In this document: positions 1 through 64,000 of the stretch, piece after piece
How the letters are laid out: each line of letters starts with the position of its first letter
How positions within the stretch are numbered: the stretch's first letter is position 1
DNA from: Pegea sp. RAD2-039
Taxonomy: Eukaryota; Chordata; Thaliacea; Salpida; Salpidae
NCBI GenBank assembly: GCA_034620365.1
Contig: JAQGEQ010000133.1
Location: 26,001 to 90,000 of the forward strand
DNA: 64,000 nucleotides
Direction: 5' to 3'
Position numbers and translations under genes: made by a program
Notes under the pieces: generated by a model
Told to the model about the DNA's origin: nothing
The model's input: the letters and a program-made list of their open reading frames with translations, nothing else
The model's database searches: none

Positions 1-172
1 ACATCTCGTTTAAAAAAATGATTGTTTTATTTGGGGAAAATTAGTCGTAGTTTTAGTCTATTTGAAAGAAATCATACTGGTGAGAAGACATATGAATGTA
101 GTATGTGGAAGAAAATTCACTAATAATTCCAATCTTTTAACTCATGAATGAACATATACAGACGATAATTAG
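1..172 (+). pseudogene. C2H2 zinc-finger pseudogene fragment, cut by the window edge
   Basis: The reading gives a linker HTGEKTYEC at 73-99 followed by the rest of a finger, CGRKFTNNSNLLTHE, but only after skipping one base near 103. A TGA then replaces the expected arginine codon before TYTDDN, and a TAG ends the frame at 170-172. The finger upstream (23-75) also needs a frame change near 40, and its second zinc-ligand cysteine reads as tryptophan (TGG for TGT). With two frameshifts, a stop and a lost ligand, this cannot make a working protein. Its consensus (ECxxCGxKFxxNSNLLxHE) matches the fingers of the minus-strand gene at 3278-3892, so the two are probably paralogues in opposite orientation. 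Any upstream part lies outside the window. Confidence 0.8.
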
Positions 173-1232
173 GCATAATTAAAAAAGGTTATTACAAAAG
201 AGATTAAGGGCTGAATATAAAAAGAAGGTTGATTAAGAAACGATGGAAAAACTAATAAAGCTAATAAGATGGCTATAACCTATAAAGTAAGACAAAATAT
301 GCATCATGAAAAGAAAAACAAATATAAAAAATTTGGAAAAAAATTAATTAGGTAATGGCAAAAGTATTCACCATTATTTTCTTTACATTATTTGTTATCA
401 GTTTATTTTTAGACTTTGTTTTCTAAATTTATAATTTACTAAACAAACTATTTCAATGAAATTTTTAAATAGGTATAAATTTTGATCGTTTTTTGTTTGA
501 AAAGTTTAATAAACGTTAAAGAATAAAGCAAAATTTAGTAAGGAAACCTACGGATGCATTATTAAAGTATTAAATGATTGTTGTTTCTTTTGAAAATATC
601 ATTGGCTGGAACAGCTGTAGAAAAGGATTAAAACAATTATTTTCTGGATTTTAAATAATAAAAGGTTTTTGTTAGCTTGAAAACCTAGACTTTTATCAAT
701 ATAGTAGCTAACATTATCTGTCTAAGCTTTTGTTTCATAATAATTTCTGCATACTTTTATACTTCTTTTTATTTAATAATGTTTGAAAAAACATAAAAAT
801 TGTTTTTTACTTTAATTGAAACTTTTCAACTAAACTTGTAATATATTTTATTCCTGTTGTAAGCTTTTGAATCTGTCATTTTTACTTCAGCATTTTGTTT
901 CAATATGTAAGATAATAAATTCTTACTTTTTCAAAAGTGTTATAATTTTTTATGGTGCTCTTATGCAGGAAATTCTGCAGATCTTTTTAATCTGCTAAAG
1001 TTTAACAGATAATAGACAATTTATCAAATTCTGTGGAAAAATTAATCTGTGTGACTACTTGTGTCATTACAGAATGCGTTTTTGCATCAGATGATCAGAT
1101 GATGTAACATAACAATATTTTATTTGATTAAGTACTTATACTTTGAGATAAAGTTATTTCTAGTAAGTGATTTCTATATTATATATTTATTATATATTGT
1201 GGTCGGTGAAAGTAAAAATCATCTATAAAACT
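173..1232. other. A+T-rich stretch without a recognised gene
   Basis: I see no coding frame, RNA gene or clear repeat here. The sequence is A+T-rich with scattered poly-T and poly-A runs, and probably separates the zinc-finger pseudogene from the PHD-like frame that follows. Confidence 0.4.
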
Positions 1233-1493
1233 ATGGTGGATCCACATAAAACTACCAAGAACTTACGATCGAACATAAAGGAAAATTCTGACAAACAAAT
1301 TTCATCAAAGCAAGATAGCAATGGCAGTTGCCAATCTTGCAATAAAATTTTCTCTGGTGAAGATCCGGTAATAGAATACTCTAAATATATCTCCTGCTTT
1401 CATCTCAACTTTCCTGCTTTGACCATTAAATTGTTTGTAATTTGGTGCTGTCACAAAACCACTGGTTGCGTCATCATCAATATAAAATCATAA
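1233..1493 (+). pseudogene. Degenerate PHD-finger protein fragment (86 codons)
   Basis: An ATG at 1233 opens an 86-residue frame with a lysine- and serine-rich start (MVDPHKTTKN...). Residues 33-76 have the exact spacing of a C4HC3 PHD zinc finger: Cys33-x2-Cys36-x12-Tyr49-x2-Tyr52-x4-His57-x2-Phe60-x12-Cys73-x2-Thr76, with the conserved tryptophan (Trp71) two residues before Cys73 and the typical FHLNxPAL stretch around the histidine. Four of the eight zinc ligands are replaced (Tyr49, Tyr52, Phe60, Thr76); the first three are one base from a cysteine codon. Known PHD fingers bind histone tails, and similar fingers occur in some invertebrate retroelement proteins. I infer a decayed host or retroelement gene. 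An alternative is an intact first exon spliced inside the frame (GT at about 1372). No reverse transcriptase or other domain follows. Confidence 0.55.
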
Positions 1494-1516
1494 ACGTCTA
1501 ACTCACAAACTTATCA

Positions 1517-1979
1517 TGACGTCATCAGCATCATGTAGTTAAACAATGTTGAAAGCAATAATGAAGTCGCCAGTTCAAGAGTTGATGACGTCACTAAATT
1601 TGATTATACTATGACGTCATATGATCGTTGTTTTCTGAGAAAGTCATTTATGGTAGTGAAGTCCTTCGATCTGGTGGTATTGTTACTTGTAGTGACGTCA
1701 TCAATTAGTAGTTTAGAGAAGCTAAAGAAAGAAAAATATTAAACGATTTTAGGATTATAAATAATGCTGTTAACAAATTTTACGTCGTCAGCTTTGATAG
1801 AAAAGAAGTAAAAGCAAATTTTGAATCAACAACTGATACACTGATAAACGGGTAGGATTGAGTGACGTCATCATTATCTATGTGATGATAAAGTTGATTA
1901 GGACATTCAGATAATAATAATGACGTCATCAGTTTATCTTCATATATCATTTGAAGTGATGATAGCAACGATGACGTCA
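1517..1979. promoter_or_regulatory. Cluster of seven perfect CRE/ATF-type palindromes
   Basis: Exact TGACGTCA octamers begin at 1517, 1586, 1612, 1693, 1863, 1921 and 1972. Most are followed by T or TCA, giving TGACGTCATCA. Near-matches occur around 1465 (GCGTCATCA), 1783 (CGTCGTCAG), 2052 (CGTCATCAG) and 2205 (CGTCATAA). TGACGTCA is the full cyclic-AMP response element bound by CREB/ATF bZIP dimers. The spacings (69, 26, 81, 170, 58 and 51 bp) are irregular and the intervening sequence is not obviously repeated, so this looks like a site cluster rather than a tandem satellite. It lies between the PHD-like frame and the minus-strand zinc-finger gene; the gene it would serve is unknown. Confidence 0.6.
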
Positions 1980-3211
1980 TTAATAACTAGTCATAAGTGA
2001 GTGAGTTCACTTTGAAAACTACTTGAATTAGTCTTAGTGAATTCTAATTTTCGTCATCAGTTAAACCACAACTCATTATATTTATTCTGCTTATGATAGA
2101 ATCTGAAACTTTTTTATTTTAAACTAGTTCTAAAAAAACATCGAAAAAGTTTTTTAATTTTTCATAAAAATCTTTTCATTTCCTGCCACCAGGCAGGACA
2201 ATTCCGTCATAATAAGACTTAAATAAGATGTTATCATCTGGCTTAAATGTTGTATAATACCAGTATCTATTTAGGTTTATTTAAACATATTTATCTAACT
2301 ATAGTGTGATTAAAAATACTGTTCTTTTATGTTATTTGAAAATTTATATTTATAAACAGTATGAAGTTATTATAAATTTTCTTATTCTCACAATTGAGAT
2401 CTTTAGAGGTTAAGCTGAATCAGATGAATCTCATTAGTTTTTGGATGATATTTCTTGTGCTTCCACAACTTCTAAAAATTGTTCGTTTGCTTCTTGGTTT
2501 GAATGTTAGTTATCTTATTAAAAGGTTGCATATTTTATGCATTCTTGTTCAAAATCAAGCAACTCAAAATTTTATAAAGTATAAATGATTAATAAATTAT
2601 CAATTAATTAAACCTAAGATCTTTTCTCGACTTGTTCACTACGTAAAAATTTGTTACATTTCTTAAAATGTGATAGAAAATACAAGTTTAGTAATTTTGT
2701 TTTAAAATAATGTTTATTGCTGCCAGTTACATCAAAATACTCGCTTATTTGGTTTTTTAATTTTATTTTAATATAAGCCAAACTTGCAGAATCCCTTTTC
2801 TTAAAAAGAAAAACATTGCTTCATTGTAATATTTAACACTTTTTCACATTTATCTAAATTCTGCTCTGTAAATTCATTATTTAACCAAACTTTGTCTATC
2901 TATTAAAGAGATTGAAAAATGATTTACACCAATTAACTGTTTGCAAATTAAAAGTTAAAAAATTAAGAGATAAAAGCTTTCAAGTATATAGTCAATAACA
3001 CAAAAGAGTTACTATAACCATAAATAACAGTTTAAATAAACATAAACGTTTTTTGCTGAAATTAAAAGAAAAAATCAGAAATATTTAAAACAAACAAAAC
3101 TCTAAAATGTTGTTAGAAAAATAATAGAAAAAAAACAAGAAATACTAAAAACTGGAATGAGACAAAATTGATCTTTATCTGATCTTTTTTCTGATTACTT
3201 TGAATCTAAAT
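1980..3211. other. Non-coding A+T-rich stretch
   Basis: Apart from the hairpin at 2181 I see nothing secure. A 64-codon open frame at 2394-2588 (+) is leucine-rich, has no recognisable domain and is treated as chance. On the minus strand this stretch would hold the 3' untranslated region of the zinc-finger gene; an AATAAA on that strand at 2762-2767 is one possible poly(A) signal among several in such A+T-rich sequence. Confidence 0.35.
2181..2198. other. GC-rich perfect hairpin
   Basis: TCCTGCC-ACCA-GGCAGGA is a perfect 7-bp stem with a 4-nt loop. It stands out in the A+T-rich surroundings and sits just downstream of the CRE cluster, with a CRE-like CGTCAT about 7 bp further on. It could be a dimeric protein-binding site or an RNA hairpin. 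Confidence 0.5.
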
Positions 3212-3277
3212 AATGTAAGTTGTTTGATGGTATGAAAGAATTGCATGATGGCCAAATTGCTTTCCACACACAATTCA
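3212..3277 (-). pseudogene. Decayed fifth C2H2 finger beyond the stop codon
   Basis: Directly after GEKPI, two consecutive stops (TAA, TGA) interrupt the frame. The same frame then reads IVCGKQFGHHAILSYHQTTYI, which is the rest of a C2H2 finger: the second cysteine, F-x5-L-x2-H spacing and first histidine are present. The first cysteine codon has been lost around the stops, and the last zinc-ligand histidine reads as tyrosine. The gene once encoded at least one more finger. Confidence 0.75.
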
Positions 3278-3892
3278 TTAAATTGGTTTTTCACCAGTAT
3301 GAGTTCTTTTATGTTGTGAAAGAAGGTCATTCCGACTAAACTTTTTTCCACAAACAAAGCATTCATATGGTTTCTCACCAGTATGTGTTCTTTCGTGTCT
3401 TAAGAGGTTTGAATTTTGACTAAACTTTTTTCCACAAACAATACATTCAAATGGTTTCTCACCAGTATGTGTTCTTTCATGTGATAAGAGATTTGATTTT
3501 TTACTAAACTTTTTTCTACAAACAATACATTCATATGGTTTCTCTCCAGTATGAATTCTTTCGTGAACAATAAACTGAGATCTGCAACTAAAGCGTCTAC
3601 AACAAATCAAACATTCATATTTGTCTTTGCCATTTGAAATTTTCTTAAACAAAAGTTTGTTTTCTTCTTTTCCACTATTTTCTGCTGAAGCACTAATTTT
3701 GGTAAAAACGCTTTTCTTAGTTGTTGTATTTCCTATTTTATTGTTTGAACTGACTTCATCAAAGTTAATTCCGTGCCAGCTATCAAATTCACTAACACAT
3801 TCATTTTCATTTTTCTTGTTAGGTGTTTCACCTCTGATGTTACTTTCGTTTGATAACAACTTTCGCCTACAATCAGATTCTTTGTCGTCCAT
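3278..3892 (-). CDS. C2H2 zinc-finger protein with four tandem fingers
   Basis: Likely a nuclear, sequence-specific DNA-binding protein. From the ATG at 3892 the product is 204 residues. Residues 1-91 are hydrophilic (Asn, Lys, Ser, Glu) with no recognised domain. Residues 92-203 are four 28-residue C-x2-C-x12-H-x3-H fingers (92-119, 120-147, 148-175, 176-203) joined by canonical THTGEKP or IHTGEKP linkers. Helix residues -1/2/3/6 read C/S/Q/V, K/S/N/S, Q/S/N/R and R/D/L/Q. The frame stays open upstream of the ATG to a splice acceptor at 3917-3918, so the true start may lie in an unseen 5' exon. The protein stops at GEKPI, where a fifth finger has been broken by two stops, so it may be a shortened or recently decaying gene. 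No KRAB, BTB or ZAD domain is visible. The target is unknown. Confidence 0.8.
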
Positions 3893-3916
3893 TAAATTCA
3901 GTTTCAATTTGTTGAG

Positions 3917-3930
3917 CTACAATTAAACAA
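3917..3930 (-). promoter_or_regulatory. Probable splice acceptor upstream of the zinc-finger exon
   Basis: On the minus strand TTGTTTAATTGTAG precedes CTCAACAAATTG. It is a pyrimidine-biased tract ending in TAG, and the exon begins at 3916 in frame with the zinc-finger reading ([11 protein letters not shown]). This supports at least one upstream exon at higher coordinates, which I could not find. Confidence 0.45.
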
Positions 3931-5471
3931 AACGTTTTAGTTTTTAGTTTAATAAAAAGTTAAAAAAAAATAATATATTATATACAAATCAATACGATTG
4001 TAATCTGAATTAACTTTTTGTTAATTTCTATGCAAAATAAAATTATACTTTATTCAAAAAAAGAATTAAAATTGATTCAAAAACAGTTATTCACAGTTTC
4101 TTAAAAAATAAATATATATTTTACAAGAAAATATCTTAAGTAAATTTTAAAGTGGTTTATTGCCATAGTCAATACTACAACAAAAATTTAATGAAAGTAA
4201 ACAATTCAAAATAGCCTGACAAAAGCTTTCTAATTGACAACATTTCACAAAAAGTCTTTTGCATTCAACGTTATCTTTAGATTTTCTATTAAACGTTTTT
4301 TAAAATCTCTTAATGCTAAGTTCTCTTCTCTTTTCTTCGAATTTTTGATGATTTGAAATAAATGTTTACCTGAAAAATATATTATATATAAGCAGATATA
4401 TAAATAAAAAAATAAGCAAATACACTTTTATAATTACTAAGCAGTGTTTTTAAATTGATCAGTTGAAGTTTGGTGTTTAAATTTTTTTGGAAAGAAAATT
4501 AAAATATAATTTTAGATTGTTTTACCAGAAACCAATTTTCAGGAATATAAATCATAATTTTGGGAAAATAAGTTTTTTTTTAACTTGGCTTTAAAAATCA
4601 AAATATATTTTTCTTCCGAAAAGTATTATTTATCTTAGATTGACTGCAGCAAATATATATAAAGCTGTAAGGTACTACTGTCAGCAAAAAATAATCTGGA
4701 AAACAAAGAGACAAATTTGATAAACGAAAGTAAATCTAATTCACAATTTTAAGTGGAATATATCTAGAAATACCTTATTAGTTACCAGAAATATAGTTTA
4801 TAAATTTGTATAAGGTGATACAAACTATTGATTCCAAATTATTTCCAAACCAAAGTTTCAAATTAGTTTTTATGTTAATATTGTTTATCTGTATGACTAC
4901 GTCAATAGTAAACTGCTTAACATAATCGTTTGATTGCAATTGTTGTTACAAAACTGAAGTTTCTTGTGTTTACCATGATGTTACACAAACAACAATTTCT
5001 AACATTTTCTATTGTGTACTTTAAAATATAATTTTTCAATTTTTATAGACTTTATCTTATTTCTTCAGTATAAAGTTTGACATTTATAAGCCCACTAAAG
5101 TAGTGTGTAGTGAGAACAAGTTATCAAACATTTATTAAACATGTTTATTATTAGCTTGACCTTAAAATTTCAAACTTTTTTAAAAGCAGAAATAATATCA
5201 ATAATTTTATTTTAGTAAAAAAATATCAATATAAAATATTTTGTATTTAATAATTGGTAAAGCTTTTTTGTGTGAAAATAAGGTTGTTAGTAATATCTTT
5301 TATTTATTTTTATTTTAGATTTATAACAGATGCGTTGTAAATACAATTTCTGCAATACTTTTTTAAGAGATATATTTATTTATAACTAATTCTATTTCTC
5401 TATAATATAAAATTTATTTATGCGAATAAATTTCATATAAAACCAATAAATTGTAAGGTTGTTTTTTAGTT
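3931..5471. other. Gene-free A+T-rich stretch, possibly intron
   Basis: If the acceptor at 3917 is used, part of this is intron of the zinc-finger gene. I found no convincing upstream exon, RNA gene or strong repeat match. The recurring motifs of the downstream repeat region first appear at about 5.47 kb. Confidence 0.35.
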
Positions 5472-5486
5472 TCGCTAACTGGCGCT
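5472..5486 (+). promoter_or_regulatory. CTCF-like site, first in the window
   Basis: TCGCTAACTGGCGCT resembles the repeated CCGCTAxxTGGCGC core with one change in the first CC. It is a weak match and marks the start of the repeat region. Confidence 0.3.
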
Positions 5487-6414
5487 TAAAGTATTTTTAA
5501 AATTTGAAATTTTCTGCAATTTACAAAAATTTCATAATAAAATTTCTAAGAACAATTTTCATGTAATAACTTTCTTTGCAATATTTTTTTTAAAATCTAA
5601 AAAGCAATTATACATTTTTTATTTAAAAATAATAAGCAATCAAAGATAAAGGTTTTATAAAGAAGTTTATGAATACCAAGTGTCAATAATATAATTGCAA
5701 ACTTATTTATTTGTATATTGAATGAAAAGATTCAAGTAAAAAAATAGTATTTCTTTTGAAACTTGTTTTCTAAAATAGTAAACCACTACACATTAATAGT
5801 TAATTAAATTGTAATATTCATTATTTAAACTTGTACTTGCTAAGAAATAACTACATGTATAAAATAGCAATAGTATTTCACAGTGATTCACTAAATTCAG
5901 AATGAAAGTATTAGGATGAGATCTGTACCTAAGATGTTTAAAGAATTAAAAGTTATTTAATAAATATTACATCATCAGTATCTTTGATATTTGCACTGAT
6001 TAGTAATTTCTTTCTGATAAACAATTTAAACTGATCAAAATTAGCGGATAATGTTTTTCACTGAACTAAAAAACCTTTAAAAATGAATAATTTGTTTTCA
6101 GATTAGTTTCTTAACTATGTGAATAGTTTGAAAAAAAATTATACAACCTTCTAAGCAAGTCTATAAGACCAAAAGAGTCCTTAAGTAAACATAAACAATT
6201 TGTTAGGAAAATTAGTTAAACAACTTGTCAAGTCATTTTTCAATAAATTCTCAATAAATGGAATTTATTAAGATTATTAATTACAAAATTATTTTAGATT
6301 CAGATTTATGTTATTTTAATCAAAATATTTTAACTGCTACAGAGTGTATAAAATCAAATCAAATATATTTAAATGTATTATTTAATATCTTCTGTAAACT
6401 GAAAGTGATACCAA

Positions 6415-6450
6415 AAAAATAAATAATAATAATAAAAAAAAATAAATGAT
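6415..6450. repeat. AAT/A-rich microsatellite
   Basis: A run of A with interspersed AAT units (AATAATAATAAT followed by poly-A). It is low-complexity sequence within a larger repeat copy. Confidence 0.6.
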
Positions 6451-6483
6451 GTATTTTTGTAAGTGTTTTTTTGATAACAAACC

Positions 6484-6502
6484 GTCTAGCGCCAAGTAGC
6501 GG
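6484..6502 (-). promoter_or_regulatory. CTCF-like site (type 2)
   Basis: On the minus strand this reads CCGCTACTTGGCGCTAGAC, preceded by TTCCTTTT. It is identical in its core to the site at 21801, about 15 kb away and in the opposite orientation. The resemblance is to the CTCF core CCxCxAGxxGGCxx; function is inferred. Confidence 0.5.
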
Positions 6503-8049
6503 AAAAGGAAACAGTTTATTTGGTTTTTGTAGGTTTATCTTTTAGTCTTGATTTGTTTACACTATTTTGCACTATCTAGAAAATAAAGATTTAAAAATGT
6601 CACAATAACCCACGTACTATTAATTTTTAATTTTTTAAAATACTTAATTATTGAGTTGAACCAAGAAATAAAATAACTGTTTTTGATAGAAGCTCAGTTT
6701 ATTGATACTGAAATTTAAATTTAACTAATAACATCTTTATAAAAATGATATCAACAATAAATTTATTGATTGATTAAAGCCATCGAAAAAAGAAGCCCTT
6801 TAAATGACATTATTATGATTTATAAAATTTATAGGACTTTAGAAATCAAGTTAGAGGAAATCTTTTTATATTTATTTTTAATATATTTCATGTTTTTATT
6901 ATTTTACAGTAATTTCTTAAGCATATAACAACCAGTTAATTAAAACCATGAAAAGTAAAAAAATAAACAAATTAAACTTTTTTTCATTAAAAGTTTATGT
7001 CATTAAGCTAACACATAACAATCACTTACAGCAATCATCTTATATATCTGCATCTAATGAGCTTCCAGAGAATGAAAGTTGTTTTTAAAGAAGTAGTTTT
7101 AGTATTAAAATTATTATATAAAATTTAGAATGAATTTTAATGTTTGTTTTTTTTTACCAAATCCCAAATTGATAATTTTCTGATTTTATTTTATACACTC
7201 TCTAACTGTTTAAATATCTTGATTAGAATAACATAAATCTGAATCTAAAACAATTTTTTAATGAATAATCTTAATAAATTCCATTTTTGGATGTTGCTGC
7301 AGGTTTTTTGAAACAAATCTAGATAACTGTTTTTTTAGTGTATTTTTTAAAGGATAATTGATTACATTAGTTTTGTAAATATTTTTTAAACTGAGTTAAA
7401 CAGTTCACAATAGAGTTTCATTGTAACAAATTATTTCAAATGCCACATAAAACTTTATATAAATTATAGTGTCCATAATAAACTAAGATTTCATGTTTTT
7501 CAATTTTAATTTTATAAGAAAACAAACTAGATTTCCTACTATTTAAATAAATTTATAAAATTTCATAAAACTAATATCTGTAAATGATATATCTCTTTAA
7601 AAGTTTTTAATTAATTTAAGACAATCTGCTTTATCAAAAGCAACAGAAAGTTAACAACCTTTGGCGATTACATGAAGTTGTTTTATACACTAATTACATT
7701 TTACTTAATAAAAAAACAGCTTTAATTCGTTTAGATTTCTAGCACCACAAACAACAGACTTTAACTAATTTTATATATTCCGATTTTTCCCTTCCAGAAA
7801 CGTTTATTTAGTATAGACGGACGGTCAATTTAATTTAGAAACCGCTAAGTAGTGGTTGATTAATTTAAAAATGAATTGATAATTTGTTGAATACTTGTAT
7901 TTAATTGCATTTTTATTTAGAATATTTAATTTAAAAGAATAATATAGAAAAAGCTAACTAACTACCAAAATTTAAAGCTAATTTTTGTAAACTCTGTAGT
8001 GATCTAAACAAATAATTTTTTTGCTTTTACTTATTTTATAATTAACTAA

Positions 8050-8945
8050 TTATTATTTAATAATTTTGTAGACCGATTTCATTGTACTTTCTTACAAAAT
8101 GTTAAGCTCGTTTAGATTTCTAGCACCATAAACAACAGACTTTAAACATTTTTAAATTTTCCGATACTAATCTTTTAGTAATATCCTGTTAACAAGTACC
8201 TTCACAATTTAAATAATGTAGCAACGAATGACCAATTTCAAAACAAATACATTTTGTAAAAAAAATACTCATTAAAAATGCGAAACCGTATTTTTAGTTT
8301 TTGAATAGCCAAAAATACTCAATTAAGAAAATAAGGAATAATAAACCCAAAAATATCTAAAGGAAATTACAAAGAAAACTACTAATAGAAAACAGATTTT
8401 AACAATTTTAAGCAATTTATAGAAAACGCTCAATCTTGATATTCTTATGAGAAATAATCTTCGTTTGTGGTAACGATAGATTTTGTGTAGAAAAACTGTT
8501 GTTCTTAAAAAATGTTGACTTAAACGAATAAATCAATGATTAAAAAGTAAAAGAAAAATGTAACTAAAAAACATTTGATAATTAGATGCAAAAGTGCATC
8601 TTCCAATATAAAACAATAATACCTTACTATTTATACCGTAACATTTCGGTTATATATTATCTTCAATCAATCTTACGTTTGTGGTATCGGTAAATTTTCG
8701 ATGGCTTTATTCAATCAACAATGTTATTGAAAATATCATTTTTAACTGAACTTCTATCTTAACGGTTATTTTATTTCTTTATTCTTCTCAATAAATTATT
8801 TTTTTGTTTTCATTTATTGTTATATAATATTAAGTTTTAATTAAAACAGAAAATTAAACAATTTTATAGTGTAAATAGTATTTCATATAATAGAAATTAA
8901 TGGTACATTGGTCAGTGTGATTCTTTAAAAAACTTTATTCTTTTA
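8050..8945 (+). repeat. Direct copy of 20.87-21.73 kb
   Basis: Both copies run in the same order: an ACCGATTxxxTTGTACTTTC tract, a TTTCTAGCACCA tract, AACAACAGACTTTAAACATT, an AGTAATATCCTG tract, CCTTCACAATTTA, a GCGAAAxCGTATTTTTAG tract, the H1 hairpin (8585 here, 21396 there) and the TTTGTGGTATCG box. The match stops before the CTCF-like site, so the copy ends at about 8945. Confidence 0.65.
8585..8600 (+). other. H1 hairpin, perfect copy
   Basis: GATGCA-AAAG-TGCATC is a perfect 6-bp stem with a 4-nt loop, followed by TTCCAA. H1-type sequences also occur at 12499, 14257, 16341(-), 21396, 23247, 29607, 41059, 43072, 48844, 50815 and 57242(-). The stem often survives or carries single changes while the flanks have diverged. 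Confidence 0.7.
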
Positions 8946-9439
8946 ACTTTTTAGCTGCCAAGTAGCAGTTGAATGATTCAAAAACAAAATAGTTATCATT
9001 ATATTATTACAAATTATTATTATTATAAATTATTTAAATATATAAATGATTTGTTGAACAATTGTTGATAATCGAATCAAAATTTTCATTTGTAAAATCT
9101 TATTTAAAAATAATATACAAACAGTTTACTAATAACTAGAGAAAAGTTTTAATAGCGTCAAACTGTTTGAACTAATCCTAAAATAAAATTTAAAAACCAA
9201 ACTTAGTTAGAAATTTAACTCAAAAAGAGTTTAACAAAACTAATTGAGCCTAATAGTTGAGCCTAACCATCAATTTGGTAATCAACTGCATATTGACATC
9301 AGCAATTATTAGCAGTCTACAAATGGTAACCTCAACAAAACTCTCGAATAAAAATTTCAAAAAGTTGCTAAATACAATTAAAAATTTTAAAAAAGTTCTT
9401 AATGCTAATTTTAGTATTTTTTAAAAATAAACCTCTTTT

Positions 9440-9452
9440 GCGCCAAGTAGCG
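9440..9452 (-). promoter_or_regulatory. CTCF-like site core
   Basis: GCGCCAAGTAGCG is the reverse complement of CGCTACTTGGCGC, the core of the type 2 site. The flanking GTCTA and GG are lost. A weaker relative, AGCTGCCAAGTAGCAGT, lies at 8953-8969. Confidence 0.4.
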
Positions 9453-9889
9453 TAAAAAAAAAATTTTGAATAACTATTTTTCTAAATTCATTTCTGCTAA
9501 AATATAGAGAATAGAATGTTTTATAATTACCCAGACTGAAAAATGTGTTTAAAATGTCTGTTTTAAAATTACTAATTTCGCTACAACATTTTGTTTCATA
9601 AAAATTTGTAAACATTCGTTCATTTTATCAGTTACATGTTTTTACGTCAAAAAGTGAATGTTAAACATAAATTACTTTTATGTTGCTAATTGTAGCGAAT
9701 TGAAGCTCAAAGTAGTCTTAGTATTTATTAATCGATTTTCGTTAAAAGTAATTCAAATCCAAACAAATAATAACAGGTTGTTTACACTACAATAATTACT
9801 ACAATTTATTATAAATTGGCTACAATTTAGAGTTAGTGGGATCAATTTTAAACTAATAAATTTTGGTAAATTTTATATTGTTATAATTT

Positions 9890-10325
9890 TATACTAATTT
9901 TGTTTGTACCAATAATAAAGTTACAATAAAAATTGTTTTTCACCTTTAAGTTAAAATTTCTGTGTAAGCATTACTTGCCAACAAATAGTTTTTTATTAAA
10001 ATTAGAAAAAATATTGTATTTTAGCTTGATCCCACAAACTCTAGATTGCAACAACGTTTATAAGTAATGAAAAGTATACCTTTCAATCAATTCTTCATGA
10101 AAGAAAATTTGTTCTTTGGTACTTTTCCTTATTTATAAACTTTGCTGCAATCTAGAGTTTGTGGGATCATGCTAAAATACGATAATTTTTCTAATTATAG
10201 TAATAAACTATTTGTTGACAAATAATTCTCAAATAAACAGAAAATCTTAAACAGAAAGTTTGACTTAAAGGTGAAAAACAATTTTTATTATAAATTAATT
10301 ATTGGTAAGGACAAAATTAGCATAA
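9890..10325. repeat. Foldback element, arms about 190-210 bp
   Basis: The left arm (9890-10080) and right arm (10115-10325) are inverted copies centred near 10098. Matching pairs include CTAATTTTG (9894) with CAAAATTAG (10312), a tract containing TTTTTCACCTTTAAGT with its complement near 10265, the CCAACAAATAG box with CTATTTGTTGAC, and GATCCCACAAACTCTAGATT (10028) with its complement ending at 10168. Such a structure could form a cruciform or a long RNA hairpin, and resembles MITE-type foldback elements. A direct copy of the left arm lies at about 11380-11560. Confidence 0.65.
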
Positions 10326-10599
10326 CAATGTAATTAGTTCATAAGAAAATTTCTTACGGAGTTTTGTTTATGTCAGTTTTACATCTATTTTTACTTTGAT
10401 AATTAAATTGGAAATTGATTAGTAGTTTAATAAAACTATAGTCGACATAACTTTAAAATTAAATATTTAAACTAAATAAACTAATAGATAATACAATATA
10501 ATAAATATTATCTTTCACTTATTATTTTTCTCTACGTAAAGTTTAACATATACAATTACGAAAATTTATTGGTTTAAACTTGTTCCCACAAACTCTAGA

Positions 10600-11040
10600 T
10601 TGCAACAACGTAATAATAAATTAAACATTTTTTAAATTATACATATTTTAATAAATAAACAAATATTTGATATACATAGTTTTATTTTAAACTTGACAAA
10701 GAGAGCATTATTTATAAACAAAAATTACCATTAAAATTTTAATTTGATCCCACAAACTCTAGATTACCACAACGTTATATATAGTCAAAAGTAAATTAAT
10801 AATTTTGATTACTACTTACAGCTAAATAGACAGTTAATGTTGGAATTTTGGAGTTGAAATAGTTTTTCAACGAATCTGTTATTTAACAAAAAGTTGAGTA
10901 ACTGAGTTAAGTCACTTGAGTTACCTTTTATACAGAAAATGAAGTAAAACTAATTTAGGTAAAAAGTTTTTTTTCATTTTTTTAAAACCTTACTGATAAA
11001 TGACATATTATTTGAAAAAGTGTCTAACTTTCAAATAATT
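10600..11040 (+). repeat. Direct copy of about 27.09-27.56 kb
   Basis: Shared order: TTGATATACATA, AGTTTTATTT, AGAGCATTATTT, ACAAAAATTACCATT, the GATCCCACAAACTCTAGATT box followed by ACCACAA, the GGAGTTGAAATA hairpin and GAGTTAAGTCACTTGAGTTAC. The two copies differ by scattered substitutions and small indels. Confidence 0.65.
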
Positions 11041-11260
11041 AAGTAAAATTATTTACAGAATCACTAAAAACAAAGTTTCTTAATATAAGATTTACATTTC
11101 GATAATTTTATAACAATTATTTCTTGGGGTAAACTTTAAAAAATCTTTGTTGAAATGTTCCACTTGAGTGCACAGCAAATTTGACTTTATCGAAAGTTGT
11201 TTCATTTTATTATTTTCTATCTTAATATATTTTTTATTTTATCTAAATGACATTTTTTTC
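11040..11260 (+). repeat. Direct copy of 26.69-26.89 kb, out of order with its neighbour
   Basis: Both copies share AACAAAGTTTCTTAA, ATTTACATTTCGATAATTTT, GTTCCACTTGAGTGCACA and CAAATTTGACTT. At 11 kb this module follows the 10.60-11.04 kb module, while at 26.7 kb it precedes that module's partner. Modules have therefore been shuffled, not simply duplicated. Confidence 0.6.
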
Positions 11261-11379
11261 TCCATTTGTTTTGACTATGGAGTTATCATGAAGATTCAAT
11301 TTTAATCAAAATTAGTGAAACGCTTTTGGAGTTCTAACAGCAGTTTTTCGCTATTTAATAGAGATATGCAAGCATCTTA

Positions 11380-11600
11380 AAAATTATTTTTCACATTTAA
11401 TTCAAATTTTCTGTATTATTTGAAGTAGTATTTGTCAACAAATAGTTTATTATTAAAATTAGAAAAAATATCGTATTTTAGATCCCACAAACTCTAGATG
11501 GCAACAACGTTTTTAATTAATGAAAAGTAAATCTTTCAATCATTTCTTCATGACAACAAATCGTTTACATAGTTTTGAGTTGAAATACTTTTCAACGAAA
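11380..11600 (+). repeat. Copy of the foldback arm with GATCCCAC box and GTTGAAA hairpin
   Basis: The order is the TTTTTCACxTTTAAxTxAAATT tract, a TTGTCAACAAATAG box, TTAGAAAAAATATCGTATTTTA, the GATCCCACAAACTCTAGATG box (11481), AATGAAAAGTAAATCTTTCAAT and the perfect hairpin GTTGAAATACTTTTCAAC (11579-11596). It is a clear example of the most frequent module. Confidence 0.65.
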
Positions 11601-12901
11601 CTTCATTCAGTGAATCAGTAGAAAATTTTAAGTTCCTATTTTCTAAAAAAAATTGACAAAAAACTTGATTAGTTTAAAGTTATTTCTTTTTCATATCGTT
11701 TAATCAAAATAATTATATTTCTTCGACAAGCTTCATTTATCAAAGAGTTTAATATCTTCAGTATTCATTCCTTACAATAAGATTTGACTTATAAGATGGT
11801 ATCGTGAGATAACACATATATTGATATAAAAACATCTTCTGATCAAAAGATTAAGGCAATTATAAGTCATTAAGGAACTAATTTTATATTTTTGAATTAA
11901 TTGGAAGAACATTTTAATTATTTTTGACCGACACGCAGTAGTTTTAATGCAGTTCACAGATTTTAGATCTATTTATTATTATAGAGAGATTTAAGAGTTG
12001 TTGAAATTATAACTCGCATTTTCAATTATTCATTTTTGATTCAAAGAAACGATTTATGATAAAACAGTCTTTAAAAACGTTTAATTAAAGTTTTAGATGT
12101 TTCTTAATGATCATGAAGAATTTAAACAATTTTATTTTTATAAAAATTGTTTAGATAGCATAAAATACCCAAAGAAGAAAGTAAGGAATTTAATAAATGA
12201 TGAATCCTAAAATATTTAAAAGAAATTAAAAAGAAAATTACTAACAGCAAACAGAATTTAAAAACCTTCGAGCAAATTAGAGAAACGCTCAATCCTGATG
12301 TTCTTATGAAAAACAATATTAGTTTGTGGCATCGATAGATTTTGGGCATAAAAAACGCTTGTTTGTTAAAAAATGTTGATTTAAATGCATAAAAAAAATT
12401 AAAAGAAAATTAACTTAGACTTGTTTAGAAAAAATATGTAGACATCAAGCAATCTCAAGATCTTATTTTTACCTTGGAAAAAACTTTCTTGATAATCAAA
12501 TGCAAAAGTGCATCTTCCAAATTAATATTGTTATCCAGACAAGTAATAAAATGATACAACTTCTTCGTAAGCCTTACGATTATATAATATCTTCATTCAT
12601 TCTTATGTTTGTGGTATCGGTAAATTTTTCGATGGCTTTATTCAATCGATAAAGTTATTGTTGATATTATTTTTATAATGATACATTAGTTCAAATTAAT
12701 TTCAAGTATCATTAAACAGAGCTTCTATCAAAAACAGTTATTTTATTTCTAGGTTTAACTCAATAATTAAGTATTTTATAAATTAAAAATTAATAGTACA
12801 TTGGTTAATAGGACTATTTAAAATCTTTATTGTTTTAAATAATATAAACAAATCAGGACTAAAAGATTAACCTACAAAAAACAAGTCGACTGTTTCCTTT
12901 T

Positions 12902-12922
12902 CCGCTATTTGCCGCTAGACGG
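12902..12922 (+). promoter_or_regulatory. CTCF-like site (type 2, variant)
   Basis: Reads CCGCTATTTGCCGCTAGACG, followed by GTTT. It matches the 21801 site except for ACTTGG changed to ATTTGC. It lies about 400 bp after an H1 hairpin, as in the other A copies. Confidence 0.45.
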
Positions 12923-13617
12923 TTTGTTATCAAAAAACACTTTAAAAAATACATCATTTATTATAATTATAATATTTTTTAGTATTACTTTAAGTTTAAA
13001 GAAAATATTATATAACATATTCAACCATTTTTATTGTCTTGGGAATCTGGAAAAGGTTAGTAAGTCATATAGTTCCAATTCTTAAAAATTAATTTTAAGT
13101 TTTGTAAATTGATATATCAACGGCAAAAAATTACAATTTTTAAAACTTAAGAAACAAAATAATATTATTTGATATTTCATCTCATGATAGATAAAAAACA
13201 GAATTGCCGAGCTGATATTTAATGAATTCAATTAAATAATAAACGTCTTTTTAACTAATATTAACTATAATTAACTTGTTTATTATTTAAAGTTTCGTTG
13301 TAAAGTACTTTAGCTCCAAATTAAAAAACTTTACAATCCTTTACTAAAGATTGAGTTTTATTTTACTTTTCATTTCTTATAAACGTTGTTTCAATCTGAA
13401 GTGTATGGGATCAAGCTCAAATGAAATTAATTTTATAATTTTATTGATAAGCATTTTGTTGACAAAAATGTTATAACAGAAAATTTGATTTAAAGTCGAT
13501 AAGAAAATTTATTATAAGTTTACTATTATACAAACCAAATTAGTTTAATTTTTCTTATCTAGTTGTATTTAATTAAGATTTAAAGTCATTCCTACTTGGA
13601 TGATTAAAATTAAAAAC

Positions 13618-13667
13618 CATCAGTCGTGCTGATGATGAAAAATAAAATCAAAAGTCATGTGACTTTT
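13618..13667 (+). promoter_or_regulatory. Two adjacent palindromes, one with an E-box
   Basis: CATCAG-TCGTG-CTGATG (13618-13634) is a 6-bp stem. AAAAGTCA-TG-TGACTTTT (13650-13667) has a perfect 8-bp stem around CATGTG. Counterparts are at 22610/22642, 24492 (AAAGGCCACGTGACTTTC, a CACGTG E-box), 50176-50220, and inverted at about 28250-28290. GTCAYGTGAC is the type of site bound by bHLH-Zip dimers such as the MITF/TFE and USF families; binding here is inference. Confidence 0.5.
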
Positions 13668-14623
13668 TTTTTAATTGAGAGTACTATAAGACTCAGAGAT
13701 TATATTCGTTTGATCTTCAAAATGAATTACAAATTTAGAAATCATACAAATCATTAAAGTAATTTTTACAGAGAAAATCAAATTATTAGATATTTATTAA
13801 TAGCTAAAATATTATATTTTCTAGAGAACGCAAACGTTCGAAGCAAAAAGTTAAAATTAATGGGTTTTTAACTATTTTGAAAGAATTAATTTAACCTGCG
13901 TACACTATTCTTATTATCAAAATTACATTTGGTTTTAACTATTGAAAAATATATTCTTTAACTGTTAAAATTGATCTTAGTAATTATTAGCTTGAATTTT
14001 ATATATACAATTTATATTTGTTAAATTTGTGTTTATAGTTGCTGTATTACGATTTATTTAATTACGATTAACTGTTTACACTTAACTAAGAACTATTGTA
14101 TTACTCACAATTAATTTACAACTTTAACAAACTTCATGATATTTAATGGTGAAATTAAATGTAGATTATTTGCTGATGAGACTTAACTAAATTTTATTTT
14201 GTAGGAAATACAATCTCTGTATTTCTTACTTATGAAAAATATTTAGTTGATAAAAAGAGGCAAAAGTGCACCTTCCAAATATTGCACTTTTAAATGAATT
14301 TGGTATTTCAGTGAAAAAGGATTTTACTAAAAATTAAATATAAGCTGTATAACCTTATGTCTGTGGCTTCAGCGAAAATTAAGTATACTTTATTCTTTTA
14401 AAATGAAATTCAACAAAATAGTTAGAAAAATTCTTTTTAAATGTAGAAAAATTACAAAAAAAAGTTTATTCAAATCTTTTTTAACAATCAAGAATGAAAA
14501 AATATTAATTTGCTTCGTTGCAAAAACATGAACCAACCTACAAATTGTAAAATACATTAAAGTGGTTCGATAAAATACTAATTAAGTTTCATAATATTTG
14601 TTGTTGTAACCAAAATACGATAA

Positions 14624-14637
14624 CCGCTAGGTGGCGC
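14624..14637 (+). promoter_or_regulatory. CTCF-like site (type 1, best match)
   Basis: CCGCTAGGTGGCGC, preceded by AAAATACGATAA and followed by AAGGAGTAA. The 14-mer fits the published CTCF core CCxCxAGGxGGCxC at all fixed positions that I know. The same 14-mer is at 19369, with one-base variants at 19858 and 55248. Confidence 0.55.
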
Positions 14638-15168
14638 AAGGAGTAAGAAGAACAAAATTTAATTTTTTAATTAGGAAATAGATGATAAGAATTTTTTGGT
14701 AATTATCTAAGCTTATTTATTTTGAAGCAATTTTAATTTTGTTGATATGAATTCAAAAATGTCACTAAAAACTGAAAACAGTTTTGTACATGCAACAAAA
14801 TAAATAATTATATTAAATAACATACCATATCAAATTAAGAAACAAATTATTCATTTCAGAAAATATATCAAAGTTGTTGTCTAGGAGATGTGAAATGCAT
14901 TAATATTTAGATATTTAAAAAATTGTAAAAGGTGTCATCGACATTCAGTCGATTCGAAATTACCTTCTTTCAAAAGTTGAAATTTTATTTTATTACTTTG
15001 TAAAAATTTGTTTAATAAAATATATTTTAAAACAATTTATTTTTTAAAATACTATAAATTTGAAATCTTAAAAAGTACGAACATAACAGTTATAGCAACA
15101 TTCTTTTTTAAAGTATTACCAAACTTTCCTTTAAAATATTTGATGTTATAAATCTCTACAAACAATTA

Positions 15169-15176
15169 TGACGTCA
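15169..15176. promoter_or_regulatory. CRE octamer within copy A1
   Basis: TGACGTCA, conserved at the equivalent place in copy A2 (24266-24273) within AATTATGACGTCAG. Another octamer is at 44531-44538, upstream of a related segment. Confidence 0.45.
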
Positions 15177-15249
15177 GTTATGAAGTTTTTTTTTTAATTA
15201 AATTGGTTAAATGCAAAAAGATTGAGAATCTTAAAATCAAATTTTCAAT

Positions 15250-16400
15250 TTGAACAATATTGGTCAGGAAAGAGCTTATCAAGAAAATTATAAAATTAAT
15301 TTCATTTGAACTTGATCCCATAAACTTCAGATTGCAACAACGTTTATAAGAAATGAAAAGTAAAATAAAACTCAATCTTTCGTACAGGTTTGCAAAGTTT
15401 TTAAATTTGTAGTTAAAGTACATTACAACGAAACTTTAAATAATAAATAAGTTTAATAACTTTTATTTTTATTTGATACAAAATATGTCTGTAAACATGT
15501 TGTTGGTATTATGACAGATGTTTTATTATTTGAAAACTTTTTATTCAACAAAGCTAGTATTTTGCTTTTTCTTATCATTTAATCGAAATCATTAAATATC
15601 AGTTCGGCAATTCTTTTTTTTTCTATCTTGAGATGAAATATCAAACAATATTATTTTGTTTCTTAAGTTTTAAAAGTTGTAATTTTTTGCTCTTGATATA
15701 TCAATTTACAAAAAGTAAAATTAATTTTTATGAATGGAAACTACCAATTACCAACCTTTTCTTGATTCTTAAAAAAACGTAAATATTTAAAATTGTCAGA
15801 ATATATTTTCTTTAAACTGAAAGTAATACCACAAAAATTTTAAAATTATAAAAAAATGATTAAAAAAATTTTTTAAAGTGTTTTTTGACAAAAAAAAACC
15901 GTCTAGCGCCAAGTAGCGGAAAAAGAAACAGTTGATTTGTTTTTTGTAGATTTATCTCGTAGTTCTTACTTGTTTACATTTTCTAAAACAATACAGTTTT
16001 TAAATAACCACACTGACCAATGTACTATTTATTTTAAATTTTTAAAATACTATTTACACCATAACACATTCAGTTTAAATTAAAATTTAATATTATGTAA
16101 CATTATAATTACAACTAACAATATTATTCATTGAGAAGAATAAAGAAATAAAAAAAACCGTTTAGATAGAAGTTCAGCTAAAAATGATATTATCAATAAC
16201 ATAATCGACTGAATAAAGCAATCAAAAAATTTACTGATACCACAAACATAAGATTGAATGAAGATAATATGTAACCGTAAAGCTTACGGGGAAGTGGAAA
16301 CGATTAGCCACTGATTCTTCTTCTACCTATTTATTTGAAAGATGCACGCTTGCATCTAATTATCAAATATTGTAATTTTCTTTTAATTAATTTTTTTTAT
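15250..16400 (-). repeat. Inverted partial copy of the A unit
   Basis: Read on the minus strand it repeats 12.49-13.45 kb: H1 (16341-16356), the TTTGTGGTATCAG box (about 16240), a type 2 CTCF-like site (15901), the ATATCAAG tract and the GATCCCATAAACTTCAG box (15309). With copy A1 it forms an inverted pair flanking a spacer of about 1.8 kb. Confidence 0.7.
15901..15919 (-). promoter_or_regulatory. CTCF-like site (type 2)
   Basis: GTCTAGCGCCAAGTAGCGG, identical over this length to the site at 6484 and the reverse complement of the site at 21801. It faces the + sites at 12902 and 14624 (convergent arrangement). Confidence 0.5.
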
Positions 16401-17059
16401 TGCTTGATGTTTACATCTTCCTTGTAGAAGTGTAATTTAAATTTTTTAATATTTTTAGTTTTTTAGATCTGAAATAAAAATGGTTCATAACTTTTTTGTA
16501 AGATGCGCACAACAACAAATATTTAAACCTTCAATAGTCTTCTGTTAAATTATTTTACAGATTTGTTTAATTTGTAGATTGGTTTATGTTTACGTTTTCA
16601 GGTTACATTTTACCAAAAACTTTAAATACTTTTATCTGAAATCTTCAAAGCATTAGAATAAAGGCAATAGAACGCTAAATGGCTCCTTGTAAGATCAGCA
16701 ATTGAAAATGATAATCTAAATTTTTAGTTTTTCCTCAAATTTCTTCTTACAAAGTAAAAATATTTTTCATTAAATTACTAACTATAAGATAACTGTCAAT
16801 ATTTATAATTTAAAATAAATTGATAGTTGATATTAGTATAAAATTTATTATTTTTAAATTAGATTGTTAACCTTTAAAAATTAAAACGTTTACAATTCTG
16901 TAAACAAAAAAATAATATATGATATTTCATCTTACAAACAAGAATGTTCAAATTTCTTGATATTTGTCGATTGATTTGAACTTTTATGATTATTAAAAAG
17001 AGATTTGTCAAACTGATACTGATTGATTTCCGTTAAATGATATAAAACAAAAAAATATA

Positions 17060-19440
17060 TTGTGCTGATTTATTTTATTTTTTAATCTAAAGTATAAGTA
17101 GAAATACTAATTTTGTTGAAATAAAAGTTTTGTATTTCTAAACATTCTATCACGTTGTCAGTATCGATGTTTACAAGAGCTTTGAACTAAATTATTTTGT
17201 TGTTGTTTGTTGTAGAGAATAGAATCTCAACTTATTCTATTTACTTAAAATTTCGTTGAAAAGTAATTCAACTCCAAATACCAAAATTTTATAAACACGT
17301 TTATAGCGTCCAGTTTCAGTGTACTTTTTATTATTTATAAACTTTTCTGAAATCTAGTGTTTGTGGGATCAAGTTCAAACGATTAAAATTTTCTAGTTTC
17401 AATAATAAACTTCTTGTTGACAGATAATGCTGAAATATAAAGATCGATTTTAAGTTGATAAGAAAACTTGACTATAAATCTATTTTTGTAGTAAACAAAA
17501 GTAGGTTAAGATTAAAAATAGATTAAAAGTAAGTTTGTTACGAAGTTTTATTTAATTTAAAGTTACTTTGATGTTTCAACCGAAATTTATTTGCCGCGAT
17601 TGTAACAAGTTGAGGTTTTTAAAAAACTAAGTAAACAGTCATGTGATCTTTTGTTTGTTTTTAAATTGTGAGTATTATAAGTCTTAGAAATTCTGTTGGT
17701 TTAATCTTCAAAATATTTCTGGAAATAGTTTTAGAAAATTTTTTTGAAAAGTAAAAATGAAAACTAATCATTACAAGTTGTTTGTTCCTTATCATAATTA
17801 ACCGTTTAGCTTTTTAAGCAATTTTTTCCAAACATTAGTCAAAATATTTCGTTTATTTACATAATGTTATAGAATTAGAATAAAATTATGTTATATTTTT
17901 CTATCTTTTGTAGCAACAATTTTTTTAATTAAACTTTTTTTATTTTAGCTTAAAAAAATCTCCATTTACAATCTTAATACAAATAGTTTAGAGTTTAAAT
18001 AATTTTAAATTAGCTTTTATGAGCTAAGAAAAGTAAGATAATTATTTGACTGATATCTGTTTCAAAAGCAAACCTATAATATCCTTATCACAATAATATT
18101 TTAAATAAAATTCAAAATGTATTTATAAAATAAGCAACATTCAACGACACCAAAACATCAGATTTTATGCCGATAATATATAAGTATATAACTGAAGAGT
18201 GAAGCAACAAGCAAATAGGATTCTCATAATTTTTAAAGTTGCATATTTGCGTCTGTTTATTAAACAAGTTTTATTCATCGGAAGAATTGACACGATTTTC
18301 ATCTTTCTTCAGATTACTCGATATTTTACAATTCCGTTTGCTAGGAGAAATTCTCTGTTAAACTTTATTCAAGTTTCTATTTTCGGCAATTCAATACAAT
18401 TTGTTATACAAATAAAAATTAAGTTAAATTATTTCTACAAATAACAAAAGTTTGTATTTCAATTACTCAATCAAATTAATGATTTAATTAGCTTTAGTTG
18501 TTGTTTCATTCATTCATCAAAATTCTAACAATTCTATTGAAACTGAAAATTTTATGCATAATTACAGATACTACGCGAAGGGAAAATATTCAACAAAAAA
18601 CTCAATAAAATCATCTTAATTATCTGTTGGCTTGCCACATAAGCAAAATGTAAAAAATTGTTCAATCAGTATTTTAGGTTTTAGCTGCTTAAAAATTTAG
18701 AGTTAAACTACTTTTCAACAAAACTTCATTTATTAAGTAAGTTGAATATCTTGAGTTTTTATTCTGTACAAAAGTTGACATACAACAAATTTATACTTAG
18801 AGGTTTATTTCATTGATGTACACCTTTTAATATAATTGTATTTAATAATTATGAATAAAAACTTTTTTTTTGAGCAAACTCGGTATTTCTACTGAGAATT
18901 CTAGTTAAAATAGAAAACTAAGCAACAAAATTAATATTTATAATTAATAAATTAATAATTACACGTTTAAAATGCCAGATAAATTGTTTCTGTGATTATT
19001 GATTAGAATAAATTTAAAGCAATCTTGTAATCTATAAATAGAATTATGTTATTTAACCAAATTTTTTTTGCAGCTATCATTAGAAAATTTGTTCACTGTG
19101 GAAACTATTTTTTAAATAAGGTTTTATGTGGCATTTCGAACAATTAATTATTTTAAATTTAATTTTTAACGATTTAACTCTGTATAAAAAATATTTACTA
19201 AAAAAGCCTTATCAATTAATTTTTAACGATAAAAAAACAAAGAAAAATTTATTTTGCTTTGTTGTACAAAACATCCACCAATCTACAAATTATATAATTC
19301 ATTAAAGTGCATCAATAAAATACTAATTAAGTTTCAGAATATTTGTTGTTGTAACCAAAATACTATAACCGCTAGGTGGCGCTAGGAGTAAAAAGAAAAA
19401 ATTATTATTTTCTGATTAAGAATTTAATAATGAAAATTTT
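17060..19440 (+). repeat. Repeat copy B1, paired with 53.8-55.5 kb
   Basis: 17060-17830 and 53780-54560 are highly similar over long stretches, including TTTGTATTTCTAAACATTCT, ATCACGTTGTCAGTATCGAT and TTTACAAGAGCTTTGAACTA. 18870-19440 continues as 54750-55330, with GTTCACTGTGGAAACTATTT and TTTTATGTGGCATTT, ending in the type 1 CTCF-like site. About 0.8-1 kb (17.83-18.87 kb) is present here and absent from the second copy, so it is an insertion here or a deletion there. Confidence 0.75.
19369..19382 (+). promoter_or_regulatory. CTCF-like site (type 1)
   Basis: CCGCTAGGTGGCGC, the same 14-mer as at 14624, in the same TTGTTGTAACCAAAATAC context and followed by TAGGAGTAA. Confidence 0.55.
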
Positions 19441-19857
19441 TTGAAACACTTTTCTACAGAAGTTTAATTAGTAAATAAGTTGATTGAATTTTGTTTTTAT
19501 TTTGTAGAAATAAAGAAATAAAGATTATTTACATTAGAAGTTCATTACATTGTTGTAATCATGCTACCGATAAAATGCCAGAATGTTTACAAATAACATT
19601 CTTATTACAGCAAAATTAGTCAGTTGTTAATAACTAATAATTTGAATAACAAGTTGAAATGATTTATATTCTAAAGAATTTTTGGATTTTTAATTTTAGA
19701 AAAGTTTTGATAAATCGGTAGAATTTTATATGAAAACAATAAACAATTAACCAAAACAATAACACAAACCATTACACAAAGATAAAAATCTTTGAAGTAA
19801 ATTATTAGAAGACTTTTAAAGTTTTAGAATTTTTTTATTGTAAGTAAAATATTATAT

Positions 19858-19871
19858 CCGCTAGGTGGCGT
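19858..19871 (+). promoter_or_regulatory. CTCF-like site (type 1, diverged flank)
   Basis: CCGCTAGGTGGCGT, 476 bp after the previous site in the same orientation. The surrounding sequence is much less similar to other copies than the 14-mer itself, which suggests that the core resists change. Confidence 0.5.
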
Positions 19872-20387
19872 ATAAAAAAACATACAAATATATTTAATTG
19901 GTTTTTGGACTAGTAATAAAAAGCTAATTTATTGTAAACTGTATAAAGTATTCGAATTATCAAAATTAATTTGTGTTTAAATATCAAAAAATGCTTGCTG
20001 TATTATTTAAAGTTTATATTACACCATATAAATATCAGTTCGTATGTTATAGATACATTTAAACTTAAATGTTTGAAAGTTTTATATTTTTGTAGATTAG
20101 CAAATCGCTTTTGATATTTACAACTTAAAATCTAAAGATTGTTTGTTTTATAAATTTCAGCAAAAAGTTCAATTTTGGTTTTGAAGTGAAAAAAATGAAA
20201 ATAGTTATTTTACTGATAAATAGATTTAGAACTGTACTAAGAATAATGTTAAAAACAGCAATATTTTTAATAATTATATCAATCAATTGATGATGTTGCT
20301 AGACTACAGACGTACGTGTTTGTATATTTTATCCATAATAAAAGTTAATTATTGCGTGGTAAAGATATCACTTAATTATCAAAATCT

Positions 20388-20415
20388 CTCTCTCTATATA
20401 TATATTAATATATGT
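20388..20415. repeat. TC/TA dinucleotide microsatellite
   Basis: A CTCTCTCTCT tract followed by ATATATATAT and a short interrupted TA run. Confidence 0.7.
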
Positions 20416-20619
20416 GTTAATACTTTTTCCTATTTTTTTAACATCTAATATTTGGAAAAAAATCTTTAAAAATTGTTAGATTTTACTAAATTTTACTAAT
20501 TTACTTTACACCATACTTGATTTTTTAAAAGAAAACGAAAAGAATTTATTATTGTATAAAAAATAATTCAGCTATTAAAAACTGAATTTTAATTAATTCA
20601 GAATTAAAATTAATAAGTA

Positions 20620-21010
20620 CATTAAAGCACAGATAGTTAAATCGTCAAAAATAAAATTTCAAATTAACAAATTTTTTTAAATAACATTGAAGTTTAAATA
20701 AAGTATAATTTTCATAATGAACTGAATTTTTAATGTTATCTGCAAATTTTATGTATTTAATTAACATGTATATCATTGTAACACTTCCTCAATTGGCATT
20801 GTCTGAGATTTCAAATGAACTTAAACAATTTGCTTCATTAAAAGTAAAAGAAGTTAACATGTTTTGATATTACATGCAGTAATTTTGTACACCGATTACT
20901 TTGTACTTTCTTAAAAAATGTTAAACTTTTCTAGCACCAAAAACAACAGACTTTAAACATTTTTAAATATTCCGATTTTAATCTATTAGTAATATCCTGC
21001 TAACAAGTAC
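20620..21010 (+). repeat. Direct copy of 32.64-32.99 kb
   Basis: Shared stretches include TAAATCGT, AATTTCAAATTAAC, TTGTAACACTT against AGTAACACTT, CAATTxGCATTGTCTGA, TTACATGCAGTAATTTTGTA and a TTTCTAGCACCA tract. It joins directly to the segment shared with 8.05 kb. Confidence 0.55.
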
Positions 21011-21800
21011 CTTCACAATTTATCTAATTTAAAAACGATTGACCAATTTCAAAACAAATATAATTGTTTAACAAAAATACTCATTACAAATGCGAAAACG
21101 TATTTTTAGTTTTTAAACAGCCAAAAATACTCAGTTAAGAAAATATGGATTAATGAACTCAAAAATATTTAAAAGAAATTACAAAGAAAACTGCTAATAG
21201 AAAACAGATTTTAACGATTTTAAGCAATTTATAGAAAACGTTCAATCTTGATATTCTTATGAGAAATAATCTTCGTTTGTGGTATCGTTAGAATTTATGC
21301 AGAAAAACTATTGTTCTTAAAAAATGTTGACTTAAATGAATAAATCAATGATTAAAAAGTAAAAGAAAACTGTAACTAAAAAATTTTGATAATCAGATAC
21401 AAAAGTGCTTCTTCCAAAATAAATCAATAAAAAGACTCTTATTTCATCACTTAAACCGGCTTTCCCCGCAACCTTTACGGTTATATATTATCTTCATTCA
21501 ATCTTATGTTTGTGATATCGGTAAATTTTTCGATTGCTTTAATCAATCAATAATGTTTTTGTTGATATTATTGTTATAAAGATACTATTAGTTCAAATTA
21601 AATTTTAGTATCATTAAACTTAGCTTCTATCAAAAACAGTTATTTTATTTCTTGGTTTAACTCCATTATTAAGTACTTTATAAATTAAAAATTATTAGTA
21701 CATTGGTTACTTGACTATTTAAATCTTTATTGTTTTAAATAATGTAAACAAATCAGGAAAAAAGATAAACCTACAAAAAACAAATCAACTGTTTACTTTT

Positions 21801-21821
21801 CCGCTACTTGGCGCTAGACGG
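21801..21821 (+). promoter_or_regulatory. CTCF-like site (type 2, best match)
   Basis: CCGCTACTTGGCGCTAGACG followed by GTTT. The first 14 bases match the type 1 core at 12 of 14 positions. Reverse-complement copies with the same core are at 6484 and 15901, and degraded ones at 12902, 29117(-) and 49329. Confidence 0.5.
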
Positions 21822-23621
21822 TTTATTATCTAAAAAAACTATAAAAAATGCAACATTTATTATAATTATATTATTTTTTGGTATTATTTTCAGTTTAAAG
21901 AAAATATTATATAACATATTTAGACATTTTTGTTTTTTTAAGAGTCTGGAAAAAGTTAGTAATTCATGTAGTTTCCATTCTTTAAAATTAATTTTAATTT
22001 TTGTAAATTGATATATCAATGGCAAAAAATTACAACTTTAAAAAAATTATAAACAAAATAAAATTTTTTGATATTTCATCCAATGATAGAAAAAACAGAA
22101 TTGCCGAGCTGATATTTAATGATTTCGATTAAATGATAATAAAAAGCAAAATACTAGTTTTGTTGAATGAAAAGTTTTCAATTAGTAAAAAATCTGTCGT
22201 ATTACCAATAACATGTTTACAAACATATATTGTGATGAATAATAACTCAAGTTATTAAACTTATTTATTATTTAAAATTTCGTTGTAAGGTACTGTAGCT
22301 CAAAACTTGAAAACTTTGCCATCCTTTATGAAAGATTGAGTTTTTTTTTACTTCTCATTTCTTATAAACGTTGTTGCAATCTCAAGTGTATGGGATCAAG
22401 TTCAAATGAAATTAATTTTATAATTTTATTGATAAGCATTGATAATTTGTTGACAAATATTTTTCAAATAGAAAATTTGATTTAAAGTTGATGAGAAAAT
22501 TTTTTATAAGTTTACTATTATACAAATAAAATTAGTTTAATTTTTCTTATCTAGTTGTATTTAATTAAGATTTAAAGTTGTTTTTACTTTAATGATTAAA
22601 ATTAAAAGCCATCAGTCGTGCTGATGATGAAAAATTAAACCAAAAGTCATGTGACTTTTTTTAATTGAGAGTACTATAAGACTCAGAGATTATATTCGTT
22701 TGATCTTCAAAATGAATTAAAAACTTAGAAATCAAAAAAATCATTAAAGTAATTTTTCCAGAGAATATCAAAGTATTAGATATTTATTATCAGCCAAAAT
22801 ATTCTATTTTCTAGAAAACGTAAACGATAGAAACAAAAAGTTAAAATTAATGGGTTTTTAACTAATTTTAAAGATTTAATTTAGCCTGTCTACGCTATTC
22901 ATATTATCAAAGTAACATTTGGATTTAAATGTTGAAAGATATATTCTTTAACTGTTAAAATTGATCTTAGTAATTATTAGCTCGAATTTTATATATACAA
23001 TTTATATTTGTTAAATTTGTGTTTATATTTGCCTTATAACAATTTATTTAATTACGATTAACTGTTTACACTGAACTAGGAACTTTTGTATTCCTCAGAG
23101 TTAATTTACAACTTTAACAAACTTAATAATATTTAATGGTGAAATTAAATGTAGATTATTTGATGATGAGATTTAACTAAATTTTTTTTTAAAGAAAATA
23201 CAATCTCTGTATTTCTTACTTATGAAAAATACTTAGTTGATAAACAGATGCAAAAGTACATCTTCCAAATAATGCATTTATAAATACTGGATTTGGTATT
23301 TCAGTGAAAAATGATTTTTAAATGTTATATATAAGCCACATAATAACTTATGTTTGTGGTTTCATCGAAAATTAGGTATACTTTAATCTTTTAAAATGAA
23401 ATTCAACAAAATATTTACAAAAATATTTTTAAAAACGTTGAAAAAATATTTACAAAAAAATGTTTAATCAATTATTTTTTAACAATAAAAAATGGAAAAA
23501 TATTAATTTATTTTGTTGCAAAAAACATCCACCCATCTACAAATTGTACAATTCATTACAGTGGCTCAATAAAATACTAATTTAGTTTCAAATATTTGTT
23601 GTTGTAACCAAAATACGCTAA

Positions 23622-23635
23622 CTGCTAGGTGACGC
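23622..23635 (+). promoter_or_regulatory. CTCF-like site (type 1, two changes)
   Basis: CTGCTAGGTGACGC, the counterpart in copy A2 of the 14624 site. Both changes are C-to-T or G-to-A, as expected from decay. Confidence 0.35.
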
Positions 23636-23999
23636 AAGGAGTAAAAAGAAAAAATTATAAGTTTTGATAAGGAAATTGATAATAAAGATTTTTTGTTGAC
23701 TATCTAAGCTTATTATTATTTACTTATTTTGAGGCACTTTTGATTTTATGGATATGAATTCAAAAATGTCACCAAAACTGAAAACAGATTTTGTACATGC
23801 ATCAAAATAAATAATTATATTAAAGAACATACCATATCAAATTACGAAACAAATTATTCATTTCAGAAAATATATCAAAGTTGTTGTCTCGGTGATGTGA
23901 AATGCATTAATCTTTAGATATTTAAATATTAGTAAAAGGTGTCATCGACATTTAGTCAATTTCAAATTACCTTCTTTCAAATGTTAAAATTTTATTTTA

Positions 24000-24110
24000 T
24001 TACTTAAATATATTATTTTAAGTAATATTTTATATTTAATTATTAATTAATATATATTATTAATTATTTATATTTAATTTAATATTTTATTTTATTTTAA
24101 AAATTTGTTT
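24000..24110. repeat. Low-complexity TTAAT/TATTTA block
   Basis: Short units such as TTAATTATTTATATTTAAT are repeated imperfectly. The block is absent from the matching place in copy A1, so it arose by local expansion. Confidence 0.6.
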
Positions 24111-24665
24111 AATAAAATGTATTTCAAAACAATTTATTTTTTTAAATACTATAAATTTAAATTCGTAAAAAGTACGAACAAAACAGTTATAGCAACGTTC
24201 TTTTTTAAAGTATTACCAAACTTTCCTTTAAAATATTTGATGTTATGAAATTGTACAAACAATTATGACGTCAGCTATGAAGTCTTTTTTTCAATAAAAA
24301 TGTTTAAATGCAAAAATATTCAGAATCTTTTGTAAAAAACCTTAGTCATAATTTGCAAATAAATTTATTCTAACACATTATAACAATTATTTAAAAATTT
24401 ATTTTTAGTTTTTTATCACTTTCATAACTGGTTATAAACTGGTTATAAACTATAAAAATGATCAATCGTACCGACGATGAAAAAATATATCAAAGGCCAC
24501 GTGACTTTCTGTTTTACAAATTGAGAGTACTATAAGACTCAGATATCATTTTCGTTTGATCTTCAAAATAGTTTGCAAATCATACAAACCATTAAAGTAA
24601 TTTATCCAGAGACTATTAATGTTCAAGATATTCTATTTGCTAGAGAACGCAAACGATAAAAGCAA

Positions 24666-26570
24666 GTTTTAACTTTTTTAAAACTACAAAAACCAAAGTA
24701 ATTATCTTACTGATACTTGATTTTAAATTGAACCAATAATATTATTATAATAATAATATTTTCATTAATGTTATAAATTGATTAAATTAAATTAAATCAA
24801 TTGATTGAAGTTCTCGTAAAACTTAACGATACAACAAATCTAAGATAATAGGTAGAAGTTGTATAACCGTATGGATAACGATAAAGCAAGCATTCATTTC
24901 TGAAATATTTTCTGATAATAAATATATGTGATTTACAAGATGTATATTTCAATCTTATGATCAGTTAATGAACTTGGGGTATTGAAGTTATAATTTGGAG
25001 TTGAAATACTTTGTATAAAAATACAATTAGTGTACAGTTTAAATAAAGTGAAATTCTATTATCTACAGATAATAAGATACAAATAATTTATGTCAAATAT
25101 TTTATTTATTTTTGTAAACATATCAATGATAATGTGATAAAATATCTGAAAAAGTTTTCTAGTTTTCAATAATTACATAAAATTTTTAAGAGTATCACTA
25201 AAAACTGTTTCATATGCAGTTTCATCTTTTTTTAGTTTTTGCAAAATGTTGAACTTTCTATTAAACAACAAAATTTTAATACTTTTTTTTACTCAATGTT
25301 TATCTGTTAGTAACAGTTTTTAAAAGTTCAGACGTTGATATTTTAAATCTTTAAGCTTAATAAATCTTCATCTACAATCGTTCTACTAATAGTTAATAAT
25401 TTACACTCTAAAATGAGTTTTTTATAGCAAAAAATAAACAATAAATACTCTTTTTCAAGAAAACCACTTTTAAATATGATTTTGATGATGTTTTTCATTT
25501 TTTTAAATAGTTTTATATTTTTTGTGCAAGATAATAAATTTTGGAAAAAGTTGATATCACAACATTTAAAATAAATATTGTAACTTAAAATAGTTTAATT
25601 AAATTAGTTTTTCTACTGTAGATTAAAAAAGGAGTAAAAATTAAAAAATCTTTATTTGTTTGTGTTAAAATTATTTTGTAAATTAAATTAATATTTAAAA
25701 AAAATTTTTCATTGTTAAAAACGAATAAAAATATTTAAAGATTATTAATTTTAAAATAAAGATTTCCATTTTATATTTATTCTTAGCAAAGTAATTTTGA
25801 TAAATTCGAAAATTAAACTTCTAAATTCACTTTGCTCATCTTCTTATTCTAGTTTGTTTTATATAATTTGATTTGATTTAGAATTGATTTTACTTTACTT
25901 TTAGAGTAGTTCTATTCTTTCTAAAAAAATTCTGAATTTTGATTTTTTTCTGTCATTCACAGATAAAATTAATTAATGAAATCAAAGACTGTTGTTGTGA
26001 GTAATAATGAAGTTTTAGCTTGATAAAATTACACTTTCAAAATACTAAAATTAAAGATTATTAATAAATGTAACAGAATCTAGCTAAAGTTAATTTACGA
26101 TTTACAGACTACCACGCTTTTAAATACTTTAAAATTTGTACAGTTTATATCGACACGTAGTCGACTTCAAATTAAGCTTTCTAGAATTATATGATTACAA
26201 GAAAAATCGAATTACTGTTGAAGTAATTGCTTAATAAAAAGTATGTTTGTTCTAGTGTTTGTGGGTTAAACACTGATTTATCACTGTAAGGAGAAACGCA
26301 CTAAGCCAGGATTCAAATTATTATTGTTTAGGTTAAAAAAAAAACACAAAAAACTCTTTCTCTATGTATTGTATTTTTATACAAACATAAAAGTTTCAAA
26401 TTTATATTAGTTTTGTCAAAAACTCGTACAAATCTCAACAGTGTTTAAAAAACAAATAACACTTATAGAACTTATAAGCTGGTAAATATAAAGACAATCA
26501 AAAATGTTGTTCCTGTAATCTTATAAGTCAATGGAATTCACTGAATTATTGAATCTAATTAGAATCAAAA
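24666..26570 (-). repeat. Repeat family C, inverted copy
   Basis: Read on the minus strand, 24666-26310 follows 60275-62160, and 26000-26570 follows about 41860-42480. Shared islands are GATAAATCAGTGTTTAACCC, CACAAACACTAGAAT, GTCGACTxxxTGTCGAT, GAAAGTGTAATTxTATCAAG, GAAGATGAxCAAAGTGAATT and a GTTGTATCGTTAAG box. Confidence 0.7.
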
Positions 26571-26689
26571 ATATTAAGAATAAATTGATGAAAGATACAG
26601 TGTTAATTTAATAATTATTAATAATAGTTCAACTAAAAATATACTTTCAGAAAAAAAATACTCGGAAATAAAAACTTAAAATTCGTTCA

Positions 26690-27560
26690 AAAACAAAGTT
26701 TCTTAAAATAAAATTTACATTTCGATAATTTTATAACAATTATTACTCGGGGTAGACTGTAAAAACTCTTTGTTGAGATGTTCCACTTGAGTGCACACCA
26801 AATTTGACTTTTCGAAAGTTGTTTCAATTTATTCTTTTCTATCTTAATATATATTTTACTTTTAAACAAATGACATTTTTTTTCTAAGTAAAATGGTATT
26901 TTTAACATTTTTTCAGCGTTAAAAAGTAATATAAATTTTACGAAAAATTTTAGTAAAATATTTTTTATTTATAAAATAATAATGTAAAAATGGTTACAGT
27001 CTGTTAAAATCTAACCAGTTAAAAGTTTTTAAACTATTTAACAAATTAATAAATAAAATAAAATTAAAAATGATTATTAAACAATTATTAAACATTTCTT
27101 AACTTATAGATATTTAAATAAGTAATCACATTTTTGATATACATATATATAGTTTTATTTCAACTTTGGCCCAAAGAGCATTATTTAAAAACAAAAAATA
27201 CCATTGAAATTTTAATTTGATCCCACAAACTCTAGATTACCACAAAGTTATAAAGATTCAAAAGTAAAGTAAATTTGACCATATCTACTAAATGTCTTTT
27301 TTATAACTTTTTAGATAATCAAATTTGAATTTTGGAGTTGAAATACTTTTTCAACAAAACTTTTATTTATAAAAAAAGTTGAATAGATGAGTTAAGTCAC
27401 TTGAGTTACTTTTTATACAAAAAATGAAGTAATAATCATTTTGATGAGAAATTTGTTTCAATTTTTTAAAACTTTACTGATAATGTGATATATTGTTTGA
27501 AAAACTTTCTAACTTTCAATAAATTGAATAAAATTATTTACGGCATCACTAAAAACAGGT
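26690..27560 (+). repeat. Copies of the 11.04-11.26 and 10.60-11.04 kb modules in swapped order
   Basis: 26690-26890 matches 11040-11260 and 27090-27560 matches 10600-11040. The GATCCCACAAACTCTAGATT box is at about 27221 and a GTTGAAATACTTTTTCAAC hairpin at 27338. Confidence 0.6.
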
Positions 27561-27699
27561 TTAAATGCAGTTTCATCTGAAATTTAATTTCACAAAATAA
27601 AAATATACAATCTTTAAAAAATACTAAAAAAATAGGAATTACTAAATTGTTTTTATTTGATAAAGCTTTTTTTTAACATCTATCTATAATGGAGTTCTT

Positions 27700-30600
27700 T
27701 GTATTTTTTTGCAGAAAAAAAATTTGGTTAAATCTCATGATCAAAAAATCTACATTTAATTTCACCATTAAATATCATGAAGTTTGTTAAAGTTGTAAAT
27801 TAACTCTGAGGAATACAAAAGTTCCTAGTTCAGTGTAAACAGTTAATCGTAATTAAATAAATCGTTATAAGGCAACTATAAACACAAATTTAACAAATAT
27901 AAATTGTAAATATAACATTCGAGCAAATGTTTAATAAAATAAATTTTAACTTTTAAAAAATATATTTTTTAATAATCAAAACCAAATGTAATTTTGATAA
28001 AATGAATAGTGTACGCAGGTTAAATTAAATCTAATAGATTAATTAAAAACCCATTAACTTCTTATATAACTTTTTGCTTTTATCGTTTGCGTTCTTTAGC
28101 AAATAGAATATCTTGGCTAATAACAAATATCTAATACTTTAGTAGCGGCTGATTAAATTACTTTAAAGGTTTGTATGACTTTTAAGTTAATTTGAAGATC
28201 AAACGAAAATAATCTGTGAGTCTTATAAAAGTCTCATTTTTACAAACAAAAAGTCACATGGTTCTTGATTTAATTTTTCATCGTCAGTACGATTGATCAT
28301 TTTTAATTTTAATCATCGAAGTAGAATAAATTTAAATCTGAATTAAACAAAACTTCATAAGGAAAATTAAACTAATTTTGTGTGTATAACAGTAAACTTA
28401 TAAAAATTTTCTTATCAACTTGAAAATCAAATTTTCAATTAAAACAATATTTGTCAACCAATTGCTTATCAATAAAATTATGAAATTAATTTCATTTGAA
28501 CTTGATCCCATACACTTCAGATTGCAACAACGTTTATAAGAAATGAAAAGTAAAATAATACTCAACCTTTCGTAAAGGATTGCAAAGTTTTCAAGTTTTT
28601 ACAACGAAACTTTAAATTATAAATAAGTTTAATAACTTGAATAATTATTCATCACAAAATATGTTTGTAAACATGTTATTGGTAATATGTCAAATTTATT
28701 AGTAATTAAAAGCTTTTCATTCTACAAAACTAGTATTTTGCTTTTTATTATCATTCCATCGAAATCATTAAATATCAGCTAGGCAATTCTCATTTCAAAC
28801 AGTGGATAGTTTATTGCATTTGACAAATATCAAAAAGTTTACAAATTTTCTATCATGAGCTGAAATATCAGAGGATACTATTTTGTTTCTAAAATTTTAA
28901 ACATTGTAAATTTTTGCCGTTGATATATCAAATTACAAAAAGTAAAAATAACTTTTATGAATTGAATTATGTGAATTACTAACGTTTTTTGAATTACTAA
29001 AAAATAATATCTAAAATTGTTAGATAATATTTTTTGTAAGCTGAAAGTACCGCCAAGAAAATATTAAGATTATAAAACAATTGTGCATTTTTAGGTGTTT
29101 AATTTCTATGCGTAACCATCTAGCGAACAAGTAGCAGAAAAGGAAATAGTTGATTTGTTTTTGGAAATTTATCTTTTAGTCTTGATTTGTTAACATTATC
29201 CTAAAGAATAAATTTTTTTAAATAGTCAGACTGACCAACGTACTCTTAATTTCCATTGTATAAAATACTATTTATACTATAAATTTTTGTAAACATGCAG
29301 TGCTATTTAAAATCTATTATTATATAACAATAAGTAAAAACAAGAAAATAAATTATTGAGAGATATAAAGAAACAAAATAAATGTTTTGACTGAAGCTCA
29401 GTTTAATTATAATTAATTTTAAATTGAACTAATAATATCATTATGACAACAATATCATCAATAACATTATCGATTGATTAAAGCAATCAAAAAATTTACC
29501 GACACCAAAAACATAAGATTGAATAAAGATAATATATAACCGTATAGATAACGTGGAATGAGTATTATAGTATCAAATATTAGATGCGTAGTATTTAAAT
29601 TTGGGCGATGCAATTTTGCATCTTGATATCAAATAAGTTTTCCATGGAAAAAATAAGGTTTCGTGATGTTATTAGATTTCTTCAAATTTATAAGCTCCTT
29701 GTACAAGCGTAATTTGATTTTTCTTAATCTGTATTTTATTCATTTAACACAACACTTTTTTAAACAAGAGTTTTTTTGTACAAAACTCATCAATACCACA
29801 AACGAAAGTTGTTTTTCAATTCTTGAAGAAACATCAAGATTTTCCGTTTTCAGAAAAATAATAAATTATATTAATAAGAAGTGATCAACAGTATGGATAA
29901 TTATGGATAACAATATGGATAATTTTCTAAATTTACAATTATCACTATTTACACATTAAACCTAACGATAACTAAGATATTGTAATAATATTTATACAAA
30001 TCATAATAAAAGTAAAGAGTTATAAATGAGCTGTACCAACTCCTATGTTTGTAGTTTCATCAAAGATTACTCATGCTTTATTCAATTGATATTGTAATTG
30101 AAAATAAAAGTTTATAATGATTATAATTTTTGCTTTAATTGATTATCTAACTATTCACATAATGATTACTTTTATTTCTTTTTTAGTGAATAATCTTTAA
30201 AAAGTGGGTTAATCACCAGAATGTTTCATAATCTGAAGTTAAGAAAAAGTATTTGAGTAAATATTTTACTTACGAGTTGTTTACAGTAGATGTAAAAGAT
30301 ATTTCGCAAGGGTAACAATTAGGATAAATCTAATATAAAAAACTTACTTTTAGGACTGGTGCAATTTTAATTCTGTAATTTTATTTTAACTTTTTTTTAT
30401 AATTTATAAATTCTGTATAAAAATGGATATTTAAAAAATTAGTCATTTGTGTCAAATGCATAATAGTATAATAATAATGTCTCATAAAAGATTATCTAAG
30501 CTGGTATTTAGATAATACCAGATACAAAAAAATACAAAATTTAATACTTAATGTTTAAAAACCAAAATAAACTTTCTGCATGGTTTTCTTTTTTCAATTC

Positions 30601-32615
30601 TAAAATATAAATATAAATATTAACTTTTATATAAATTTAATTGTATCTTTTCAGCATTTAATTATTTGAAAAAAAAAACTTAATCGAAATTGTTTATTGT
30701 TGATTTAGATGTATATTGAAATAAATATTTTTCTATATATTTTAGTTTTTATATCTTATATTTGACTTAAGAAATTTTTGTTTTAAAATATTATTCGATA
30801 TCAGTGGTTAGGGATTATGATCACTTTAAAATCTTTTTTCTAGTTACTATTTAAATAATGATAACAAAATCATAATCTAATAGACCTCTTTTTGCTGCTG
30901 CACCTGAAATCTCCTTAAGAAGTTTTTTTTTTACTTTTATGTATCTCCTATATCTACTTCAAAGTGCTGTATGAACTTCAAAAAGAATTCTAGTCTTAAA
31001 GTCTAGTTTATATATTGAAAATAATTTGTTTAAATATAATTCGGTTTTAATGTTAAAATCAACTTAAAGAAAATACTTATTTAACAAATTGATTTTTAAA
31101 ACATTTAATTGAGAATAAATAATGTTGTAGTCAAACTTTAAAAAATAATTTTATTAGTTTGTCTTGATTACTTAAAATAGTTTTGTAATTCATATTACTT
31201 CGTATATTCATTAGTATACTGCATATTACATTAAGTTTAACTTCCTGCAAATGAATTGTCAACTTTAGAAATTTCGAATTTTTACAATCAAGAAACGAAC
31301 TAATATTTTTGATTTTTTATCTGATGAAAAAATATTTGTAACTTTCTTGTTATTAGTCAGCTGTGTTTAGCTTTCCAGAGGATTAAAAATGGAATTGTCG
31401 AAATGATATTTAATGGTTTAATGATATAAAAAATATGGATATTTGTTAATGTTTTTTGTTTTCTTATTCTGAATTCTAAATAGAAATACAAAATAATTAA
31501 ATTCTAGGAAACTTAAAATCTTTAAATATAATCGACAATTTTCTACTTTTCATTTCTCATAAGTTTAATGCAATCTATTGTTTGTAGGATTAAGTTTAAA
31601 AGAATTATTTTTTTGTTATTTTAAGTAAAAACCTTTTGTTGACAAATAATTCACTTTTTATCAAGTTTCAATAAAAGATTCAATTTGTAAACATTCTGTA
31701 ACAATATTTACAATATGTTTATAACAGCAAAATACGTTTGTCACCTAAATTATATTTATCTTATCTTTTGCATAACTGGAAGCTCAAGTTAATGAACTTA
31801 GTTACTAATTGAATATTTTCGTTGAAAAGTATTTCAACTACAAAATGGTTCATTCAAGCTCTATGAATATTAGCGTAAAACTTTTATTTTAATATCCTTA
31901 TTTACTTCTTTGTCATAATCTACAGTTTGTGGCATCAATTTAAAACAAAAAGTTATTTTAGTTTTAATTATAACTTATTGCTGACAAAAATAAATTTAAA
32001 GTTAAATTTTAAGAGTCAAAAGAAATTGTAAAATTTCTTTCAAAAGATTAATTTACGATTGTAACTAGATATAAAAAAAGTGTTTAAAAATTTGTATTAC
32101 GTCATTTTTAAAATTACTTTTAATTTGATGTTAAAAAAGAAATAGGATTTTTTAGCTTTTGATAAAGATGTTGATAAATTAAATATTATAACGATGTGAG
32201 TTTTTGGTTCCAAATTTATGAAAAATAAAAGACTAACAAATAAAATCAATTTTATATTCAGAAAACCTCTGTTTGTATTTTGACATACAGATTTTTCAAT
32301 CTACTAAATATTTCTGAGTTTTGAATTTTATACACTATGCTCTTATGATTTCAATTAAAGTTTTTTTACATATTTTTACATTAAAACACAACTATATCAG
32401 TTTGTTGAAGTTTTCTTTAGTATCTTTTATTTGTAAAGTTAGTCTTTATAGTTTACAGTTAAGAGATATTTTACATTTTTCTACAAAGTTTACAATAAAA
32501 ATTTTTACTTTTTGATAATTTTGTAGAATATTATAAAATAATTCAAATCGGTTCTCCATTAATTTATTCTTCAAATTTTTATTTTATTTTTGTAATACAA
32601 ACACTAATTTTTGTA
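27700..32615 (-). repeat. Large inverted duplication, left arm
   Basis: This arm is the reverse complement of about 45375-50790. Paired landmarks: GTTTGTTAAAGTTGTAAATT (about 27783 with 50675), the GATCCCATACACTTCAG box (28505 with 49960), the degraded CTCF-like sites (29117 with 49329), TTTTTGCTGCTGCACCTGAA (about 30890 with 47100) and TATACACTATGCTCTTATGA (about 32330 with 45665). Around 30.9 kb the arms are nearly identical by eye; elsewhere they carry substitutions and indels. A 12.8-kb spacer separates them. Confidence 0.75.
31821..31838. other. H2 hairpin GTTGAAA-N4-TTTCAAC
   Basis: GTTGAAAAGTATTTCAAC is a perfect 7-bp stem with a 4-nt loop. Perfect or near-perfect relatives are at 11579, 17255, 27338, 46169, 53975, 57610 and 59773, with degraded ones near 10853, 18700, 43640, 52670 and 62475. 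It is usually preceded or followed by CG (TTTCGTTG or CAACGAAA) and lies about 100 bp from the GATCCCAC box. Confidence 0.65.
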
Positions 32616-35600
32616 AATATTTTTATACAGAGCTAAATCGTTAAAAATGAAATTTCAAATTAACTAATTATTTCAAATAACATCAGAATTTATATAAAAT
32701 TTAGTTTCCTTGATAAATATAATTTCTAATTTTAGCTGCAAATATTCTTTATTTAAGTAACACGTATATATTTAGTAACACTTTTTCAATTAGCATTGTC
32801 TGATATTTTAAATTAGCTTAAAACAACTTGCTTTATTAAAAGCAAAAGAATTTACCATGTTTTAGTATTACATGCAGTAATTTTGTACACCGATTACATT
32901 GTACTTTCTTAAAAAATGTTAAACTCGTTTAGATTTCTAGCACCACAAGCAACAGACTTAAACCATTTTTACATATTTCAATTTTATTCCCGAAAAAATT
33001 CTGCTATCGTATGATTCATAGTAAATATAATTTATAAATTGTCAATAGCAGTTTACAAATTTGAAATAAAAATTGATGATTGGTTGAACAACTGTTGTTA
33101 ATCGAATTGTTATTTCATATAGATAATCTTATTTAAAAATAATATACAAGGATCTAACCAATTTTTAAAGCTAATTATATAAACATTTCTTTTATCTAAT
33201 CATTTTGATTTAGGGTCCTTTTTTTATGAGTTATAATTATGATTGAAATTGTATATGAAACTACTAACAATTACTCAACAAAAAAATACTGATATCAAGC
33301 TTACCTTGTTTTCAATAAAAATCAATAGCACAGATTTCTAACATAAGTTATATAGTCTTTTTTCGTATTTACAAAATCTTAATTTGAGTACAGAGGCCTT
33401 ATAACTGACATCCTTATGATTTGAGTAAGTTATACAACTGTTGAAACAAATTTTAAGAAAAAAACGTGCTCAAAGTTATTTTAAAAATATTTTCATATTT
33501 TTAAATTTTTACAGTAAGTTTTTTTCAGTAGATCACAAGCAATTTCTTTAGACCAAAAAAACTAGAAAAACTAAATCAAACTTTATTTATTTAAGAGTTT
33601 AATATCATTGAGGAATTTTGTAATTACCACTTACAGCAACCTTCATTGGCTAAATAACATAAATTGTTTTGTTGATTACAAGATTACTTTCACTTTATTT
33701 TGATTAATAATTACAGAAACAAAGTATATGGTATTATTAACGTTTAAGTAGTAATTTATTATTTATAATTATTAAATTTGCTTCTTAACTCTCTATTTTA
33801 GCTAAAACTCTGATTAGAAATACTTATTTTACTCAAAGAAAGTTTTTGATTCGTAATTATCAAACACAATTATATTAATAGGTTTAAAACAATACAGATT
33901 TTGTATGTCAACTTTTATAAAGAATAAAAACTCAAGATATTCAACTTACTTAATAAATGAAGTTTTGTTAATAAGTAATTTAACTCCAAATTTATAATCA
34001 GCTAAAAACCTTAAATACTGATTGAAATATTTCTTTACTTTTCATTTCTTATCAGTTTGTTGTAATCTAGAGTTTTTGAATCAACTTTAGGAGAATATTG
34101 TTTATAATTTTATTGAACAAACTTTTGTTGAAAAATAATTTTCTTTTTTTCAAATTTTAAATAAATTGTGTATACAAAAATAACTCATCAAAAAGAAATA
34201 AAAATACAAAATTAGTTTTAAACTTTAATTTTTTTATCAATCTGAAATATAAATAAAAACACTAATTTCACTAGCGAGAAAATCTGTTGCTTTACAAATA
34301 CAAGAAAAAGTAAATAGCTAGTTTGTTATGGTAATGAAGGTATTCTATTTATGCTATTATTGAACATAGCTAAAGTACTTATTTTCCCCTCTTCCATGTC
34401 AATTCAAAAAGTTTTTATCAGATTTATTGTTGATTAAAAAATTTGATTTATTACAAAAAAATCAATATTAAAAATACTAATTAAATTGACAAAGTAAAAT
34501 AGTAGATAATTTGATAGTTTTTTAATACATAAAAATGTATGTTAAAAAGTTTTAAGTTACTTTACAGTGAAAATAAAAAAATAATTTCCTATAAAAATTC
34601 ATTTTTTTATTGATACGAAAAGTTACAAGTTAAACTAGTTTTGTTTTCAATCTAAACTTTATTATTCATAATTTAAACAAAGTTTAAAAGTAAGCTTTAA
34701 AATTCAAGTTTTCAAATATCACTTACAAAAACATAGCCTGAAGCAATGCAAGGATTTCAAAATTATTTATATTCAGAGACGTCTAGCGTCAACTTTTTCA
34801 AATATAAAAACAAAAACTTATTTGTTGTTATGATTTTTTATAAAAAAACAATTTTACTTACACAAAAAAAACAATTTTGCTTAAATTTAATATACTGTAT
34901 AAAGTAAACTTTAATATTTTCTTAAAACTACTTAATTTAGAAAATAAATAATGAATGTTTTGGAGAAGATGATTCTATATTGTTATTTTTAATGACAGTA
35001 AAATAAAAAAAAAATATGTTGTCATTCAAGGGTAACATTGTTTGCAACATAAAAACATAAATTATATAACAAACTTATTTTGACATCGGCTATATGTTGA
35101 TAAAGAGAAACGTTAACTCAAAAAACGTCTTGAATTCAGTCACTACATAACTTGCAGCATTAAAAGATCACCTTAACGATTAGATTTTTGATTGATGACG
35201 TTGTTAAAAATATTACAATGATACTTAATTTAATAAACTTTTATAATATCCACACATAATATTTTTTTTAATTTTTTACCAAAAAATTATAATAAAATAC
35301 TACAACCATATTTTAAACACTTCCTTCGAAAACAGTTTTAGTTTTGTGGGCTAACAAAATTACCCACTGATAAAAGTTACAAAAAATACCTACTTAAATT
35401 GTTAAAAAAATCCTAAATTATCCTTTTGACAAAAATATAAGTTTTCAGCAGTTATACAAATAACTTAGTGCATAATGCAGTTTAGTTTTAAACCTTTGAA
35501 GAATTCCTTAAAAGTAAAATTATTACAAATACATTTTATATATTGCTAATTAAATGAGTTTTAGTAAAACTGATGTAAACACTAAAAAAGAATGTACTTG

Positions 35601-36627
35601 AATCTTAATGTCACTGAGCAACATTCTTTTTTCTAGTAAACAAAAAGGTATTACTATTACAATCTCCAAAAGTATAAATATAAAACTGTTGTGGAGACAT
35701 CTTGTGAATGAAGAATTAAAAAATAAAATAAAATTTTTAACTTCTGTTAATATTAAGCTTTTTCATGAGTCGCTTAATAATTTAAAAGGGTGAAAATAAA
35801 AGTTATAAATAAGAAATTTAAAAAATAATAATTTTTTAACTCATTATTGCTAGTTTTTACTAGAATTATTTTTTGACTATTTTGGTACCCACTAAATTCA
35901 TCATTAATTTATAAAAAGAAAAGAAAATTTAAGTAAATTTCTCAAAGAATAAATGAATAAAATATTTTTAGGTAGTATTATCATAAAAATTTGTGAATGA
36001 AATCAATATCCAGTTTATTACAACAAGTTCTTCAAAATTTCAAAACTTTGATATTGACAAACTTTTGATGTCAAATTACAAATCACGCCAAGTAATTTTA
36101 TCAAATGGAACTTTTAAGCAGATTTAAATTCAAAAGTGTGATGTTATTTTTTAATTGTAATTATTGGATTAATCTACCAACAATGGTGGATATCAAAAAT
36201 AACAAGAGTTATAACTTTGTCTAATCATGAGCTAAGAACATATCTTCTTATAAAAATATATTTTCATCTAAAATTTGTCCGGAGAAAAATTAGTTTTAAA
36301 GTTTTTATTTTTCTTTAAAAGTTTGATTCATTTAAAATATTAGGACAATATATTATTTTTTTTGTCAACAATTTAATAAATAATTTATTTCCTACTTTTC
36401 AGTACATTTTAATTTAACAATTTTTAATTATTCCAAACTAAAACTATTGCAAATACTTTTTAGTAAACCCAGTAAGAACCCTTACAGTAAGTACGAGATT
36501 AAACAAAACTGAAATGAATACTAAAAAATAATGTTTTGTTAGCTCAAAGTCACTGAGCAACAGTATTTCTTTAACAGATCTAAAGGTTTCATTATAATTT
36601 TTAAAAAATAAAATACAGTAAGTATAG

Positions 36628-36640
36628 TGACATCTTGTGG
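36628..36640 (-). promoter_or_regulatory. Possible CTCF-like site (CCACAAGATGTCA)
   Basis: The minus strand reads CCACAAGATGTCA, one base from the CCACxAGATGGCA form of the CTCF core. A partly degraded relative (TCACAAGATGTCT) is at about 35695-35707 in a similar segment. Confidence 0.25.
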
Positions 36641-37144
36641 TTGAAAAATAAATAGCAAAATTACAATCATATATAAAAATATTTTTCAATTTAAGTTTGA
36701 CAAATAAAAACTCCAATAAAAGTGAGACAAATTGAAAATAATAAGTTAAAGTTTTACAACAAAAATATATGATAAAAATTGTTTGAAAAAATTCTTTTTT
36801 AAAGTTTTGTGTTCTTCTAAACTTAGTTTGTTATTGTAAAAACAGTTGAATGAAATTAGTTTCTAAAATTTTTTTACGGATTACCTTTTAAAGTAACGCA
36901 TATTAAACACTATTTCATTTTTTGAAAAAGAATTATTTAGAATATAATATGAATTGTAACGATAACAATAAAATGATAAAAGTATTATTGAACTATAAAT
37001 CGGGTTTTATTATTGTTACAAAACATATAAATTTTATATTTACATCAAATGTTTTTGTATATAGCTTTTCTATATGTCTGACATAAAAACTTCTATATAT
37101 TTCTAATCTAAAGCGTAAGAAGTAAAAAAGTAAAATTAATTTAG

Positions 37145-37345
37145 AATTGTTGTCAAAGGAAAGCTTATATCATAGTATAAATTGAAAAGAAAACTTTGTA
37201 TGGAAAATTAAAATTCTGAATTGATTTGCGTCCGGACAAACTCTAGATCAAGAGAAGTTGTTAAGAGGAAGAAGTATTATTAATAGTTATGATTGACATT
37301 GATCCTTTTACCTCAAACATTTTGAAATCGACAACTTGTCGGTGA
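37145..37345 (-). repeat. Inverted copy of pieces of 63.08-63.91 kb
   Basis: TTGTCAAAGGAAAGC (about 37150) matches the complement of TTTCCTTTGACAACAATT near 63085. GTCCGGACAAACTCTAGATC (37230) with ATCGACAACTTGTCGGT (37327) matches, in reverse, ATCGACAGATTGTCGAT (63785) with GATCTAGTGTTTGTCCGGAG (about 63887), with nearly equal internal spacing (about 100-110 bp). Here the usual GGGATC of the box is replaced by CCGGA. Confidence 0.5.
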
Positions 37346-38479
37346 TCTAATTATTAATTTGAAATTAGTGGGTTTAATTAACATTAAACAAAATCTTATA
37401 AAAAGTCATACCACATTTACTTCCTTATAAAATAGATTTAAAAAGGTTTTAATCAAGCATTTTCATAGAACAAGTAAACAACTTTTTTGAAAATTGAAGA
37501 TAAATATATAATTCTAATTAAAACCTATTATCCTACATCAGTAAATTGATATCCGCTGAATTGAAAAAATTTAAATCTGAAAAAGGCAACAATTTAACCA
37601 AAATCAACGAAAAATTTTCTAAATTGTCTATATCAATAGATGAATGTCTTTACAAACAAACCTGTCACACTAGCACTGTTAATTAGTGGGTTTTTCAGAG
37701 AAATGAGTTTTAGTCTGGCTACCAATGAACTCAGTCAGAAGATTTGATGGATTTTTAGGGAAAATGATTTTATTTCAAACTTAATTATGTATTGAAAAAA
37801 GTGGATTTACTCATTCGAAGTTTTTTTACTAGTTTTTAATTTCTTGCAATTTAATTATCAAGAATATTTTGTACAAAAAATATTATTAGCTTATCTGAAG
37901 ATAAAAGTAGTTTTTGCAGGATATACATCTTTAAAAAAGTAATTTTTAATCAGAAACTATAAAAAAAATCTTTTAAAAAATTAGACTTTAATTAGCAGTT
38001 TCTATTAAAAAGGGTATTTTATTTACACTAAGGTTTACAGACAAAAATTAATGATTTTTAAATCATAATTAAATATCCATTTTTACCTCTTAAGTATATA
38101 TATTCTCAAATAAAATAACAAATATAATCTTTTTTAATAGATGAAAATACAATTCAATTAAAAGCCTTTAAAAGATAAAAATAAAACTATTCTTAAAAGA
38201 ACCTAAAGAAACATTTAGATGGTGATTAAAAACTGAAAAGTAAAATTGAAAAAGAGAATAAAAAGTTATTTTCAAATTTTCAAAATTTTCTTATTAAAAC
38301 TATTTATGGTATTTTACACAAAAGTATTTTTATAATTTTTGAAACTTTAAAAGTAATATCTAAAAAGTAGCAGTAAGTACGAAATAAATTAGTTTGAAGA
38401 TCAATTATTCGACAATCTTTCATTTCTAAGATATTCCTTAAAAACAAAACAATTTTCAAACAATCTTTTCAAATGTTAA

Positions 38480-38740
38480 TTTAATAGTTTTCCACAAGAT
38501 CTCACTGCGAAGTGGAACACGATCTTTGACAAGGATGTATAAGCTGGAAGTTCATAAGTTCAAAAAAATATCTGGTGTCGATCGAAGGTGACGTCATCAG
38601 CGTATGACGTCATTAGTGAATGATTTGTTTATTTTTAATTTAAAAGAAGATGAGGATCAGATGCAGATGTTAATGGTAAGATGTTGATCTTACTGATGTT
38701 GATCTTAAAGATCAGCGATGATTAATGATGAGTGCTTATA
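38480..38740. promoter_or_regulatory. Distinct island with two CRE octamers near the centre of the inverted duplication
   Basis: TGACGTCA occurs at 38589-38596 and 38605-38612, in GGTGACGTCATCAG and TATGACGTCATTAG, 16 bp apart start to start. Downstream is a GATG/GATC-rich stretch with repeated GATGTTGATCTTA units (about 38665-38720). The island is richer in G+C than its surroundings, has no other copy in the window that I can see, and lies within about 0.5 kb of the symmetry centre (about 39.1 kb) of the large inverted duplication. Confidence 0.45.
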
Positions 38741-40199
38741 AACTTAACCATTAAAAAAATAGATTTATTCTTTTAAATAATCAATAGATAATATATTTAA
38801 TAGTATTCAATAAGATAGCTAACTCAAAAAAAGTTTTTAATTTACTTTTTATACTTTTTCGTTTTAATTCAACAAAAGTAGAACAATTTTATCTGCTAAT
38901 AAAAAGTATTTGTTAAAAATTAAAATATTATTTTCATCTTAGAATTTTATTAAAAGTTAATTTTATTGAAAACTTAGATTTATCCAAAGCTAGAAATTTA
39001 ATTGTGAAATATTTTGAAATAAATTTTTTTTCGGAAAACTATTAAAAGATAAAAACAAAACACGAAAAAAATTTGGATAATTTTCCAAATTATTTTTTGT
39101 TTTTATGAAATTTCAATATTTATAAAATGTTAATTTAAGTTTGCTAGTAAAATCTACTATTTTTATTCCTTATTAATTTTATTTCTTTTGTTTATTTCTA
39201 CTTTTTCATAATATTACCATTCTTGAAAAAAATTTGAAAATATTTTGTGTAAAACAACATTACTGATACTTAATAAGCATGAAAAAAATATTGTAAATAA
39301 TAACGTTTGCTATTTAATATTTAAAATTTGAAACAGAAGGTTAGTTTTATCTTAATTTGATTTTTGTTTTTGTTCGTTTTTTTAAACTTCAAAATCTAGA
39401 AGATTTCTAAAAATTATTCTTTTTGAAAGAAAATTGTTCTTATTGTTCTTTTGACTTAAAGTTGAAACACTAGAATGTCTTTAAAATTGTTTTATTTTTA
39501 AACTTCATTAAAATTTCATCGTTTTAAATATTTTTAAATTTAATCTCTACTACATACAGAAGTGAAATCTAAAATTGTTAATTCTGTTATTTTGATAAAA
39601 GTTTGATTTCTTAGTTTTGATGTGATTACAATTTTATATAGTCGAGAAACTTCTTGGCTACAGTAGTTTTTAAGCCAACTGTTTTTTATCTAATATTTTA
39701 TTTATCAAATCGAATCAAATTTCATATCAGACTGAAAAAATTCCGGCTCACTGAATTTGCTTCACAGACTTGTTTTTATTTTAAGTATAGCGTCTATAAA
39801 CTACTTGTTATGATTTGAATGAAACTGTTTTTAGATTTCTATTTGAACCTTGTAAGTTTTCTTCCTATATTTTTTCGTTTCACAAAATTTCACATTAGCA
39901 ACTCAAATTATTATTTTTCAGTTAAAAACATTAATTGAACAAAAAAAAAGCTTCTTAGTTTGCTTTAGAATAACAAGTTTCACGTTAGAATTTAGTATTT
40001 CCTACTAATGAAAATTGAAAAGGAAAAATGATGAAGGTTAAACAAACACCAAGAGAACTTCTTGATCATTAACTAATCTAGAAATGATTCTAATAGTTAT
40101 TACCAAGGCTTCGGATTTTGAATAGTTATTCAAAAATTAAAAAATTTGTAAATTTTAAAAAGTCTGAAAACCCATTGTTGATATGTTGAACTACATTTG

Positions 40200-40470
40200 A
40201 TTCAATATTCAATATTAGAATCTATAAGAAAATACAAAATTTGCTGCTTAATGTTTAAAAATATGGATAAATTTTCTACTTGTTCTTTTCAATTCTAAAA
40301 TTTAAGTATAAATATTAATTTTGATAAAAAGCTATCTGTATCTTTACAGCAAATAACCGTTTACAAGAACCTTTGAAATAAATTTAATCGAAATTGTGTA
40401 TTGTTCATTTATATGTATAATGAAATACATATTTTTCTATAAATTTTAGTTTTTATAAGAAATTTCATTT
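40200..40470 (+). repeat. Diverged direct copy of 30.51-30.77 kb
   Basis: Shared pieces include AATACAAAATTT, TTAATGTTTAAAAA, TTCAATTCTAAAAT, TTAATCGAAATTGT and TTTAGTTTTTATA. It shows that a part of the inverted duplication also has a third copy in the spacer. Confidence 0.5.
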
Positions 40471-40474
40471 TGAC

Positions 40475-40765
40475 GCTTTTGAGATTTGATTAGACGCTAC
40501 TGTGATATCTTGGGCTTAAAGGATGGTATTCACAGTTTTATGCAGAGAAAATGCTAAATAAATTAGGGGAACCAGTGGTTTGTTGCCACTTCCGTTTTTT
40601 GAATATTCTTGACTAATCTCAAATCCCATGGTGAACCTCGAGCTTTGTATTTAATATCAGTCTCTTTTCAGTTTTTCGCCTTTTTTAGAAGACGCTCATT
40701 TTCCTATCGATCATCTTCAAATATATCATGTGCTACTGTATTGTACAATGTTGCACAACTTTTAC
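40475..40765 (+). other. Non-repetitive, G+C-richer island with weak tRNA-SINE-like boxes
   Basis: This stretch interrupts a repeat copy and has no partner that I can see. AACCAGTGGTTTG (about 40568) resembles a pol III A box, and ATCTCAAATCC (about 40615) matches the B box GGTTCAAATCC at 8 of 11 positions, with roughly tRNA-like spacing. A 50-odd-codon open stretch (SHGEPRALYLISV...) overlaps it but has no recognised domain. It could be an old SINE, a small exon or unique sequence. Confidence 0.25.
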
Positions 40766-41058
40766 TACAATAAAAAATATCTAAAAACTGAAATAACATA
40801 ATTTTAAATTACTTAAATGATTTGAATATTTTGTACATTAGTTTATATTTACTGTTAGTATTAATTGTTTAATTTAGTGAAATAAGTATCTGTGAAAGTA
40901 TCAAAACTATTCGATAATCTGAAAGTTGAATCTTGATATAGTTGGTATTATAAATTCCTTAAACTTGCTGTATTAGCTTCAACTGAATATTTCTTACTAA
41001 ATAAACAATTTCCCAAACTGAATGGGTTGACTATGAAGCAAAACTTATTTTATAATTA

Positions 41059-41074
41059 GATGCAAAAGTGCATC
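41059..41074 (+). other. H1 hairpin, perfect copy, start of a unit
   Basis: GATGCAAAAGTGCATC followed by TTCCAAATAT and, about 85 bp on, CTTATGTTTGTGGTATCG. The next H1 is at 43072, 2.0 kb downstream in the same orientation. Confidence 0.65.
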
Positions 41075-41849
41075 TTCCAAATATATCATTAGACTAATGA
41101 ATGCAGGTATGAAAAACGCTTAATTGAAATCTATACTGTTATATAACTGGTTTAAACAATCTTATGTTTGTGGTATCGTTAAATTTTGCGTGTGCTTTAA
41201 TCAATTGATATTGTTATACGACGTCAACAATAATTATCAACTTTTTTGTATTTTTAATAAAGTTTTTCAGATATTCTCTATAAACTATCAGAAGATTTCC
41301 AGTAATGCCCTTTGTTTGAAAAATTGAATTATTTAAATTGCTGTTAGGACATATAAATAAGATTACTAAATTTTGTAATGAGAAAAAAATTGTGAAATAC
41401 ATCACAAACTAATAAGTTGAACCCAAGAAATTGTTTGAGATAATAAAATTAAAATAACCTGATTCTCCTATTTTATTTAATTTTTGAATCTTTTAATATA
41501 AGAAATCTTTTTTGAAAAAATTTTCCTTTTTTAAAAAAAAATCAAAACAAGAGTATTTAACTCTTATGACAATAGATAAAGTTAATTATCAGATTTAAAA
41601 TAGGACTGATAATAACATTTTGACAAAAATATTTTCATTTAACTCAATTAATTGATGCTTTCTTTTAATTTAGTGAAACTACAGACTTACCAGTTTTTAC
41701 AGTTTATTTGGAATCAAATTTAATTATTGTTTGGAAAACATTTCACCAATTTTAGATCCATAATCTGAAAGTTGCTTTGATATTAATATACAAGTTTTTG
41801 TATTTGCAAAAGATGATAAACATTAATTTCTATTATTTATCATTTTAAT

Positions 41850-42480
41850 TAGATCAATAGTTCAGTGAACTTCTTTTAGTTGTAAGATTAAAAAAATAAA
41901 ACTTTTTCATTCTCTCTATAATTATCAGCTTTTTAGTTATAAAACTGTTATTTGATTTTTAAATACTGTGGAGATTTGTACGAGTTTTTGACAAAATTAA
42001 TATAAGATTTAACACTTTTTAGTTTGGGATAATCATTATAAAAGCAAAACATAGAGAAAGAGTTTTTTATGTTTTTTTAACCTAAACAAAACTTATTTGA
42101 CTCCTGATTTAGTGCTTTTCTCCTTACGGTGATAAATCAGTGTTTAACCCACAAACACTAGAATAAAAATCCTTTTTATTAAGCCATTTTTAGCGCTAAA
42201 TCTAATTGTCTTGCAAACCAATTTTTTTGAAAAATTTAATTTGAAGTCGACTAAGTGTCGATGTAACCTTTACTAATATTAAAGTATTTTAAAACATGTT
42301 AGTCTGTAATTCGTAAATTAACTTTTACTAGATTCTGGTTCGTTTTTGAATAATCTTTTACTTTAGTGATTTGAAAGTGTAATTCTATCAAGCAAAAACT
42401 TCTTTATTATACACAGCAAAATTATTTGATTTAATCAATTAATAGTATCTGTGAATAAAACATCGTCTTTAATATATTTT
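41850..42480 (+). repeat. Repeat family C, forward copy
   Basis: Shares with 60275-60620 the TTTAGTGCTTTTCTCCTTAC tract, GATAAATCAGTGTTTAACCC, CACAAACACTAGAAT, GTCGACTAAGTGTCGAT (42246) and GAAAGTGTAATTCTATCAAG. Its left part matches 26300-26570 in reverse (TTTGTACGAGTTTTTGACAA). The hairpin at 42246 is imperfect at its outer base. Confidence 0.65.
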
Positions 42481-43164
42481 ACTTATTATTGTGATTATCG
42501 AAAATATTAACCTTTATTTTTATCTACATTTAATTAGTGAAGCTATATTTTAAAAACTCCTAGCATTCTAACTGTATAACAATAAAATTAAGCAAGTTGT
42601 TTAATATTGTAAAATATGTTAAATAAATTTGAGATTTTTAAACTTTTACTGAAATTTTTCTACGTGTCTTGGTAAAAGGTTGTTTTATTATAGTTAAACC
42701 ATTTAATCATTTTTTCAAATATTTTGTAAAAATTCAAGTCGTATTTTGTTTTGTTGATGCTGAGTAAGTTTATAACCTTTTGGGTATATTTTTCTACTTA
42801 AATTTGTTTACAATTGTTGTGCTTTTCACATCATCACCTAATCTTTGAATTTAATTAGAGAGAAACGTCGCTACGTCAAATGAACTTCATCACAATCAAA
42901 CTTGCTTCTAAACTAGTTTCCTGTTTTCTAAGTGCAAACATAAGAAGCAAATACTAAACCAAATTAATAATAACATTTTATTTAAATAACTATATCAAGT
43001 TTTTCTACCTTTGTTCAAAATTGTTGAGTTTTGCGTTTGATTTTTTATGAAAAAACAATATTTGATAATTAGATGCAAAAGTGCACTTTTCAAAATATAT
43101 TAAGAAAAATTGGGCTCGGGAAAAAAAGTATCAATATTCTAAAGTGTTATATATTATCTGCGTA

Positions 43165-43970
43165 CATTCTTATGTTTGTGGTATCGCTAAGTTTTTGGTG
43201 TAATTTAATCAATTGATAATGTTATTGAAAATATTATTGTTCTAATAATCTTGACTCAGTTTAAAATGAAGTATCAGTAACATAAATACTTTGATTTTTG
43301 TAGATTTGACATAACTAAAACTTTTTCATGTGATTACTTAATAATATCAAGATCAGAAAGACATTGAATCATAGTTCTAAAATAGTACCTTTATAGTCAA
43401 CCCAACTTCAAAATTAAATATTTAAACTAAATAGACTAATAGATATTACCAAATAATAAATATTATCTTTTACTTTTTTTTTGTCAAAAAAAAGTTTAAC
43501 ATAAAAAATACGGAATAAAAATTAACCAATTCGTTTAAACTTGAGCCCACAAACTCTAGATTGTAACCAAGTTGTTATAACCGAAAATTTCTTGGAGTTC
43601 TTAGATCATTGTGCAGATCGAATCTATGACATAATTTGAAGTTGAAACACTTTCAACGAGAATCGATTAAGTAAATAACAAGACTACCTTGATTTTAATT
43701 CTTTGCAAGTGGCAACATAAAAATGATTTAAGTTGAATATTTATTATTTTGACGGAATCGTGAAACTGATAATTTGAAAGAATGTTTACAAATAGTAAAA
43801 AAGTTTTAGCGAAATTAGTATTTTTAATATAGAAGTTTTAAATATGTTGTTCAATCCGGATAATTAGAAACTTTCTTCTTTGGATAGTTTAGTAGGAATA
43901 AGTTTTAAAAAATAACTTTACAAAACAATAATTCAAAACTTTCATTTTCCGCTAGTGGGCGCTAGATGAG
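43165..43970 (+). repeat. Repeat family D, paired with 62.0-62.8 kb
   Basis: Both copies contain the TTTGTxGTATCG box, AACTTTTTCATG, GATTACTTAATAATATCA, TTTATAGTCAACCCAACTTC, AACTAATAGATAxTAC, the CCCACAAACTxTAGATTGTA box and the GAAGTTGAAA hairpin. A shorter version is at 10430-10590. The first copy ends in an intact CTCF-like site; the second has decayed there. Confidence 0.7.
43949..43968 (+). promoter_or_regulatory. CTCF-like site (CCGCTAGTGGGCGC)
   Basis: CCGCTAGTGGGCGCTAGATG, preceded by TTCATTTT. In the paired copy at about 62786 the same place reads TTCATTTTCTGATAGTAACC, so the site is lost there while the flank remains. Confidence 0.5.
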
Positions 43971-44589
43971 ATCTTTTATTAAACAGTTAACCAAATGATT
44001 AAACGGTTGATTCATTTGTTATAATTTTTATATCTATCTATAATATTTTTATGTCAAAAAAATTCTGTATTAAATTTAAAGTAGTTTTTTGACCCGATGT
44101 TTAATGGTTTCGATTGAATGATATTAAAAAGTAATAAAGAAATAGAAATGTTGCTGCTTAAATTATTTCATCTGAAATATACGTAGAAATACTAATTTGG
44201 TAAAATAAAAGTTTTTATATTTGAAAACATTCTGTTATATTATAATTCTGTTATTTATTGCAATTTTCGAAGATTGCTTTCAAGAGTAATTTAGCAACAA
44301 AAAGTTTTTTTTTGTGAAATAAGTTCCATTTTTAGTCTTTTTAGATAAGGAGATATTTGTATGAAAACGCCTTTTCTAACTAAAGCATATACAACTTAAT
44401 GAAAACAAGACAAACAGATTACTACAAGTAAAATATTTCAATTTTCAACAAAAGGACATAACTTTAAATCTTCTGAAACTTGTAAAGAATATCTTATTAA
44501 CTTTATCAAACAAAAGTTGATAAATATTGTTGACGTCAAAAAGGTGTTCAACTATTGAGAAACATTAAGAACTTACTTATTCACAAGAA

Positions 44590-45020
44590 ACTTCGAATTT
44601 GTAGATATGAACTCAAAAATGTCACCAAAAAGTGAAAACAGTTTTGTTCATGCAATAAAATAAATATTTGTATTAAACAACATACCACATCAAAGTATAA
44701 AACAAATTATTTATTTCAGAAAACTTATCAAAGCTGTTGTCTTGGAAACATGAAATGCATTAATATTTAGATATTTAAAATTAGTAACTGGTACCATCGA
44801 CATTTAGTCGATTCCAAAATATCTTCTTTCAAAAGTTGAAATTTTAATTCATCTACTTTTGTAAAATTGTTTAGTAAAATGTAATTTAAGACAATTATTT
44901 TGTAAATTAATTTTTTTATAAATTTTTACAAAATTATGAACATAAAAGGTTTAATAAAAATGTTTAATAACTATCCCTTAAAATATTTGATGTTATAAAA
45001 CTATACAAACAATTACGAGC
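44590..45020 (+). repeat. Copy of the 14.74-15.16 kb segment
   Basis: Shared pieces are AAAAATGTCACxAAAA, GTGAAAACAGTTTTGT, ATGCAAxAAAATAAAT, AACATACCA, GTGAAATGCATTAATATTTA against CATGAAATGCATTAATATTT, ATCGACATTTAGTCGAT (44796, perfect hairpin) and TTAAAATATTTGATGTTATA. Copy A2 carries it at about 23755-24260, and 55385-55440 has the first part. Confidence 0.65.
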
Positions 45021-47924
45021 CACATCAAAGGCCAAACTGTATTTTTGTATAATCTGAAAATTAGCAAAACGAAAACTTAATAATATATTAGTAATTTTAT
45101 ATTTTAAATAAAAAATTTAGTTTTATTTATTTGAAAAGTATGACAGAGAAAATTTGAAGGAAAAAATATATATATTTCATATTGTATATAAAATATGAGG
45201 TTAAAAACATGTTGAAACAAAGTTCTTACAAGGCTTTATTTATTCTTAGAATGTTTATATACTTTCAATTTTGTTTCATTTGAAATCATTATAAAAAATA
45301 TTTATTTAACCAAATTTGTTGAGTTAATCAATATGTAAAATTTTACCTTAAATTTTACTAGTGCATATCTGATTATTATATATAATTAGTATTTTTAATA
45401 CAAAAATAATTATTAAAAATTGAAGAATAAATTAATGCAGAACAGATTTGAATTATTTTATAATATCCTACAAAGTTATCCAAAAGTTGAGATTTTTATT
45501 GTACACTTTTGAGAAAAATGTAGAACATTGCTTAACTGTAAACTATAAAGTCTAACTTTACAAAATAAAAGATATTAAAGAAAACTTCAACAAACTGATA
45601 TAGTTGTGTTTTATTGTAAAACAACGTAAACAACTTAAGTGAAATCATAAGAACATAGTATATAAAGTTCAAAACACAGAAATATTTAGAAGATTGAAAA
45701 ATCTGTGTGTCAAAATACAGAGGTTTTCTGAATAAACAATTGAGCATTAGATTTTATTTTTTAGTCTTTTATTTTTCATAATTTTTGAACCAAAAACTCA
45801 CATCTCTCCAATATTTAATTTATCAACATCTTTATCCAAAGCCAAAAATCCTATTTCGTGTTTAACATCAAATTAAAAGTAATTTTAAAATTAACGTAAT
45901 ACAAATTTTTATAAACATTTCATGTTATCCAGTTACAATCATATAATATTCTTTTGAATTAAATTAAAAGTAACTTTACAATTTCTTATAACTTTTAAAA
46001 ATTTACTTTAAATGTATTTTTATCAACAATAAGTTATAATTAAAGCTAAAATAAATTTTTCGTTTTAAACTGATGCCACAAACTGTAGAATACGACAAAG
46101 AAATAAATAAGGAAATATGAAAAAAAATTTAGTGTTTGCATAGCTCCATCTGGATAAACTATTTTTGAGTTGAAATACTTTTCAACGAAAATAATCGATT
46201 AGTAAATAAGTTCAGTAATTTAAGCTTCCGGTTTATGCAAATGATAAGATAAAAATAAATTAGGTGAAAAATTTATTCCGATGTTATAAACATATTGTAA
46301 ATATTGTTACAGAATGCTTACAAAATGAAAATTTTTTAACACTTGATAAAAAGTGAATTATTTGTCAACAAAAGGTTTTTACTTAAAATAACAAAAAAAT
46401 AATGCTTTTAAATTTAATCCTACAAACACTAAATTGCATTAAACTTATGAGAAATGAAAAGTAGAAAAATCTCAGTTATATTTAAAAATTATAAGTTTCC
46501 TAGAAATTAAATGTTTTGAATTTCTATTTAGAATTCAGAATAAGAAAACAAAAAACATTAACAAATATCCATATTTTTTATATCATGAAATCAATAAATA
46601 TCATTTCGACAATTCTATTTTTAATCCTCTGGAAAGCTAAACACAGCTGACTAATATCAAGAAAGTTACAAATATTCTTTCATCAGATAAAAAATCAAAA
46701 ATATTGTTTCGTTTCTCGATTGTAAAAATTCTAAATTTTTAAAGTTGACAATTCAATTTGCAAAAAGTTAAAATTAATGTAATATGAAATATACTAATGA
46801 ATATACGAAGTAATATGAATTACAAAACTATTTTAAGTAATCAAGACATACTAATAAAATTATTTTTAAAAATTTGATTAAAATATTATTTATTCTCAAT
46901 TAAATGTTTTAAAAATCAATCTGTTAAATAAGTATTTTATTTAAGTTGATTTAAACATTAAAACCGAAATATATTTAAACAAATTATTTTCAATATATAA
47001 ACCAGACTTTAAGACTAGAATTCTTTTTGAAGTTCATACAGCACTTTGAAGTAGATATAGGAGATACATAAAAGTAAAAAAACTTCTTATGGAGATTTCA
47101 GGTGCAGCAGCAAAAAGAGATCTATTAGATTGTGATTCTCTTATCATAATTTAAATAGTAACTAGAAAAAAAAAATTTTAAAGTGATCATAATCCCTAAC
47201 TACTAATATCGAATAATATTTTAAAACAAAATTTTCTTGAATCTACTTTAAAATATAAAAACTAAAATTTCTAGAAAAATATTTGTTTCAATATACATCT
47301 ATATCAACAATAAACAATTTCGATTAAGTTTTTTTTTCAAATAGTTAAATGTTGAAAAGATACAATTAAATTTTTATAAAAGTTAATATTTCTATTTATA
47401 TTTTAGAATTGAAAAAAAAGAAAACCATGCAGAAAGTTTATTTTGGTTTTTAAATATTATGTATTAAATTTTGTATTTTTTTTTATCTGGTTTTATCTAA
47501 ATACCAGCTTAGAAAACCTTTTATGAGACATTATTTACATACTATTATGCATTTGAGACAATTGACTAAAATTATAAATATCCATTTTTATACAGAATTT
47601 ATAAATTATAAAAAAAAGTTAAAATAAAATTACGTAATTAAATTTACACCAGTCCTAAAAGTAAGTTTTTTATATTAGATTAACCCTAATTGTTCGCCTT
47701 GCGAAATATCTTTTAAATCTACTGTAAACAAGTCGTAAGAAAAATATTTACTCAAATACTTTTTCTTAACTTCAGATTATGAAACATTCTGGTGATCAAC
47801 CCACTTTTTAAAGATTATTTACTTAAAAGCAGGTCTAGTTTTAATGCTCAAGTTAGTTTAAAGCAATTGACTAAATAGATTATTTAAGTTTCAGATATTT
47901 ATTATTTTAGCAAAATTGTTCTAT

Positions 47925-47938
47925 CCGCTAGATGGCGT
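47925..47938 (+). promoter_or_regulatory. CTCF-like site (CCGCTAGATGGCGT)
   Basis: This variant, with GATGG in place of GGTGG, is also a common vertebrate CTCF core form. It lies in the right arm with no clear counterpart in the left arm (near 30.2 kb), so it was either gained or lost by one arm. Confidence 0.5.
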
Positions 47939-49328
47939 AAATAGTCAAAATTAAAAAAACCAAAAAAAAAAGCAAAACAAAAAATTAAAATTTTTAGATT
48001 TTCTTAATGAATTAACCATTGAAAATTCAATTTATTCTAAACTGTATACATTATCTATGATTTTTAAATTACTTTTACTTTTAATTCTAAAAAAATCTGG
48101 TTTATTAGTTAAAATGTATATCATTAAACAAAAGTTAGAAATTTATTTTTTCTTCAGATAAACTTTAACAACTTCAGAATTTGATGTAATAAAGCTATTT
48201 CATCTTATAACTGTTAATTAATATCTTGTTAATTTAATTACGTCTTCTTAAATTAATGATGAAAATCCTTTTTTGCTTTAAAATAAAGAAATAAAAATAA
48301 TTATTATGTGAATAGTTAGATATTTAATTAAAACAAAAATTATAATCTTTATAAAATTTTATTTTCAATTACAATATCAATTGAATAAAGCATGAGTAAT
48401 CTTTGATGAAACTACAAACATAGGAGTTGGTACAGCTCATTTATAACTCTATACTTTTATTATGATGTGTATTAATATTATTACAATATCTTAGTTATCG
48501 TTAGTTTTAATGTGTAAAGCCTTCAAGTAATAATTGTAAATTTAGAAAATTATCCAAATTGTTAAAACCTGTTGATCACTTCTTATTAATACAATTTATT
48601 ATTTTTCTGAAAACGTAAAATCTTGATGTTACTGCAAGAATTGAAAAACAACTTTCGTTTGTGGTATTGATGAGTTTTTTTTATAAAAAAAAATTCTTTT
48701 TCTAAAAAAGTGTTGTGTTAAATGAATAAATTAAAGATTAAGAAAAATCAAATTACGCTTGTACAAGGAGCTTGTAAAGGTCACGAAATCTCAAAACATA
48801 ACGAAACCTTATTTTTTCCATGGAAACATTTATTTGATATCAAGATGATCAATTGCATCGTCCAAATTCAGATAAATTCATCAATTATTTGATACTAAAC
48901 CACTAATTTCTTGTAATCTATACGGTTATATATTATCTTCATTCAATCTTATGCTTGTGGTATCAGTAAATTTTTTGATTGTTTTAATCAATCGATAATG
49001 TTATTGATGATATTGTTGTTATAATGATATTATTAGTTTGATTTAAAGTTAATTATAATTAAACTCAACTTTTATCAAAACATTTATTTTGTCTCTTTAT
49101 ATCTCTCAATAATTTATTTTCTTGTTTTTACTTATTGTTATATAATATTAGATTTTAATTAACACTGCAAGTTTACAAAAATTTATAGTATAAATAGTAT
49201 TTTATAAAATGGAAATTAAGAGTACGTTGGTCAGTCTGACTATTTTAAAAACTTTATTATTTTAGATAATGTAAACAAATCAAGACTAAAAGATAAATCT
49301 ACAAAAAACAAATCAACTATTTTCTTTT

Positions 49329-49350
49329 CCGCTACTTGTGCACTAGACGG
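49329..49350 (+). promoter_or_regulatory. CTCF-like site (type 2, degraded)
   Basis: CCGCTACTTGTGCACTAGAC followed by GG. Both ends of the type 2 site are kept and the GGCG centre is changed to TGCA. Its mirror copy at 29117-29137 is changed differently (TAGCGAACAAGTAGC on the + strand). Confidence 0.4.
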
Positions 49351-50814
49351 TTACTTATAAAAATAAAACATGTGAAAAATAAACCATTTTATCTTTTAAT
49401 CTATTTAATCTTAATAGTTTTTTTGGTAGTACTTTCAGCTTACAAAAAATTTTTTCTAACAATTTTAGATATTAATTTAAAAAATTCGCATAATTCCATT
49501 CATTAAAGTTATTTTTACTTTTTGTAATTTGATATATCAACGGCAAAAATTTACAATTTTTAAAATTTTAGAAACAAAATAGTATTCTTTGATATTTTAG
49601 CTCATGATAGAAAATTTGTAAACTTTTTGATATTTGTCAAATGAAATAAACTATCTTCTGGATTAAAAACAGAATTGCCAAGCTGATTTTAATGATTTCG
49701 ATTAAATGATAATAAAAAGCAAAATACTAGTTTTGTTGAATGAAAAGTTTTCAATTAGTAAAAAATCTGTCATATTACCAATAACATGTTTACAAACATA
49801 TTTTGTGATGAATAGTAACTCAAGTTATTAAACTTATTTACTATTTAAAGTTTCGTTGTATAGTAGTTTAGCTCAAAATTTGAAAACCTTGCAATACTTT
49901 ACGAAAGTTTGAGTTTTATTTTACTTCTCATTTCTTATAAACGTTGTGGCAATCTGAAGTGTATAGGATCAAGTTCAACTGAAATTAATTTTATAATTTT
50001 TTGATAAGCAATTTGTTGACAAATATTGTTCAAATTGAAAATTTGATTTAAAGTTGATAAGAAAATTTTTATAAGTTTACTATTATATAAACAAAATTAG
50101 TTTAATTTTGTTGATCAATTTTTATTTAATTCAGATTTAAATTTATTCTACTTCGATGATTAAAATTAAAAATGATCAGTCGTACTGACGATAAAAAATT
50201 AAATCAAACCATGTGACTTTTTGTTTTTAAAAATGAGACTTTTTTAAGATTCACAGATTATTTTCGTTTGATCATCAAAATAATCTAAAAATTATACAAA
50301 CCATTGAAGTAATTTCATCAGCAGCTACTAAAGTATTAGATATTTGTTATTAGCTAAGATATTCTATTTGCTAGAGAACGCAAACGATAAAAGCAAAAAG
50401 TTATCTAAGAAGTTAATGGGTTTTTAATTAATCTATTAGATTTAATTTAACCTGCGTACACTATTCATATTATCAAAATTACATTTGGTTTTAACTTTTG
50501 AAAAATATATTCCTTAAGAGTTAAAATTTATTTTAGTAAACATTTGCTCGAATATTATATATACGATTTATATTTGTTAAATTTGTGTTTATATTTTTGC
50601 TTTATTACGATTTATTTAATTACGATTAATCGTTTACACTGAACTACGAACTTTTGTATTCCTCAGAGTTAATTTACAACTTTAACAAACTTCATGATAT
50701 TTAATGGTGAAATTAAAAGTAGATTATTTGATGATGAGATTTAACTGAATTTTATTTTGAAGAAAATACAATCTCTGTATTTTTTACTTATGAAAAAAAA
50801 TTAGTTGATAAACA

Positions 50815-50830
50815 GATGCAAAAGTGCATC
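50815..50830 (+). other. H1 hairpin, perfect copy
   Basis: GATGCAAAAGTGCATC preceded by GATAAACA and followed by TTCCAAATAT, then a GTTTGTGGCTTCATC box about 90 bp on. It is 1.97 kb downstream of the H1-like sequence at 48844. Confidence 0.65.
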
Positions 50831-51259
50831 TTCCAAATATAGCATTTATAAATACTGGATTTGGTATTTCAGTGAAAAAGGATTTGTAAATGTTATATAT
50901 AAGCTGCATAAGAACTTAAGTTTGTGGCTTCATCAAAAGTTAAGTATACTTTAATCATTTAAAATGATATTCAAAAGATGATTACGATGTTAACTAAAGT
51001 AATTCTGTTTAATTTATTAATTTAATTATATAAAGCTTTTTGTAGTTTTTTTGAAGATTACATTAAATATAGAAATTATAAATGGTTGAAAGATGCAACA
51101 ACTATTAAAACTTATATGATAATTTTAAAATATCTTCTGTAGTGAGTGAAAGGGATAGAATAATTATATAATGAAATAATTTTTTTAAATAGTTAAATGT
51201 TTTTCTATTTCTATTAAATAGATGAATGTCTTGCTTGGTGACTACGTAAGGAAAAATTA

Positions 51260-53780
51260 AACTTTGTTTTAAATAAATATAAATACTTAAGTCTCAACAT
51301 TTTTTTATTCAATTTCTAAATTGATTTAGTTTTGCGTATCTTGTACTTTTATTAAATTTGCATAAATATTGTTACAACTTTTAGATTATTGTTCGTTTGA
51401 ATCTGTTTGTATTGATTTTATGAAAGAATGTTGAAATTAATTAATTGTGAAAAGTTTTCGAGAATCTTGTAAGTAATTTAAGAAAGAATTTGTCTGAAGT
51501 TGATACCAACTGAATTCTAGATGGCGACAAAGTAATAAATAATTAAAAACTCACGTTGTTTGTTTTAAAAATTATCAGTGGCTACTTAAAATTTAACTTG
51601 GAGTCCAAATACTTTTAACCGAAAATTCAAATAGAAAATAATTTGAATAACTTCTATTTTTTACGAAAATCATATATATATTAATATACTTCTTCTATTA
51701 ATTGAATTGTATAAAAAACTATTATCACTACGAAATATGCAAAATGCATTCTTACATCTATTTATTTTACAATTACATATAATAGTAAGAAATCTAAAAA
51801 TTTTACAATTCTTTTATTTATTAGCTTGAATTTTAAACTTCTGTTTTTTCAAACAACGTTTTAGTTCATTTTATTTTGTTTACTTTTTACAAACAATATA
51901 AGAAAAGTCAAATTATTTATAAACATTTATAAACAGTTTATTTACATTACTCTTAAAAAGCAAGTTTTTGTAGTAAATTTTTCGTATGTTTAAATATTTT
52001 AAAACAGCTTTAATATCTTCAATAAACGACTTGTTGGATACAACCTCTAAAATGTTGAATCTTTTAGTAAAGCCAAAATATTTTGAAGAAACTTGTTTAT
52101 ATAACAGAGCAGAAAAAGATTTTGCTACAAAGTATTTAAATTAATTGTTTGTAAAGTATTTTATGTGTAAGACTTTTCATGTTCTGTTTTTTTATGGAAT
52201 TTAGTTTTAATTAAAATTTATTGGAATAATCAAAAACGACTTTTTGTCCGAAGATCGACGAATTTGGATACTGAAAAGCCTGATTTAGCCATTTTTAATT
52301 TGTATTTTTTAAATTATCTAATTACGATTTTCTCTGTATTTATCTGCAAATAAACTGCAGATAAAACAAGAGAAGAAACAGTTTTCAGTAATCCAGAACT
52401 CAATTTTATTTATTAAGTTACTATATTATTTCTATATTATATTATTATACCTTAATTACTTTTATTTCACTAATTTCAACGTTATCAAAACATTTATTTA
52501 AATCTTTACAAAAAAACTTTGTTTATCAACAACAAATTAATATTAAAATTGTAAAAACAAATTTGTTTAAGATTGACCCCACAAACTCTAGATTACGACA
52601 AAGTGATAAACAAGGAAATTAAAAAAAAATGCTAAGCTAAATATAAACGGTCTTTTGAAACCTTATTTGGAGTTGAAACATTGTTCAACGAAAATTCTAT
52701 CACTAAAGAGAACTTCAGTATCTATTATGTAGAAAAAACGACATAAAAATAATTTCATTTACTTTTGTAAAGACTTATCTGATAATGTGACAAGACGTTC
52801 AAAAAAGTTAACTTTCAGTTAATCAAAAAAAATTATTTATAGCATCACTAATATCTGCTTCATATTGAGTTTTATTTGAAATTTCTTTTCTTATTAATAA
52901 AAATAATTAACCTTAAAACCTATAACTATTCTTAATTTGGTAATTACTTTAAATAAAAACTTATATTAATGAATAATATATTATAATAAAAATCTAAAAT
53001 TAACACTAAAAGAAATAACTTCAGTAATTTTAATTTTTATGATTGAATAAATCAGTTGTTTTGCTACTTTTACTTTATTTTGCATCTGTTTATCAAAAAG
53101 GTATTTTTCAAAATAAGAAATAATAACAATTTGCTTTTACTGAGATTCTTTGATAATTTAAAATTCTGCTTTTTAATATTAATTTTCTTTTTATTTATTT
53201 ACTTTTTTTATTTACTCAGAAAATATTAGTTTAAATTAGAAAATAAAATTCATAATTCTTCATAACTCAATGTTTCAAGGATATTTGTATCACTAAAACT
53301 CTAACTTGAAGAATCTTCCTAATATTAATTAATTATTAAACTGCTTAGTATTAGACATCTAAATTTTTGGTTACTTTAAATCAACTTGCCTTAAATCTAA
53401 TTTAATAAATCTATTACTGGAAGCCTTACTTATTATGATTCTTAATTTTAGCCAGAAAACAACTTAAATGTCTTCTGATTACTTGCTGAAAAGCATCATC
53501 TGATGACTTCACCTCTAAAAACCAAAAATTATCAAAACGTTTACTGATGTCATCTTTTTCAAATTTCTTTTAGTATTAGTAAAATAAAACAAAAATTTAC
53601 AACTTGTAAAGTATTCTATTTAATTTAAATTTAATTTAGTTTTCAGTTTTAATAGATTTTTATGAATATTTCAAGTTTGATGGAATTACTGTATGTTTTA
53701 AAGTGTAAGGTTGTAAAAGAACATTTTTAAAAATAGAAAATAGTTAAAATCATTAAAGTCTGATTTTTTCTTCAGATGTA
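51260..53780. other. Gene-free part of the desert with dispersed boxes
   Basis: I see GATCCCAC-type boxes at about 51505 (with ACTGAATTCTAGATGGCGAC) and 52571 (CCCACAAACTCTAGATTACG), and a degraded H2 hairpin near 52673. A segment at 51330-51440 matches 59505-59610 directly and 57790-57900 in reverse. No coding frame. Confidence 0.4.
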
Positions 53781-55450
53781 CTTGCTGATTAATTTTATTT
53801 TTTAATCTAAAGTAGAAGTAGAAATACTAATTTTGCTGAAATAAAAGTTTTGTATTTCTAAACATTCTATCACGTTGTCAGTATCGATGTTTACAAGAGC
53901 TTTGAACTAAATTATTTTGTTGTTGTTTGTTGTAAAGAATAGAAACTGAAGTTATTCTACTTAATTAATATTTCGTTGAAAGGTAATTCAACTCCAAATT
54001 TCAAAATGATTCTCACACGACTGTAGCGTCCAGTTTGAATGTACTTTATATTATTTATAAACTTTTCTGAAATCTAGTGTTTGTGGGATCAAGTTCAAAC
54101 GATTAAATTTTTCTAGTTTCAATAATAAACTTCTTGTTGACAGATAATGCTGAAATAAAAAATCGATTTTTAAGTTGATAAGAAAATTTGACTATAAATC
54201 TATTTTCGTAGTAAACAAAAGTAGGTTAAGATTATAAATAGATAAAAGTAAGTTTGTTACGAAGTTTAATTTAATTTAAGGTTACTTTAATGCTTTAAAA
54301 GAAATTTATTTGTCGCGATTGTTACAATTTTAGGTTTTTGAAAAACTAAGTACAATTTACTTACTAAAAATTGTGAGTATTATAAGGTTTAGAAATTCTG
54401 TTGGTTTGATCTTCAAAATATTTCTGGAAATAGTTTCAGAAAAGTTTTTTTGAAAAGTAAAAATAAAAACTATTCATTACGAGTTGTATTTTCTTTTTCA
54501 TAATTAACCGTCTAGCTTTTCAAGCAATTTTTTTGAAACAATAGTCAAAATATTTCTTTTATTTACATAATGTGAATACAACTAGGTTATATTTTTCAAT
54601 CTTTTTTAGTTTTTATATATTTAGTTATTATAAATAAATCTACATTTGACTTCAAGAAATATTTTTAAAAGAATTTTACAATTACATTAAAATATATATA
54701 TAATATTCAAAGTAATCAATAAAAACTTTTCTGTGACCAAAATTAGTATTTCTAAACACATAATAAACAAGTAATTCTAGTTAAAATAGATAAATAAGCA
54801 GCAAAATTAAAATTTATATTTAATTAATTACCAATTATACGTTTATATTACCATATATTTTGTTTCTGTGATTATTGATTTAAATAAATTTAAAGCAATC
54901 TTGTAATCTACAAATAGAATTATATCACTTAACCAAAAATTTTTTTGCACTTTTATTAGAAATTGTGTTCACTGTGGAAACTATTTTTTACTTAAACTTT
55001 TATGTGGCATTTGGAATAATTAGTTAAATTGAAATTAAATTTTTAACGATTTAACTCTGTATATGAAATATTTACAAGAAAATCCTTATCAATTATTTTT
55101 TAACAATAAAAAACATAAGGAAAAAACATTAGTTTGCTTTGTAGCACAAAACATGCACCAATCTACAAATTGTACAGTTCATTTAAGTGGTTCAATAAAA
55201 TACTAATTAAGTTTCAAAGATTTGTTGTTGTAACCAAAATACGATAACCGCTATGTGGCGCTACGAGTGAAAAGATCAAATTTTAATTTATGATTAGAAA
55301 ATTAATAATAAAGATTTTTTGGTAACTATCTAATTTATTCATAATAATAAAGTTACTTATTTAGAAGCAACTTTGATTTTGTGGATATGAATTCAAGCAT
55401 GTCACCCTAAAGTGAAAACAGTTTTGTACCTGCAATAAAATAAATAAATA
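53780..55450 (+). repeat. Repeat copy B2, paired with 17.06-19.44 kb
   Basis: Direct duplicate of copy B1, about 36 kb away, lacking its middle 0.8-1 kb. The first 160 bp are among the best-conserved long stretches in the desert, so this duplication may be relatively recent. It ends in a CTCF-like site and the GTGAAAACAGTTTTGTAC segment. Confidence 0.75.
55248..55261 (+). promoter_or_regulatory. CTCF-like site (type 1, one change)
   Basis: CCGCTATGTGGCGC, the copy B2 counterpart of 19369, with G to T at position 7 of the core. Confidence 0.45.
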
Positions 55451-56800
55451 AACTTCTAATTTTCTAAAACTGTAAATATACTCTACAGTATACATAAAAT
55501 TATTGCTAGTGGTCAACTGTAAACACTTTCAATAAAATTTGATAAACTTTTTTTAAAAACTGTAATTCTATTTGAAGTTTTCATTTCTACTATAGTGCGC
55601 TATCAAACATAAAAAATATTTCAATCTTAATATGATTTCGAAACATTATATTATTTATCTTGAAAATAGATTAAACAACTGAAATTAGTTATTATTATAA
55701 GAAGTGATTTTTTTGTAGTATTTGATTATCTAAAAATATATATTTGATGAGTATGTAAACAAAGATTATTTGGTCTATAATTGTTATAAGCAGTTTAAGA
55801 ACAAAAAAACTAACATGGCTTCTGACTTGATTTTCTTTTAATGTTTATTTGTCAGCACGACCACTAAGTTTCTATTGAAGCATTAATGTAGAAATCACTT
55901 TAAATCTGACTCAAATAAAACTTCTTACAAGATTAATTTCTCAACTACTTACAACCTTAAACTAATTTCGTTTGTATAACAAATTGATTACATCTTAATT
56001 TTTTAATAAATTTTGTATCAGTTTTAATGTCAAAATTACTATTTGACCTTTGGCTTGTCATCAAAAAATTATTTTTACTTAAAGAAACAATTAAATTCTA
56101 TTATTTTGCATAATTAACAAAGAAGACAATAAACTATTCTTAATTTGCAAAGTCAGATATACAATTAAGTTTGTATAAATAATAAGAAAAAAAATGATTT
56201 TAAGAAGAATAAAGTTTTAGTAATTTTTAAAAAGTAATTTTACTACTATAGACTTACGAAAGACGAAATTAACAACTTTAGAAAATTTGTTTTTTTTGCC
56301 TCTTTTTGTTATATAACACGACATTTTGATCAAATAGATAAAACAAAGAAACTTTTAAATTATTGACTTTAACTTGAAGTAATGTTTGCAAAAATATATT
56401 TATGTACGGTTGTAAAAAAAAAGTATTTCAAATATTATGTATACTTTACTGATATTATTATTGAAAAAATGTTGTTATGATGTTACTCTAAACCTATAAA
56501 AATAACAATTTTGATTTTTTTTATTAAAATCAAAAATTAATTTTTTCAATAGATTCAAAAAAGAAAGCAACAAAGCTAATATATAATAACTATAAAATTT
56601 TCTAACAGTTACATTTAACTTTATATAAAATATTTGAGCTGATGTTTACAGATAACAATTATAACTTTTACAACATGTATATTTTGATAGTTAAAAGCAA
56701 ATGTAATTTTTATTACTTAAATATTGAATACAGTTTACCATAAATTAACTTTCGAAATTGAATAAAAAACTTTCTGAGACATAAGTATTTATATTTAGTT
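55450..56800. other. Gene-free A+T-rich stretch
   Basis: Nothing supported. A CTACTATAGTGCGCTATC sequence at about 55587 is a very weak relative of the 43949 site. Confidence 0.35.
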
Positions 56801-56809
56801 AAAACAAAT

Positions 56810-57380
56810 ATTAATTTTTCTTGCGTAGTCACCAAGCAAGACAAAATTCTATTTAATAAAAAGAGAAAAATAATAAACCATTTTGAATTTGTTTTTTCAT
56901 TAGATAATAATTCTATTCCTTTTACTCACTACAAAATATATTTTAAAATTTTGATATAAGTTCTAACAGTTGTTGCATCTCTCAACCATTTATAATTTCT
57001 ATATTTAATGTGATCTTCAAAAAAACTAAAAAAAGCTTTACATCATTAAATTAATAAATTAAACAAAATTACTTTAGTAAAAATCGTAATCATCTTTTGA
57101 ATATCATTTTAAATGATTAAAGTATAAATAATTTTCGATGAAACCACAAACATAAGGTTATATCCAGCTTATAAATAACATTTAAAAATTCCTTTTTCAC
57201 TGAAATACCAAAACCATTATTTATAAATGCAATATTTGGACGATTCACTTTTGCATCTGTTTATCAGCTAAGTAGTTTTCATAAGTAAGTAATACGGAGA
57301 TTGTATTTTCTTTAAAATAAAATTTAGTTAAATCTCATCATCAAAAAAATCTACATTTAATCTCACAATTAAATAGAAAA
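56810..57380 (-). repeat. Inverted copy of about 50.70-51.26 kb
   Basis: The minus strand carries the H1-like sequence (57242), CTTATGTTTGTGGTTTCATC, GATTACGATTTTTAC, ATAAATGGTTGAGAGATGCA, GTAGTGAGTAAAAGGAATAG and GTCTTGCTTGGTGACTACG, matching the forward order at 50.7-51.26 kb. Confidence 0.6.
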
Positions 57381-57559
57381 ATTTAAAAATAATTTAATTT
57401 ATATTGTTGTAATACTAATTTCAACACTTTGGTAAAACGACAAACCCAAAATAATATTATTAAAAATTACATATTTTTATTTATATTTTTATGAAATAAT
57501 ACAAGTAACGTACTTAAAATCGAAATAAAATTTTTACTTGAAGTTGTTATGTCATTTCT

Positions 57560-59810
57560 CATAAAAAAATGGTAACAATTTATTTAACTGATTTATTAAT
57601 TAAAATTTCGTTGAAAAATATTTCAACTAAAAATATCAATCAACACAAACTACATCAGAATAATCCTTCGTTAGTTTTTCATTATTTATTACTTTGTCGC
57701 AATATAGAGTTTGTGGTATCAAGTTCAGACGAATTCTTTTTTAAAGTTGTTATAAAATCGTTAGAATATATCTACAATTAAATAATTTACTTTTTCCTTC
57801 ATAATAATTAATACATACACATTCAAACTTACAATAATTTAAAACTTGTAACAATGTTTATGTAATTCTAATAAGTGTATAGTATACCCAAAAAAAGTAA
57901 AATGAAAAACTGAAAAAAATACCCTTTGAGTTTGAACAAATGATGAAAAAGTTCTTCAGAAATTTAAAGTTTAGAGTTTTGGGAAAAAAAATTTCATATT
58001 CTTCAGTTTGTAAACTTGTTTTGTTATCTCTTATCTAAGTCATTTGGTTATAATAATTTTAAATACGTTTAGCTTAAAGGTAAGCATGAACAATCTAATT
58101 TTTATCTAAACTTGTTACTATTAAAATAAATAATTTATTAAAAGAAGAATTTTTGAAAATCATCTTTATTTAGAAACGAAATGATTTAGAATTTGCTTTA
58201 TATCAAAATATCAGATGTTAATAAGAACTGCATCATTTCTGTGATAAAATTTGTGAAAACATAAACCAGCAAGTTGAATATCGGTGACATTTCAGTTTAA
58301 CCTTTGATTGTTAATAAAATAGAAAGGTAGTTTAATAAAAAAAGTATTTATTGACATATTTAGTTTATAATACAAATACACGCTGAAGTAGAAAAGTTTT
58401 GAAAACTCTTCACACAAATATATTAGTTGTTTGATTGTCAATAATTTGAAATTAGTCAAAGAAATTATGTTTACGAAACAATTTAAAATTTTGAAAATTG
58501 TTTGTCTTTTAATCCAAACTTAGTAAGTTATCATATTTTAAAGAAATCTTTTATAAAATTAATTGATGTTTTCATCACACAGCTAGATTATCGTAAATTC
58601 AATAAATGTTAAAACTCTTTATCTTTATATAGAGACCTTTGAGATATCCAGAACATTTATACTTTCAATTTAAATTATGAAGTTTAGATTATTTACATGA
58701 TTAAAATATAATAAACAAACTTAACTTAGTTTGAAACTTTTTCAACTTTTGTTTAATGATGTTATTTACTTTCACTTTCTAATCTTATTCACGACCCATA
58801 GCATCTTACCTCAGTTCAAATCTTACTGCCAAGAAATAGATTATTATAAATTATTTTCATCTTTTGTGGCTTATATTGAACGTTTTTGATGCTCTTTTTA
58901 CTTCAATAATTGTATTTACGTAATCTTACTAGCTTAAGCTACTTGATTAGTGACTGGCAAGCTGAAAAACCCAAAAATATATTTTTGCTATCTATATATC
59001 GCGCTTTCTAGCGGATAGAACATCTCAGTTACAAAAAGTAAAATTTTGTAAACTAAAATAAATAAAATAGTCATTTCACACAAATTTTAAGTTGAAATAA
59101 GAATAATATTCTAACAATAAAATTTTCTTAAAAATGTCAATTGATAGAAGGATGCATATTATTTGCTAAAACCGCAATCTTCTTTCAAATAAAAAAATGA
59201 TTTGAATGATTTTTTTATTTTTCTAATCAATCAATAAGTTTTTTTGTATTAGGGAAAGATAAAATACTTGAAGTTTTCGAAGAATTTTTTTTCATGATTT
59301 TAAAATCAATAATTTGGGAATTACTTTCGTGACTTCTTTTAAAATCAATAATATCAAAAATACTCTTAAAAATTTTATTGACTTTTTATCAATTATTTAT
59401 TCTAAATATTTTACCTTTTTTAATAATAGTATGTGCAAATTTTAAATTGCGTAATGTCTTCCTTGCTGAAAACTCATAACATTTTTTTCTGTTTTTCAAT
59501 TGTTTTTTTCTGTGTATACTATACACTTATTAGAATTACATAAACATTGTTACAAGTTTTAAATTATTGTAAGTTTGAATTTGTATGTATTAATTATTAT
59601 GAAAGAAAAAATAAATCATTTAATCATAGATATTTTCTAAAGCTTTCATAACAACTTTAAAAAAAGAATTCATTTGAACTTGATACCACAAACTCTAGAT
59701 AGCGACAAAGTAATAAAGTATAAAAAAACTAACTTAGGATTACTCGGAAGTTTTGAATAACGAATTTTTTGAGTTGAAATATTTTTCAACGAAATTTTAA
59801 TTTGTAAATC
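57560..59810. repeat. Foldback pair, arms about 310-340 bp, spacer about 1.6 kb
   Basis: 57560-57900 and 59500-59810 are inverted copies. Both hold a perfect H2 hairpin (57610, 59773), the box ATAGAGTTTGTGGTATCAAG against GATACCACAAACTCTAGATA, a TAATTAATACATACA tract, an AAACTTACAATAATTTAAAA tract and a GTGTATAGTATAC tract. The spacer contains no supported gene, only a weak CTCF-like site at 59001. Confidence 0.65.
59001..59014 (-). promoter_or_regulatory. Weak CTCF-like site
   Basis: The minus strand reads CCGCTAGAAAGCGC. The outer bases match the type 1 core but the central GGTGG is lost. Confidence 0.25.
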
Positions 59811-60274
59811 AGTTATATAAACTGTTTTCTTTTTTCACGAAAAATCACATAAAAATTTTAAGTAACAATTTTATTTGGTTGTTTTAAACTTGATACTTGT
59901 CTTATGACAGAATATTAGTTTTAGATTAGTACTTTCAATTAATCAAATAAAATTATTTACGGCATCACCAAAACTGCTTCAAATGTAGTTTCGTTTGAAA
60001 TTTTATTTCATATAAATAAAATATATATAAATATACTAATTAATATATTTAATTTATAATTAATTAGTAATTAATATAAATAAAAATAGTTGTTTCAATT
60101 TTCATTTTTATAATAGTAGTATTTTAAGTTTGTTGTTTTACAAAAATATTGAAGTTTATATTGCAATAACAAAAGTGATTAATTTCAAATTTTTCAATTT
60201 TTATTGTTCTATTTGCAACATTTTTTTAATTAGAATTTTTTAATTTCAGCTTAATAAAATAGCTTAATAACAAA

Positions 60275-62160
60275 ATCCTGGATTAGTGCTTTTCTCCTTA
60301 TCGTGATAAATCAGTGTTTAACCCACAAACACTAGAATCAAAATACTTTTTATTAAGCATTTTTTTAGGAGTATCTACCATTTGCTTGCAAAGTCGATTA
60401 TGCTAGATCTTTAATTTGAAGTCGACTAAATGTCGATATAACTATTACTAATGTATCTAAAAATGTTAGTTTGTAATTCATAAATTTATATCTGATAGAT
60501 TCTCTTTTGTTGTATAATAATCTTTAACTTTAGTTATTTGAAAGTGTAATTTTATCAAGCTATAACTTCATTATTATTAACAACAACCTTATTTGATTTA
60601 ACCAATTAAGTGTATTTGTGATTGACAGAAAGAAGTCAAAATTAAGAATTATTAAAGAAAGAATAGAACTACTTTAAAAGTAAAAGTAAAATACAATCAA
60701 TTCTAAATCAAATCAAATTTATAAAACAAACTATAATAAGAAGATGAACAAAGTGAATTTAGAAGTTTAATTTTCAAATTCATCAAAATTACTTTGCTAA
60801 GAATTAATTTACAATGGAAATCTTTATTTTATAAATAATAATCTTAAAATTTTCATATTAATTTGTAACAATAAAGAAAAATTAAAATTCTATTTTAATT
60901 TACAAAATAATTTTAACAAAAACGAATAAAAAATTTTTAATTTTTACTTTTTTTGTAATCTACAGTGGAAAAACAAATTTAATTAATCTATTTTAGGTTA
61001 AAATTATTATTTTTATGGTTTTGATACAAACGTTTTAAAATGTATCATCTTGTACAAAATATATAAAATTATTTTTAAAATGAAAAACATCATCCAATTT
61101 ATATTTAAAGGTGGTTTTCTTGAAAGTTAGTATTTAATGTTTATTTTTTTGCTTTAAAAAAGCTCATTTTTAAGTGTTTAAATTATAATAATTATTATAA
61201 ACTTTTAGTATTACGATTGTAGATGAGGAATAATTAAGCTAAAAGATAAACATCTGAACTTTTAAAAAATGTTACTAACAGAACAATAAACATTAAAAAC
61301 GATTGTTAAAATTTTGCTATAAAGTAGAAAGTTCAACATTTTGGTAAAACAACAAGATTAAAATATAAAAATTAAAAATATTTAGTCAAACATTTTCTCT
61401 TGGGGTTGTGAATTGTTATGGTTATAAAATTTTTATAAGAAAAATCTATAATTAGCTTATTTTTTTACCTTTAAATAATTCACTTTGCGGTCATATAAGT
61501 TCTTATATCATTATAAATTATTTATTAATTATATAAAATAAATTTAATGTTCATAATAGCTATAATTTTTAAAATTATTTATATATATTTTTATGAAATA
61601 AAGTTATCAGATGAAACTACATATGAAACAGATTTTAGTGATACTCTTAAAATTTTAAAGTAATTATTTCAAAGCTAGAAAACCTATTCAAGTTTTTTCA
61701 CATTATCCTAGAACTGTTTAGATAAATGAAATAAAGTTTTGACTTAAATCAATTTGATCGTATTATCTGTAAATAATAGAAGTTCACTTTATTCAACTTA
61801 CTCACTAATTGTATTTTCCATAAAAAGTTATTCAAGTCCAAATTATAACTTCAAGCAAATTATAACCCAAGATCATTAACTGATCATAAGATTGAAATAT
61901 ACATCTTGTAAATAATATATAATTATTATCAGAAAATGTTTAAGAGATGAATGCTTGCTTTATTGTTATCAACAAGGTTATACAACTTCTACTTATTATC
62001 TTAGGTTTGTTGTATCGTTAAGTATTACGAGTACTTTAATCAATTTATAACATTAATGAAAATATTATTATTATAATAATATTATTGGTTCAATTTAAAA
62101 TCAAGTATCAGTAAGATAATTACTTTCCTTTTTGTAGTTTTGAAAAAATTAAAACTTTTT
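60275..62160 (+). repeat. Repeat family C, longest forward copy
   Basis: Reverse complement of 24666-26310, and directly similar to 42.1-42.5 kb at its start. It ends in the GTTGTATCGTTAAG box that begins family D (62.0-62.8 kb), so C and D overlap here as they do not at 43 kb. A GTCGACTAAATGTCGAT hairpin is at 60421. Confidence 0.7.
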
Positions 62161-62800
62161 CATGGGATTACTTAATAATATCATGATCAGTAAGATGAGT
62201 CATAGTTCTAAAATATTACCTTTATAGTCAACCCAACTTCAACATTAAATGTTTAAGCTACATAAACTAATAGATAATACAAAATAATAATTATTATCAT
62301 TTACTTTTCTTTGTCAAAAAAGAGTTTAACACAAAAAATACAAAATCAAAATTACGGATACTTTTTCGTTTAAAATTGATCCCACAAACTGTAGATTGTA
62401 ACAAAGTTGTTATGACCAAAAAATTCTGAGAAGTTCTCAGATGATTGTAAACAATACATTAGAAACCCAATTTGAAGTTGAAATACTTTCAACGGAAATC
62501 GATTAAGTAACTAGAAGACTACCTTGAGTTTCTATTCTCTGAAAGTAGCATCATAAAAGTGATTTAAGTTGAAAATTAATTTTATTCATGTAAACAAATA
62601 ACTGATAATTTGACAAAATCTTTACAACTAGAAAAAAAAGTTTTAACGAATTTAGTATTTTTAAAATAGAATTTTTAAATGCATTCTTAAGTCTGAATAA
62701 TTAAAAACTTTCTACTTTGGATAGTTTCAGTAGAAATGAGTTTTAAAAACAACTTTACAAAACATTTTTTTAAAATTTTCATTTTCTGATAGTAACCAAT
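62000..62800 (+). repeat. Repeat family D, second copy
   Basis: Direct duplicate of 43165-43970. The GATCCCACAAACTGTAGATT box is at about 62380 and the GAAGTTGAAATACTTTCAAC hairpin near 62475. Its CTCF-like site has decayed. Confidence 0.65.
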
Positions 62801-63411
62801 ATTAAAAACTAACAAATCAAAGATGATACTTTTTTCGATGGCATTAATCAAAAAACAAAACAAAGTTAATTATTTTATCTTTTAATTTAATTTTGTTAAT
62901 CAATATATATCTACAAATTGTTTATTTCTAAATTTTGCGCGTTTTCAAGAACTAATATGTCAAATGTTCCATAACAATTCTTTGACTATCATCTCTTTTG
63001 ATCTAATAATTGTCAAAACAAAAGTCAATTTTAATAATTACATTCTCCTTTATAAGGTTGGTTTGTTAAGAACTGTCAGAAAATGTTTTCCTTTGACAAC
63101 AATTTGAAATTATTTTTTTCCTTTTTATTACTTGTTTCTTTTTTAATTAAAATTTTCAAAAAATTTTCAAAATACAAGGTCGAGAGATGCTTTGAATATA
63201 TTTTTAAATTCTGAATAATTTTAATCGAAACGTAGTGAAGTATTGTAAAAACAAATCATTAAATTTAGTTTCTATTCGTTTTTAAAAATAGCTTTTAATT
63301 TAATTCAAAATAGACATTAATCTATTTTTTACAAAAGGTTTATAGAAGACTAGAAATAACAAATTTTATAAAACAACTAATTGAAATAATAAATTTATTA
63401 CAAAATTACAA

Positions 63412-63489
63412 ATGGTAGATTCTCATTGTAAAAGCTCGGCCGAAAACGGTGATATAGGATTTGCTATTAGTAATGATATTAAAGATAAA
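63412..63489 (+). CDS. Possible 5' coding exon of a gene running off the right edge
   Basis: ATG at 63412 (context ACAAATGG) opens 26 codons, MVDSHCKSSAENGDIGFAIS followed by NDIKDK, ending at an AAA|GTAAGA splice donor (63490). Read through, the frame stops after nine more residues at 63519. The stretch is clearly richer in G+C (AGCTCGGCCG) than the desert and has balanced amino-acid use. The first residues (MVDxH) resemble those of the PHD-like frame at 1233 (MVDPHK), possibly by chance. No domain can be named from 26 residues, and the next exon would be beyond 64000 or unseen. Confidence 0.3.
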
Positions 63490-63519
63490 GTAAGAGAAAG
63501 TGAGACGCAAAGAAACTAA

Positions 63520-64000
63520 TCGAGCAACACACAGTGAAACACAAAATAAAAAAATATTTAAAATTTCTCTCTTTTTTTGAAGCTAGTTTCTCTCCTCTTC
63601 AGCTTATTCGGAAAAGAAACCACCGTTTAAAATAAGAAAATATGATATATTTTATCTATTAAATACGTTGTGTTATTGAATGTAGAAACGAATAATACGA
63701 TTATTATAATCAAATTTGAAGGTTTTATTAACAGCAAGATTTGAAAATAATTTATTTGCAAAAATTCAATTTTTTATAAAGTTCATCGACAGATTGTCGA
63801 TTTCAAAAATAATAAAAGTTTTTGAATTACTTGTTATAGGATCTAGTGGTTTAATTATTATTTCTTTGTTTTATTAATTTCTTTCGATCTAGTGTTTGTC
63901 CGGAGGAAAGTATTTTTAACTTTTATTTTCTCTGTTAGTTTCATTTTCTAAAAACTGTGAGACATTTTTTATTTCTTTGACATCAATCTTATAGAAGATT
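63520..64000. other. Terminal stretch with an H3 hairpin and a CCGGA-type box
   Basis: If the 63490 donor is real this is intron. It contains the perfect 17-nt hairpin ATCGACAGATTGTCGAT (63785-63801) and GATCTAGTGTTTGTCCGGAG (about 63887), both shared in inverse order with 37.23-37.34 kb. No other feature is supported. Confidence 0.4.
63785..63801. other. H3 hairpin ATCGAC-N5-GTCGAT
   Basis: Perfect 6-bp stem with a 5-nt loop. Other copies are at 14937, 23944 (imperfect), 26149, 37327 (imperfect), 42246, 44796 (perfect) and 60421. Most lie next to a TTTCAAA, TTCCAAA or TTGAAG tract on one side. Confidence 0.55.

Follow-up and report, generated by a model that had tools for sequence, protein, structure and literature searches.

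The A+T-rich "desert" of the window, meaning the whole 64,000-nucleotide stretch analysed, resembles, judging from its sequence, a densely packed array of small-RNA genes with a promoter and a 3' end of the spliceosomal-RNA type. The preliminary description had the same short islands recurring in order, and this is borne out, the islands being parts of one kind of gene. They do not make up the single fixed compound unit it proposed; the basic unit runs about 100-135 bp from promoter to hairpin. The GATCCCAC and TTTGTGGTATCG boxes, wrongly separated as two islands, form one promoter element, the latter being the reverse complement. This element (PSE) is made up of CCACAAAC and some 12 further bases, and a TATA-like word lies 25-29 bases further on. 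A Sm-type site follows, mostly +75 to +105 from the PSE core, with a hairpin directly behind. Units with promoter, Sm site and hairpin are:

7745..7857 (+), unit, PSE core to 3' hairpin end (ACCGCT..AGTGGT), PWM 22.1, TATA +27, Sm-like ATTTAGAA +88, stem 6
8584..8684 (-), unit, hairpin AGATGCA..TGCATCT, PWM 43.2, TATA +28, Sm-like +77, stem 7
10750..10871 (+), unit, hairpin GTTGAAA..TTTCAAC, PWM 44.5, TATA +26, Sm +95, stem 7
11485..11596 (+), unit, hairpin GTTGAAA..TTTCAAC, PWM 36.8, no TATA word by rule, Sm +88, stem 7
12498..12614 (-), unit, hairpin AGATGCA, PWM 40.3, TATA +28, Sm +92
16240..16357 (+), unit, hairpin AGATGCA, PWM 46.0, TATA +28, Sm +93
17255..17366 (-), unit, hairpin GTTGAA, PWM 39.3, TATA +26, Sm +87
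23246..23359 (-), unit, hairpin AGATGTA..TGCATCT, PWM 32.2, TATA +26, Sm +89
26149..26264 (-), unit, hairpin GTCGAC..GTCGAT, PWM 24.1, no TATA word by rule, Sm +92
27223..27355 (+), unit, hairpin GTTGAAA, PWM 42.4, TATA +25, Sm +106
29505..29622 (+), unit, hairpin GATGCA, PWM 37.4, TATA +28, Sm +94
31821..31932 (-), unit, hairpin GTTGAAA, PWM 40.0, no TATA word by rule, Sm-like +86
33967..34079 (-), unit, decayed hairpin, PWM 10.0, Sm +88, stem 5
37234..37343 (+), unit of another class, hairpin around ATCGACAACTTGTCGGT, PWM 12.2, Sm +85, stem 6
41058..41173 (-), unit, hairpin AGATGCA, PWM 34.4, TATA +28, Sm +91
42149..42262 (+), unit, hairpin GTCGAC, PWM 26.7, no TATA word by rule, Sm +90
43077..43181 (-), promoter, weak Sm/hairpin, PWM 33.5, TATA +28, stem 5
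43547..43657 (+), unit, hairpin GTTGAAA, PWM 46.3, TATA +28, Sm +87
46076..46186 (+), unit, hairpin GTTGAAA, PWM 40.0, TATA +27, Sm +85
50814..50927 (-), unit, hairpin AGATGCA, PWM 35.6, TATA +26, Sm +89
52579..52689 (+), unit, hairpin GTTGAA, PWM 48.5, no TATA word by rule, Sm +86
53975..54086 (-), unit, hairpin GTTGAA, PWM 39.3, TATA +26, Sm +87
57610..57716 (-), unit, hairpin GTTGAAA, PWM 43.3, TATA +27, Sm-like ATTTTTA +82
59686..59790 (+), unit, hairpin GTTGAAA, PWM 44.9, TATA +33, Sm +78
60323..60437 (+), unit, hairpin GTCGAC, PWM 27.2, no TATA word by rule, Sm +91
62382..62493 (+), unit, hairpin GTTGAAA, PWM 44.3, no TATA word by rule, Sm +88
63785..63901 (-), unit past the given end, hairpin ATCGACA..TGTCGAT, PWM 16.3, no TATA word by rule, Sm +91

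Further promoters, weak promoter-like sites and copies of the TTGTTGACAA/TTGTCAACAA box, which lies mostly 50-60 bp 5' of the PSE where one is accompanied, are:

9804..9839 (-), promoter, PWM 33.1
10032..10067 (+), promoter (PSE and TATA), convergent with 10164 (-), PWM 46.7
10129..10164 (-), promoter (PSE and TATA), Sm-like site and hairpin behind it doubtful, PWM 44.5
10586..10621 (+), promoter, PWM 47.8
13373..13408 (-), promoter, variant core CCATACAC, PWM 30.5
15318..15353 (+), promoter, variant core CCATAAAC, PWM 37.0
21480..21515 (-), promoter, PWM 39.8
22358..22393 (-), promoter, variant core, PWM 26.8
28508..28543 (+), promoter, variant core, PWM 31.1
30019..30054 (-), promoter, variant core CTACAAAC, PWM 21.8
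31552..31587 (-), promoter, variant core, PWM 28.4
46420..46455 (+), promoter, variant core, PWM 23.5
48412..48447 (+), promoter, variant core, PWM 21.8
48925..48960 (-), promoter, core CCACAAGC, PWM 41.3
49931..49966 (-), promoter, variant core, PWM 20.2
57144..57179 (+), promoter, PWM 41.4
61977..62012 (-), promoter, variant core, PWM 19.8
8126..8161 (+), weak promoter-like site, PWM 14.0
14331..14366 (-), weak promoter-like site, PWM 14.6
18149..18184 (+), weak promoter-like site, PWM 8.7
20937..20972 (+), weak promoter-like site, PWM 12.8
24832..24867 (+), weak promoter-like site, PWM 10.2
29796..29831 (+), weak promoter-like site, PWM 8.8
32943..32978 (+), weak promoter-like site, PWM 9.8
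10212..10221 (no strand), TTGTTGACAA/TTGTCAACAA box, position
11432, 13456, 22447, 31636, 36362, 46362 and 50013, starts of further copies of the box

An Rfam miRNA model matches the long inverted repeat at 10015-10181, but at a score well under the cut-off.

The CTCF-like core GCGCCANNTAGCG, with 41 copies in 300 kb (a count without control) in about five sequence contexts, is a conserved element separate from the small-RNA units. The CTCF consensus is CCASYAGRKGGCRS; the core comes near this when NN is CC or TC (CCGCTAGGTGGCGC / CCGCTAGATGGCGC), and the commonest variant (AG) is unlike it. Exact matches within the window are:

5473..5485 (-), CTCF-like core
6489..6501 (+), CTCF-like core
9440..9452 (+), CTCF-like core, 592 bp 5' of the PSE at 10032
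14625..14637 (-), CTCF-like core
15906..15918 (+), CTCF-like core, 334 bp 5' of the PSE at 16240
19370..19382 (-), CTCF-like core
21802..21814 (-), CTCF-like core
55249..55261 (-), CTCF-like core

In a self-comparison of the window all 1-kb bins from 6 to 35 kb have diverged counterparts, direct or inverted, at other places in it, and so do those from 40 to 63 kb except 58-59 kb; the bins from 35 to 40 kb have none. Single alignments of duplicated segments extend to about 2.5 kb, two that adjoin making about 5 kb, and the array may have grown by segmental duplication in both orientations with divergence of the copies afterwards. Allowing up to 3 mismatches, GATCCCACAAACTCTAGATT has 17 matches vs 0.01 in shuffles. 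CCACAAAC occurs 153 times in 300 kb, about 14 of these inside zinc-finger exons by a crude rule, while its 70 permutations have a median of 2; TTTGTGGTATCG occurs 106 times genome-wide vs 5 for the reversed control. A word combining Sm site and hairpin of class A is found at 74 places genome-wide vs 0, all 74 on 11 contigs. The array probably spreads over these 11 contigs, together at least 1.7 Mb, with perhaps 1,000-1,900 promoters by extrapolation. The CRE (TGACGTCA) drops out as an island of the array, its 30 copies in 300 kb including none within -300..+200 of 116 promoters; 7 of its 12 copies in the window lie at 1517-1979, outside the array. CACGTG has 2 copies.

The same PSE is present in the snRNA genes of this genome. 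U2 and U6 genes were located by Rfam models without consulting promoters; 10 of the 11 U2 loci read have exact CCACAAAC, and among nine U6 loci two have the exact core, five a core with 1-2 changes, one (a low-scoring copy) none, and one is too short to tell. Nineteen off-array loci, picked from 100 places listed for CCACAAACN{17,22}TATAWA, include by Rfam U1 (4), U5 (2), U3 (2) and U4 (1), as well as U7 (1) at a score below cut-off. A matrix trained outside the window finds 51 sites in it vs 0.2 expected. One built from 19 dereplicated snRNA-type promoters, TATA omitted, finds 33 sites of at least 10 bits in the desert vs 1.4 in simulations, a test only partly independent, as these promoters were placed by best match to the array matrix and most of the non-U2/U6 ones had been chosen by core. 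By rule, 51 of 151 exact cores are without a TATA word. In U1-U5 and U3 loci the start is counted at 54-57 bases past the PSE core; among 43 dereplicated array units an initiator-like Y is at +55 in 29 and R at +56 in 26. The protein sites suggested earlier exist as promoter, PSE plus TATA, but this promoter has no dyad.

A Sm-type site and hairpin follow 27 of the 51 window promoters vs 5 when the opposite side is taken and 199 among 2000 random stretches; the rule is loose, leaves 24 promoters without them, and chance may account for about 5 of the 27. Strictly defined, they follow 73/151 exact cores vs 3/349 mirror stretches of all cores. The Sm-type sites, assigned by consensus only and absent from some copies, read ATTTGGA/ATTTTGAA/ATTTGAA and similar. 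Most of the previously noted hairpins that could be placed are 3' ends of predicted RNAs. The stems (17 distinct among 42 dereplicated units, a few doubtful) pair in 6/6 positions with their own arm, by selection of the stems, and in 2.69/6 when arms are swapped between stems, and singletons with unrelated sequence have the same plan of promoter, Sm site and hairpin. Pairing is kept behind the Sm-like site while stem sequence changes, so that the structured RNA considered earlier fits most islands.

Divergence is uneven along the units. In 51 disjoint paralogue pairs the 5' part of the predicted RNA, about 33 nt, diverges by 0.114 vs 0.074 in the flanks, about 1.55-fold and unevenly across pairs, a value reached by 0 of 3000 random-window draws. 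PSE (0.050), TATA (0.057) and Sm plus hairpin (0.042) all lie below the flanks in the same pairs. Pairwise tests are modest (32/51 pairs, sign test 0.09, Wilcoxon 0.014; in a first pair set 25/36, 0.029 and 0.0014). Pairs whose flanks are 70-80% identical show no excess, identity being 0.756 in the 5' part and 0.761 and 0.766 in the flanks; at 80-90% the 5' part is 0.745 identical vs 0.843 and 0.853, and above 90% 0.881 vs 0.947 and 0.945. The excess is largely due to some pairs with the segment nearly replaced. At A/T sites only, the values are 0.0995 for the 5' part vs 0.0578. That G+C-bearing islands are merely easier to see is unsupported, because A/T-rich TATA and Sm columns are conserved too and the 5' part, at G+C 0.278 (flanks 0.205 and 0.217), nevertheless diverges faster than the flanks. 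The 5' parts show no unusual structure. In a target search two 22-nt words matched array contigs only (10 and 5 places), and 40 5' parts had 14 isolated matches in 300 kb, within shuffles (mean 7.65, maximum 27).

Probably, then, the desert is an array of Pol II-transcribed, Sm-class small-RNA genes with fast-changing, guide-like 5' ends. Sm-class snRNA genes have an established Sm-type site and 3' hairpin, the U2 site in this genome being AGTTTTTGGA. Like U1, U2, U4, U5 and U7 of the same genome the units have PSE, TATA-like word and, as predicted, start offset; unlike them, they have 221 promoter sites in the 300 kb examined, a fast-changing 5' part, no Rfam match and a predicted RNA shorter than most, about 45-80 nt. 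U7 is similar in length class, with a short 5' antisense part, a Sm-like site and a 3' hairpin, and normally has one or few genes, a fixed target and a special Sm site, AAUUUGUCUAG. Identity with U7 was rejected, the array sites AUUUGGA/AUUUUGAA/AUUUGAA being of the canonical kind. Human snRNA-like units transcribed by Pol III likewise give non-canonical small RNAs from snRNA-like promoters, of type 3 in that case (PMC3472747); the spacing in the array is near that of U2 and unlike that of U6 (TATA-like word at +25..+29; U2 +28, U6 about +32, few genes compared).

It is unlikely, in our estimate, that the units are piRNA-type precursors resembling the snRNA-like 21U loci of nematodes, of independent or ancestral origin, the 5' part becoming a small RNA and the Sm site and hairpin being cut away or left over from snRNA 3'-end formation. 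Individual snRNA-type promoters, A+T-rich gene-poor arrays, fast-changing 5' products and a PIWI-type gene (exon) in the genome speak for this reading, but the units keep the Sm site and hairpin, which 21U loci are not known to need, and the Ruby core CTGTTTCA, found upstream of nematode 21U loci, shows no enrichment, its 16 copies in 300 kb placing it 84th among 840 permutations. The nematode telomere repeat is TTAGGC; here it is TTAGGG, with three Argonaute-like loci found, which we take to be unlike a nematode such as C. elegans and which therefore leaves room for an independent piRNA-type origin. According to PMC7917550, the type I piRNA (21U) loci of nematodes have many individual snRNA-derived promoters, Pol II and A+T-rich signals, as the array would, and their products are short and capped; the paper treats an origin of these promoters from snRNA promoters as likely and places Integrator at the 3' ends, which also favours the likeness. 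The array differs in core motif, retained Sm site and hairpin, and telomere repeat. About equally improbable are snRNA-derived selfish or decayed repeats spread by segmental duplication, with conserved blocks recording only recent activity. Contig C267 is mostly covered by its own diverged copies and a clear 3' part is missing behind 24/51 promoters, as such repeats would predict, but uniform decay would not put the conserved blocks below and the 5' part above the flanks within the same pairs. Moreover, the only window ORF of at least 120 aa with a start codon is a zinc-finger gene, and inspection by eye of the ends of 8 copies (nested, broken) showed no shared terminal repeats, inverted ones included.

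That the dyads are bound as DNA, in an insulator or dosage-type array of protein-binding sites, is very improbable. The CTCF-like core does recur, 8/41 copies standing 300-301 bp and 8/41 standing 585-601 bp 5' of a same-strand PSE, but for 16/41 the nearest 700 bp contain no exact PSE core. The PSE itself is of the snRNA-gene kind, and the hairpins vary in sequence, keep pairing and lie behind a Sm-type site, on the strand that the PSE dictates. Spliced-leader RNAs, like SmY RNAs, are Pol II, Sm-class and often arrayed, as the units would be; yet genes donating their 5' part to mRNAs by trans-splicing are hardly to be credited here, because no common donor is found. Among 41 5' parts GTAAG occurs in 0 (shuffles 0.98), GT[AG]AGT in 0 (0.56), GTATG in 2 (1.26) and GGT[AG] in 6 (4.25), counts no lower than chance, where a donor in nearly every member would be expected. 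Conservation would also be expected of a donated leader, yet the 5' part outpaces the flanks in divergence, and the units match neither SL nor SmY in Rfam.

For Sm-class small-RNA genes, SNAPc- and TBP-type factors at PSE and TATA would recruit RNA polymerase II, transcription starting about 56 bases past the PSE core by the offset in U1-U5 and U3 genes. The product would be an RNA of about 45-80 nt whose 3' end arises close to the hairpin, Integrator being the probable agent, and a Sm ring would assemble on AUUUGGA/AUUUUGAA. The variable 5' part of about 33 nt may be an antisense or recognition sequence, in which case selection would keep the shared RNP parts and favour new 5' ends. A new class of small guide RNP RNAs, perhaps more than 1,000, individually promoted and with 5' segments under diversifying selection, is a tentative and rather doubtful extension. 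The preliminary description knew of no element with these modules; they are snRNA-gene modules, although no Rfam family matches the units. Rfam gave 0 matches at gathering score on the window and, with E relaxed to 5, nothing beyond MIR5512 (49 bits, cut-off 139; long inverted repeat) and snoR13 (29.1, cut-off 60), and by title or abstract no paper was found describing such an array.

On this reading the "repeat desert" becomes a gene array with testable transcripts. If transcribed, it would give a very large undescribed family of RNAs of the Sm class, with variability built into one part of the molecule. Arrays of snRNA type with changing products in a non-nematode-like genome may bear on the origin of nematode piRNA loci from snRNA promoters. 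Should the class of guide RNPs prove true, it would be a recognition repertoire carried on snRNP-type particles, with a logic analogous to that of piRNAs.

Two sets of islands in the desert, marked by GATCCCACAAAC and CGATACCACAAAC, have the core CCACAAAC in common, with AGATT four bases on in many copies. A TATA-like word starts 25-29 bases past the first C of this core (155 starts at 153 cores, overlapping words being counted apart), and by rule such a word is present at 100 of 151 exact cores. The same proximal sequence element (PSE) is found at snRNA genes of this genome. Rfam models match 15 U6 and 19 U2 loci, and the upstream sequence was read at nine and 11 of these, respectively. Exact CCACAAAC lies upstream of 10 of the 11 U2 loci, the exception being L052. 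Among the U6 loci the core is exact at L034 and L036 and carries one to two changes at L037, L038, L039, L041 and L053; L040, a low-scoring copy, is without it and L035 is too short to tell.

The combined pattern CCACAAACN{17,22}TATAWA has 738 matches genome-wide vs 47 in the reversed control, some places being counted twice. Matches on C12, C23, C40, C60 and more contigs show that snRNA-type genes are numerous outside the array too. Nineteen non-array loci were picked among the 100 places listed for the pattern. Rfam names U1 at four of them, U5 at two, U3 at two and U4 at one; a U7 match falls below the cut-off, nine loci have no Rfam name, and one further match, Flavo-1, was taken as chance. 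Because these 19 were selected by the pattern, they reveal the affiliation of the element and not its frequency in snRNA genes, which is revealed by the U2 and U6 loci. Counted on U1, U2, U3, U4 and U5 loci, the predicted start is 54-57 bases past the first C of the core (about 62 for U6).

With a matrix built from 19 dereplicated snRNA-type promoters, TATA omitted, the desert has 33 sites of at least 10 bits vs 1.4 in simulations, and 14 vs 0.1 at 16 bits; in the left flank (1-5471) two sites reach 8 bits and none reaches 10. Array copies from beyond the window were used to train a second matrix, which gives 51 sites of at least 8 bits in the window vs 0.2 expected. On the whole contig (C267) this array matrix finds 152 sites, 83 on the plus and 69 on the minus strand with a median spacing of 1065, and in six 10-kb samples from further contigs it finds 10-15 each. 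Its scores for certain U6 and U2 promoters are low, the lowest being -3.9, thus array and snRNA promoters are relatives, not copies. At window 10015-10181 two convergent promoters make up a long inverted repeat, so that their predicted transcripts would be mutually antisense. This promoter pair is the sole match to a microRNA precursor, far under the cut-off, and microRNA precursors were rejected.

Other elements lie around the promoters. Around 116 promoters the TTGTTGACAA box has 27 matches, of which 17 are 50-60 bases 5' of the PSE, and it may be a distal element. Half of the dyad CCGTAAAGCTTACGG sits between TATA and the predicted start, the +30 bin (counted from the first C of the PSE core) taking 15 of its 17 matches. 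Separate from the units is the CTCF-like core GCGCCANNTAGCG, whose 41 copies fall into about five sequence contexts. Eight copies precede a PSE by 300-301 bp and eight by 585-601 bp, and 16 of the 41 have no exact PSE core within 700 bp. Some of its variants are close to the CTCF consensus; the commonest is not.

Behind the promoters, mostly at +75 to +105, are Sm-type words (ATTTGGA, ATTTTGGA, ATTTGAA, ATTTTGAA and others) with a hairpin directly after. Under a strict rule of at least six pairs, Sm site and hairpin are present at 73 of 151 exact cores vs 3 of 349 mirror stretches. A loose rule finds them at 27 of the 51 window promoters. The controls gave five for the opposite side and 199 among 2000 random stretches, rates by which chance may account for about five of the 27; a separate table, made by a slightly different rule, underlies the parts list of 26 units and one weak unit. 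The stems differ by subfamily (AGATGC/GCATCT, GTTGAA/TTCAAC, GTCGAC/GTCGAT, AACTGA/TCAGTT, AACCGC/GTGGTT and others). When arms were exchanged among 17 distinct stems, which include hairpins judged doubtful (five of 42 dereplicated), full pairing occurred in 4% of cases. The hairpin alignment, with those five omitted and six non-desert hairpins added, left the 3' arms unaligned by MAFFT, so the stem comparison rests on the arm-swap test. The plan is common to unrelated single copies on C267 (15517, 20469, 123912, 126817) and to loci on other contigs (L057-L060, L071, L073).

Promoter, Sm site and then 3' hairpin is the plan of the Sm-class RNAs (U1, U2, U4, U5, U7 and spliced-leader RNAs), and the islands behind the promoters are the 3' ends of predicted RNAs of this type. 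Structured RNA, one of the options in the preliminary description of these dyad-symmetric islands, fits the hairpins behind Sm-type sites, where stems vary and each pairs with its own arm; the promoter islands are PSE and TATA. Spliced-leader RNAs themselves were rejected as unlikely, since the 5' parts have no common splice donor. Rfam gives no match for the window. Outside the array, L057 (C12:503900-505300) and L058 form a tandem cluster of about 1.3-kb period with the same PSE, Sm-type site and 3' hairpin, and its gene has no Rfam match either. Another locus with the same PSE, L072 (C59:134715-134940), is probably a U7 snRNA gene, judging from 31.8 bits to the Rfam model (cut-off 34). A genome-wide U7 search gave 16 matches, best E 0.4, a limit at which 12 of 14 control genomes also matched; L072 was absent from its matches, so short genes escape its first look.

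The 5' part, the front of the predicted RNA between expected start and Sm site, diverges more than the flanks on average. Dereplicated alignments were made of two classes of unit, A (19 members) and B (24). In each of them mean identity over the 60 columns from TATA to Sm site is 0.48; the other blocks range over 0.55-0.76 for A and 0.48-0.72 for B, whose far-upstream blocks are equally low (0.48, 0.50). Pairs at 70-80% flank identity display no excess (5' part 0.756 vs flanks 0.761/0.766); the values are 0.745 vs 0.843/0.853 at 80-90% and 0.881 vs 0.947/0.945 above 90%. In 36 disjoint pairs (flank divergence below 1.5% or above 30% excluded), divergence is 0.139 in the 5' part vs 0.079 and is higher in 25 of the 36 (sign test 0.029, Wilcoxon 0.0014). 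Their 10-bp profile stands at 1.6-1.8 over +60 to +90 and at 0.18 over +90 to +100; high values in the outermost upstream bins (1.66, 1.87) are put down to an alignment-end effect. An overlapping set of 51 disjoint pairs (below 1.2% or above 30% excluded) gives 0.114 vs 0.074, higher in 32 of 51 (sign 0.09, Wilcoxon 0.014), a value matched by 0 of 3000 random-window draws; on A/T sites alone it is 0.0995 vs 0.0578. Divergence in this set is 0.050 in the PSE, 0.057 in TATA and 0.042 in Sm site plus hairpin. The excess is uneven, the 5' part being identical in some pairs and nearly replaced in others, e.g. L031:4752 and C267:241874, whose flanks differ by 3.8% and whose 5' parts have just 16 of 36 bases aligned. 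Diversifying selection, exchange with other copies or a local mutation hotspot may be its source.

Diverged copies of its own sequence cover most of C267, mostly at 65-98% identity, and in one 5-kb bin the coverage is just 21%. Within the window the longest pairs lie in inverted orientation: 27699-30184 pairs with 48282-50771, and 30180-32609 with 45384-47828. Counts of 12-kmers, self-alignments and units refer to 300,289 known bases, i.e. C267 and six 10-kb samples picked for holding TTTGTGGTATCG. Among copies, C/G positions are conserved less than A/T positions (0.69 vs 0.84), copies decaying towards A+T, and despite this some G+C-rich words are nearly unchanged. That G+C-bearing islands are merely easier to see, as had also been proposed, was considered and rejected. 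No transposase was found among the frames scanned with Pfam (four proteins and one more), and no terminal repeats are visible by eye at copy ends.

Desert GC is 0.19-0.25 in 2-kb bins, and the desert has no ORF of at least 120 aa with a start codon. The only such ORF in the window is a C2H2 zinc-finger gene at the left edge of the desert, and coding exons were rejected as a reading of the islands; further stop-to-stop frames of 100-128 aa are present. Members of the zinc-finger family, which has 84-bp finger repeats, on the contig are:

Window 3278-3907, minus strand: C2H2 zinc-finger family member
C267 near 114455-115174, plus strand: C2H2 zinc-finger family member
C267 near 227795-228133, minus strand: C2H2 zinc-finger family member
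C267 near 236093-237010, minus strand: C2H2 zinc-finger family member

The family is interspersed through the array contig, and its exons include CCACAAAC. Left of the window's zinc-finger gene, TGACGTCA occurs seven times inside 463 bp (window 1517-1979). Coiled-coil-looking Gln-, Glu- and Arg-rich repeat frames on C267 (L010:4610-5284, plus; L025:8011-8667, plus) have no Pfam match, and one such frame adjoins zinc-finger repeats at 227795-228667. About 125 tandem copies of a 20-bp unit (GGTACAAACAGGGTTTAGGA) stand at C267 231659-234161, within sequence of higher GC. Two stop-to-stop frames are similar, one of 128 aa at window 36447-36830 (minus), the other of 123 aa at C267 191713-192081 (minus); the former has no Pfam match and sits where the window holds no copies of itself.

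The genome comprises 105.7 Mb in 387 contigs, the window being C267:26001-90000. Four contigs carry TTAGGG telomere repeats: C108 and C125 begin with them, and on C139 and C342 they are probably terminal. COX1, sought in the genome for the mitochondrial code, gave no match. Three Argonaute-like loci were found; one has an exon of the PIWI type, which matches Piwi-like protein 1 best (E 9.2e-15), and another an AGO-type exon (argonaute-3, E 4.9e-31). Passages of PMC7917550 put the piRNA loci of C. elegans at more than 15,000, regard them as thought to be derived from snRNA promoters and place Integrator at their 3' ends. Here, the Ruby motif is not in excess, and no targets were found for two 5' words genome-wide or for 40 5' parts in 300 kb. 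Titles and opening lines of abstracts of the listed papers, with most subscription journals outside the scope, describe no such array (among them PMC7917558, PMC3472747, PMC8406779, PMC6461891, PMC4142025, PMC9303266, PMC13131478, PMC2770079, PMC7346339, PMC7943196).

The class A word of Sm site and hairpin has 74 exact places genome-wide vs 0 in the reversed control, all on C64, C98, C104, C109, C136, C261, C267, C274, C275, C286 and C287. These 11 contigs sum to at least 1.68 Mb (seven known extents and the highest positions found on C98, C104, C109 and C275), which the array need not fill. Promoter density ranges from 0.63 sites per kb on C267 to 1.15 in the six samples, which were selected for the core word and are biased upwards; extrapolation gives about 1,000-1,900 promoters over the 11 contigs. 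As read from its sequence, the anatomy of the desert as an snRNA-type gene array is well supported, and we infer that its predicted RNAs would be expressed, would bind Sm proteins and may have a guide role.
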